A stretch of 64,000 nt of DNA, taken from contig NC_135366.1 in assembly GCF_051622035.1 (NCBI RefSeq), forward strand, positions 997,001 through 1,061,000. Direction: 5' to 3'. The notes below the pieces were generated by a model. The model was not told where the DNA came from, did no database searches, and was given only the letters and a program-made list of their open reading frames with translations. This DNA comes from Arctopsyche grandis. Its lineage: Eukaryota > Arthropoda > Insecta > Trichoptera > Hydropsychidae. Positions 1 to 64,000 of this stretch are shown here, in pieces. The translations under genes and the position numbers were made by a program. Position 1 is the first letter of the stretch, and the number at the start of each line of letters is the position of its first letter.

Positions 1-503
1 TTTGAATAGAATTAACTAATCATTTGAGTAGGAATAACTGACCCGTAGGTGGCAGCAGTTCCAAATGCATTCCAGTAGTTTCAAAGAGTCTGAATGTTCA
101 TATATAGGGACTGAAGATTCTTCTGTAACATAACATAAGCAAAGTCGACACTCCATTGAACGTCACTTGTACTCGAGTTTTTGACACATGTTTGACAGAT
201 AGTGCACACTGTGACCAACTGTAAATTGTTAATGAATCAGAAACTAGAATTCTCAATTTATAACTAGAGGTAGCTCTACGGTTGTTGGTTAGCGATAGAG
301 ATAGATATTGGCCACTTGGATTTAAACAATGTTATACAATTGGATTTTGGACATAATTATTCAGTAAAATTATTAATAATCTTTTTCGTGCTCATTTAGC
401 AACATTGGGTAAATTCTTTTGAATTCCTCTAGGGAGCAGAACTATGCAAGTGCCGTCTTCCATTTTTCAAGAATTTAGTTTTTTTACATTAATAGAAATA
501 TTA
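1..503. other. Intergenic, no gene seen
   Basis: AT-rich sequence with no convincing open frame, repeat or RNA gene. It ends at the 5' terminus of the Helitron-like element. Confidence 0.5.
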
Positions 504-853
504 TCTATATATGTATATAAAAATGAATGTCTGTGTGTGTGTCTCGAGTAGGCTTCTAAACCACTGAACCGATTGCGATGGAAATTTCAGGATACGTTGT
601 ATGCATGTCTGGGAAGATTACTGTGAAAAAAAAACGGGAACGGAAATGAGAAAAACGGGAATGAGTGTCATTGCAACGCTACAATTTCAAATGTTTTCGC
701 GTCGCGACCAACGTGTTCGCTGCCTGCGTTTTTCTGACAAATAGGAACGGGAACGAGAATGGGAATGGGAACGGGAACGAGAAAGAAACGGGAAGTGAAA
801 CGGGAATTGCATGCGTTATTGTGGCATTGCAACGCATGCCGGGTTCAGCTAGT
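504..853 (+). mobile_element. Short non-autonomous Helitron-like element
   Basis: The element begins TCTATATATGTATAT, just after an A, and ends CAGCTAGT, matching the TC...CTRRT termini of Helitrons. A perfect 9-bp stem (GCATGCGTT at 809-817 with AACGCATGC at 831-839) lies 14 bases before the 3' end, where Helitrons carry their terminator hairpin. The first part has the 'aaccgattgcgatggaaatt' phrase common to insect Helitron-type ends. No Rep/helicase frame is present, so it would need a helper. The base after the end is A, not the canonical T. Confidence 0.72.
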
Positions 854-910
854 ACAATATATATTCATGCGTATTTATTTAAAAGATGTACTACCAAGCA
901 AGAATCGTCC

Positions 911-1476
911 GATTCAGTGATTATTCCGCACAAAGCAATCTCGCACACGTCACTAAAATCTTGATCAATATCTGGCATCCTAAAATTCCATTCATCGAGA
1001 GCTACGCACTAACATTATCAATTGTTCCCTTAAAGTTTCACTTAAAAAATGAGAGCCAATCTTGATGATATTAACTTGAATTTAAAGTTAAAAAAGTTTT
1101 TAACATTTATTCAATGGTGCATGCTACATATACAGTCAATACGTAACAATAGTTATTTTAGTATCGTCGATTTCAAAATAGCCCAGATGCACTACTGATT
1201 ATCACGATACTAACCTATTTCACTATCAATAATCTTTATACGTGTGAAACTGTTAACAATATTGATAGTGTAGCATTCCCCAATACATTTTTTGCCTTCA
1301 ATAATGCTACTGTCCACTACGGTAAACGGATTATTGCGTAAATTGCGATCGCGCGCACGATAATCGTTGCCAAAAAAGTCGCGAAATTTTCCGCAGAGAT
1401 TTTGGGTGCCAGATGTTTCGTGATCGAGATTTTAGTAACGTGTGCGAGATCGCTTTTAGCGGAATAATCATCGAAC
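911..1476. mobile_element. MITE-like element with about 65-bp terminal inverted repeats
   Basis: The sequence from about 911 (GATTCAGTGATTATTCCGC...) is repeated in inverted form ending near 1476 (...GCGGAATAATCATCGAAC). The match continues inward through CGCACACGT, ACTAAAATC and ATCTGGCA. There is no coding capacity. The arm resembles one arm at 12430-12510, so it belongs to a family. The terminal phrase 'GATTCxGTGATTAT' also opens the repeats beside the zinc-finger genes. Confidence 0.6.
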
Positions 1477-1496
1477 TATCCACTGCTACACATTTT

Positions 1497-1983
1497 TTAT
1501 TTTATTTTATTTTTATTACAATCAATGTACACTCGTCATTACAGATCGCTCCAATGAAACGAGTGTACGAGAACGGTCAGACAACGTATACAAGACGTTC
1601 AATAAACATCGAATACAATAATTAATCAAGTACAGAAATAATAATCATAAAGACATCTATGGATTATTTTTAGATTTTGTGCACAATTATTATTACAATT
1701 TTTATACACATAATAAACATGAAATTATAGAGACATCTATAGATTTCATATTTCTGTGCATAATTTCTACAAATTATACACACAGATTTTTGTGACAACA
1801 GGAAATGATCTATTACCAATTTTCAGGAATCGTTTCAACATCAGATAAAATTGGCAAACTCTGATAGAGAAACGATCGATTTGGAGTCACAAAACCCCCA
1901 AATCTAACCAGCAGTTTGGTGAGTCGAACCATCGATTGCAGTGGTGCTAAATATATACGCTAATATTAAGCCAAACTGCTGGC
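1497..1983 (-). repeat. tRNA-derived SINE, full-length-like (family with 'GGTTCGA' head)
   Basis: Read on the minus strand it has a tRNA-like head (GGCTTAATATTAGC box A; GGTTCGACTC box B). A central core follows (gatcgtttc...gagtttgccaattttatctgat...gaaacg), then a 3' hairpin tail and an AT-rich end. It is closely similar, in opposite orientation, to the copy at 54885-55350. Confidence 0.8.
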
Positions 1984-2290
1984 TATGTGAAACATATGTA
2001 TTATATAATTTTTTTGTAAGCTGGCGTTAATTTATTAGTTTTAGTCCATGAAGCTAACGAATATCAAATGGCTAACAACCACATTGTTCCCCTTATTATA
2101 CTCATTAGCAATAATAATTTAATTTAATTATACATATTAAAAATATTATTATTTGACATTTAGCGTGCGCGGGCTATGGACGAAAAATGTCGCTGTTAGG
2201 AAACAATAAAAATAGTGGTGATCCGTCATTGATAAGAGCCAAGAGTGAGTGACATTTGACGTGGTGCTGTGGTCTTGTGGTGATCAGGCG

Positions 2291-3277
2291 ATGGACTCGG
2301 GCTCACTGGTGCTGACAGCCGAGGGGGCGGTGCTCGAATCAGCTGGTGATCTTCAAAACGACGAGAGAGCAGCCCACAGCCTGCTGCAGCTCGTCTCTCT
2401 TGCACAACAGTCAGTTGCCACTCTCACTATCTTCCCACTCTCCACATCCACATCGTTTGCCTTCATCCACTCGTCTACTCATATCTTTCAGACTAATTCA
2501 GACATCCGTTGTTCATCTTGCACACATATACGTACTGCGTAAGAGGTTATGTATTGTCAACAAAATGCGCCTTACCACTATTTTTAACATTCAAGTCTTC
2601 AAGGGCCACACAGTGATGATATTAATTCATCCAATTTATCTGCTAATGATGAGCATCTTCTATATAACACACGAATTCCATAAAATTGAATCCATACTGA
2701 ACATCGGACTACTGAAATATAGTGTGTATAAGTAGTCAATATTGAATTTAACAATAGTTGACAATGAATTTATGTATTTAACAATTGTACCAAAATGTAC
2801 CAGTACTCGACACAGATTGTACTAATAGTTGATATTGACCATATTAGGATTTGCCACCGACTACTGTATAGTGGTTGAAGCCTACTGTATCTAATTGCTT
2901 GCTTGTGTTGTAACGTAAAAGCTACAGCTGGGTCTGGATATGTTAACAGTATGTTGCGTTGAATGTCTGCCACCGAAAGCTTATCTGATTTTACATGTGT
3001 ATAAATAACTCTGACAAATTACTACTAGCTCCGATTCAGTAGCAGATCAAAGGTTGCTATTGTCTACTGTTGTATGTATACTGTTTCTAACACTCATGTA
3101 TATCTTTGCAGAATCGATCCAGTCGCCTTTCCGAAGAACGATGGATTCAAGAAGATAACAATCACCTACGAAGACCACTGTTTCATTATATGCATGTCAA
3201 ATAAGAAGATACACGTTGTGAAGAAGTCGCTCAATTCCGCATCGGATCATTTAGAATCGAACACTGTCAACGCTTAA
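2291..3277 (+). CDS. Lamtor4: Ragulator complex subunit LAMTOR4
   Basis: LAMTOR4 is a small roadblock-fold subunit of the lysosomal Ragulator complex that anchors Rag GTPases and mTORC1. I build it from two exons, 2291-2409 and 3112-3277, joined in frame across a 702-bp intron (donor GTCAGT, acceptor TTTGCAG). The product is about 94 residues (human 99). Exon 1 reads GSLVLTAEGAVLESAGDL, then QNDERAA, matching the family signature GYLVLSEGAVLxSxGDLENDE. Exon 2 carries DGFKKITITYEDHCFIICMS and NKKIHVVK, matching the second half of the roadblock sheet. The start is uncertain: ATG 2291 is the nearest, but an in-frame ATG at 2249 would add GDQ, resembling the usual PDQ before GYLVL. An upstream exon is also possible. 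The stop lies 37 bases before the RFT1 start. Confidence 0.88.
2410..3111 (+). other. LAMTOR4 intron
   Basis: Non-coding spacer between the two LAMTOR4 exons. It begins GTCAGT and ends TCTTTGCAG. I see no repeat or nested gene in it. It could hold a promoter for the downstream RFT1 gene. Confidence 0.75.
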
Positions 3278-3314
3278 ATTCTACATCATTTCTCATATAT
3301 ATATCATCATCATC

Positions 3315-4982
3315 ATGTCGAGGAATCTATTGAAAAGCAGTGTCGAGAATGCCTCCTTCAGTATCATATTTCAAGTCTTGTTCAGATGTCTTACGTTCGT
3401 CATAAACGCATGGGTGTTGAGGCACGTAGGCCATGCCGTTATCGGCATAATGAACGTCAGGTTGCTACTGCTGGAAAGTTCCATATTGTTTTTGAGCCGC
3501 GAGCCCTTTCTGAGGGCTTGTCTAGGACATAAGAACGGACCTACGTGGCCTCAGGTCATCAATCAGATGTGGCTCACTTTACCTATTAGTGTTGTATTCT
3601 CTGTATTGTTCTTGTACGTGTGGTTGCACGTGCTCTCTTTGGGGCATCCGGAGTACGCTACTCAGTATGCCTTCGGATGCTGGAGTGTCGCCATTTCGTG
3701 CGTGATTGAGCTGGCTTCGGCCAGCGTCGCACTCGTAGCTCAAATATTCTGTTTCGTAAAGCTCAGAGTCGCACTGGATACGGTTCACATCCTAGTCAGG
3801 ACCGTTATCTTCTTAGCTATACTCTTGTACGACACCAACAAAGCGCTGATCGCTTTTTCCGTAGCTCAAGTCTTCAGCGCCCTCACCATCACCTTCAGTT
3901 ATTACGTATTCTTTCATTGGTATATTAAAAAGTTGAATCAGTACAGGCGGACTAAAGACGCCAAGTTTGAGAAGCACTTTCAGTATATGGAGGACTTTCC
4001 TTTCAAGTCGATTAAAGAGTTTCTGCCGCAGAAGCACGGTCAGATTGAGACGCTGTTGGACGCTCAGTTGTGCACGTTGACGGTGAGTTTTGCAAAGCAG
4101 GGCTTCGTCAAGCAGCTGCTGACCGAGGGTGAGAAGTACGTCATGTCCGTCAGTCCCGTCTTGTCATTCAGCGAGCAGGCTACTTACGACGTGGTGAATA
4201 ATTTGGGCAGTCTAGCGGCACGCTTCATCTTCCGTCCTATCGAAGAGAGCGGCTATTTCTACTTCACTCAAATGATAGATCGGGACATTGAGATCAAAGA
4301 GCAGGAGGAGAGCAAAGTCTCGGAGTCGTGTACCGTTCTGCGTCAGCTGTGCAAGATAGTCACGTCTATCGGGCTGATTGTTCTGGTGTTCGGGCAAAGT
4401 TACGCTCGCACTTTGCTGCTATTGTATGGTGGTGAGGGTTTCGTCGGAAGTGGTCTCCCCGTCTTGCTGATGAGGTGTCACTGTTTGGCTGTGATCCTTT
4501 TGGCTATCAATGGGGTTACCGAGTGCTATGCGTTCGCCACGATGGCCAGTCGGCAGCTGGACCGGTACAATTATCTGATGGTGTTCTTCTCGGTGAGTTT
4601 CCTGCTGCTTTCTTACGTGCTCACCAATCTGCTCGGGCCGGTGGGTTTCATTCTGTCCAACTGTATCAATATGTTGGCGCGCATATTCCACAGTACGTAT
4701 TTTATAAAGAATAAGTTTAAGGATACGGCGCATCAGCCGTTGGAGGGGTTGATCATCGGAAAGGTGTTCGGAGGTGCGTTGATTGGAGCCGGTCTGATTT
4801 GCAAGGTTTCTGAGATTAGGGTGTCGCCGTATTCGCAGATACTCCATGTGTTGGGCGGGTCTGTGGTGCTGGTGATGGTCATGGGAGCGTGGGCGTATGA
4901 GAACTGGGAGTTGTTGGAGTTTGTTTACGATAAGTATGTTACTAAAAAACGAGGGGACCACCTAAAGTCTAAAGATGAGTGA
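3315..4982 (+). CDS. Rft1: RFT1 homolog, ER membrane protein for N-glycan lipid precursor translocation
   Basis: RFT1 is a polytopic ER protein of the MOP/MurJ flippase superfamily, needed for N-glycosylation and linked to flipping Man5GlcNAc2-PP-dolichol; its flippase activity is debated. This 555-residue frame fits the family length (human 541). The N-terminus SFSIIFQVLFRCLTFVINAW and the following LESSILFLSREPFLRAC are RFT1 signatures. About 12 hydrophobic stretches span the protein, and there is a charged loop near residues 205-250 (YRRTKDAKFEKHFQYMEDFP). The C-terminus is lysine-rich (TKKRGDHLKSKDE). The gene has no introns and starts 37 bases after the LAMTOR4 stop, so it may share that transcript or use a promoter inside LAMTOR4. 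Confidence 0.95.
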   Translation: MSRNLLKSSVENASFSIIFQVLFRCLTFVINAWVLRHVGHAVIGIMNVRLLLLESSILFLSREPFLRACLGHKNGPTWPQVINQMWLTLPISVVFSVLFLYVWLHVLSLGHPEYATQYAFGCWSVAISCVIELASASVALVAQIFCFVKLRVALDTVHILVRTVIFLAILLYDTNKALIAFSVAQVFSALTITFSYYVFFHWYIKKLNQYRRTKDAKFEKHFQYMEDFPFKSIKEFLPQKHGQIETLLDAQLCTLTVSFAKQGFVKQLLTEGEKYVMSVSPVLSFSEQATYDVVNNLGSLAARFIFRPIEESGYFYFTQMIDRDIEIKEQEESKVSESCTVLRQLCKIVTSIGLIVLVFGQSYARTLLLLYGGEGFVGSGLPVLLMRCHCLAVILLAINGVTECYAFATMASRQLDRYNYLMVFFSVSFLLLSYVLTNLLGPVGFILSNCINMLARIFHSTYFIKNKFKDTAHQPLEGLIIGKVFGGALIGAGLICKVSEIRVSPYSQILHVLGGSVVLVMVMGAWAYENWELLEFVYDKYVTKKRGDHLKSKDE

Positions 4983-5104
4983 GATGTTTTGGAAGTTTTC
5001 GATTTTTTTTTCATTTGTATAGTTTGTAAATAATATTATAATGATGTTTTATCCAAATATATATTGATCAAAAGTGGTGGTTGTTTTATTTTTTATTTTA
5101 TTCA

Positions 5105-5330
5105 TTCAGCAAAAAAAAGCTTGCCAGTTAGCTAGCAGTATAAGTCATTGATTGAAATGTCTCTAGTTTGAAACCTGGTTAGACCTCGATTGAAAAAATC
5201 ATACATTGTATGATTTGGAGAATTGCTGCAGAGCTGCTGGTGATTCGATCGTTTCCTACCAGAGTTTGCCAATTTGTCTGATTTGATTGTTGAAACGGTT
5301 CCTTACAAATTAGCTACTTACCATTTACTG
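5105..5330 (+). repeat. SINE, degenerate
   Basis: A tRNA-like head (TTAGCTAGCAGTATAAG; GTTTGAAACC) is followed by the shared SINE core (GATCGTTTCCTACCAGAG, TTTGCCAATTTGTCTGAT, GTTGAAACGGTTCC). No clear 3' hairpin tail is left. Confidence 0.6.
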
Positions 5331-5414
5331 TAACTAGTGTTGTGCCCGTTGATTTCAACGCTTGGTTTTGGGAAGGGATTGATACACGAATTAAAATAAA
5401 GTTATATGTAAATA

Positions 5415-5500
5415 TGCGGTCTCCGTGACGAGCCAGAATGTTAAATTACAGAAAAGGCAAAGATCGAAAATCGAAAGATCATAAAAAAGGGTGCATGGCT
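5415..5500 (+). repeat. Fragment of the foldback MITE family
   Basis: A partial copy of the arm found at 5770-6052: GTGACGAGCCAGAATGTTAA, then aggcaaagatcgaaaatcg and GGGTGCATGG. Confidence 0.6.
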
Positions 5501-5769
5501 GTTTTTCTTTTTATGTAGACGTTGGTGAAGTTATAGCATTTTTATGCTCCGAGAAAAGCTCTTTTGTAACCGGTGATTCTATCGAAGTCAGTGGTGGTTA
5601 TGGATTGTAATTTTAAACCATTGTTTAAAATTATAATGTTAACTTATTACTTATATACAGCCATTGGTGGATTCAATTGAAGGTTAAGGCACTTGTTGTT
5701 TAAACTGCCTCTAAATATGAGTGTTTGTTTCATAATTGCCTTTAAAAATGATCGTATCGTTTTATATGT

Positions 5770-6052
5770 GGGTCTACGTGACGAGCCAGAATGTTAAATT
5801 AAAGAAAACACAAATATCGGAAGGCAAAGATCGAAAATCGAAAGATCTTAAGTCGAAAGATCAAAAAAAAAAAGGGTGCATGGTAAACGGTACATACTCA
5901 CTTAATTTGCGCGAGCAGGGTACAACCGTTTACCGTTAGTATGTGCCGTTTACCATGCACCCTTTTTTTTTTGATCTTTCGACTTAAGATCTTTCGATTT
6001 TAGATCTTTGCCTTCCAATATTTTTGTTTTCTGTAATTTAACCCGTAGACCC
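5770..6052. mobile_element. Foldback MITE, nearly complete inverted repeat
   Basis: The element starts GGGTCTACG and ends CGTAGACCC. Almost its whole length is an inverted repeat: the arms carry GGAAGGCAAAGATCGAAAAT, GATCTTAAGTCGAAAGATC and GGGTGCATGGTAAACGGTAC. Only about 40 bases form the loop. The Lys/Ser-rich frame across it (KDRKSKDLKSKDQ) is a by-product of the repeat, not a gene. Related copies lie at 5415-5500 and 11497-12428. Confidence 0.75.
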
Positions 6053-6172
6053 GTAAATATGTTAGGTCATTTTAGTAATTTTTAGAAGATTAATTTATAA
6101 TGGAGCAGTAGCTGGATGAATGGTGTACCCTCTTCTCTCATCTAATCTTTCTCATATAGGAAGATCTGTAGA

Positions 6173-6299
6173 CAGTGCCGGTTTTAGGGGGGGGCTGAGG
6201 GCGCCGCACGATGCGCCAAAGGCGCTTTAAAATTTAAAATTACAGCGCCAAAGGCGAAAGTGTTCAGAAAAAATTGCCGGTACTGAAAGGCCGGCACTG
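6173..6299. mobile_element. hAT-type MITE, 127 bp, with 8-bp target duplication
   Basis: Termini are CAGTGCCGG and CCGGCACTG. They are flanked on both sides by TCTGTAGA (6165-6172 and 6300-6307), the 8-bp duplication expected for hAT elements. A degenerate relative lies at 56990-57113. Confidence 0.8.
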
Positions 6300-6309
6300 T
6301 CTGTAGATC

Positions 6310-7509
6310 TTTCTATTTTTTCTTATAGGCACGCGCACGTATTATATTAAATAGTAAAATGTTGAGTGCGCGCACTACACGCTCGCCGATCCAACCCTTT
6401 CGAAGTGATGAATGAATGTGTGCGTGTCTTTGTGTATGTGTGTACGCTCAGCGCAGCGCGCCTGACGCTGACGTCACCCGGACTACTTCACACTGATTGG
6501 TTGTGTACATATACTCCTGGTATTCTAAAATTTGTTTTTTTGAAATCTCTATACTTGTTGATACACCGTACATACATACACCGCGTCCGTTTTTATATAC
6601 AATATTATATTATTAATTCATATCTATAAAACAAAGACTGTTCGTCGTGTGTGTGTGTGTGTATAATTCGATTTTGATTGGCTGTTGTCAAATTCGTTTC
6701 TGATTGGCCGTCATCAAGTTCGTTTCTGATTGGCTATCGTTAAGAGGGCTGGACACCAGCGCTTTGTCCATACAAACGTATTAGACTTCTCCCTTCCTCA
6801 ATTATGGCACTAGAGAAATTATTTTTTAATATGCTATGGATATCCACCATTGGGATGCATCTATCGTTTTATTTTTTTGATTAGTTATTTTTTATAGGAG
6901 CTAGGAGCCGCCAAACATCTATAAAATCACCTCTTTTTTACACCCACGAAAAGAGTCCAGCGTGCTTATTTAACGGTCGATTTTAAAAAAAATACGCGCA
7001 TAGTTGCACAGAAAATATCTTTCTCATACCGATGATGAAATTTTTTTAAAAATTGGTACAGTTTCGGAGGAGAAAATAGGAGAATACGAAACCTCGATTT
7101 TGTCGATTTAAAATACGTTTTATCTGGTCGCATTCACTCAATATATATATCGAAGAAAAGAACGGCAACAAAATTAAGGTTTCGGGTGTACAGCCCTCTT
7201 AAATGTTCAAATGAATTGAATAAAAAGCAACAAATGAATATTTACTATTGTATTGGCCATGTTTAATCAGTTTATATTACAAATACTGAGCGAAGCCAGG
7301 TAGAATATATGTAAGTGTCTGAATAAATCTGTCTGCAAAATAAAATCTTCCTGACCAGCGATTATTGATTATTTGTTTCTTTTGCCGAATGTCGCATGGG
7401 GTGGTTTGCTTTGTCCATAAGTTTATTTACTTAAAATGCATTGAGTACCCGTTGTCTGAATGAACACACGAGAAACACCATTGTAGATCCTCATATACAG
7501 AGATAACCC
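6310..7509. other. Intergenic, possible decayed mobile DNA
   Basis: No gene was recognised. A GT microsatellite lies near 6644-6662. It is followed at about 6666-6740 by three direct copies of a roughly 25-bp unit containing TGATTGGC. A 'GAGCGAAGCCAGGTA' phrase at about 7288, often seen near Helitron 3' ends, hints at a decayed element from about 6610 to 7305, but the boundaries are not clear. Confidence 0.4.
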
Positions 7510-8086
7510 TTAACCATTTGAAAGCTGACCAACGCCGATCGGCGTTTTGCCAACAAGTCCACAGGCCTGAAAAACGCCAATAGGCGTTGTATTTTGGACA
7601 TGTACAAAGTAAACAAGAATACTACCTGCTAAGCCTTTCCAGGTAGCATTGAAAAAAAATTAATTCAACATCGATCGTTTAATTCATGTCATTCATTTGT
7701 CAACGTTTATAAAGACTGGTTTACACCGGAATTTCTGGATTTATAACTATAGCAGAATTTCCCTAACTGCTGAGTATTTTATATTGTGGCTTGGCATTTA
7801 GATTGTGAGCATTACATTTTAACAAACTATAAAGAAGATGGAACTAGTTTTGGAAAAATACATTCATTAATACTCCTTTGTTTATTTTATATTGTTTCAA
7901 GATATATTAGAGAGTCTAAACACACCTTTACAAAACTCGATATCTTCGACGGTAGTGATCTAGGGTTTGTTCGGATTAGCTACAATTTTTATACCTTCTT
8001 TCTATTGGATTTCTAAATAATTCTAGTTGGAAATTTTCAGCGTGGCGGGCTTTCAACAGAAAAGACGTCAGCACTCAAAGGGTTAA
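7510..8086. mobile_element. piggyBac-like MITE (family 1), 577 bp including TTAA
   Basis: The ends are TTAA|CCATTTGAAAGCTGAC and GTCAGCACTCAAAGGG|TTAA. A TTAA duplication with CCYTTTG termini is diagnostic for piggyBac-type insertion. Inside the left end is a GCCGATCGGCG / ACGCCAATAGGCGT hairpin. The short frame at 7786-8016 is not like a transposase. A second, shorter copy lies at 13010-13344. Confidence 0.8.
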
Positions 8087-8154
8087 GCGATACTATAGTA
8101 TTAAACTTGTAAATATATAAATTTGAAATCATATTCATATAGTAGTTTGTTTTG

Positions 8155-8335
8155 ATGAGGAACCGTTTCAACAACGAATCGGATAAATTGGCAAACTCTT
8201 ATTAGCAACGATCTAATTGGAGTAAACTGACCAGCAGCACTGCAGAAATACTCCAAATAAATTATTTTCAATTGAGGTGGAATCCGGCAAACTCGCCACC
8301 GAGTTATACTGCTGGACTATCATTTAGTACTAATA
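8155..8335 (-). repeat. SINE fragment
   Basis: On the minus strand a tRNA-like head (AGCAGTATAACTCGGTGGCG) precedes the SINE core, here diverged (gatcgttgc, agagtttgccaatt-like, GTTGAAACGGTTCC). Confidence 0.6.
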
Positions 8336-8604
8336 TAACGAGTTATAAATGAAAACATTTCAATTCCGAAGAACTTATTTTATTAGTAGTGTGAAAACAA
8401 TTACAATTGTTTTAATGGCGATGTAACGATAATAAATATATTAGGGAGCCGAACATTGTCAAACGAAAACGAAAAAAGAAACAAAAAAAAAAAAAGAAAA
8501 CTAATAATAATGTTCGTTGAAACCTATCCTAAAATACACTTTATATAAAAAAAAATTAGATATATTTTCACTGAAAAGTTAATCACAAATTCATAAAGTA
8601 CATT

Positions 8605-9236
8605 TCACGGATCGTATTTGTGCAGATCTCGACGCCACAGAGCTATCAATTTGTCCCAAGAGCGACGACTGTACTTCATGTTCTTATTTGGCGTTCGTGG
8701 ATGATTCTGTGTCCTCGACTCCCTGCAAAAAACACCCAAAATTTAACGAAAATCATCGAAATCATCGCAAATTTGCATTCAAATCCAACTTACTTTGGTA
8801 CGGTGCTTATGTAATTATCGTAACCTAATGTATTCTTCCCGTAGTCTACCTGTTTCTGACGCCTTTGCAAAACTACAGGATTTGTTTCGGCTTTGTCTTG
8901 TGGACTGTCTTTCTGTTTCGACTTGAACACTGGTTCTATTACCGAGTCTTCGTCCTCGTCCTCATCATACCACTTATTGTCGCTCGGCGTCGAGTTAAGT
9001 TCTACTTTTGCATTTTGGCGCACGTCGAACGACGTATTTATTAATCTATCTTCCCGCTTGTTTTTGAACTTGGCCTCCATTGGGGAATATCTTTTTTTGT
9101 CTCTCTTCATTGGAGATTCGGCCTTTCTGTCGTCTCGTATGTTCCTACACGACTCCATGAATGCGCTCACCGACGGTTGCTCTAAAACTTTAGATTTATA
9201 GACTTGGTCCATTTCATATTCAGCAGTATAATAACC
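8605..9236 (-). CDS. Slbp: Histone RNA stem-loop binding protein, last two exons (5' part missing)
   Basis: SLBP binds the 3' stem-loop of replication-dependent histone mRNAs and directs U7 snRNP processing and translation. Two exons are visible on the minus strand: 9236-8794 and 8722-8605 (donor GTAAGT, acceptor TTTTGCAG), in phase. The RNA-binding domain is complete: [20 protein letters not shown], then HPRTPNK, then [20 protein letters not shown], with the stop four residues after the helix. The HPxTPNK threonine is the family's phosphorylation site. Upstream is a Ser/Asp-rich region ([10 protein letters not shown]) of low conservation. The exon is open at an acceptor (9237), so the true start lies further upstream, perhaps beyond the LINE at 9.3-10.6 kb. 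I found no convincing earlier exon. Confidence 0.92.
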
Positions 9237-9269
9237 TGAAAATAAGGAGAGTAAATTCAGTACAACTTT

Positions 9270-10640
9270 ATTATTGAAAAAAAATATATTTATTTTTTAT
9301 TTAATAGTTTTGGACCATTGTGGCATTACAGGAAGAACCTAATGCGCCACAATGGCCTACATTTGAAAAATATATAAAAACAAGTAAACTGTAAATAAAG
9401 GAAAAAAGCAAAAGCAGAAAACATGGTAAAATAAAATAATAAAAAAAGTAACAAAAGGAAAATAATACATCATTCAGAGAGAAAAAAAAATAACAAAAGT
9501 GTAAAAATTAAAAATAAAATCCATCAATCCCATTCTTTGTTTACACTGAACAAAATTAAAATAGTATATAAAAATGTACAAAGGAGAAAGAAAAAGTAAA
9601 ATAAAATAAAAAATATGAATAAAAAATAAAATCACAGCGAGGCCCAAATGGAAGAGAGTAGATTAAGATTCCACTCATTCATCACATTCAAATTAAGAAA
9701 GTAATGATGAGCGCAGGTTACCAGATAAATATGTTAAGATAATATCCGATAATCTACGCTCCCCAAGGTGGAAAATATCACATGTCAGGGACAGCAGCAA
9801 CGATTTCATTGAGAAGTCGAATAGCTCTTGGAATAGGAGCCATTCGAAAAAGAACTGTGCGAGCAGCAGGTACAACCATCAAATGATGATGTCTACCACG
9901 CACATAATTATTAGGGACATAAAGTCCCAACTGTTCCAGCAACAACGGGCATGACGTATTACCACGCAATAGCTGGAGTAGGATAGAGATATGGGTAATA
10001 CCCATACTCTTTCTTATAAAGAAAACGAAGAAATGCTTTTCGCACTTTTTCTATAATAAGAGAGTAGTTTGCTTCATGCGGATTCCACACAATTGCATTA
10101 TACTCTAGCTTACTTCTAACAAGCGAGTTGAAAAGCAAGCGAGAAGACAAGGGGTTGGAGAATAATCTAGCATATCTCAAGACAAATCCAAGTCGACGAA
10201 AGGAAACGTCAGCGATTGTCTTGATGTGGTTGTGAAAGGTGAATTGAGGATCAAAAGTGATACCCAAGTCGACCATTGATTCCACGCGCTTCAACAATAC
10301 GGATCCAATGGAATATCCGTGACAATAGAGCGAATTCGCACGTCCATAACTCATAATGGCACATTTACTAGTATTCAGTTCAAGCCCTAAACTGAAACTG
10401 AACTCTAAAACAGCGTTAATATCAGCTTGAAGGAGAGAGGCTTGCCTCTCATCCTTAACAGCAAAGAATAGTTTAACGTCGTCTGCAAACAAGAGACATG
10501 AAGCATTGCGTAGTACTTTAGGGAGGTTATTAATGACTATTGTAAATAGTAAAGGGCCTAAGGTGGACCCCTGAGTTACACCAGATCGCGTAAAAAATGA
10601 AGGAGATTCATAAATACCATATCTAACAAATTGCTTCCTA
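9270..10640 (-). mobile_element. 5'-truncated Jockey/CR1-type LINE
   Basis: On the minus strand there is reverse-transcriptase palm sequence: GVTQGSTLGPLLF, then FADDVKLFF with the catalytic DD, then LGLELNTSKC, VDLGITFD and LVRSKLEYNAIVWNP. The frame is open for about 180 residues (10492-9959) and the flanks continue it. The 3' end at 9355-9315 is a hairpin (stem CCATTGTGGC) with an ATTxxG...CTGTAAT loop, followed by an AT-rich tail. Its position upstream of the visible SLBP exons means it probably lies in an SLBP intron. Confidence 0.8.
9315..9355 (-). other. LINE/SINE 3' tail hairpin
   Basis: The stem GCCACAATGG/CCATTGTGGC encloses a loop which on the minus strand reads GCATTAGGTTCTTCCTGTAA plus T. 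It is one of eight such hairpins in the window that share loop but not stem. Confidence 0.75.
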
Positions 10641-11496
10641 TCAAATATATATATACATGTGTATATAAAGAGGAAGAAATACTTTTCATTGAAGTATATT
10701 CGTCAACTTCACAACTTATAATCACCGTATGATTTCTGCAAATAAAGTTATCACATATAGCATGTAAATAATAACATTGAAATCTTCAAACCATTAGCAC
10801 GTTACATTATATTTGTACAATTTAATTCGTATACTAATAACACGCGGTTAATTCAACTTGGGCGACGCCAGGCATTATGGCCATACCTATATACATGTAT
10901 GGAGAAATTTTATCAAAATAAAACCTTCCTATATACCGTCTTATAAAACCTTCCTAATAAAGTCAAAATAAAACCGTCCTATATACCAATGATTCTTAAG
11001 GAGATCGTCAAGAATGTCACGATTTAGCTGAACAATACGAATATTGCTTTAAAAGTCCTGAAGTACATAACTCGATGGGTTTTGATAACAGTAAGGTGGA
11101 TTACGTTAATGATAATAAGAGTGAATTTTTTTAAAAGAATAATTGATAGATAGAGCTTTCAAAGATTTTTATGAAAAGGTTCACCTATAATACATATGTA
11201 TATATATTGGGGGGTTTGAAGTGACATATGATAGGTTAGGCCTCACACAAATATATAAACAGGCTTTCTCCAATGCGGCGTGGTGAAGTTGCAATTGTCA
11301 GGTTAACGTTAGACGAACCTTTGGCGTGACGATGGAGCCGTGGAGTAGTGGTCGTCGAAGAGTACGAGGAGTCGAAGGTGACTTGGCTAGCTCGCGAGAT
11401 GACAGCTGTCTCCTCGCGCCAAACTTCGCGTCTCAATACACAATAAACACGTCCAAACACTCTTCTTCGCAACCCGCTATTTACACGTTCTATTTT
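10641..11496. other. Intergenic, nothing firmly identified
   Basis: Two imperfect copies of an 'AAAATAAAACCTTCCTATAT' phrase lie around 10915-10990. A GC-richer stretch at about 11230-11490 has a short frame with no recognisable domain. It could be the end of a mobile element. Confidence 0.35.
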
Positions 11497-12428
11497 GCGG
11501 TCTCCCTCACGGGACCGAAAGTGAAACGCTCGAAAACGCAAATATCGGAAGGCAAAGATCGAAAATCGAAAGATCTTAAGTCGAAAGATCAAAAAAAGGG
11601 TGTATGATAAACGGTACTATGTATATATAATATATATGAGTGGCATGCGGTGAAATTATCTCTCTTTTTGTCATACATATGAGAGAAAGCAGGGGTGATT
11701 AGCTACACATAAACCCTTCGTTAAATTAACAAAGTCACGACGAGAATTTCAAGTCGAGAATACGTGGGAAGCACGCGAACGTTCAGTTATTTTAACCCTT
11801 ATCGTACCGGGTTGTAAAGCTGAAACGAGCGCATTGAAACTGCCGTTTGATTACGCTCTACTTTGATTATGTTGGGTACACATATTTTTTCCCCGTCATA
11901 AATGACGGGTAGTGTATTGTAGTTAGGAACATACATATAAGGCGATCGGATTACGCGAGCGATTAAGTTTATTTATCAATGGAAATTGCACACCGTAAAT
12001 CCAAGATAATCATTCTGATAAAATCGTATTCAGTTCACTCGTACGTATTGAAAAGCTTTCAGTCGAATATTTTCAGATTTTATTCAATACAAAAGCGAGA
12101 TATATTTCTATATATTTGTAAGTTTGAAAGGACTGGCAATATTCATTCATTCACTCATTGTTATGTCCAATGTTTTATTTATCGTATTTCTTGCGTAATA
12201 ATTGAATCATGCCTACAATGAATACAATATTATACAGATGCGCTATGGGAGGAAAAGCTTGTTCCTCTTGTTCCTGTTGTATCCTGCTCGCGCAAATTAA
12301 GTGAGTATGTACGACGGGGGGGAGAGACCCTTTTTTATCTTTCGACTTAAGATCTTTCGATTTTCGATCTTTGCCTTCCGATATTTGCGTTTTTGGGCGT
12401 TTCACTCTCGGTCCCGTGAGGTAGACCC
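11497..12428. mobile_element. Foldback element with about 125-bp inverted arms
   Basis: The left arm (GGTCTCCCTCACGGGACCG...GGAAGGCAAAGATCGAAAAT...) is repeated inverted at 12298-12428, ending GTAGACCC. The arm sequence is that of the smaller foldback MITE at 5770-6052, but here about 670 bp of unrelated AT-rich DNA lies between the arms. Two separate MITE fragments in opposite orientation are an alternative. The short frames inside show no known domain. Confidence 0.6.
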
Positions 12429-12645
12429 TCTATTTCGGTGGGTTCGGTGTATATTGCCCACAAAGCACTCGCCCGAAAGTCACTAAAATCTCTATAACCG
12501 AACATCTGGCAGCTGAAAAGTCCATCATACTAACGATAGCTATCATACTAACGAGAATTCCAGTGCCAAATATTCCGTATTCGCGATTTTCATGGCAAAA
12601 ATTGTCTTTTGGCCGATCGCCATGTGAGTAATAATCCAATTACCA
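12425..12645. repeat. Relative of the 911-1476 inverted-repeat family
   Basis: CCCACAAAGCACTCGCCCG, then GTCACTAAAATCTC and ACATCTGGCA match the arm of the 911-1476 element. A weaker inverted counterpart runs to about 12645. It contains a direct repeat of CATACTAACGA. Confidence 0.45.
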
Positions 12646-12768
12646 TTTTTGTGTCGGAAAACATTTCTAATGCGCAAAATCTGGTTCCAAATTAACAATC
12701 TTGATACTTTTTTTTGTTACCAATTGATGACAATACAATAATTTACTGTCAATTAACTTAATTCAGAC

Positions 12769-12993
12769 CAGTGGCGGCTCGTCCATATGGGTTGCGGGGC
12801 TGTAGTCCACCCAGTACAGTAAAAATTCAGGCTATTTTTTTCGTGAACATGGGCTGCGGATTGCAGCCTCCCAGTATAGTACATAAGCATGCTATTTTTG
12901 TTTTCATTCGACCACTGGTTTGGTTAATGAGCTACTACAGCCTGATTAATCTATGCAGCCCCCCCACTATGAATTCTCACGAGCCGCTACTAA
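12769..12993. mobile_element. hAT-type MITE with 8-bp target duplication
   Basis: The terminus CAGTGGCGGCTCGT pairs with ACGAGCCGCTACTA. ATTCAGAC is duplicated on both sides (12761-12768 and 12994-13001). A second copy lies at 13395-13616. Confidence 0.85.
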
Positions 12994-13009
12994 TTCAGAC
13001 CACGCTTTT

Positions 13010-13344
13010 TAACCCTTTGAATGCTGACCAACGCTGATCGGCGTTTTCCCAACAAGTCTACGAGCCTGAAATGCGTTGATAGGCATTACATTTTAACAAA
13101 CTATAAAGAAGATGGAACTAGTTTTGGAAAAATATATTCATTAATAGACTTCTTTTGTTTATTTTATATTGTTGCAAGATATATTAGAGAGTCTAAACAC
13201 ACTTAGGTGGTAGTTATCTAGGGTTTGTTTGGATACAATTACTATAATTTTTATACCTGCTTTCTATTGGATTTCTAAATAATTCTATTTGTAAATTTTT
13301 GTGAAATTTTCAGCGTGGAAGACTTTGAACAGAGAAGACGTTAA
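13010..13344. mobile_element. piggyBac-like MITE (family 1), second copy
   Basis: The left end is TTAACCCTTTGAATGCTGACC. The body matches 7510-8086 (ACATTTTAACAAACTATAAA and ATATTAGAGAGTCTAAACAC). The right end is shortened but stops at TTAA. Internal deletions make it about 240 bp shorter than the first copy. Confidence 0.75.
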
Positions 13345-13394
13345 TAATTAATCAGATTATTCGGATATGAGCAGAAAAAGCAATGAGCCTTTTC

Positions 13395-13616
13395 CAGTGG
13401 CGGTTCATATGGGCTGCGGGGCTGCAGGCCCCCCCAGTACAGTACAAATGCATGCTGTTTTTGTCGTTTACATAGGCTGCGGCCTGCAGACCTCCCAGTA
13501 TAGTACATATGCATGGTATTTTTGTTTTCATTCAATCACCGGTTTGGGTAACGAGCTACTACAGTCGGATTTATCTCTGCAGCCACACCACTATGAGTTT
13601 TCACGAGCCGCTACTG
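13395..13616. mobile_element. hAT-type MITE, second copy, 8-bp target duplication
   Basis: The ends are CAGTGGCGGTTCAT and ACGAGCCGCTACTG, flanked by GCCTTTTC on both sides (13387-13394, 13617-13624). It shares the body of 12769-12993, for example TGCAGCC...CACCACTATGA. Confidence 0.87.
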
Positions 13617-13866
13617 GCCTTTTCTTTATCAATCAGAATCCAACAAGTTTATCGTTTGCACTGACTTTTACAAGGCAGTCGTTCGTTTTCAATACGCCTA
13701 CAATTTATTTATAAAAATATGATAAAGAGCACTGATTCCGTACCCGGATAATCGAGGTTGTACTGTTATATAGATTACATTGCATTGATCGAGAAAATAT
13801 ATATTTATTTATTGAACAAAAAAACAACAGACAACAGATGTAGAAATGATTCGGTGATTATATCCT

Positions 13867-13975
13867 AAATGTGAATCGTTAACAGGATAACCGCCGCTAC
13901 GAAAATTACTCGCATGGATCTCCTGTAGCTCGAAAATTCATCGCACAAAAAAATTGCCGTACAGAAAACTGTCCA
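13867..13975 (+). repeat. Left inverted-repeat module of unit A
   Basis: Starts AAATGTGAATCGTTAACAGG, continues ATAACCGCCGC and several GAAAATT/GAAAACT phrases. Its reverse complement, diverged, lies after the gene at 16381-16483. A second inverted copy at about 14060-14110 closes a smaller palindromic element beside it. Confidence 0.7.
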
Positions 13976-14099
13976 CATATTGATCAAAATTGCCCAAATC
14001 TCGTAAAAAAAAAGCATTTGCTGACCAATATTTCAGCAGTTTTCTATAAGGTAATTTTCGAGCAATTTTTGTAGCGGCGGTTATTCTGGTAGAGATTCA

Positions 14100-14306
14100 C
14101 ATTTGAGATGTAGCCCGTTTACCCAAAAATATAGATCAGTAAAGTGGACTTTTCTTGCCAACGGACAAATGCCTGGATTTTCCAGGAGAAAATTGTGTTT
14201 GGCAACACTAATTTTGACATTCAACAATCTAGAAACCCCACTCGAGTCCGTTACCAGCGCCACTTTCGCGTCAGACTGGGAAGACCCTCGACTAGATACG
14301 TCTTAA
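14100..14306 (+). promoter_or_regulatory. Conserved 5' leader/promoter segment of the zinc-finger genes
   Basis: About 200 bp immediately before the first ATG. It is almost unchanged in all four units (equivalents start near 21080, 26265 and 34810). It is retained with the gene and is the likely promoter and 5' UTR. I see no clear TATA box. Confidence 0.4.
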
Positions 14307-14378
14307 ATGTCTACATCTAGGAATCCATTGTCCACTATCCACTCTCCAGGAGTTTGTGCTTCTTCTTCCCAAGTAGCG

Positions 14379-16351
14379 ATGGAGTGCAGACTTTGTCTCT
14401 GCTCTGCTCCAGCAGGATCCTTCGTCTCCATCCACGACGACCCTCATCCACCGCGTTTGGCGCAACGCATTTGGACCTGCTGTCAGCTGCGGGTTAGTCA
14501 CGTTACGCTTGAACCACTGCTATTGTTAATTCGCTACTCCTCGTTATCGTCAATACCTTCCACATTTGCAGGTAAGGAAAGGTGACCATCTGCCAGATAT
14601 GATATGCCTTTCTTGTGTCAGCAATCTGGAATTTTTCGAGAGCTTTCGAAACGCTTGTTTTCGGAATGACACAAAGTCGAGGGTGGAATTAGGCAAGTAT
14701 GTGAAAGTCAAACCGGAAGAGGTTTTGCTGGAAGATTTAATATGGGAAGATGAGTTGGGTGCTGATTGGCCATCCAACATTTCTAGCTCACCAGACGACG
14801 GCGAGGTAAGTAAATCAAGATCTTTAGATTGATTCTTAGAGAAACATTCACTTAATCGAAAGTAAAAATTCATATGTAAAATGACATCTAATCACACTAT
14901 AAATATGTTCACATGTTCAATTGAATAAATTTCGGTTTATTTTTTAGATCCCTGGAAGAAAAAACACTTTGGGAGATAATATGGCAGCAATAATAGATGC
15001 CAACAGACACATTCTAGCGGAAGAATTACCATTTCGAAAAACTTTAGATAAGATGTGCTCAACAAATTCTGAATTGGACCGTAAAACAGATTTCCAATAC
15101 AAATCGTTGACTCGTAAAAACAATCTAGTGACACAGAAAAACTCACCCACTCAAAGAGAGCTGCATGATTGTGACACTTGTTCAAAATCTTTTAACAGTA
15201 AAGATGATCTAAGTGTACACTTGAGGGTTCATAGTGGGGCAAAGCCACATAAATGTGACGTTTGTTTCAAATCATTGCTTTCGAAATCTAAACTCCGTGT
15301 ACACATGGGTATTCATACTGGGTTAAAGTCACACACATGTGACATTTGTTTAAAATCATTCCTTAGAAAAGGTGAACTCAATGTACATATGCGTAGGCAT
15401 ACTGGAGTAAAGCCATACAAATGTGAAATTTGTTTAAAATCATTTCTTAGAATATCACAACTCAATGTACATATGCGTATTCATAATGGAGTAAAGTCAC
15501 ACAAATGTGACATTTGTTTAAAATCATTCCTTAGAAAAGGTGAACTCAATGTACATGTGCGTATGCATCTTGGAGTAAAGCCACATAAATGTGACATTTG
15601 TTTAAAATCATTTCTTAGAAAATCACACCTCAATTCACACATGGAAATTCATACCGGGGTGAAGTCACACAAATGTGACATTTGTTTGAAGTCATTCCTT
15701 AGAAAATCACAACTCAAAGTACATATGGATATTCATACTGGAGTAAAGCCACACAAATGTGACATTTGTTTAAAATCATTCCTTAGAAAACGTGAACTCA
15801 ATTCACATATGGTTACTCATACTGGGGAAAAGTCATACAAATGCGACATATGTTTAAAATCATATTCTCAAAAACAAAGTCTTGTTGCACATATGAGTAT
15901 TCATACTAGAGTAAGGGCACACAAATGTGATATTTGTTTAAAATCATTCCTTAGAAAAAATCTACTCAATTCACATGTGGTTATTCATACTGAGGTAAAG
16001 CCATACAAATGTGACATTTGTTCAAAAACATATTCTCTGAAACGATATCTTAGTGCACATATGGGTATCCATACTGGGGCAAAGCCACACAAATGTTACA
16101 TTTGCTTAAAATCATTCCATAGAAAATCACACATCAATTTTCACATGGTTACTCATACTGGGATAAAACCACACAAATGTGACATTTGTTTAAAATCCTT
16201 CCTTAAAAAAAGAGAACTAAATTCACATATGTTTATTCATACTGGGGTAAGTCCACACAAATGTGACATTTGTTCAAAAATATTTACTGCGAAACGAAAT
16301 CTTAGTGCACATATATATAAAATTCATAATGGGGTAATGTTACAAAAATAG
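14379..16351 (+). CDS. ZAD-C2H2 zinc-finger protein, copy A (14 fingers)
   Basis: Probable nuclear DNA-binding transcription factor. Exons are 14379-14492, 14572-14805 and 14948-16351, all joined in phase 0, giving about 583 residues. Residues 1-75 are a ZAD domain with paired zinc ligands CRLC near the start and CLSC after the loop; ZAD domains dimerise. An acidic linker follows (EEVLLEDLIWEDELGADW). The last exon encodes 14 C2H2 fingers at 28-residue spacing (typical unit HKCDICLKSFLRKGELNVHM) with linkers close to HTGVKPHK. I chose the ATG just before CRLC; an in-frame ATG at 14307 would add 24 residues. Intron 2 is only 142 bp, since it lacks the MITE present in copies B-D. Confidence 0.9.
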
Positions 16352-16380
16352 AAATATTTTACAGGTCTTTTCGTAAAAAA

Positions 16381-16483
16381 AAGTATTTGCGGGCAGTTTT
16401 CTTGCGACCAACTTTCCTGTGCGATCAATTTTCGTGCTACGGGTTATCCACGCGAGCGGCTATCCTGTTAGCGATTCACATTT
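16381..16483 (-). repeat. Right inverted-repeat module of unit A
   Basis: Reads AAAGTATTTGCGGGCAG...GCGACCAACTTTCCTGT...GGTTATCC...GCGATTCACATTT. Its reverse complement aligns with the left module over about 100-130 bases. Confidence 0.7.
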
Positions 16484-16518
16484 GACAAGTAACCCGTTTA
16501 CCGATTTTTTGATACTCG

Positions 16519-18296
16519 TGTAGGCGGGGTAGGAAGTGTTGACCGTATCCCAGCCTAACGAAACACTGTTGTGCTTGTTTTAGGTTGTTTTATTGTTTGC
16601 CTAATCATTGTACAAGTGTATTAGAATTGTGGCGGCTCGCTTATACGACATGGTCGAGTTTGGTTGCCTTCCTGCGAGTGGGGACCAACCCGGCTGGGTT
16701 CGGAGAGCTACTACTCACTCTGTCTTCAGCTGTCATATAATAAACACGTGCATTAACATGCCAGTCGTCTCATTCGTTCATCCTCCATACTGGTGACCCC
16801 CGACATCGAGCCACGCAGCCTCGATCAATTTCAACATGCCGCTCATCCCATGCCGCTCATCCCTGCCTCGCCGAGTCAGGCGGGAGAAGCTACCCGCCGC
16901 GCCCCCATCGCCATCAACACGCGTCGCGGCCCGCGGGTGACAATAAACGAGCAGACACGGCTACCTACCTACCTACCTACCTACCGACGTCCAGCCACAA
17001 CGTCGACGACAGGTGCTTTTAAAAAATGGGGGAGCGAATGAGACGACGATCTTGACAGCTGGATGTGGAGTCATGCGCGATCCACTACACATAGAACGGT
17101 CATCCAGCACCACAAGACATACACCACCTCAGCACCATCATCATCATCATCATCATCATCAAGGCCCCGTCCGTCCCCACGAGCGTCGTCACGCCGAGAC
17201 GGGCGGTAGCGCTACAACACCTCCACGAGCCACAACGACTCACAGTCCAGCTCGGAGTATCATCAACCACATCGATGCCCCTGCCGCCCCCGCCGCCCCA
17301 CCAACCGACATCAGCCTCGGAAGAGCGGCGCCGCCGCAGCATCGCATCGCGCGACCATCGGACCACCCACCGTCCTGCTCGCGACGTCACCGCCCTCGAA
17401 TCTACCGACCATTCAGGGCGGTACACCTATGTACACAGCGGATGACCCACGTCAACATTTTTTTTTCTCCCTACGTAATAATTTTTTCTCTTTGTGTAAC
17501 AACAATTTTTTTTCTTTTGTAAAATTTGTTTCTTTGTAATTTTGGTATCGCTGATGCTGGGGGGGGAGTGATGTGGCGGCTCGCTTATACGACATGGTCG
17601 AGTTTGGTTGCCTTCCTGCGAGTGGGGACCAACCCGGCTGGGTTCGGAGAGCTACTACTCACTCTGTCTTCAGCTGTCATATAATAAACACGTGCATTAA
17701 CATGCCAGTCGTCTCATTCGTTCATCCTCCATAGAATATTTGGGGAAGTTTTCTTGAAGCGGCTATTGACTGTTGACTTGGTGTCGTGATGGCCGCTGGA
17801 TCTGCAATGTGTCGTTGCTCTGGATCCGGCTATGTTCAGAAGGTCTCTGGATGTCGACTGGTCCGCTGCTGTGTGTCGACTCTTGTTGCTGTGGGTCGAC
17901 TGGTCTGCTGCTGTGTGTCGACGCTTGTTGCTGTGGGTCGACTGAAGTTGTTTGGGGTGGACCTCATTTTATATTGTTTTTGGGCATCACGTGACTCGTC
18001 GCAGATGGTGGTTATGCGTGTGCGAGGAATGTGTTTTTGTCGATTAGGGTGGACGTTACTCGAACGTTTGGCGACGTTCCACTCGATTTAGTTTAATGGC
18101 TACAGGTGTTCTTCGACCGGTGTTGTTCCGCTCGACTTGTAGGGGTGGAACTTGCTAGAATGTTTGGCACCGTTCCGCTCGATTTAGTTTAATGGCTGCA
18201 GGTGTTCTTCGACTTCGGGTGACGTCAATGGTTAAGCGTGGGAAATGTATTCTGCGTCGCAATAAATGTCTTGACGATGGTGACGAGATTCCTACA
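16519..18296 (-). mobile_element. Solo LTR fossil (about 0.66 kb net), interrupted by a younger LTR element
   Basis: Ends TGTAGG...CCTACA, flanked by a CTCG duplication (16515-16518, 18297-18300). Units C and D show the uninterrupted site 'gatactc/cattgag', confirming the insertion. A 4-bp duplication suits Ty3/gypsy-type integration. On the minus strand it has a TATA-like AATATAAAATGAGG and GTCGACCCACAGCA repeats, also found in the related LTR at 61585-62392. The element at 16628-17732 is inserted into it. Only the LTR remains. Confidence 0.7.
16628..17732 (+). mobile_element. Compact LTR retrotransposon fossil (TRIM-like) with two 161-bp LTRs
   Basis: LTRs are at 16628-16788 and 17572-17732, beginning TGTGGCGGCTCGC; they appear identical, so the insertion is recent. 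AGAAT is duplicated on both sides. A primer-binding-like TGGTGACCCCCGAC follows the 5' LTR and a polypurine GGGGGGGAG precedes the 3' LTR. The interior of about 780 bp is proline/histidine-rich or simple sequence with no pol, so it is non-autonomous and internally reduced. A solo LTR of the same family lies at 40269-40429. Confidence 0.85.
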
Positions 18297-18485
18297 CTCG
18301 CATTGAGTTGATGCCATTGACACATGCAATACTTGAATGAATCTAAACGTTTTCATGTAACGGTAGTACTGTAATAATCTACACCCCGGTGTCTTTCTTG
18401 TTTATGTATTTTGTTTCTTTTCGTGTGAATTATTTTTTGTTTAAAATTGTTGGCTACAGTCTGATCGCTTATATTTCATCGGGGG

Positions 18486-19976
18486 TGTCCGAGCCAACAA
18501 ACCCACATGGCCGTGTTTTGGGCTCTTACGGGCGCGCACTCATTTTTTTACGAGGCGCGTTCATCTGTCAAAACAGACGCTCGCTATACGCCGGCCGAGA
18601 CGCTCGCCATCCGCCGGCCGAGACGGTACTGGCGTAGCTGGTCTACCTTGCCTGACCAGCTGCAGCCAGCGTACTCATCCACAGCCCCCGCCAGAGAGGG
18701 GCACAGGCGCCGGCAAACTCCCCGGCTCGCCATTCTATTCGTCAATAAACAAGGATAACCCGAGCTGACCTGTCTAATTCCCCACCCCGCCCTGTTCCAG
18801 CACGTGCTCCAGAGCGAGCTGAACACACATAGAGACGACGACACACACACACAGCCACTGGTCACCCAGCATACACACACACATTACAGCTCCTGAAGCT
18901 AACGTTCATGGTCCTTCGAGTCGGGATGATCTACAGCGCTGGACTCTGTCGTCGGCATACCAGGTTGGTCGTCAGCCATTTTGTCTCTCCCGTTATTCCT
19001 TTGTGTTGGCTGTCCGCCATCTTGTAATCCCGCTTCCCTTTTGTTTAACGGCGTGGGTTTCCCCCCCCCCCCCTTTTGTTTCACGGCGCGGGTTTCCCCC
19101 CCGTGATATCGTTTCACCCCTCACAGTTTCTCGAAGTCATGACGACTCAATTGCGACGTCGTCGTGGCGCCCTTCGGGGAAGGCTGACGAAGCTCACGAA
19201 TCTGGTCGACCAATTACCGCCGAGCGTGACCCGACTCGAATATAAGCTCGAGGAGGCGCGCCAGCTGCGTCTCGATTTCTTGGACACGCAGTCCGAGTTA
19301 GAAGCGTTAGAGCTCAAAGAGGCGGAGGAGTCCGCGCTGACATGGGACGAATTTGAGGACGCCTATTTGGCATATACAGATGCAGTGCTGGACAAACTAG
19401 ATGCCGCAAAGAGCATCACCTTGTCGGGAGGAACCTCCCCCCCAAGCGACCTTTTCCCGGTCGATCAAACCGTCCGTCGCACTGTTGACCAACTCGCTAC
19501 TCCCCCAGTGGACCAACCCATTCGTCTCCCGGCACTAGAACTGCCAACATTCGATGGTAAGCTCGAAGATTGGCCCCAGTTCTCCCAACGCTTCCAAGCC
19601 GCAATAGACGGCAGTAAAGTGGATTCAGTCCGCTTCCAATATCTTACTGCCAGTCTTACCGGTGAGGCCCGCAACATTCTCCGCGGCCTCGACTGTGCGG
19701 AAGGGGCCTTCACCACCGCTTGGTCCATTCTCGAGGACCGGTACAACAATAAGAGGTTGTTGGTCCAGAGACACGTCCAGGCATTGCTCAACGCTGAGCC
19801 TGTGGGCCATGACGTTGGTCAAGGGTTGCGGCGGCTGTTGGATGACATCACCATGCATACCCGCACCCTCGGGTCCATGGGCGTCCCCGTCGTCACATGG
19901 GACGACATCCTCGTAAAAATGAGTGCGCGCCCGTAAGAGCCCAAAACACGGCCATGTGGGTTTGTTGGCTCGGACA
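18486..19976 (+). mobile_element. BEL/Pao-type LTR fossil fragment with inverted terminal repeats
   Basis: Begins TGTCCGAGCCAAC and ends GTTGGCTCGGACA. The first about 62-70 bp recur inverted at the right end, and GGGGG is duplicated at both sides (18481-18485, 19977-19981). Unit C has the empty site (catcgggggcaattcag). A probable LTR occupies about 18486-18905, followed by a TGGTCCTTCGAGTCGGG primer-binding-like site. Then comes a gag frame at 19139-19936 with a DUF1759-like region (ELPTFDGKLEDWPQFSQRF). No pol is present; it is a partial, broken copy. Confidence 0.75.
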
Positions 19977-19981
19977 GGGGG

Positions 19982-20470
19982 CAATTCAGTTCATTGCTTT
20001 GAGATAAGATCCATGCACCAGACCTATATTTTCATGTTTTGTACATATGTATATAAAACATTGCTAATTGTTGAATATGAGGAAATTGAGTAATTGTTGA
20101 ATATGAGAAGTGAAAAATATGGAATACTGCAAGTTATATTGTTTTGAGTTGACTTTCCGTTGCTATGACTTTCCATCGCAAAGTCAACATTTAAATGAAA
20201 CGTTATTCCGAATCAAAGCCAGTGATCTCATATACTTATTTCACAACAATAGCCAAGTCTTACGATGGCATAATCGTCGCTCTTGTACAAACATGCAGAA
20301 TGAATCTCTGGCAACGTCCCATTTGACTATTCCAGAAGAAAGAATTCATCGCTTTGAAGCTGAGAAACGAGCTTCTTTGTACACATAATTACTATTGTAA
20401 ACATAAATAAAGGATCCTCTTACTAACACAATCAGTGTTTTCATAGACCTTCCCGCGGTGAATTAAGATT
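19982..20470 (+). repeat. Conserved downstream block of the zinc-finger units, with 92-aa frame
   Basis: Contains a 92-codon frame (20110-20388; MKNMEYCKLYCFELTF...). The block recurs at 23735-24208 and 29210-29695. The unit C frame is intact and nearly identical, but the unit B copy carries a 16-bp deletion that breaks the frame. I recognise no family. It is either a decayed exon or non-coding sequence carried with the unit. Confidence 0.5.
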
Positions 20471-20482
20471 AAACTGTGATTT

Positions 20483-20665
20483 GACATTCGAACTATCAAA
20501 GTAAAATGAACGCAAAAGCGATTGCCAACCTTCTCGGATGCGAGCGTCAGATGAGCTAACAGATGCCCGCGAACAACTCGCGAGGACCACAACCAACGGC
20601 CACGAGGGTTTTTGGCTCGAACATATGTCTAGTCGATAATAATAAAAATTTCTTAAATAAAAAGT
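20483..20665 (+). repeat. 'MNAKAIANLLG' block, unit A copy
   Basis: Encodes MNAKAIANLLGCERQMS then a stop. The unit B copy (25596-25781) is open for 61 residues and the unit C copy (34169 onward) is interrupted. Its 3' side runs into AAAAAGTATTTGCG, the same phrase that follows the zinc-finger stop codons. No family was recognised. Confidence 0.5.
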
Positions 20666-20679
20666 ATTTGCGAAAATTT

Positions 20680-20855
20680 TTGTTTGTGTGACCAGTAATC
20701 ATACGACCAATTTTTAATTTTTGGGTGTGACCAGTTTTCTCGTGACCGATTTTAGGGTGACCCGTTTTAGTACGACGGGTGATCACGTGTGACCGATCTA
20801 GAGCGACCGGTTATCCTGAGACCGGTTCACATTTGACTAGTAATCACTGTACCGA
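20680..20855 (+). repeat. GACCAGTTTT phrase array, end of unit A
   Basis: Degenerate repeats of GTGACCAGTTTTCTC, GTGACCGATTTTAG and ACCGGTTATCC lead into GGTTCACATTTGACTAGT. Reverse-complemented, the array matches the left module's GAAAACTGGTC-type phrases. Arrays at 25775-25990 and 34345-34560 are longer. Confidence 0.6.
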
Positions 20856-21375
20856 CAACAGATGTAGAAATGGTGATTATATCCTAAATGTGAATCGTTA
20901 ACAGGATGACCGCCGCTACGAAAATTACTCGCATTGATCTCCTGTAGCTCGAAAATTCGTCGCACAGGAAAATTGCCGTACAGATAACTGTCCACATATT
21001 GGTCAAAATTGCCCAAATCTCGTAAAAAAAAAGCATTTCCTGACCAATTTTTGAGCGATTTTTGTAGCGGCGGTTATTCTGGTAGAGATTCACATTTGAG
21101 ATGTAGCCCGTTTACCCAATAATACAGATCAGTAAAGTGGACTTTTCTTGCCAACGGACAAATGCCTGGAATTTCCAGGAGAAAATAAATTGTGCTTGGC
21201 AACACTAATTTTGACATTCAACAATCTAGAAACCCCACTCGAGTCCGTCACCAGCGCCACCTTCGCGTCAGACTGGGAAGACCCTCGACTAGATACGTCT
21301 TAAATGTCTACATCTAGGAATCCATTGTCCACTATCCACTCTCCAGGAGTTTGTGCTTCTTCTTCCCAAGTAGCG

Positions 21376-23268
21376 ATGGAGTGCAGACTTTGTCTCTGCT
21401 CTGCTCCAGCAGGGTCCTTCGTCTCCATCCACGACGACCCTCATCCACCGCGTTTGGCGCAACGCATTTGGACCTGCTGTCAGCTGCGGGTTAGTCACGA
21501 TACTCTTGAACCACTGTTATTGTTAATTCGCTACTCCTCGTTATCGTCAACACCTTTCACATTTGCAGGTTAGCAGAGGTGACCATCTGCCAGATATGAT
21601 ATGCCTTTCTTGTGTCAACAATCTGGAATTGTTCGACAGCTTTCGAAACGCTTGTTTTCGGAATGACACAACGTCGAGGGTGAAGTTAGACAAGTATTTG
21701 AAAGTCAAACCGGAAGAGGTTTTGCTGGAAGATTTAATATGGGAAGATGAGTTGGGTGCTGATTGGCCATCCAACATTTCTAGCTCACCAGACGATGGCG
21801 AGGTAAGTAAATATAATTCAAGTTCTTTAGATTGATTCTTAGAGAAACATTCAATTAACTGTTTGCCCGCGGTTGTCTTCTATGGAAGCTTTCCGCGACA
21901 AGTCTGTAGCGCGGCTGTCTTCCATAGAATTTCTGAACTTTGCACGGGATTTTGAGCCTATTTCAACTGGTCAAAATTAGTTTTTTGTGGAACCATACTG
22001 AAACCTCGTTTATGTGTCGTCACGTCTGTTGAAAAATGGCGACCATACGTCTCAATTGTATGAAGAATGATTATTTGACAATTAAGCCAAAAATACGAGA
22101 TATATTATGTATTTTATTGTTTAAAATAATACTTTATGTGTTAATTAAAATATCTGGTTACTAAGTAAATATTAAAATCTGTATTTAAGTATTGAAAAAT
22201 CGATTGCCAAATTCGCGAAAAAGGTGCCGTGTACAGGGCTTGTTCGCTATATTTATTGCCGCGGGCAAAGGGTTAATCGAAATAATAAATTCATATGTAA
22301 AATGACATCTAATCACACTATAAATATGTTCACATGTTAAATTGAATAAATTTCGGTTTATTTTTTAGACCCCTGGAAGAAAAAACACTTTGGGAGATAA
22401 TATGGCAGCAATAATAGATGCCAACAGACACATTCTAGCGGAAGAATTACCATTTCGAAAACCTTTAGATAAGATGTGCTCAACAAATTCTGAATTGGAC
22501 CATAAAACAGATTTCCAATACAAATCGTTTACTCGTAAAAACAATCTAGTGACACAGAAAAACTCACTTACTCAAAGAGAGCTGCATGATTGTGACACTT
22601 GTTCAAAATCTTTTAACAGTAAAGATGATCTAAGTGTACACATGAGGGTTCATAGTGGGGCAAAGCCACATAAATGTGACGTTTGTTTCAAATCATTGCT
22701 TTCGAAATCTGAACTCCGTGTACACATGGGTATTCATACTGGGTTAAAGTCACACACATGTGACATTTGTTTAAAATCATTCCTTAGAAAAGGTGAACTC
22801 AATGTACATATGCGTAGGCATACTGGAGTAAAGCCATACAAATGTGACAATTGTTTAAAATCATTCCTTAGAAAAAATGAACTCAATGTACATATGCGTA
22901 TGCATACTGGAATAAGGCCACACAAATGTGACATTTGTTTAAAATCGTATATTATAAAATCACACCTCAATGCACACATGAATATTCATACCGGGGTGAT
23001 GTCACACAAATGTGACATTTGTTTAAAGTTATTCCTTAAAAAATCACAACTCAAAGTACATATGGATATTCATACTGGAGTAAAGCCACACAAATGTGAC
23101 ATTTGTTTAAAATCATTCCTTAGAAAAGGTGAACTCAATTTACATGTGGTTACTCATACTGGGGTAAGTCCGGCCAAATGTGACATTTGTTCCAAAATAT
23201 TTACTACGAAACGAAATCTTAGTGCACATATATATAATATTCATAATGGGGTAATGTTACAAAAATAG
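21376..23268 (+). CDS. ZAD-C2H2 zinc-finger protein, copy B (8 fingers)
   Basis: Exons are 21376-21489, 21569-21802 and 22369-23268, phase 0 throughout, giving about 415 residues. The ZAD domain and acidic linker are nearly identical to copy C. The last exon holds only 8 fingers: the first three match copy A, later ones match copy C, and the terminal one reads SPAKCDICSKIFTTKRNLSAH. The shortening is a clean loss of whole 84-bp finger units, so the frame stays open. Intron 2 (566 bp) contains a piggyBac-like MITE. An in-frame ATG at 21304 is the alternative start. It probably binds a shorter DNA site than its paralogs. Confidence 0.88.
21855..22276. mobile_element. piggyBac-like MITE (family 2) in intron 2 of copy B
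   Basis: TTAA at both ends with termini CTGTTTGCCCGCGG and GCCGCGGGCAAAGGG. It lacks about 80 internal bases present in the copies at 27022, 35568 and 50972. Copy A has an undisturbed TTAA at the same intron position. Confidence 0.88.
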
Positions 23269-23276
23269 ATTCGATA

Positions 23277-23480
23277 AGTTCCGAATCTTGCCTTATTAAA
23301 CTCGCCAGAAAGATCCAACTCAATTTTAATAATTGCATCTGTGCACATCGAAAGGTTACTCGTCAACTGATGTGCAATCTATCATTCGAGAAAATGAGAA
23401 TTACGTTTCAAACTGCGGTTCTGTTAATCTGTCATTCGTTTGTCTGGCGATTTTAGAGTGGATGCACCAAACCCGAGTAA
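23277..23480 (+). mobile_element. MITE fragment (long-TIR family)
   Basis: TTGCCTTATTAAACTCGCCA through GATGTGCAATCTATCATTCG matches the interior of the element at 62986-63310. It ends ATGCACCAAACCCG. The left terminal repeat is absent. It has replaced the 3' module of unit B. Confidence 0.65.
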
Positions 23481-23498
23481 TAGCGTTCGAACACGCGG

Positions 23499-23522
23499 TA
23501 TTTGATAGATCTATCAAATACT
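23499..23522. repeat. Perfect 24-bp palindrome
   Basis: GTATTTGATAGA followed directly by TCTATCAAATAC, just beyond the MITE fragment. It may be a target or junction hairpin. Confidence 0.6.
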
Positions 23523-24732
23523 GCGGTAGATACCGCTAGTGTTAACGCTACCATTGAGTCGATGCCATTGACACATGCAATACTTGAATGAATCTGAACG
23601 TTTTCATGTAACGGTAGTACTGTAATCATGTACATCCTGGTGTCTTTCTTGTTTATGTATTTTGTTTCTTTTCGTGTGAATTATTTTTTGTTTAAAATTG
23701 TTGGCTACAGCCTGATCGCTTATATTTCATCTGGGACAATTCAGTTCGTTGCTTTGAGATAAGAGCCATGCACCAGACCTATATTTTCATGTTTAATATG
23801 AGTAAATTGAGTAAATTGAGTAATTGTTGAATATGAGAAGTGAAAAATATGGAAAACTGCAAGTTATATTGTTTTGAGTTGACTTTCCATCGCAAAGTCA
23901 ACATTTAAGTGAATCGTTATTCCGAATCAAAGCCAGTGATCTCATATACATATTTCGCAACAATAGCCAAGTCTTACGATGGCATAATCGTCGCTCTTGT
24001 ACAAACATGCAGAATGAATCTCTGGCAACGTCCCATTTGACTATTCCAGAAGAAAGAATTCATCGCTCCGAAGCTCAGAAACGAGCTTCTTTGTACATAT
24101 AATTACTATTGTAACATGTATTGAACATAAATAAAGGATCCTCTTACTAACACAATCAGTGTTTTCATAGACCTTCCCGCGGTGAATTAAGATTAAACTG
24201 TGATTTGTTCTGTGATTTCTCAGGTTCGAAAGATATCGCTAAGGGTTTTGCTGAGCATTTTAAATCTGCATTTGTAGACTCATTCACTCAATCTTCAAAT
24301 AATAAGTTCCAAACAAGTCATTCCTTCATTCTGTCAGTATTTGAATTTAATATCAGTGATATGGAGTATGGGTTCCAGAAGCTGAAACCTAATAGATCTT
24401 TTGGTCCTGACTTTATTCCCGATTTTGTTTTAAAGGGATGCAAGTCCAGTTTGTTATATCCTTTGCTTCATGTCTATAATTTATCACTGAAATCTTCTCT
24501 GTTCCTTGACTCTTGGAAATGCACCAAAGTCACGCCATTTCACAAAAATGACGATAAATCTTTTATTAATAATTACAGACCAGTAGCCATTGTTTCGGCT
24601 CCAGCCAAATTATTCGAAATAATTTTGCAGAGATTACTTTGTAATCATTGCGATCGGTTATCATAAACCAACAGCAATCCAACTATATTGGAAGAAATGA
24701 AATTTTGGGTTCCATCTCGCCTCATTGATTAC

Positions 24733-25147
24733 ACAGCAACAAAAAAAAATACCAGCGCGGAGACTAGCCAATCTTTACGAAGTTTGATCCACTGAATTCG
24801 AATATGGTATTGATTTTTGTTGGTGGGCGATCGTTTACGAGATATGAGCGTTTAAACAAATCCGCGATTTTTACAGTTTTTTGGCTTTTGCGGTCTTTAA
24901 CTCAAAATTTAGGATTGTTACGCTCAAAGTGAGTATTGGAATCAATAGTCAGATATTGGAATCAATAGTCAATAAGCGAGATGGCATATAATCCACCTCA
25001 CAGAGTACAGCGGTCGGATACATGCCATCTCGCTTGCACCTAACATATTACGCGATACAACCATATATACAACGAAAGCATTTAAATTGCAATTACCGCT
25101 TGAGTTAGTACTTTTAGATAAAAAAAAATTGATTTTTTGTTGCTCAG
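24733..25147. mobile_element. TIR element nested in the LINE
   Basis: The ends GCAACAAAAAAAAAT and ATTTTTTGTTGC are inverted. Part of its body (caaaatttaggattgttacg and neighbours) occurs in the opposite orientation at 33485-33725 in unit C. It contains a stem AAGCGAGATGGCAT / ATGCCATCTCGCTT at 24972-25037. Confidence 0.5.
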
Positions 25148-25503
25148 TGTGATCGATTGCGTCCATTGTTCCAAACAATTTTGGCAAGAACTAATGTTCT
25201 TGCTTTTTCACCAATCGCTCGAGTCTTACGCTGCTTGAAGTTGGTCAGCAGTCACATTGATATTTTCAATATTTCACCGGATAATCTATCCGTATTTTTA
25301 CTGTTTTTTTTACTTTTAATTCAATTTAAACTATTTATATATGGTTTTTTTTGTTTACTATTTTCAATTTGTAATTTTCCATTTTTTTTTTTCTCAATTT
25401 TATAATTTTTATGTACAATTTTTTAAATGTTTTATTTTATTTGTTTTTATATTATTGTTGTTTTATTTTTTCTTATGTTTTTGATCTTTTATGTATTGTC
25501 TGG

Positions 25504-25543
25504 CCACAGTGTCATATTGGGGTGACCTGTAAAGACACTGTGG
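25504..25543 (+). other. LINE 3' tail hairpin
   Basis: Stem CCACAGTGTC / GACACTGTGG, loop ATATTGGGGTGACCTGTAAA. A matching hairpin lies at 34074-34113. Confidence 0.8.
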
Positions 25544-25595
25544 TATACTTGTATATTAAAATAAATAAATTTGACATTCGAACTGTCAAAGTGAA

Positions 25596-25781
25596 ATGAA
25601 CGCAAAAGCGATTGCCAACCTTCTCGGATGCGAGCGTCAGATGAGCCAACAGATGCTCGCGAGCTCCTCGCGAAGACCACAACCAACGGCCACGAGGGCT
25701 TTTGGCTCGAACATATGTCTAGTCGATAATAATAAAAATTTCGTAAATAAAAAGTATTTGCGAAAATTTTTGTTTGTGTGA
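25596..25781 (+). other. Unknown 61-aa frame, 'MNAKAIANLLG' block of unit B
   Basis: The intact copy starts MNAKAIANLLGCERQMS and continues through AFGSNICLVDNN to a lysine-rich end. Two other copies carry an early stop, so coding is doubtful. It lies just before the GACCAGTTTT array (25775-25990). Confidence 0.35.
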
Positions 25782-25990
25782 CCAGTTATCATACGACATA
25801 TTTTTAATTTTTGGGTGTGACCAGTTTTCTCATGACCAATTTTAGGTGTGACCAGTTTTCTCGTGACCGATTCTAGGGTGTGACCAGTTTTAGGGTGTGA
25901 CCAATTTTCTCATGACCCGTTTTAGTATGACGGGTGATCACGTGTGACCGATCTAGAGCGACCGGTTCACATTTGACTAGTTATCACTGA
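25775..25990 (+). repeat. GACCAGTTTT phrase array, end of unit B
   Basis: About eight degenerate copies of (G)TGACCAGTTTT(CTC) at irregular 16-25 bp spacing, ending in GACCGGTTCACATTTGACTA. Confidence 0.65.
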
Positions 25991-26542
25991 ACCGACAACA
26001 GATTTAGAAATGATTCGGTGATTATATCCTAAATGTGAATCGTTAACAGGATAACCGCCGCTACGAAAATTACTCGCATGGATCTCCTGTAGCTCGAAAA
26101 TTCATCGCACAAAAAAATTGCCGTACAGAAAACTGTCCACATATTGATCAAAATTGCCCAAATCTCGTAAAAAAAAAGCATTTGCTGACCAATATTTCAG
26201 CAGTTTTCTATAAGGTAATTTTCGAGCAATTTTTGTAGCGGCGGTTATTCTGGTAGAGATTCACATTTGAGATGTAGCCCGTTTACCCAAAAATATAGAT
26301 CAGTAAAGTGGACTTTTCTTGCCAACGGACAAATGCCTGGATTTTCCAGGAGAAAATTGTGTTTGGCAACACTAATTTTGACATTCAACAATCTAGAAAC
26401 CCCACTCGAGTCCGTCACCAGCGCCACTTTCGCGTCAGACTGGGAAGACCCTCGACTAGATACGTCTTAAATGTCTACATCTAGGAATCCATTGTCCACT
26501 ATCCACTCTCCAGGAGTTTGTGCTTCTTCTTCCCAAGTAGCG

Positions 26543-28851
26543 ATGGAGTGCAGACTTTGTCTCTGCTCTGCTCCAGCAGGGTCCTTCGTCTCCATCCACG
26601 ACGACCCTCATCCACAGCGTTTGGCGCAACGCATTTGGACCTGCTGTCAGCTGCGGGTTAGTCACGATACTCTTGAACCACTGTTATTGTTAATTCGCTA
26701 CTCCTCGTTATCGTCAACACCTTTCACATTTGCAGGTTAGGAGAGGTGACCATCTGCCAGATATGATATGCCTTTCTTGTGTCAACAATCTGGAATTGTT
26801 CGACAGCTTTCGAAACGCTTGTTTTCGGAATGACACAACGTCGAGGGTGAAGTTAGACAAGTATTTGAAAGTCAAACCGGAAGAGGTTTTGCTGGAAGAT
26901 TTAATATGGGAAGATGAGTTGGGTGCTGATTGGCCATCCAACATTTCTAGCTCACCAGACGACGGCGAGGTAAGTAAATATAATTCAAGTTCTTTAGATT
27001 GATTCTTAGAGAAACATTCAATTAACTGTTTGCCTGCGGCTGTTTTCTATGGAAGCTTTCCGCGACAAGTCTGTAGCGCAGCTGTCTTCCATAGAATTTC
27101 TGGACTTTGCACGGGATTTTGAGCCTATTTCAACTGTTTTAAGGTTCAAAATTAGTTAAATATATTACTGAGAGTTGAATGCCATTTATTCATTTTGCTT
27201 AAAATGAATATATACCGGTCAAAATTAGTTTTTTGTGGAACCATACTGAAACCTCGTTTATGTGACGTCACGTCTGTTGAACAATGGCGACCATACGTCT
27301 CAATTGTATGAAGAATGATTATTTGACAATTAAGCCAAAAATACGAGATATATTATGTATTTTATTGTTTAAAATAATACTTTCTGTGTTAATTAAAATA
27401 TCAGGTTACTAAGTAAATATTAAAATCTGTATTTAAGGTCGAAAAATCGATTGCCAAATTCGCGAAAAGGTGCCGCGTACAGGGCTTGTTCGCTATATTT
27501 ATTGCCGCGGGCAAAGGGTTAATTGAAATTATAAATTCATATGTAAAAATGACATTTAATCACACTATAAATATGTTCACATGTTAAATTGAATAAATTT
27601 CGGTTTATTTTTTAGACCCCTGGAAGAAAAAACACTTTGGGAGATAATATGGCAGCAATAATAGATGCCAACAGACACATTCTAGCGGAAGAATTACCAT
27701 TTCGAAAACCTTTAGATAAGATGTGCTCAACAAATTCTGAATTGGACCATAAAACAGATTTCCAATACAAATCGTTTACTCGTAAAAACAATCTAGTGAC
27801 ACAGAAAAACTCACTTACTCAAAGAGAGCTGCATGATTGTGACACTTGTTCAAAATCTTTTAACAGTAAAGATGATCTAAGTGTACACATGAGGGCTCAT
27901 AGTGGGGCAAAGCCACATAAATGTGACTTTTGTTTAAAATCATTCCGTAGAAAATCACAACGCATTATACATATGCGTATTCATACTGGAGTAAAGTCAC
28001 ACAAATGTGACATTTGTTTAAAATCATTCTTTAGAAAAGGTGAACTCAATGTACATATGCTTATGCATACTGGAATAAAGCCACACAAATGTGACAATTG
28101 TTTAAAATCATTCCTTAGAAAAAATGAACTCAATGTACATATGCGTATGCATACTGGAATAAGGCCACACAAATGTGACATTTGTTTAAAATCATATCTT
28201 AAAAAATCACACCTCAATGCACACATAAACATTCATACCGGGGTGAAGTCACACAAATGTGACATTTGTTTAAAGTTATTCCTTACAAAATCACAACTCA
28301 AAGTACATATGGATATTCATACTGGAGTAAAGCCACACAAATGTGACATTTGTTTAAAATCATTCTTTAGAAAAGGTGAACTCAATTTACATGTGGTTAC
28401 TCATACTGGGGAAAAGCCATACAAATGCGACATATGTTTAAAATCATATTCCCAGAAGCAAAATCTTGTTACACATATAGGTATTCATACTGGAGTAAAG
28501 CCACACAAATGTGACATTTGTTTAAAATCATTCCTTAGAAAAGTTGAACTCAATTTACATGTGGTTACTCATACTGGGGAAAAGCCATACAAATGCGACA
28601 TATGTTTAAAATCATGTTCTCAGAAAAGAAATCTTGTTACACATATGAGTATTCATACTGGAGTAAGGCCACACAAATGTGACATTTGTATAAAATCATT
28701 CTTTAGAAAACGTGAACTAAATTCACATATGGTTATTCATACTGGGGTAAGTCCACACAAATGTGACATTTGTTCAAAAATATTTACTACGAAACAAAGT
28801 CTTAGTGTACATATATATAATATTCATAATAGGGTAATGTTACAAAAATAG
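26543..28851 (+). CDS. ZAD-C2H2 zinc-finger protein, copy C (12 fingers)
   Basis: Exons are 26543-26656, 26736-26969 and 27616-28851, phase 0, about 527 residues. The ZAD domain has CRLC and CLSC zinc ligands. The last exon encodes 12 C2H2 fingers. Fingers 7-8 and 9-10 form a duplicated pair (GELNLHVVTHTGEKPYKCD then SQK-type; VELNLHVVTHTGEKPYKCD then SQK-type), evidence of recent two-finger duplication. Intron 2 (646 bp) carries a complete family-2 piggyBac-like MITE. The alternative start is ATG 26471. It is followed at 28885-28984 by the inverted repeat module. Confidence 0.9.
27022..27522. mobile_element. piggyBac-like MITE (family 2) in intron 2 of copy C
   Basis: TTAA at both ends and termini CTGTTTGCCTGCGG / GCCGCGGGCAAAGGG, about 501 bp. 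It is close in sequence to those at 35568 and 50972. Confidence 0.88.
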
Positions 28852-29699
28852 AAATATTTTACAGGTCTTTTCGTAAAAAAAAAGTATTTGCGGGCAGTTT
28901 TCTTGCGACCAACTTTCCTGTGCGACCAATTTTCGTGCTACGGGATATCCACGCAAGCGGTTATCCTGTTAGCGATTCACATTTGACAAGTAACCCATTT
29001 ACCGATTTTTTGATACTCCCATTGAGTCGATGCCATTGACACATGCAATACTTGAATGAATCTGAACGTTTTCATGTAACGGTAGTACTGTTATCATCTA
29101 TATCCCGGTGTCTTTCTTGTTTATGTATTTTGTTTCTTTACGTGTGAATTATTTTTTGTTTAAAATTGTTGGCTACAGCCTGATCGCTTATATTTCATCG
29201 GGGGCAATTCAGTTCATTGCTTTGAGATAAGATCCATGCACCAGACCTATATTTTCATGTTTTGTGCATATGTATATAAAACATTGCTAATTGTTGAATA
29301 TGAGGAAATTGAGTAATTGTTGAATATGAGAAGTGAAAAATATGGAATACTGCAAGTTATATTGTTTTGAGTTGACTTTCCGTTGCTATGACTTTCCATC
29401 GCAAAGTCAACATTTAAATGAAACGTTATTCCGAATCAAAGCCAGTGATCTCATATACTTATTTCACAACAATAGCCAAGTCTTACGATGGAATAATCGT
29501 CGCTCTTGTACAAACATGCAGAATGAATCTCTGGCAACGTCCCATTTGACTATTCCAGAAGAAAGAATTCATCGCTCCGAAGCTCAGAAACGAGCTTCTT
29601 TGTACATATAATTACTATTGTAACATGTATTGAACATAAATAAAGGATCCTCTTACTAACACAATCAGTGTTTTCATAGACCTTCCCGCGGTGAATTAA

Positions 29700-30805
29700 T
29701 ACCTTACCGCCCGCTTTGACGCGTGGATTGTTTTCACCCATGTCCGGAAATGTGCGCGACTATTTTCACTAGAATCCGGGCCGATTTCAGTTTCAATAGC
29801 AAAAAAGCCTTTTTTGTGCATTTGATTACTTCTAGAATAATGATCGTATTGTAGTGATATTTTGAAACACTGTTCATTATATCACTCTGCAAACATCTAA
29901 AAATTAAAACCAGGGATTTTAAACTGGAGTACGCGAATTAATGTTAAAAAATAATAAATTACGTAAATGTCATCCGAATAGCCTTTGAATATAAAAATAG
30001 CATAAAACTGAAGTTTGTAGTAGTGGACAGTAATAGACAGACCATGGTAAATCAAAATTCCAAAAATGTGAAGAACAAAATCATTTTTCACTCATTTGAA
30101 AATGAGACAATTTGTGATAGCTTCGGAATAATAGTTGCTTAGGATAATGTTTAAATAGGATATTTGGGTTTAATTTAAATTAACTGTTAAGTATAAGTAT
30201 ATTTTTTTAGTATCCCAAATCAACTAGTGAATCCTTGAGAACAGTATCATCTGTGTTTTAAATTTTTTAAAGATCCAGTGTTTCTTTAACTTGCATTTTT
30301 GTAAAGCGATATTTTGGTTTTAAAAAAGGCAACTATTTTTAAGAGGTCATAAAATTTATTTTCCAAGAATTATTCTCAAAACTGTATTTTTTATGTAAAT
30401 ACATTAACAATTTTGATTCGGTGATTCTCTAACTTTTTTATTTAAAAAATACTCTTTAGCCATTAATAATTACGAGACGACATTTTTTGTAAATTGCGAA
30501 AGTTCAAGACCAAGATGTCAAAATAATAATGTTAAACTCGGTGTTTCTCAAAGATTAAGTATTAATCTTGAAAAAGCATGGTTAGTGTTAGACAACACCA
30601 GCATCCACCATATCCCAGAAGTGATACCAGCATACCCCAGAAGTGATACCAGCATACCCCAGAAGTGAGTGAGCTGGTTGAACGTACAAACCATATTTTT
30701 AATTACTTACATTCATACTCACCAATGATGAATCCCACTGAAGAAGTTGCAATATTTAAAATATGATTAAATATTGACTAGGGTAACCAGCCTTTTTTTA
30801 TACAA
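29700..30805. other. AT-rich unique sequence
   Basis: No gene recognised. A 23-bp unit (agaagtgataccagcatacc plus cc) is repeated nearly three times at about 30603-30668. The first copy of the 106-bp tandem repeat begins near 30775. Confidence 0.5.
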
Positions 30806-31720
30806 AAAATATTGTTACGTACACTCGGATTAGGCCGAGTAAGTGCAATCGGATTAGGCCGAGTAGCATCCCAGAGACTGACCGTTATAATTGGTTTCGA
30901 GGATTATCTCCCCCGAATGCACTTAGCGGGAGTAGCGGTAACTCGGGGTCGCATTCCGGTAGAGTTCTCAGAACCCACAGCGGTAGCGTGGGACATCTAG
31001 TACTTGACAATAACAATAACAAATCGGACGTTGAAGATGCCCTGAGAGATCTATCCGTTATAAGGCGGTACTTAGGCGATATCAAGACATTCTAGACGGA
31101 CCACTGCCAGTGCGTGTATCTCCTTAATCACCAATAAATGCTGTGAAACGACTTTGGCCTTTTACTTGGATCCTCCACCCACCCCTACGCAACAATATTT
31201 TCAAGTTGTAAATAAAATCTAAAAATATTCTCATTGTTTTTATGCTATGGCCTATGAATGATGACAAAATTTAAAATAAAATAATTTTTTTGACTAAGGT
31301 AACCATCCTTTTTATACAACATTTTTTTTTAAGCGAGAAAACATCTACAAATATCCCCATCTTCTTTATGATTAAAATTTAAAATACTATAAATTTTGAT
31401 TAGGGTAACCAGGCTTTTTATACAGCTAAATTTTTGTAGTGAGATTAAAATCGAAAAATATTCCCATCGTCCCTATGCAAAATTTAAAATAAAATAGATT
31501 TTTTGACTAGGGCAACCAACCTTGTTATACAAAAATTTTTTTTTAAGTCAGAAAACATCTCAAAATATTCCCATCATTTTTATGATTAAAATTTAATATA
31601 CTATAAATTTTATTAGGGTAACCAGCCTTTTTTATACAACGAATTTTTTTAATTGACAAAATAATCTAATTTATTTTGAAAATCTATTTATTTTAAATTT
31701 TGTATAAGAATGGTGGGAAT
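30775..31720 (+). repeat. 106-bp tandem repeat (minisatellite-like), with LTR inserted
   Basis: The phrase GACTAGGGTAACCAGCCTTT recurs at about 30778, 31293, 31400, 31506 and 31612, that is every 106-107 bp once the LTR at 30813-31194 is removed. Each unit also has an ATATTCCCATC phrase. Inverted copies appear at 31720-31870 and 33215-33420. Confidence 0.65.
30813..31194 (+). mobile_element. Solo LTR fossil, 382 bp, 4-bp target duplication
   Basis: Begins TGTTACGTACACTCGGATT and ends TACGCAACA, flanked by ATAT on both sides, consistent with Ty3/gypsy-type integration. AATAAATGCTG near the end may be its polyadenylation signal. Related copies are at 38142-38487 and 61260-62540. It appears complete as an LTR. 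Confidence 0.8.
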
Positions 31721-32500
31721 ATTTAAATATTTTTTTTGTTGTATAAAAAAGGCTGGTTACTGTAGTCAAAAAATTATAATATTTTATTTTTTTATTTTAA
31801 ATTTTAGAATAATTGAAAGCATTTAAACGATGGGAATATTTTTGGATTTTTTCTCGCTTAAAGTTAAACATACATACTTTATTAACTGTATCTTGATTTG
31901 ATCTAATTTTATTTTAAAATTATTAAATATTCAAATTTTTTTAAAAATAATTTTTTAACAACGATATACAAATTTTAAAATTTAATTTAAGTTTATTTAT
32001 TTTTTAAATTAAAATAATAATAAATTGTCATTAAACATTACTTACATATAATATTGATTGTTTTTTCACATTAAAAATTGTTGTATGCAAAGATTGGTAT
32101 AGGTCTATTAGCTACAGAAGGCGCGTGCACAGTACTCGTACAAATGCATTTTTCATATACAGGCTGTTATTTATATATTTTATTTCAACCGATCCTGTAA
32201 TGTTTTTAAGATCTATGATATAATTTGGGTGGCATATTTATTTAATATTTGAATACGTACCACGAATAAAATGATAAATAGCATTTTTTTAAATTATAAG
32301 CAAAACAAACGTACGTATGCAAAAATTAATACGAATTAAAAAATGAGAAAAAAATATAGGATATAAATTATACTAAACAGGAAATAAGTGATTTTAAAAG
32401 TGTTCGAATTTTGATAATAATGCAGTCCTTTTCATTATTATGTATAGACATTCTTCTTTGTCGGCTAGTATTAAGTCCCGACCGTTACAAAGAGAATGTC
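31720..32500. other. AT-rich, inverted repeat unit then no feature
   Basis: 31720-31870 is an inverted copy of the 106-bp unit. The remainder is very AT-rich with no gene seen. Confidence 0.45.
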
Positions 32501-32503
32501 GTA

Positions 32504-32804
32504 TCATAATTCTTCTACGCCACTTAATTCTCCATCACTTGAAGAATCCATATATTCGCTATCAGAATATTCTACTTTTATAATGTCAGTGAAATTGTCC
32601 GTTAAATTATCGAGTTTTGGTTCCAGTTCAATAAATTTTTCTTCATGTTTTTTCACATGTCTCCAAACGTCTCTGAATGTATCAATAGTGATTGACTCTG
32701 CTCTGATTCACTATACGATGCATGAAATAGTTGAAAACATTATACACAATTTCGCGAGATTGTCTCGTTAGTGTTTTCCCAGATCCAATTTTATTACAAA
32801 GCAT
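32504..32804 (-). pseudogene. DDE transposase relic, N- and C-terminal ends fused by deletion
   Basis: On the minus strand one frame starts MLCNKIGSGKTLTRQSREIV and continues YNVFNYF, like the helix-turn-helix start of a transposase family common in insects. A second frame gives WRHVKKHEEKFIELEPKL and the acidic end YSDSEYMDSSSDGELSG, like its C-terminus. The catalytic core is missing and the two parts are in different frames, so it cannot be active. The exact superfamily is not certain. Confidence 0.5.
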
Positions 32805-33214
32805 TTTATTATCATATATCCACTAATTCTAATGAACTAACTCCAATTAACCAATTAGCAAACAATATAAGAACGCGTTACGTCAGTTTGTGGGGGTTGA
32901 TCGGTGACTGACCAGTGAAACTGGAAAAAATCACCCTGTAGTGCACACTTGATCACTGAGCAAAAATCACCGAGCAATACAAAAAATAATTGTTGTTTCT
33001 GTCATGCTCGGAAAGTGGGTGCGTATGAAAGGGACCAACTGATTGTCCTAGAAAACAGATACAAAAAATCTTATTCATATCTTCACGGATACAATATACG
33101 TGTTTGTATTGGTACGTGCCAGCTTTCGCTGCACGAGCTATAAGCCTTGTCTCAAAAATAATATTTTAAGCTTGCAATATTTATAGCATTAAGACTTTTA
33201 AATTTTCTTTCCAA

Positions 33215-34140
33215 CTCGAAAAAAATTTTTGTACAAAAAGCCTGGTTACCCTAGTCAAAAAATTATCATATTTTTAATTTTGCAATAATTTATATCACAG
33301 AGATGATGGTAATATTTTTATATGTTTTCTAGCTTTAAAAAAAATGTTATATAAAAAGTTTGGTTACCCTACTCCAAAAAACTATTTTATTTTAAATTTT
33401 ATTTTATAAAAAATTTGCCAAATAAATGAAAAATAGCACGGAAAAAAAATTCATAAAAAAAAATATATTTTTGACATTTAAAATTCGCTAGACAATTAAT
33501 TCAAGCGGTAATTGCAATTTACTCACTTTGAGCGTAACAATCCTAAATTTTGAGTTAAAGACCGCAAAAGCCAAAAAACTGTAAAAATCGCGGATTTTTT
33601 TAAACGATCATATCTCGTAAACGATCGCCCACCAACAAAAATCAATATCATATTCGAATTCAGTGGGTCAAACTTAGTTAAGATTGGTTAGTCTCCGATC
33701 TGGTTACTCAAAAACGTGATTTTATGTTGCTCAGTGTTATCGATTGCGTCCATTGTTCCAAACAATTTAAGCAAGAACTTATGTTTTTCACCAATCACTC
33801 GAGTCTTACGCTGCTTGAATTTGGTCAGCAATCACATTGATATTTTCAATATTTCACCAGATAATCTATCCGTATTTTTACTTTTAATTCAATTTAAACT
33901 ATTTAAATATGGTTTTTTTTGTTTATTATTTTCAATTTGTAATTTGTATTTTTTTTTTAATTCTCAATTTTATAATTTTTATGTACAATTTTTTAAATGT
34001 TTTATTTTATTTGTTTATCTATTATTGTCGTTTTATTTTTTCTTATGTTTTTGATCTTTTATGTATTGTCTGGCCACAGTGTCATATTGGGGTGACCTGT
34101 TAAGACACTGTGGTACACTTGTATATTAAAATAAATAAAT
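33215..34140 (+). repeat. Inverted 106-bp units, then LINE 3' end
   Basis: GGTTACCCTAGTC phrases at about 33240 and 33362 are inverted copies of the tandem unit. From about 33720 the sequence follows the LINE 3' UTR of unit B (GTGTTATCGATTGCGTCCAT...) to the hairpin at 34074-34113 and AAAATAAATAAATTT. The nested TIR element is present in the opposite orientation (33485-33725). Confidence 0.6.
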
Positions 34141-34344
34141 TTGACATTCGAACTATCAAAGTAAAATGAACGCTAAAGCGATTGCCAACCTTCTCGGATG
34201 CGAGCGTCAGATGAGCTAACAGATGCCCGCGAGCTCCTCGCGAAGACCACAACCAACGGCCACGAGGGCTTTTGGCTGGAACATATGTCTAGTCGATAAT
34301 AATAAAAATTTCGTAAATAAAAAGTATTTGCGAAAATTTTTGTT

Positions 34345-34560
34345 TGTGTGACCAGTTATCATACGACCAATTTTTAATTTTTGGGTGGGACCAGTTTTAT
34401 CATGACCAATTTTAGGTGTGACCAGTTTTCTCGTGACCGATTCTAGGGTGTGACCAGTTTTAGGGTGTGACCAATTTTCTCATGACCCGTTTTAGTATGA
34501 CGGGTGATCACGTGTGACCGATCTAGAGCGACCGGTTCACATTTGACTAGTATAATCACT
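34345..34560 (+). repeat. GACCAGTTTT phrase array, end of unit C
   Basis: Nearly the same array as 25775-25990, with eight degenerate copies of TGACCRRTTTT, preceded by the 'MNAKAIANLLG' block (34142-34330, interrupted). Confidence 0.65.
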
Positions 34561-35088
34561 GAACCGACAACAGATTTAGAAATGATTCGGTGATTATATC
34601 CTAAATGTGAATCGTTAACAGGATAACCGCCGCTACGAAAATTACTCGCATGGATCTCCTATAGCTCGAAAATTCGTCGCACAGAAAAATTGCCGTACAG
34701 AAAACTGTCCACATATTGGTCAAAATTGCCCAAATCTCGTAAAAAAAAACTATTTCCTGACCAATTTTTGAGCGATTTTTGTAGCGGCGGTTATTCTGGT
34801 AGAGATTCACATTTGAGATGTAGCCCGTTTACCCAATAATACAGATCAGTAAAGTGGACTTTTCTTGCCAACGGACAAATGCCTGGATTTTCCAGGAGAA
34901 AATTGTGTTTGGCAACACTAATTTTGACATTCAACAATCTAGAAACCCCACTCGAGTCCGTCACCAGCGCCACTTTCGCGTCAGACTGGGAAGACCCTCG
35001 ACTAGATACGTCTTAAATGTCTACATCTAGGAATCCATTGTCCACTATCCACTCTCCAGGAGTTTGTGCTTCTTCTTCCCAAGTAGCG

Positions 35089-37480
35089 ATGGAGTGCAGA
35101 CTTTGTCTCTGCTCTGCTCCAGCGGGGTCCTTCGTCTCCATCCACGACGACCCTCATCCACCGCGTTTGGCGCAACGCATTTGGACCTGCTGTCAGCTGC
35201 GGGTTAGTCACGATACTCTTGAACCACTGTTATTGTTAATTCGCTACTCCTCGTTATCGTCAACACCTTTCACATTTGCAGGTTAGGAGAGGTGACCATC
35301 TGCCAGATATGATATGCCTTTCTTGTGTCAACAATCTGGAGTTGTTCGACAGCTTTCGGAACGCTTGCATTCAGAATGACGCAACGTCTAGGGTGGAATT
35401 AGACGAGTATTTGAAAATCAAGCCGGAGGAAGTTTTGCTGGAAGATTTAATATGGGAAGATGAGTTGGGTGCTGATTGGCCATCCAACATTTCTAGCTCA
35501 CCAGACGACGGCGAGGTAAGTAAATATAATTCAAGTTCTTTAGATTGATTCTTAGAGAAACATTCAATTAACTGTTTGCCCGCGGCTGTCTTCTATGGAA
35601 GCTTTCCGCGACAAGTCTGTAGCGCGGCTGTCTTCCATAGAATTTCTGAACTTTGCACGGGATTTTGAGCCTATTTCAACTGTTTTAAGGTTCAGAATTG
35701 GTTAAATATATTACTGAGAGTTGAATGCCATCTATTCAATTTGCTCAAAATGAATATATACCAGTCAAAATTAGTTTTTTGTGGAACCATACTGAAACCT
35801 CGTTTATGTGACGTCACGTCTGTTGAACAATGGCGACCATACGTCTCAATTGTGTGAAGAATGATTATTTGACAATTAAGCCAAAAATACGAGATATATT
35901 ATGTATTTTATTATTTAAAATAATACTTTGTGATAATTAACATATCTGGTTACTTGAGTAAATATTAAAATCTGTATTTAAGGTCGAAAAATCGATTGCC
36001 AAATTCGAGAAAAAGGTGCCGCGTACAGGGCTTGTTCGCTATATTCATTGCCGCGGGCAAAGGGTTAATCGAAATTATAAATTCATATGTAAAATAACAT
36101 CTAATCACACTATAAATATGTTCACATGTTAAACTGAATAACTTTCGGTTTATTTTTTAGACCCCTGGAAGAAAAAACACTTTGGGAGATAATATCGCAG
36201 CATTAATAGATGCCAACAGACACATTCTAGCGGAAGAATTACCATTTCGAAAAGCTTTAGATAAGATGTGCTCAACAAATTCTGAATTGGACCATAAAAC
36301 AGATTTCCAATACAAATCGTTTACTCGTAAAAACAATCTAGTGACACAGAAAAACTCACTTACTCAAAGAGAGCTGCATGATTGTGACACTTGTTCAAAA
36401 TCTTTTAACAGTAAAGATGATCTAAGTGTACACATGAGGGCTCATAGTGGGGCAAAGCCACATAAATGTGACTTTTGTTTAAAATCATTCCATAGAAAAT
36501 CACAACGCAATATACATATGCGTATTCATACTGGAGTAAAGTCACACAAATGTGACATTTGTTTAAAATCATTCTTTAGAAAAGGTGAACTCAATGTACA
36601 TATGCGTATGCATACTGGAATAAAGCCACACAAATGTGACATTTGTTTAAAATCATATCTTAGAAAATCACACCTCAATTCACACATGGAAATTCATACT
36701 GGGGGGAAGTCACACAAATGTGACATTTGTTTAAAGTTATTCCTTACAAAATCACAACTCAAAGTACATATGCATATTCATACTGGAGTAAAGCCACACA
36801 AATGTGACATTTGTTTAAAATCATTCCTTAGAATACGTGAACTCAATTCACATATGGTTACTCATACTGGGGAAAAGCCATACAAATGCGACATATGTTT
36901 AAAATCATGTTCTCAGAAAAAAAATCTTGTTACACATATGAGTATTCATACTGGAGTAAGGCCACACAAATGTGACATTTGTTTAAAATCATTCCTTAGA
37001 AAAAATCTACTTAATTCACATATGGCTATTCATACTGGGGTAAAGCCATACAAATGTAACATTTGTTTAGAATCATTCCTTAGAAAAAATCTACTCAATT
37101 CACATATGGCTATTCATACTGGGGTAAAGCCATACAAATGTGACATTTGTTCAAAAACATATTCTCTGAAACGATATCTTAGTGCACATATGGCTATCCA
37201 TACTGGGGCAAAGCCACACAAATGTGACATTTGTTTAAAATCATTCCATAGAAAATCATACATGAATTTTCACATGGTTACTCATACTGGGATAAAACCA
37301 CACAAATGTGACATTTGTTTAAAATCATTCTGTAGAAAAAGTGGACTAAATTCACATATGGTTATTCATACTGGGGTAAGTCCACACAAATGTGACATTT
37401 GTTCAAAAAATTTTACTGCGAAAATAAAGCTTAGTTCACATATATATAATATTCATAATGTGGTAAAGTCACAAAAATAG
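35089..37480 (+). CDS. ZAD-C2H2 zinc-finger protein, copy D (13 fingers)
   Basis: Exons are 35089-35202, 35282-35515 and 36161-37480, phase 0, about 555 residues. The ZAD domain has CRLC and CLSC. Exon 2 is the most diverged of the four (DEYLKIKPEEVLLEDL). The last exon encodes 13 fingers. Fingers 8 and 9 are near-identical (FLRKNLLNSHMAIH), a recent single-finger duplication. The last three resemble copy A's, so copies A and D share a finger block (SLKRYLSAHM, HRKS) missing from B and C. Intron 2 (645 bp) has the family-2 MITE. The alternative start is ATG 35017. Confidence 0.9.
35568..36068. mobile_element. piggyBac-like MITE (family 2) in intron 2 of copy D
   Basis: TTAA at both ends, termini CTGTTTGCCCGCGG / GCCGCGGGCAAAGGG, 501 bp. 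The insertion site is the same as in copies B and C, so it was there before they duplicated. Confidence 0.88.
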
Positions 37481-37797
37481 AAATATTTTACAGGTCTTTT
37501 CGTAAAAAAAAAAGGAATTTGCGGGCAGTTTGCTTGCGACCAACTTTCCTGTGCGACCAATTTTCGTGCTACGGGATATCCACGCGAGTGGTTATCCTGT
37601 TAGCGATTCACATTTGACAAGTAACTTACCGATTTTTTGATATTCGCATTGAGTCGATGCCATTACTTGAATGAATCCAAAAGTTTTCATGTTATGGTAG
37701 TACTGTAATCATTTACATCCCGGTGTCTTTCTTGTTTATGTATTTTGTTTCTTTTCATGTGAATTATTTTTTGTTTAAAATTGTTGGCACTGTAAAA

Positions 37798-38141
37798 AAA
37801 ATCTTTGGAAATAAAATAAAATAAAATGTATAATTTTTTATTACTAACCTCTTTTTACTTTCACTTATTTAAATTATGCTTGAAATTGTTATAAATACAA
37901 AAGAAAAGTTGTAGAGATCGAGTTGTATAATTTTTCTTGTATAGTAATCACCGAAAAGAAAAATGTGCCGATTTGAAAATGTGATTGATAAACATTTTTT
38001 TTTTAATTTTCCCAAAATAACGGGGAAAAACACGGTTTATTCTCGGGAATAAACCGGGTTTTTTCCTGCCGGAACACATCTCTAATCAACATGCGAAGTT
38101 CATGGGAAACTATATCAGTAACCTATTTATAGTATATATAT
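37798..38141. other. AT-rich intergenic
   Basis: No gene or clear repeat was recognised. Confidence 0.5.
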
Positions 38142-38487
38142 TGTTACGTACACTCGGATTAGGCCGAGTAAGTGCCATCGGATTAGGCCGAGTAGCATCC
38201 CAGAGACTGTGAAGATTGGTTTCGAGGATTATCTCCCCCGAATGCACTTACCGGGGGTAGCAGTAACTCGGTCGCAGTACGGTAGAGTTCTCAGAATCCA
38301 CAGCGATAGCGTGGGACACTTCCGTGGCACATCTAGTACGTGACCATAAAAATAGGTAAACAAATCGGACGTCGAAGATGCCCCGAGAGACCTGCCCCTT
38401 ATAAGCGATATCAAGACATTCTGGACGGTGCACTGACAGTGCGTGTATCTCCTTAATCACCAATAAATGCTGTGAAACGACTTTGGC
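38142..38487 (+). mobile_element. Solo LTR fossil, truncated at its 3' side
   Basis: Starts TGTTACGTACACTCGGATT and follows the 30813-31194 LTR to AAACGACTTTGGCC, without the terminal part. It is partial and broken. Confidence 0.75.
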
Positions 38488-38815
38488 CTTTTTTTTGAGA
38501 TATGACTTTTCTTATAGATATATGCCCAGTGAACACGAATCTGGTAATAAAAAATGTTGATTGGCTCGATATTCGGCGATATATGTGTTTTTTTAATCGC
38601 GCGATTTTTCTATATCTTGGTGTTGTTCGGTCAAAAATTAACGAAACAGGACAAGTTACAAGAGCACCAGGATCTAGAAGGAATTCAAAATTGACGGAAA
38701 GTGAAAATCGTGTGATAAAACGTGCTGTTCTTTAAGGTCGATTTATTACTGCTTCTAAAATCAGGAACGAGGTCTACGATTCAACATCCACAGCAGTACA
38801 TACCAGTACGAGTTA

Positions 38816-39628
38816 AGGTCTATTCATACTTAACAGCACTGCACGACTCCGTTTCAAATATGTCATTTTATTACATTTCTATTCATACCTACCTACACGT
38901 CGCGGTCACGTCACGTTTACAGCTATTTGGCCGAGTGCAAGGCAAAATCGGCTTACTTATACATTAGAAGCCATGACGATACGGCGCAATATTGCTTACG
39001 TCGTATTGTCGAGTACTTGCAATATGAATGCATACACGTGCATTCGTAGCTACGCGTCAGAATACAAGTCAGCAAAAATGTTTCGCCGTTTATCGAACGA
39101 AAAATGATGTATAATCGCGTTGTTGTTGGAAGAAGAAGCTCAAGAAGGCAATAAAAAAGCACGGAGGCATTTTGATGTGCATCCCATGTTAAAAAATTGA
39201 AAAACCGAAGGAGAGTTTTGGACACTTGGACCCTTTGAAGGAGAGCTTGTGGATGATGGACAAAATTTTTTTAAATATTTCCGTAAAAAATTTAATTTTT
39301 TTTAAATATTTGCGCCAAAACCATGTCGAAAGATTGAACAGCTGTCAACTATCACTATCGATAATTGGTCCAAAACAGCAAAGCGGCAGATTCATGGCAC
39401 GTAATTCGCGTGTATATTTCCATGATGGCCAAAAAAACGGATACGATACGTTGACGGATGTTGCTGTAAGGTATGAACAGGAAATGTCGGGTACTGCTGT
39501 AAGCCTGCCGTGGCGTAAACGTGACGGTTGGTATGAATAATACCAAATGTACCAATGTACCATACAAAATGTACCAAAGAATACTTTTCGTACGGCCGGA
39601 TACCTGCTGAATAGGTATGAACAGACCT
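38816..39628. mobile_element. PIF/Harbinger non-autonomous element, 813 bp
   Basis: Termini AGGTCTATTCATAC and GTATGAACAGACCT are flanked by TTA on both sides (38813-38815, 39629-39631), the 3-bp duplication of PIF/Harbinger. The interior (39110-39290) still encodes a Harbinger-nuclease N-terminus (ARRHFDVHPMLKN, then GEFWTLGPFEGELVDDGQNF and FKYF) in broken form; the catalytic core has been deleted. Confidence 0.82.
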
Positions 39629-40268
39629 TTAAAGGAAGCTGAATAAATAAGGCTTTAGAGCGATGAAACACCCGCGAAAAAGCCACTTCTGACGGTTTCA
39701 ATGAAGAAAAAGCGGTTGGAATGGGCCGAGGACAAGAAGAATTGGACATCACAGGGTGGTGTTTTCAGATGAATCGAATTTGAATCTCATTGGATCTATA
39801 GGGCGGGTTAAAGGTTTGGACCGTTTCCCGGCCTATGGAAATTCAGTTGAATTTTGAAGAGGATCTTTATTACTCGATTAATACAGGTTTATTTGTATGT
39901 ACAGCGAAGTAGGTAGGGGATTCATTGGGACGAGCCAGGTCGAGTTCCTTTAGCTCACTGGCATCTGGGGACGATGCACTGGTTTATAAAGGTGTTGCTT
40001 GAGCAACGTGTAGCTGGGCTGGTGAGATCACGTTCTGGAAGATTCCAGCGGGGTCGAGGTCTTCCTTTGTGTTCTATGTTTGATGCGTAGTAGCGTAGCT
40101 CCTTGGGATTTCCCGTGTACTCGTGATTGCATATTTGGAGCGAGTCGAATCGCCTTTATGGGTAAGCTGGACGAAGTATTTCGGCCACGGCTGACTTTCG
40201 TGTACGAGAACAGGACGCGATGATGTCATTTGTACAGATTAAGTTCGATGAGGGAAATAGGTGATATT

Positions 40269-40429
40269 ATGGAGGATGAACGAATGAGACGACTGGCATG
40301 TTAATGCACGTGTTTATTATATGACAGCTGAAGACAGAGTGAGTAGTAGCTCTCCGAACCCAGCCGAGTTGGTTCCCACTCGCAGGAAGGCAACCGAACT
40401 CGGCCATGTCGTATAAGCGAGCCGCCACA
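40269..40429 (-). mobile_element. Solo LTR fossil of the 161-bp family
   Basis: Reverse complement of the LTRs at 16628 and 17572, 161 bp, flanked by ATATT and ATATC. It is inserted in the Tc1 relic and appears complete as an LTR. Confidence 0.85.
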
Positions 40430-40977
40430 ATATCATCGACCGAGTTTCGTATGGTGCAAGTCGTGCTATATCTCTACAGATCAGATGGGAAGACCACAGT
40501 TTGCCGTAGAAGTGAAGAATGTTTTCACGAAAGTTGTATTTCACCAACCATGAAGCATTACCCGTATCTTATTATTTGGGGGTGCATAACAGCATACGGT
40601 ATAGGGGCTTTAGACTTCGTCCGAGGGTCCATGAATGCCATACACTACGAAAAGATGCAAAACTCTTTCGTTTTTATGCGATAAAATATTTATAGATACA
40701 CTATTGTTATTTTTTAAAAAATTGGATGTAAAAAAATATAAATATACAAAATTTTCATTATCGTTGGCGCAAAGCAGCAAAACGGCAGCCTCTGAATTCG
40801 ATCAATTTGAATCAATGCTACCCAATGAGAATAATTTTGCACAATGACAGTTGAAAGAATACATGACACTGGCGAAAAGGCTACCGTCAACGATCACACA
40901 AACAGACCAACGGTCGTAACGAACTAACTGTGTAACCGTCCGTGAACGATAACGGACAAGTGCAGGATCTCGGTGCG

Positions 40978-43900
40978 ATGTCGCTCGCTTCGAGCGTCGG
41001 GGACTCCGCCCCCGGCACGGAGTCTTCGCCCCCGGCGCCCCCTCTCACACCCCACACCTCTCACCCCGCCAGAAACTGGTCGGAAAGCCTCCTCAACTGG
41101 GTTCGTACAAACTTTATCAACATTCAAAATCCCATGCCTTCATATAATAATATATATTATATATATAATCATAAAACACCCATCATCAGGTCAACTGCGT
41201 CCTAGGCACTGATACATTCCACAGCCTGAGCTACAAAGCTCTATTCGCTCTGATCAAATGCTTCGACGGGATCAAAGACGATGCCGACGACGATACTTAC
41301 TTAGAACGTTCTATAGTGCTCTTCTTGAAGAGGGAGTATCCTTACTTCAGGCGTGGTAAACATATCGACGTATCAGAAGACACTACCTTAATAGCTTCTC
41401 TCCTCCTGCATTATTCCTGTGTAAAAAGCAAGGACGTGGCCATCAGGGGCACCATGTGCCAACAGTTGGACACGATCGACCAGAAGGCTATATTGATATT
41501 CGCCAACAATTTAATGAAGCATGAGAACATCACAGAGAGAAATCTGCAGAATGCGATTGCAGGTATTCTACAATTCGATGCACTTATTCCTACTCGTTTT
41601 AGTGTTTTACTAATTGCATCCACTTCACAGCTATATCGACGGATGTAGAGCGTTTGGAATTGTCCTACAATGAGAAGGCGTCTTCGACTCCGCTCCGTAT
41701 AAAAATGAACGTGATGAACTCACCACTGATTAAATCTCCGTTGTTAGTGGGGACTCCGTCTTCGCTGCGATCCCGCAAAGTCTTTCATTTGGAGGCCGAA
41801 CTTGGAGCTGAACGGTTCGACCGGAACTTCCTGCAGGAGGAGGTCGACCGACAGTCTCAGAGGATCGTTGAATTGGGTAGATCGTCGTCTTGAGCTATCG
41901 GTTTATCGATTGATTGATCATATTTTATTATAATACATACTTATATAATTTCAGAGAGGCTGCAGGATACGTATAGGGAGGAAGTGCAACGGCTACGCAG
42001 GGAGCTCAATCTAGTCGGAGATTGCGATGAAGATGACAAAGTGGAGAATTGCAATCAGTGCAAACACAAGGATAAGATGCTCGAAGAAGAGCTCCGTTCG
42101 CACGAATTGGAGATTTTACGGCTTTTATCCAATATACAAAACGTCGAGGAAGAGCGGGATTCGCTCATTACCAGAGTAATATATTTTATGCACTGCTTGA
42201 ACATAATGTGTGGATGAAATTTAACCTTTCAATTAATGAATTGTGTTGTTGTTGTTGTAGTTGACAGAGTCGGAACATGCCGTATCGGTGTGGAGTTCGC
42301 AAGCAATCGAGTCGGAGAGTATGCGAGACGTTCTGAAAACGCAATTGGAAGCGGCACAATCTGAAATGTGTGACTTGAAAACGGCCCTGTTAGATGCGAA
42401 CCGATATCTGGAGGAATACCGACGAGAGAATCATCTGAACAATAGTGTCGAATGCGACGACGACACTTTACCGCTTAAAAAGTCAATGAGTTCATGTAAT
42501 AAATCCATGTAATGTGTATTCTATTTGTGTATTCATATGTTTTTGTATACTCACTTGTGTAAATATTTCAGCTTTGATCGCTTCCGCCGAAGATTTGGGT
42601 AAGGCGGTGATTGATGTCCAATTGAAAGAACAGATCAAAAGAAATTGTGTTCTGAACGATAAGTTAGAAGTCATCTCGAAGGATAAGAAAGACGTTGAAG
42701 AAAAGCTTAAAAAGACGAGGGCAGAAAATGAACAATTGTTGTCAAAAGTTAGCAAAATCAATCACATACAAAAAATATGTGACAATTTGTTGTTTAATTT
42801 AATTATTCTATTGATCTATTGTTTTATTGCAGGTTCAAACTTGTACCGTGTTTGAAGACAAGTTCGTTGAATCTCAAAAGCGTCTGCAAGACGAAATTAA
42901 TACCGTTCAAGAGTTGAAAGACGGATATATAAATTTGAGAAGTGAATGCCAGTCCAAGAGTGATCTCATCGAGATGATTACAAACGAAAAAATCAATTTG
43001 AATAATACTTTAGAAGGCAATAAAATCACCATTGAAAATTTAAACAAGGAAGTCGACATGAAATGTGGTGAAATTTTAACGCTCACAGATAGATTAGTAG
43101 ACGTTGAGACTAAGAATTCTACGCTTACCGAAGAAAACTGCATAGCTTTTGATAGATTGACGAACGCTCACAACGATATCAAATCGTTGAATGATGAGAT
43201 CTCTTTGTGTAAGGCGGTCATAGTCGACTATGAAGCTCAACTCGACGGCAAGAAGTCGGAGCTTTGCCTGAGCGGTGAAAAGTTGGACGCGTTGAAACGA
43301 GAGTGTCAAGAGCTGCAGAACGCCGTCAACTGTTATATTGCCGCGCAGAAGCAAAGCGAAGATGATAATTTCGCGTTGAAGACGACTATTGACACGATGC
43401 TGAAGGAGTACATGACTTCTTGCATCGTGAACGATGAGAAATTCTACGACTATGAGCGCGAAATTTCGTCAAAGAACGGGCAGTTGGACGAGTTGCTGTT
43501 GAAATGTTGCCAGCTCGAGAAGAATCTGTCCGACTGTTCGGTGCTGTGTGAGAATTTGGATCAGGAACTGCAGCGGAAGAATTGCCGCTTGGACCACATG
43601 TCACAAGCTAATACTACGCTTGAATTCAAACTCGAGGAATGTCAGGAAATGTTAGCATCGAAAATCAACGATATTTTAAAACTGACCGAAGAAAATGTTA
43701 GGTTCGACGACGATAAGAAAGTTCTGGTTGAAAAATATGATACTTTGACTAATGAATATAACATGCGGAACGATTTCATTGACGAAATTACTAAGGAAAG
43801 AAATAGTCTTTATGATAGTATTGAAGTTTATAAAACTACCGTTGAAGGTCTTAATGAAGATATTTCCATGAAGAGTGATCAGATTGTTGAAGTTGAAACG

Positions 43901-46900
43901 AAATATTCTAAAGTTGTTGAAGAAAATGGTAACATTTCTGAACAATTAATCAATGCTTGCAACGAAGTGAAGATATCAAACAATAGAGTGTCTTCGTGTG
44001 AAGCTGTTATATTAGATTTGGAAATTCAAGTCAAAAATGTCGAATCTGAACTGTCCGATAGGGACGACGAATTGAATGTCGCGAAACAAGATTGTCTACG
44101 GTTGCAAAATATGGTTGTTTCGTACGAAGGACAAATGTCGGTGAAATCTAAAGATTTTGAGGAATTGCTGTTGAATTCTCATCGGTTAGAAACCAAACTA
44201 TCCGATTTGAATAAGGATCTACAAAAAACTAATTGCGATTTGGGTGTTTTGTCTCACACTAATGCAGAGCTTGAAAGCAAACTGAATGGATGCGAAGAAG
44301 TTTTAAATCTTAAGGCGAAAGAAGTTGAAAAATTGACCGAAGAAAATGTTTCCATCAAAAAGGATAGTGGCGTTTGTATAGAAAACTACCAGTTGCTAAT
44401 CGACGATGTTAAAAGAGAGAGGGACGATCTTAGAGATAGTATTGAAAGCTATAAAAGCGACGCTGAAGAATTGAGTAAGGAAATCAGCTTGAAAGACAAC
44501 TTGATTGCCGAGTTTAGTGATAAAGTAAACAATGCAGAATGTAAACATTCCGAAGTGGTCAAAGAAAATAGCCGGCTTTTAGAAAGATTAAAGGAAACCA
44601 TTGATGAAGTGTCTAAAAACAAAATTGCCATAGATTGTTTCGAAATTCAAATAAAACACTTGTCGGCGGAAAATGTTTTGCTCAGTGGGAAATTAAAAGA
44701 ACGTGAAGAGAGTTTGGTTTTAAAGGTTGATGAAATTTTAAAATTAGTCGAAGATAACGCTACGTTCAAAAGCGATAATGATGCTCTCGTTGAAAAGTAC
44801 GAGGCGTTATGTGATGATTATAAAATGAAAAATGATTCAATAGAAGAAATTAAGCGAGAGAAAAATAATCTTCAGGACGAAATTGAAAGGTATAAAATTG
44901 CCGCCGATGAATTGAGTAAAGATATTTCATCAAAGGTTGATTTGGTGAGCAAACTCACGGATGAATTAGAAAAGGTTGAATGTAAATATTCGACCGTCGT
45001 CAAGGAAAATAATCGGCAGTCGGAGAAATTAGTCAACGAAATTAATAAAGTATCTTTGTCCGAGACTGTTGTACAAGATTGTGAAGCTCGGATGAAGAGT
45101 GTCAAGTCGGAATTGTCCGATAGAGATAATGAGTTGGAAATTGCTAGACAAGATTGTTTGCAGTTGCGAAATACCGTTGCTCTATGCGAAGAGCGAATCT
45201 CGCTCAAGGTTAAGGAGATGGAAGAATTGTCGTCGAATTCTGAACAAGTCGAAAGGCAACTTGAAGATTTGAAGGTAGATTTACAAGATAAGAATTGCAA
45301 TTTAGATGTTTTATCGCAAACTATCATCACGCTTGAAACTAAATTGGAAGAGTTTGATGAAATTTTCGCCGTCGATGAAGTTACATGTAAAAATCAAGAC
45401 GGAAACGTTCTTATTGGAAAGGCTGTGATGTTAATCAACCGCTATAAAATGCAAAACGATGCAATGAAACAAATTGAACTGGAGAAGAATAATCTCCACG
45501 ATGAGGTTGAAGGTTATAAAATGGCCGTGGAAGATTTGAACAAACAAATTTGTACAAAATGCGATTTAATCGTCGAAGTCGGTGATAAATTGGTCGAATT
45601 TGAGTCTAGGAATTCTGAACTAGTCGTTGAAAATTGTGAGCTCTCAGAAAAAATGGTAAACGCTTGCAACGAGGTGAAATCTCTGTCTGAAGAATTGTCT
45701 GTAACCAAGCAAGATGGTGAAGTTCAAATTGAAAATGCTAACTCGGAACTGTTTGATAAGAATAATGAATTGGAAGCTGCAAAACGCTCGGTTCTTTTGT
45801 ATGAAGAGCAATTGACGACGAAATGTAAAGAGTTGGAGGAGTCGTTGTCGAATTCTCATCAGTCGGAGAAACACCTTTCAGATTGTCGATTGGAGTGTGA
45901 GAATTTGAATAAGACTTTACAAGAAATTAGTTGCAATTTGGATGTTTTATCTCGCGCTAAAATTGAACTTGAAAGTAAATTAAATGGTTGTGAAGAAGTT
46001 TTGAATCTAAAGACGGAAGAAGTTGTAAGATTGACTGAAGAAAAGATTTCTATTAAAAATGATAGTAATATTGTCGTTGAAAAGTTTGAAACTTTAATAA
46101 AGGACGTTAAAAAGGAGAGAGACGTTCTTCAAAATGGCATTGAAAGCTACAAAGTTGTCATCGAAGGGTTGAACAAAGAAATTCGCTTGAAGAGCGATTT
46201 AATTGCCGAACTGACGGATAAATTAAAACATTTCGAATGTGAACATTCTGAAGTAGTCGAAGAAAATGTAATTCTCACAGAGAAATTAACGAATGCTTGC
46301 AACAGTGTGAAAACTTTGACTGAAGAAATGTCTTTATCTAAAACTGTTGTACAAGATTATGAAGTCCAAATCAAAAATGTCAAATGTGAACTGTCCGATA
46401 GACACAATGAATTAGAGATTGTTAAACAAGACTGTTTACGGTTGGAAAATGCCGTTGTCTTATGCGAAGAACAAATTTCAGTGAAGACTATGCAGTTGAA
46501 AGAATACTCGACTGATTGTGAAAAGCTTGAAAATTTGAACACTTGTAATTTGAATGCCATATTGCAAACCAATGTTGCGCTCGAAAGTAAATTGAAAGAA
46601 TGCGAAGAATCGTTGGCTCTGAAGATGGATGAAATTTCAAAATTGACCGAAGACAAGGCTTTGTCCAAAAATGACAATAATATACTAATTGAAAGATACG
46701 AGACGTTAATAAATAACATTAAAAAGGAGAAAAATGATCTCCAAGACAGTATTGATGGCTGTAAAGTAGAACTGAATGAAGAAATTCGTTCAAAGAGTGA
46801 ATTAGTCGCAGAACTTACAGACAAATTAAACAATGTCGAATGCAAGTATTCTGAAGTGGCCAAAGAAAATAATAACCTTTCGGAAAAATTGACAGCAACC

Positions 46901-49900
46901 TTCAACGAAGTGTCAGAAAACAAAACTGCTATAGAACATTTCGAAATTAAGATAAATGCATTGTCAACGGAAATTATTACACTTGAAAGCAAGTTGAAAC
47001 GATATGAAGAAGCATTAACTTTGAAGACGGAAGAAATTTCAAAACTGACCGAAGAAAAAGTATCGTCTAAAAATGAATGTAATACTCTCATTGAAAAGTA
47101 TGAAACGCTAATTTATGACATTAAAAGAGAGAAAGATGACATTCAAAGCGGCATTGAAAGTTATAAAGTGACTGTTGAAGATCTGAACAAAGAAATTTGC
47201 ACAAAGAGTGATTTAATTGCCGAACTTGTTAAAGAAAAGAAAAATCTTTCTATAGCCTTCAACGAAGTGTCGGAAAACAAAACTGCAATGGAACATTTCG
47301 AAATTAAGGTAAAAGAGTCGTCGACGGAAATCATTGCACTCGGAAGCAAATTGAAACAATGTGAAGAAGCTTTAGTTTCTAAGATGGAAGAAATATCAAA
47401 ATTGACCAAAGAAAAGGTATCGTCTAAAAACGATAGTAATATTCTCATTGAAAAGTATGAAACGCTAATTAATGACATTAAAAGGGAGAAAGATGACGTT
47501 CAAAGCAGCATTGAAAGTTATAAAGTGACTGTTGAAGATCTGAACAAAGAAATTTGCACAAAGAGTGATTTAATTGCCGAACTTGTTAAAGAAAAGAAAA
47601 ATCTTTCTATAGCCTTCAACGAAGTGTCGGAAAACAAAACTGCAATGGAACATTTCGAAATTAAGGTAAAAGAGTCGTCGACGGAAATCATTGCACTCGG
47701 AAGCAAATTGAAACAATGTGAAGAAGCTTTAGTTTCTAAGATGGAAGAAATATCAAAATTGACCAAAGAAAAGGTATCGTCTAAAAACGATAGTAATATT
47801 CTCATTGAAAAGTATGAAACGCTAATTTATGACATTAAAAAGGAGAAAGATGACATTCAAAGCAGCATTGAAAGTTATAAAGTGGCTGTTGAAGAACTGA
47901 ACAAAGAAATTTGCTCGAAGAGTGATTCAATTGCTGAACTTGTTAAAGAAAAGAAAAATCTTTCTATAACCTTCAACAAAGTGTCGGAAAACAAAACTGC
48001 TGTAGAACATTTTGAAATTAAGATAAATGCATTGTCAACGGAAATTATTACACTTGAAAGCAAGTTGAAACAATATGAAGAAGCATTAACTTTGAAGATG
48101 GAAGAAATTTCAAAACTAACCGAAGAAAAGGTATCGTCTAAAAACGATAGTTATATTCTCATTGAAAAGTATGAAACGCTAATTTATGACATTAAAAGAG
48201 AGAAAGATGACATTCAAAGCAGCATTGAAAGTTATAAAGTGGCTGTTGAAGAACTGAACAAAGAAATTTGCACGAAGAGTGATTTAATTGCCGAACTTGT
48301 TAAAGAAAAGAAAAATCTTTCTATAACCTTCAACAAAGTGTCGGAAAACAAAACTGCTGTAGAACATTTTGAAATTAAGATAAATGCATTGTCAACGGAA
48401 ATTATTACACTTGAAAGCAAGTTGAAACAATATGAAGAAGCATTAACTTTGAAGATGGAAGAAATTTCAAAACTAACCGAAGAAAAGGTATCGTCTAAAA
48501 ACGATAGTAATATTCTCATTGAAAAGTATGAAACGCTAATTTATGACATTAAAAGAGAGAAAGATGACATTCAAAGCAGCATTGAAAGTTATAAAGTGGC
48601 TGTTGAAGAACTGAACAAAGAAATTTGCACTAAGAGTGATTTAATTGTCGAACTTGTTAAGGAAAAGAAAAATCTTTCTATAACCTTCAACGAAGTGTCA
48701 GAAAACAAAACTGCTATAGAACATTTTGAAATTAAGATAAATGCGTTGTCAACGGAAATTATTACACTCGAAAGCAAATTGAAACAAAATGAAGAAGCAT
48801 TAACTTTGAAGACGGAAGAAATATCAAAACTGACCGAAGAAAAGGTTTCGTCTAAAAATGATAGTAATACTCTCATTGAAAAGTATGAAACGCTAATTCA
48901 TGACATTAAAAGAGAGAAAGATGACATTCAAAGCAGCATTGAAAGTTATAAAGTGACTGTTGAAGATCTGAATAAAGAAATTTGCACAAAGAGTGATTTA
49001 ATTGCCGAACTTGTTAAAGAAAAGAAACATCTTTCTTCAACCTTCAACAATGTACCTAAAAGCAAAATTGCCATCCGAGCTGATGATGTTCAAAACGGAG
49101 AGTCGATGGAGAACGTTTTCGTGCAGAGAAAATTGACAGACGACAACAAGCTGTTGATGTCCATCGACGACAACATCAGCTTCGAGGTCTTTGAGAGCGA
49201 ATCGTCACTGCGCCAACTCGACAATGGCTGCGATGCTGCGAACGACGATGCTGACAGAATATCGGCGCTGATCCACTCCACCGAGATGATTGCGAAGACG
49301 TGCGCTCAGAATGTGCTCGAAAAAGACGAGCTGATCCTCAGTCTGGAGAGGCAGTGCGACGCTTTGAGCCGACAAGTCGAAGATCTGCAGAAGATCGACC
49401 GAGACAGTGGCGTCACGTCGACCACCTCGGGTGGCGACATCTTCAATGCGGTTCGCAGGAGCCTCTCGAAGACCCTGGAACGTTGCAGCAGGGGAACATC
49501 CGATGCCGATTCAACGACGGAGATAGATTTGAACGCGTATCTGTCTAGCGTTGACAGCACTATGATGTCTCTGGTCGACGAATGCGACGATTTGAAATGC
49601 AAACTCGGACGGTGCGAATATGATAAGGAGGTTGAAGTCAAACAGAAACTGTCCGAATTGACACAGAGCATCAAAGACGATTGCTCCGAGTTTGAGTTGG
49701 AGCTTGAGAGCGTTTCGAAGCTGCGTACGACGCTCAAAAGCAAATGGCAACGTTTAAATCAAATCTTAAACGGAATAAACAATGAAATGTTTACCTCTTT
49801 CCGTGACGAGGGTGCTCTTAAGAAGCTGGACCTTTGCGAGCGGAAATTGAAGCGTCACTTGACGTTCGTCGAAGACGAGCTCATCGAATTAGACAAGCGG

Positions 49901-52900
49901 GCTTCGGCCGCAGCCGTCACACGTTGGCTCTATCGTAGACTCGACTTTAACAAGTTGGACTTCAATAATAAAATTTATAGTCTTTCGCCGGTGATCGATT
50001 CCGTGGATCGGCTCATAAACGATGTTGATACCGTAACGAAGGAGTGTGAAGAGTATCTGTCGGTGAAATGTGAATCTGTTGCTTTGTACGACAGGTTGCA
50101 TCGAATCACCGAAAAGTATTCGAAGCTCGAAGAAAAGTCAATGCAATTCGAGTCGTTGAATGGAAGACTCAAAGCCGATAACGACGAACTGATTGGAACC
50201 AATGCCGAATTGACTGACAAGCTGTCGGCCCTGAGGAGTCTCTTCGGCGAGATCGAGTCGAAGAATGAGCGTTTGACGGCAGCCAAAGCGGCCCAAGACG
50301 AAGACAATGTAGAGCTGAGGGCGAAGGTGGAAACTTTGACGGAAAAGTTGAACGACATCAACCTGAAGATGTACACGGAGAATGTGAAGCCGTTGATAGA
50401 CTTCGACAAGATGCTGCAGGATAACATCAAGCTTCGGGATGAGCTGCGGTGCGCCGATTCGGTGCGGGTTGAATATGCATCGTTGAAATCGGCGTACGGT
50501 CAGATCGCCGACGAGAATAAAAAGTTGAAGTCGTCGGCGGAACGCGGCGACGTCAACGAGCTGGTGTCCGATTTGAGGAACGAATACGAGGACAAGTTGA
50601 ATCGGATGAAACAGAAAATGGTCAGTATGTGTCCTGTGATATTATTTGCCGTTGTTTTGTATCAGGTGTTTAGGGCGACGACGATTTCGTCTCAGCATGG
50701 ATGCTTCGGGAGGTGATTTCAACTTCGAAAGTGAACTTCGCCGACGCACTATGGATCGTAACTTTCAAGCCATCCAAAGCTATATATATATATGTAGCAA
50801 AAAATCAAATAAAAAGTTGTATGCGAATGACGTGAAGTTCCATAGTGTCTTTGTAAATGAAATTGAGTATAGAATAGTATTTAAAATTACCAAAGTTATT
50901 ATTAAGGGTTTTACGATTAAAAAAAAAAGCAAATTTGCAGTTTTTTGTAATATATTTCAAAGTCAAATGCTTTAACCATTTGCCCGCGGCAATAAATATA
51001 GCGAACAAGCCCTGTACGCGGCGGCACCTTTTTCGCGAATTTGGCAATCGAGTTTTCGACCTTAAATACTTACTCAAGTAACCAGATATGTTAAGTAACA
51101 CACAGAGTATTATTTTAAACAATAAAATACATAATATATCTCGTAGTTTTGGCTTAATTGTGTCAAATAATCATTCTTCATACAATTGAGACGTATCGTC
51201 GCCATTGTTCAACAGACGTGACGTCATATAAACGAGGTTTCAGTATGGTTCCACAAAACCGCTAATTTTGACTGGTATATATTCGTTTTAAGCAAATTGA
51301 ATAGATGGCATTCAACTCTCAGTAATATATTCAACCAATTTTGAACCTTAAAACAGTTGAAATGGGCGCATATAAGGCTCAAAATCCCGTGCAAAGTTCA
51401 GAAATTCTATGGAAGACAGCCGCGTTACAGACTTGTCGCGCAAAGCTTGTATAGAAGACGGCCGCGGGCAAATGGTTAAGTAATGATAAACCGAGGCCAT
51501 TGCGATGTAAACATATTTATAATTAATACCGTGTCTTATATATGTATGTAGTAGATGACAAATTAGATGAAGTTGGACTCAATTCTCTTATTTATATATA
51601 TATATATATTGAGTTAAACGTTATTTTATTGAAAATTAGATTGAGTCCTACAAAGCATATGTTTTCTAACGGTGGCCGTCAATGCATCGAACAAAAATCC
51701 AGGCCATTTCCAGACCCGTTTTCTAAATTTTGAGGTTATGTTGTGTCCACTGCGATGGTCTCAAATAAATGCAATATTATTTGTATATTAATTAATCTTT
51801 TGATTATAGAATCGTGCAATACTCAGTAATTTAGCTAAATATATATATATGTATATACATATTTCATCTATATTATATTGCAACAAATATTTGCAAAGAT
51901 TATCATTATTTTATGTATAGTATATATAATAATAATAAATGCATTTTTTATTTTAAATACAATGACTGTTTTATTTGCCTGGTTTTTTTTTTTTTTTTTT
52001 ACCCAAAGTTAAGGCTCAAATTAGATAACATTTGATAATGTAGAAAAATAAATTTTTACATAACGGCTTATCTGTATGTTTATATTATATTATAGAAACA
52101 ACTATACCAAGAGCAGATATCTGTATATATCGATAAGCAAAAGGAGGAATTGACACGTTCCGAATCGCTGTGCAAAAAGTACGCAGACAAGATCAAAAGC
52201 TATGAATCGCACGTCAACCAGCTTAGCTCCGAGCTGTGGAAGGTCGGCGAGAAGCTGCTCATGGAGAGGAACGAGAAAGACTGGCTGAAGCAAAGACTGA
52301 AAGAATACGGCTCTCGGCAATCTCTGCTGTTCCCGTCAACGGTGAGCATAATACAATCCAGCACTATAAAGACATTCCGTTGATTGTAGTATTATATGTG
52401 TTATTTGTGTGTTTTTGCAGTCGGACATAACCAAGAGTCAAATGACCAAATCGAGCTCTGTGCTGAAAGTCTTCGACGACAGTGTTAGGGATCTGATTGA
52501 CGAACGTAATTGGCAATCATCGACTAAGAAACCCAACAAAGCAGGTTAGAATACGATAAATACCCGTGTTGAAATATAATAGTGTACCTACAGGTAGAAT
52601 ATAATATGTGATGTACAGAATCAGGTGGTCTACATATGTCCGACGAGGAAGGTGAGGTGTTTGACAACACGTACCTGACCGATTTGAAGGACGGTGTTTG
52701 TGAGCCTCGTCTGCCGAAGACGGTGACCGCCGAGCGGAAGCCAGCATTTGATCCGAACCGTCTGTCGGAGCTGCAGTGGCGCAACTCTTTGTGCCTGCCG
52801 CACCTGAAGAGTTCGTACCCGCTCGAGTTGAACCTCCGAAAGATCAAGGAGAACGATATCAAAGTTTGTTCTTGGACTGTGTACTTTCATTTGTAGATTG

Positions 52901-53402
52901 GCGGTTTACCATTGTCGTTTAAACAATGCTGTTTTTACATAGATGGGTGCGAACAGTCTGGACGACAGCATCGTAGCAGATAAATCCAGCCGTCCTAAGA
53001 AAGAAGCCGGTCAGACGTCGTACAAGAAACCGGGGCCTCCGACTCCGAGCAAGAAGGGTGGCCGTCAATCGTTACAGGTATATAATAACATAGACATTTG
53101 ATAAATGTATGTAGTTTTGGTAATTTATTTGGTAATTTTACAGGGAAATGATTCGCGTGAACCCCTACGAGAACATAATGATAATTTGTCGAAGAAAGCG
53201 ACTACTCCGTCTCGCATCCGGTCACTTTTCATGGGAAACAATTCGCAAAAGCAAGTAGCAAAGGATGAGGTACGAATCGGCGGCCATTTTTATGATTATT
53301 TTTAATGATGAATTGATGGTTTTGATGAGTTTTTTTTGTTTTTAGAATACGTTCGGCACTCCGAAAGGAAGAAGGCTCAGTATATTCAGAAAGCCCAGAT
53401 GA
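40978..53402 (+). CDS. mud: NuMA/Mud-family spindle orientation protein (mushroom body defect ortholog)
   Basis: Mud/NuMA links cortical Pins/LGN to dynein and orients the mitotic spindle. Thirteen exons join in frame to about 3364 residues: 40978-41100, 41190-41562, 41631-41876, 41955-42175, 42261-42495, 42572-42747, 42833-50620, 52096-52341, 52421-52544, 52619-52863, 52943-53077, 53144-53269, 53346-53402. Residues about 30-165 form the NuMA-type N-terminal hook/CH-like domain (SESLLNWVNCVLG...). A very long coiled coil follows, mostly in exon 7. Exon 10 has the Pins/LGN-binding motif NRLSELQWRNSLCLPHLKSS then YPLE, matching NuMA's ELQxRNxxxPPHLKxxYPLE. The C-terminus is basic (TPSRIRSLFMG; PKGRRLSIFRKPR). 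The start is the first in-frame ATG. The exon 10 acceptor may be 52619 or 52625. Exon 7 contains 119-residue tandem repeats. Confidence 0.92.
46894..49065 (+). repeat. Coding tandem repeat in mud exon 7: 357 bp = 119 aa = 17 heptads
   Basis: Complete units start at 47161, 47518, 47875, 48232 and 48589, with a partial sixth at 48946 and an older, longer relative before 47161. Each reads KVxVEDLNKEICTKSDLIAE...VSENKTA...LTEEKVSSKN...DIKREKDD. Units at 47161 and 47518 differ by only about four bases. Because 119 is 17 x 7, adding or losing a unit keeps both frame and coiled-coil register. Confidence 0.92.
50621..52095 (+). other. mud intron 7
   Basis: Begins GTCAGT and ends TATTATAG. If retained, translation would continue 32 codons (VSMCPVILFAVVLYQVF...) to a stop at about 50714-50716. 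It contains a family-2 piggyBac-like MITE (50972-51479), a short TA tract near 51596 and AT-rich sequence. Confidence 0.75.
50972..51479. mobile_element. piggyBac-like MITE (family 2) in mud intron 7
   Basis: TTAA|CCATTTGCCCGCGGC ... GCCGCGGGCAAATGG|TTAA, 508 bp. The orientation is opposite to the copies in the zinc-finger introns. This independent insertion fixes the family's termini. Confidence 0.88.
52619..52863 (+). other. mud: mud exon 10 carrying the Pins/LGN-binding (NLM) motif
   Basis: Encodes SDEEGEVFDNTYLTDLKDG then, about 20 residues later, NRLSELQWRNSLCLPHLKSS and YPLELN. In NuMA and fly Mud the matching segment binds the TPR repeats of LGN/Pins, which couples the protein to cortical Galpha-i. 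Confidence 0.88.
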
Positions 53403-53653
53403 ATTTGGCTAAATAGTCGACAACTTTTGTAAAAAGTGGTTTCCTCATAAACATGACGATTATATGTAGCTGTTATATTATTTATTTTAATTAATGAAGC
53501 GCATTATGAGTTCTTAGCTAGATTCGAATTTGTATTTTTTATATTATATTTAATTGTCCATATGATTTTGTAATATTTTATTTAGTTTTAATTCAACGTT
53601 AATTATTTATTTTTAAATTGTTTTTATTTTTTTTAATATTATGTGTAAATTCC

Positions 53654-53659
53654 AATAAA
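53654..53659 (+). terminator. mud polyadenylation signal
   Basis: AATAAA about 250 bases after the mud stop, followed by T-rich sequence. Confidence 0.6.
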
Positions 53660-53749
53660 ATTTTATTTTTATATAAACCTTTTTGTTATTTTTTTTTCTA
53701 CTGCAGTTCAAGCAAAAAATGTCACTTGTGTGGCTTTGGATCCCTTTTG

Positions 53750-54385
53750 CGATATATTGTAATTCCAGATTAGAATACATACACACAGTCTCATGAAAGT
53801 TCTCGAAATTTTATGTTGAAGAAAATATATTCAAATTTTTATTCAAAATATAGCACGTTTTATGTATAAAAATGAATAAAATACAAATAAATTCGGTTAT
53901 GAGATATTATGTATAATTTATATTCAACACTGAATTGGAGAATTTTATAGTGACATTTCTTCTTTCGAATATGATTGGTTAAGATATTTAATTTCGTGAA
54001 GCAAATACATCCCTGATATATATGTATATATACATACATATGTTTCGGCGGTATTTTATATAAAATACAATTCCAAATTATCATTTGTACCGACGACAGT
54101 TTGCTGTTTTACAAGTTTTATTCGCGAGTCGTTGATATTTGACAGTCAACTTCCTGCGTTCCTCATAAATTATAATATTTTACAATCAGTATTGTTACTT
54201 CGAGTAGAAAAATTAAGTTTTTCATATAGAATGTTTTATAAGTTCAATGAAAGCCAAATTATTTTTTTATAATTTTTCAATTTAATCATCAAAAAAAGAA
54301 AAAAACGGTGGCGCTTCGCAGCGCCTCTTGTCTATGGCGCCCTAGGCACGTACCTAGTCTGCTGCACCTTTGTGCCGGCCCTGCA
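53750..54385. other. Intergenic, AT-rich
   Basis: No gene was seen. 54300-54385 (GGTGGCGCTTCGCAGCGCC...GTGCCGGCCCTG) resembles one end of a hAT-type MITE. Confidence 0.45.
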
Positions 54386-54389
54386 TACA

Positions 54390-54840
54390 TTAGCCAGCAG
54401 CATAGCTCGGTCGTTAAGCTTCTGCTTAGCGTCGTGAGGGGCCGGGTTCGATCCCAGGGCCGGGCCTCGAGTGAAAATGAATTTTTCAGAGTTTGCTGTT
54501 GGTCAGACCTGGATTTGTGACTCCAGGTTGATCGTTTCCTATCAGAGTTTGCCAATTTTCTCTGATTTCATTGTTGAAACGGTTTCCGGTAAAAATTGGC
54601 TAAAATCATTCCTATATACAATATATCACCTATAATTTGTGATTGATTAATGTGCAATAAATAAGTTTGTGTACAATTTGATAGATGTTTCATCGATTTG
54701 CCGGTTTTTCATTGTCTCGTAATTCAGTGACTTATATAATGAATAAAAAATGCTGTAATATTTGTAATTGGCCAGGAAGGCGCATTGGGGTTGCCTGTAA
54801 TGCCTTCCTGGTATGTCATTAATAAAAAATTAAAATAAAA
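54390..54840 (+). repeat. tRNA-derived SINE, family with GGTTCGATCCC head
   Basis: Head: CATAGCTCGGTCGTTAAGC (box A) and GGCCGGGTTCGATCCCAGGG (box B). The SINE core (GATCGTTTCCTATCAGAG, TTTGCCAATTTTCTCTGATT, GTTGAAACGGTT) follows. The tail hairpin CCAGGAAGGC / GCCTTCCTGG lies at 54772-54811 with an AT-rich end. A reverse copy lies at 59358-59785. Confidence 0.85.
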
Positions 54841-54884
54841 GTACCCAGCATTGCCCAAACCAAAATTATTTAATTGTTTACATA

Positions 54885-55350
54885 TATGCCAGGAGTTTGG
54901 CTTAATGGTAGCATATATATTTAGCACCACTGAGATCGATGGTTCGAATCGTCAAACTGCTGGTTAGATTTGGGGGTTTTGTGACTCCAAATCGATCGTT
55001 TCTCTATCAGAGTTTGCCAATTTTATCTGATCATTGTTGAAACGGTTCCTGAAAATTGGTAATAAATCATTTCCTGTTGTCACAAAAATCTGTGTGTATA
55101 ATTTGTAGAAATTATGCACAGAAATCTGAAATCTATAGATGTCTCTATAATTTCGTGTATAAAAATTGTAATAATAATTGTGCACAAAATCTAAAAAAAT
55201 AAATAATCCATAGATGTCTCTATGATTATTGTATTCGATGTTTATTGAACGTACTGTATACGTTGTCTGACCGTTCTCGTACACTCGTCGCATTGGAGCG
55301 ATCTGTAATGACGAATGTACATTGATTGTAATAAAAATAAAAATATGAAC
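54885..55350 (+). repeat. tRNA-derived SINE, family with GGTTCGAATCG head
   Basis: Box A-like TGGCTTAATGGTAGC and box B GATGGTTCGAATCG are followed by the same core and the tail hairpin GTACACTCGTC / GACGAATGTAC (55279-55320). It is the counterpart of 1497-1983. Confidence 0.85.
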
Positions 55351-55706
55351 GTACACATTTAACCTTGGGAAAGTATTATATTATTAATAAATATATTAAG
55401 GTAAACCTATTAAAGGTTGTTTACGTTACCTACTTGTTTATATCACAATATATCATTGTAAGCATCCTTCGAAAACAGCTTTGATAATGTGCATAAATAT
55501 TTTCCGAGTATTTATACAGGTTCGGTGCATAAATAAGCATAAATTTTCCAATGAACAACACTATCTGCGAATATCGAAATTGTATTATATTATACATTCG
55601 TAGATAAACATGTTTTTGTCGATCAAAATGGCGGCGGTCGTCTTTGCATTTATTAGCAGTAAAAAGGACGAGCCTCCAGATGATCGTCTCACTCTCATAG
55701 TTGACG

Positions 55707-55714
55707 TATAAATA
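55707..55714 (+). promoter_or_regulatory. Probable TATA box of HPD
   Basis: TATAAATA lies 92 bases before the HPD start codon. A TCAGA initiator-like site follows at 55748-55752. Confidence 0.5.
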
Positions 55715-55798
55715 GTCGAGAATTATTCAAATCTCGTTTATGCTGTCTCAGACCGAGTCTCGTGCGACATCAGAAAGCTTTAGAAGCCAACGTTCAAT

Positions 55799-63659
<7,861 letters not shown>

Positions 63660-63726
63660 ATGAACATTTGATTAACAATCAATATTCTTAAATATATTAT
63701 ATTATAATGAATCTTATTATTATTCT

Positions 63727-63744
63727 AATAAAAATATCTTTATT
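63727..63744. terminator. Facing polyadenylation signals of HPD and the CtIP-like gene
   Basis: AATAAA on the plus strand (63727-63732) serves HPD. AATAAA on the minus strand (63744-63739) lies 17 bases after the minus-strand stop. The two 3' ends probably overlap. Confidence 0.65.
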
Positions 63745-63760
63745 ATATACATATGTTGTT

Positions 63761-63928
63761 TTAATCGTTTCGGCAGTCGTATGTGTCTGGAGTTTGGGGC
63801 ATGTTCACGTCCCAGAATCCTGGAGGGGTGTTTCGTCGCTCCGGATTGAATTTGCCGCGGTGTTTTGAGCATTCGTTGATTTTCTTCTTGATCATCTCTT
63901 CGTTGCCTTTGAAGGCTATGCTGTAGAA
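63761..63928 (-). CDS. Last exon of a probable CtIP/RBBP8-type DNA end-resection protein
   Basis: Minus-strand exon beginning after TCCGATTTTCAG and ending in a TAA at 63763-63761, 55 codons. It reads FYSIAFKGNEEMIKKKINEC, SKHRGKFNPERRNTPPGFW and DVNMPQTP. The pattern CSxHR...TPPGFWDxxxPxT is that of the C-terminal Sae2/CtIP domain, which activates Mre11 for double-strand-break resection. The preceding exon, expected to carry the paired cysteines, lies beyond the window. It is convergent with HPD, with 101 bases between the stop codons. The call rests on a short motif. Confidence 0.58.
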   Translation of the reverse strand, partial: FYSIAFKGNEEMIKKKINECSKHRGKFNPERRNTPPGFWDVNMPQTPDTYDCRND

Positions 63929-64000
63929 CTGAAAATCGGATTGAATGTGTTAATAGATGTAGATATATTTGATGTGGAATGAATGCTGGTCGTCTTACTT

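Follow-up and report, generated by a model that had tools for sequence, protein, structure and literature searches.

The array and its modules

The window (the whole stretch of 64,000 nucleotides of Arctopsyche grandis DNA analysed here) contains four ZAD-C2H2 genes, A to D, each with three exons and open reading frames (Table 1). Gene A encodes an N-terminal zf-AD domain (PF07776, E-value 4.3e-12) followed by a C2H2 array, and the number of fingers across the four genes ranges from 8 to 14. Three kinds of sequence module, termed L, R and R'', lie around these genes. As the first-pass annotation had reported, inverted modules flank genes A, C and D: the matches 13867-13980/16483-16385, 26031-26144/28984-28886 and 34603-34716/37615-37516 were confirmed, with local scores (47, 47 and 51, respectively) above those of all 500 dinucleotide shuffles of each (largest 23). 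The limitation of both modules to these three genes holds for the right one; the left one occurs at B as well (about 20869-21116), where the stop codon is followed by approximately 280 bp of other sequence, partly like 63114-63310. The third module, R'', had not been recognised earlier; genes B, C and D each have a copy on their upstream side.

Table 1. Genes, modules and other repeats in the window (positions are those of the window).
Feature	Position	Strand	Remarks
Gene A	14379..16351	+	ZAD + 14 C2H2 fingers; exons 14379-14492, 14572-14805, 14948-16351
Gene B	21376..23268	+	ZAD + 8 fingers; exons 21376-21489, 21569-21802, 22369-23268
Gene C	26543..28851	+	ZAD + 12 fingers; exons 26543-26656, 26736-26969, 27616-28851
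Gene D	35089..37480	+	ZAD + 13 fingers; exons 35089-35202, 35282-35515, 36161-37480
L element of A	13848..14123	.	palindromic, MITE-like and complete at 276 bp; terminal sequences GATTCGGTGATTAT / GGTAAACGGGCTAC
L element of B	20869..21116	.	internal deletion; start approximate because left end worn
L element of C	26012..26287	.	100% identical to L of A at aligned bases
L element of D	34584..34833	.	250 bp; internal deletion common to B
R module of A	16385..16502	+	right end only, 3' of stop codon
R module of C	28886..29003	+	right end
R module of D	37516..37630	+	lacks four bases near outer end
R'' module upstream of B	20641..20853	+	14-17-bp phrases in an array; forms right end of longer dispersed element
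R'' module upstream of C	25731..25993	+	
R'' module upstream of D	34301..34565	+	
X-Y block	20170..20640	+	in A-B spacer beside R''; a dispersed repeat that also adjoins R'' elsewhere
TTAA-target MITE, intron 2 of B	about 21859-22276		
TTAA-target MITE, intron 2 of C	27022..27522	.	
TTAA-target MITE, intron 2 of D	35568-36068		
Intron-MITE copy, free-standing	50972..51479	-	
E1	911..1477	.	distinct TIR element; at either end, 12 of the outer 14 bases as in family termini
E2	12441..12644	.	E1 relative; 11 and 10 of the outer 14 bases as in family termini, chance level

The L module, which precedes the start codon by about 256 bp, has its inverted partner within itself and on its own makes up a complete element. 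In A its two halves, L-left and L-right, are self-complementary at 65% over 130 gap-free columns, forming a long terminal inverted repeat (TIR) of more than 100 bp. Gap-free identities are 0.64 between L-left and R, 0.65 between L-left and L-right, and 0.75 between L-right and R. On these alignments R is best read as a separate right end, nearer to L-right (75%) than to its supposed partner L-left (64%). No left partner of R or of R'' was found at this locus.

The modules had been described as holding short phrases about 17 bp apart, and the repetition is confirmed. The pattern GACCRRTTTTC, itself derived from the modules, has 19 matches with up to three mismatches in the window against 0.45 expected, with 12 in R'' (where spacing is mostly 14-17 bp), 6 in R, one elsewhere and none in L. 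No transposase for the module family was seen among the window's ORFs of at least 120 amino acids or in the seven frames compared with Pfam, in agreement with the initial reading.

Intron 2 of genes B, C and D contains a further MITE with TTAA on both sides, and the empty site is preserved in A. This putatively piggyBac-like element provides a clean internal marker for ordering insertions relative to the gene duplications.

A dispersed family of DNA-transposon-like elements

All three modules are dispersed in the 475.7-Mb genome, with at least 109 matches for L, 50 for R and 57 for R'', counts that rest on the candidates scored (40 of 632, 40 of 333 and 40 of 1600, respectively). The terminus GGTTCRGTGATTAC occurs exactly 2,726 times, compared to once for the reversed pattern. 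Most of the 18 L copies that could be measured, from 20 fetched, have asymmetric ends, GGTTCRGTGATTAC-type on one side and GGTAAACGGGTTAC-type on the other; the order is reversed in copies L018 and L019, and L006 differs. Target site duplications, expected at 8-10 bp for such elements, are evident for this family: the mean identity of the paired flanks in the 18 copies is 0.836, relative to 0.424 for shuffled flanks (maximum 0.563 in 2,000), with L006 and L011 lacking a duplication. Among 12 terminus pairs at other fetched loci, six show exact 8- or 9-bp duplications (L022, L026 twice, L029, L035 and L043) and six do not. At the window's own L elements, no clean duplication was found in the three copies tested (best 5 of 7). 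The sequence AGATGTAG, present on either side of L, was considered as an 8-bp target duplication and rejected, as by eye its right copy falls within module sequence when R and R'' are aligned.

The first-pass annotation had compared the modules to DNA-transposon ends with subterminal arrays, and this is borne out: the modules belong to such a family, with TIRs and subterminal repeat arrays. In its features the family resembles nonautonomous Mutator/Foldback elements such as Muta1 and Tm1, with asymmetric GGT termini, 14-17-bp subterminal repeats and 8-9-bp duplications. It appears to be abundant, and no prior description of it was found in literature judged by title and the start of the abstract. 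A pattern scan of viral_contigs returned one contig (L001) whose sole model match (E 5e-4 over 60 bases) was taken as chance, and a scan of genome_contigs returned no match; these collections are viral and prokaryotic, so that the scans are uninformative on insects.

Related ends without a zinc-finger gene had also been proposed at 911-1476 and 12425-12645 (E1 and E2). The proposal stands for the outer 14 bases of E1 only. The reversed window, used as a control, has 12 places with at least 11 of 14 bases alike and one with at least 12, so that only the E1 pair stands out. Over longer stretches, the likeness of E1 and E2 to L-left is not above that of shuffled sequences (56 and 225 of 500, respectively, reach the score). 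Both were therefore rejected as full family members, the likeness being confined to the outer ends and that of E2 being no better than chance.

Probable tandem duplication of a gene with neighbouring elements

The duplication homology among the four units runs through the modules and past them. Upstream, B, C and D are homologous from 20479, 25569 and 34139, respectively, and downstream, all four units share homology (18296-18485 with 19977-20466, 23552-24207, 29015-29699 and 37644-37788). Together with the lack of modules at the other ZAD loci examined and of a target duplication around the module-gene-module cassette (see below), this favours the tandem segmental duplication that the first-pass annotation had offered as an alternative to gene capture. 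Genes A to D are thus very probably tandem segmental duplicates in which the modules represent small mobile elements beside the ancestral gene, the gene itself not having been carried by a mobile unit. Nonautonomous Mutator/Foldback-like elements would have landed beside a single ancestral ZAD gene before its amplification, L at its present distance from the start codon and an R-type end immediately past the stop codon, and would then have been duplicated passively along with the gene. Units B, C and D also have an R''-type end farther upstream. The elements may have moved by cut-and-paste through a Mutator-type transposase binding the subterminal phrases, and unequal exchange or gene conversion may have taken place among the four units. 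Weighing against this account are the missing left partners of R and R'', the lack of a clean target duplication at the window's L copies tested, the six terminus pairs elsewhere with no exact duplication and the failure to find a transposase with these ends at nine of 60 MULE loci.

Alternatively, the element ends may have served as the breakpoints of duplication, through recombination between dispersed copies or aberrant transposition, which we consider possible but on balance unlikely. The homology of A to the other three units stops about 20 bp before L, at the outer end of R'', and ACAACAG occurs twice there in A, such that a transposition or excision event, or a breakpoint at an element end, may have joined in the duplications. 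However, B, C and D have several hundred bases upstream of R'' in common, which makes R'' internal to their units, and the X-Y-R'' block is one of the dispersed repeats, so that it may just be missing or lost from A. The X2-Y-R'' block is absent downstream of D, although a simple tandem model predicts one there.

Affinities of the module family

Muta1 of Aedes aegypti is described as generating duplications of 8 or 9 bp and as having a TIR of 12 bp repeats with 3-4-bp spacers, its derivatives varying in repeat number and preferring genic regions (PMC5225508). The module family resembles it in its 8-9 bp duplications and its long TIR of short subterminal repeats, and differs from it in terminal sequence, in the known transposase of Muta1 and in that element's palindromic terminal motif, compared to asymmetric ends here. 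The Tm1 Mutator/Foldback elements of root-knot nematodes, as reported, have asymmetric ends, TIR repeats of about 14 bp in variable number, mostly 9-bp duplications and MITE-like members (PMC3169594). The asymmetric terminal motifs, the repeat-built TIR, the duplications and the MITE-like members recur here, while the sequences and the host phylum differ and Tm1 has a predicted transposase. Some Tm1 elements are reported to contain a transcript, whereas the ZAD genes lie outside the elements.

Within the genome of A. grandis, PF10551 (MULE) has 60 matches (81 of 81 candidates scored). A transposase with the family's ends was not found at the nine of these 60 loci examined, one weak match (L064, E 0.0027) being the nearest approach. 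One MULE, at C11:1652429-1655608 (L070), includes the PF10551 transposase domain between the termini GGTTGTGG...CCACAACC, with an exact 9-bp duplication, TTTAAAATA. Its TIR is internally repetitive like that of the module family, but is unrelated beyond GGTT and gives no match to the module model, and this element is not the partner of the family.

Membership of another superfamily with 8-9-bp target duplications, e.g. Merlin, appears quite improbable. Merlin elements have GG-initial termini and 8-9-bp duplications, which the family's own termini and duplications would fit equally, and the genome contains 41 matches to the Merlin-type domain PF12762 (108 of 108 candidates scored). Yet four of these 41 loci, the strongest matches not among them, feature a short palindromic repeat without the ends of the module family. 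Moreover, the long TIRs of the module family, with their internal repeats, and its asymmetric termini match those published for Muta1 and Tm1, and the MULE of the same genome combines GGTTGTGG ends with a repetitive TIR.

Modules and ZAD genes elsewhere in the genome

The relation of the modules to ZAD genes was examined at 21 other loci chosen for their ZAD sequences, and by distance to 149 listed ZAD matches, a partial list. L matches lie within 10 kb of a listed ZAD match in 0 of 36 cases and R matches in 1 of 35. R'' relatives do so in 7 of 38 cases against 0.47 expected, and they stop about 97-600 bp before ZAD sequence at two loci of C1 and on C5 and C8. It might be speculated that upstream regions of ZAD-ZNF genes in unlinked clusters attract or retain the R'' subfamily with its GTGACC[AG][AG]TTTTC array, although we consider this very doubtful. 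In print, ZAD-ZNF genes have been discussed as potential equivalents, in insects, of the KRAB zinc fingers that silence transposons (PMC7655104), and the array might then offer these putative silencing proteins a binding site close to the promoter; if so, a transposon would now be part of the regulation of its own repressors. The related notion that the arrays are selected cis-regulatory sites, perhaps bound by ZAD-ZNF proteins, would draw on the same clustering and on the positions just upstream of ZAD sequence, and seems highly unlikely: 23 of the 38 R'' matches are more than 100 kb from any ZAD match in the partial list, about 1.5 kb of upstream sequence is free of family copies at 17 of the 21 loci chosen by ZAD, and the R'' query was itself taken from a ZAD-linked copy, so that inheritance may inflate the clustering. 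The association of this one subfamily with ZAD-ZNF genes is testable.

The first-pass annotation had suggested that a mobile family captured the ZAD gene, to be recognised by module-ZAD-module cassettes with target duplications at unlinked loci. None was found: L is in place at 0 of the 21 other ZAD loci, at four of which homology starts at 26287-26289, i.e. at the right edge of L, and R is absent from the four of the 21 with the 3' side covered and from L031. Around the cassettes of A, C and D, the flanks match at only 1-2 of 8 and 1 of 9 bases. Confinement of all ZAD copies to this array, with modules elsewhere never flanking a gene, had been named as the outcome favouring plain tandem duplication. 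The data agree with it in spirit only: ZAD genes do occur elsewhere, but no module-ZAD-module cassette is present among the loci examined. A transposon of the Pack-MULE kind, terminating in L-left and R, even though inverted ends tightly flank the coding sequence in three of the four copies and about 20% of nonautonomous Muta1 derivatives are reported to hold host-gene-like sequence (PMC5225508), is thus extremely improbable as the vehicle of the ZAD gene, and is already contradicted for these four copies by the completeness of L alone, the closer relation of R to L-right, the unmatched flanks, the homology outside the modules and the ZAD loci without L. A tempting but wrong instance of transposon gene capture is thereby removed.

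Tandem segmental duplication is in keeping with the ZAD-ZNF clusters of Drosophila, described as tandem arrays ascribed to segmental duplication, with strong turnover in copy number (PMC7655104). The present array of ZAD-C2H2 genes resembles them in both respects, arrangement and segmental duplication, and differs in that its copies are flanked by Mutator/Foldback-like elements. For D. melanogaster, 91 ZAD genes are reported in the same source, compared to 150 exon-level matches scored of 989 first-look candidates here, which suggests that the ZAD family of A. grandis is probably larger.

ZAD-C2H2 genes and their modules

The four-gene ZAD-C2H2 array is segmental, and the modules accompanying its genes are elements in their own right, of which the gene is not cargo. 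Genes A to D each comprise three open-frame exons joined at GT-AG splice sites, and encode an N-terminal ZAD (PF07776 in gene A, E 4.3e-12 in a Pfam scan) followed by 14, 8, 12 and 13 C2H2 fingers, respectively. A self-complementary left module, L, occurs at all four genes, its right end lying 256-260 bp before the start codon; a right module, R, follows A, C and D, its outer end 150-152 bp past the stop codon; and a third module, R'', lies directly upstream of L at B, C and D. The inverted L-R matches claimed in the first-pass annotation are well above chance. On the 3' side of B, part of the sequence standing in place of R is 86% like 63114-63310, and the common downstream sequence restarts directly after it.

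Location of features in the window
Feature	Position	Remark
Gene A	14379..16351
Gene B	21376..23268
Gene C	26543..28851
Gene D	35089..37480
L at A	13848-14123
L at C	26012-26287
X-Y block	20170..20640	dispersed repeat adjoining R''
3' side of B	23269-23550	~280 bp in place of R
162-bp direct repeats	16628-16789; 17572-17733	100% identical
Third 162-bp copy	40268-40431	inverted, 97.5%
DUF1759 reading frame	19076-19936	A-B spacer
2629-aa reading frame	42827-50716	uninterrupted
Six 357-bp repeats	46899-48983	within the 2629-aa frame; 88-95% to reference copy
Rft1 reading frame	3315-4982	uninterrupted; 555 aa (PF04506)

History of the array

Sequence upstream of the modules is common to B, C and D, and sequence downstream to all four units. 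In A the upstream homology stops about 20 bp short of L, at the R'' terminus, where ACAACAG occurs twice; this left limit would be consistent with a footprint of excision, with a difference in insertion, or with a breakpoint where the element ends. Intron 2 contains a TTAA element in every unit but A (that is, at B, C and D); in A a lone TTAA marks the empty site, from which we infer that A branched first. The L modules of A and C are identical at aligned bases, whereas across the 5' flank plus exons 1-2, and again early in exon 3, B and C form the closest pair; such a patchwork suggests that the units have exchanged or converted sequence. The X2-Y-R'' block expected downstream of D under the simplest tandem model is not present there. 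A second ZAD-C2H2 array (loci L038 and L039, C5:33.12-33.14 Mb) has spacers with X, Y and R'' blocks ordered as in the window; its spacers are mostly 89-93% similar to those of the window and its gene parts about 66-73%, which is compatible with independent insertion, conversion or constraint.

Modules as dispersed elements

Of the 13 large contigs, all but C8 carry scored relatives of L, with at least 109 matches from 40 of 632 candidates scored. Many are full-length, spanning about 13850-14123, and an alignment of 20 copies has sharp edges, GGTTCRGTGATTAC-like at one end and GGTAAACGGGTTAC-like at the other. Flanks were compared over 8 and over 9 bp and the higher value was kept; for the 18 of 20 copies measurable at both ends, mean flank identity was 0.836 versus 0.424 for shuffled partners (maximum 0.563 in 2,000); two of these 18 (L006, L011) have no duplication. 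R and R'' are likewise dispersed. Other fetched loci contain 12 terminus pairs, 6 with an exact 8- or 9-bp duplication and 6 without one. The exact terminus GGTTCRGTGATTAC occurs 1,393 + 1,333 times, versus 1 + 0 when the pattern is reversed. R'' forms the right end of a dispersed element that extends further: an X-Y block, with at least 46 matches (40 of 696 candidates scored), adjoins R'' matches on contigs C3, C5 and C8. At one locus (L024, C9:22.90-22.91 Mb), R-type ends at 2635-2807 and 8040-8212, 5,405 bp apart, have equal match pattern and identity, suggesting another segmental duplication bearing the element.

The proposal that a mobile L-R unit carries the ZAD gene is contradicted, for these four copies, by module similarities, cassette flanks and the other ZAD loci examined. 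Gap-free identity is 0.64 between the left half of L and R, its supposed partner, 0.65 between the two halves of L, and 0.75 between its right half and R. Flanks of the module-gene-module cassettes of A, C and D agree at 1-2 bases out of 8 and 1 out of 9. No clean duplication was found around L within the window (best 5/7), so that its insertion is argued from copies elsewhere and from empty sites. Cassettes at unlinked loci, as the mobile unit implied, did not appear: L was in place at none of 21 loci (5 + 16) fetched by ZAD similarity search (40 of 729 candidates scored). At four of these (L042, L043, L045, L050) the stretch homologous to the window gene starts at 26287-26289, the right edge of L, as it also does at L031, picked for its R''; at the remaining 17 it starts farther in, making them less informative. 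L043 carries a 119-bp R''-type element with an exact 8-bp duplication at the site equivalent to that of L. Finger arrays were included in five of the 21 fetched pieces, that of L044 stopping within the array; in the other four, and in L031, R is absent on the 3' side.

Affinity of the module family

The module family resembles Muta1 and Tm1: its duplications are 8 or 9 bp, its long TIRs contain short repeats, and its two ends are asymmetric. Muta1 of Aedes aegypti is described as having a 145-bp TIR with nine 12-bp repeats and 3-4-bp spacers (PMC5225508); in root-knot nematodes, Tm1 combines asymmetric motifs with ~14-bp repeats and 9-bp duplications (PMC3169594). By this analogy the family would be Mutator-type, a placement made on structure because no autonomous partner was found in the 9 of 60 MULE loci examined. 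One MULE of the same genome (3180 bp; L070: 630-3809, C11:1652429-1655608) has a 691-aa open frame around a PF10551 match and GGTTGTGG ends; its TIR is internally repetitive and its 9-bp duplication, TTTAAAATA, is exact.

R'' elements near ZAD genes

ZAD matches are abundant genome-wide, all 150 scored of 989 first-look candidates lying above the cut-off (exon-level matches, not a gene count). For proximity, 149 of these matches were used, with the window's own hits dropped and one position kept per locus, and expected values were obtained from 500 shifts of 0.2-1 Mb. Copies of R'' (n=38) lie within 2, 10 and 100 kb of a listed match in 4, 7 and 15 cases versus 0.12, 0.47 and 3.42 expected, counts reached in 0 of 500 shifts. 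For L the count is 0 of 36 at all three distances. For R (n=35) it is 0, 1 and 3 versus 0.02, 0.09 and 0.78 (P 0.086 at 10 kb, 0.034 at 100 kb), and a weak excess may exist here also. As the R'' query was taken from a ZAD-linked copy, its excess can be inflated by inheritance with the gene. A less biased test took the 100 exact termini in the first 19.37 Mb of C1: one of them lies within 1.5 kb of 2 of 6 listed ZAD exons versus 0.29 under local shifts (P 0.027), the excess weakening to P 0.09 at 3 kb and P 0.19 at 10 kb. A clear family copy is present in 3 of the 21 ZAD-chosen upstream regions and a weak one in 1; no family match with E < 1e-3 occurs in 46.8 kb of MULE loci or 9.9 kb of PF12762 loci. 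An X-Y-R'' block on C8 stops ~115 bp ahead of sequence resembling ZAD exon 1; a palindrome of R'' type on C1 stops ~97 bp ahead of a ZAD match. Part of the association may reflect a genic insertion preference like that described for Muta1 (PMC5225508). The association is worth testing; R'' and the listed ZAD matches are also both concentrated distally, the outer 15% at each chromosome end holding 60% of the 149 matches and 63% of R'' copies, versus 8% of L and 20% of R.

Other features of the window

The 162-bp repeats, the first followed by a primer-binding-like region as judged by eye, likely represent a short LTR-type element within the spacer between A and B, together with a solo copy. The same spacer holds the DUF1759 frame, which we take to be a BEL/Pao-type gag. 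The 2629-aa frame has, by eye, a coiled-coil appearance.
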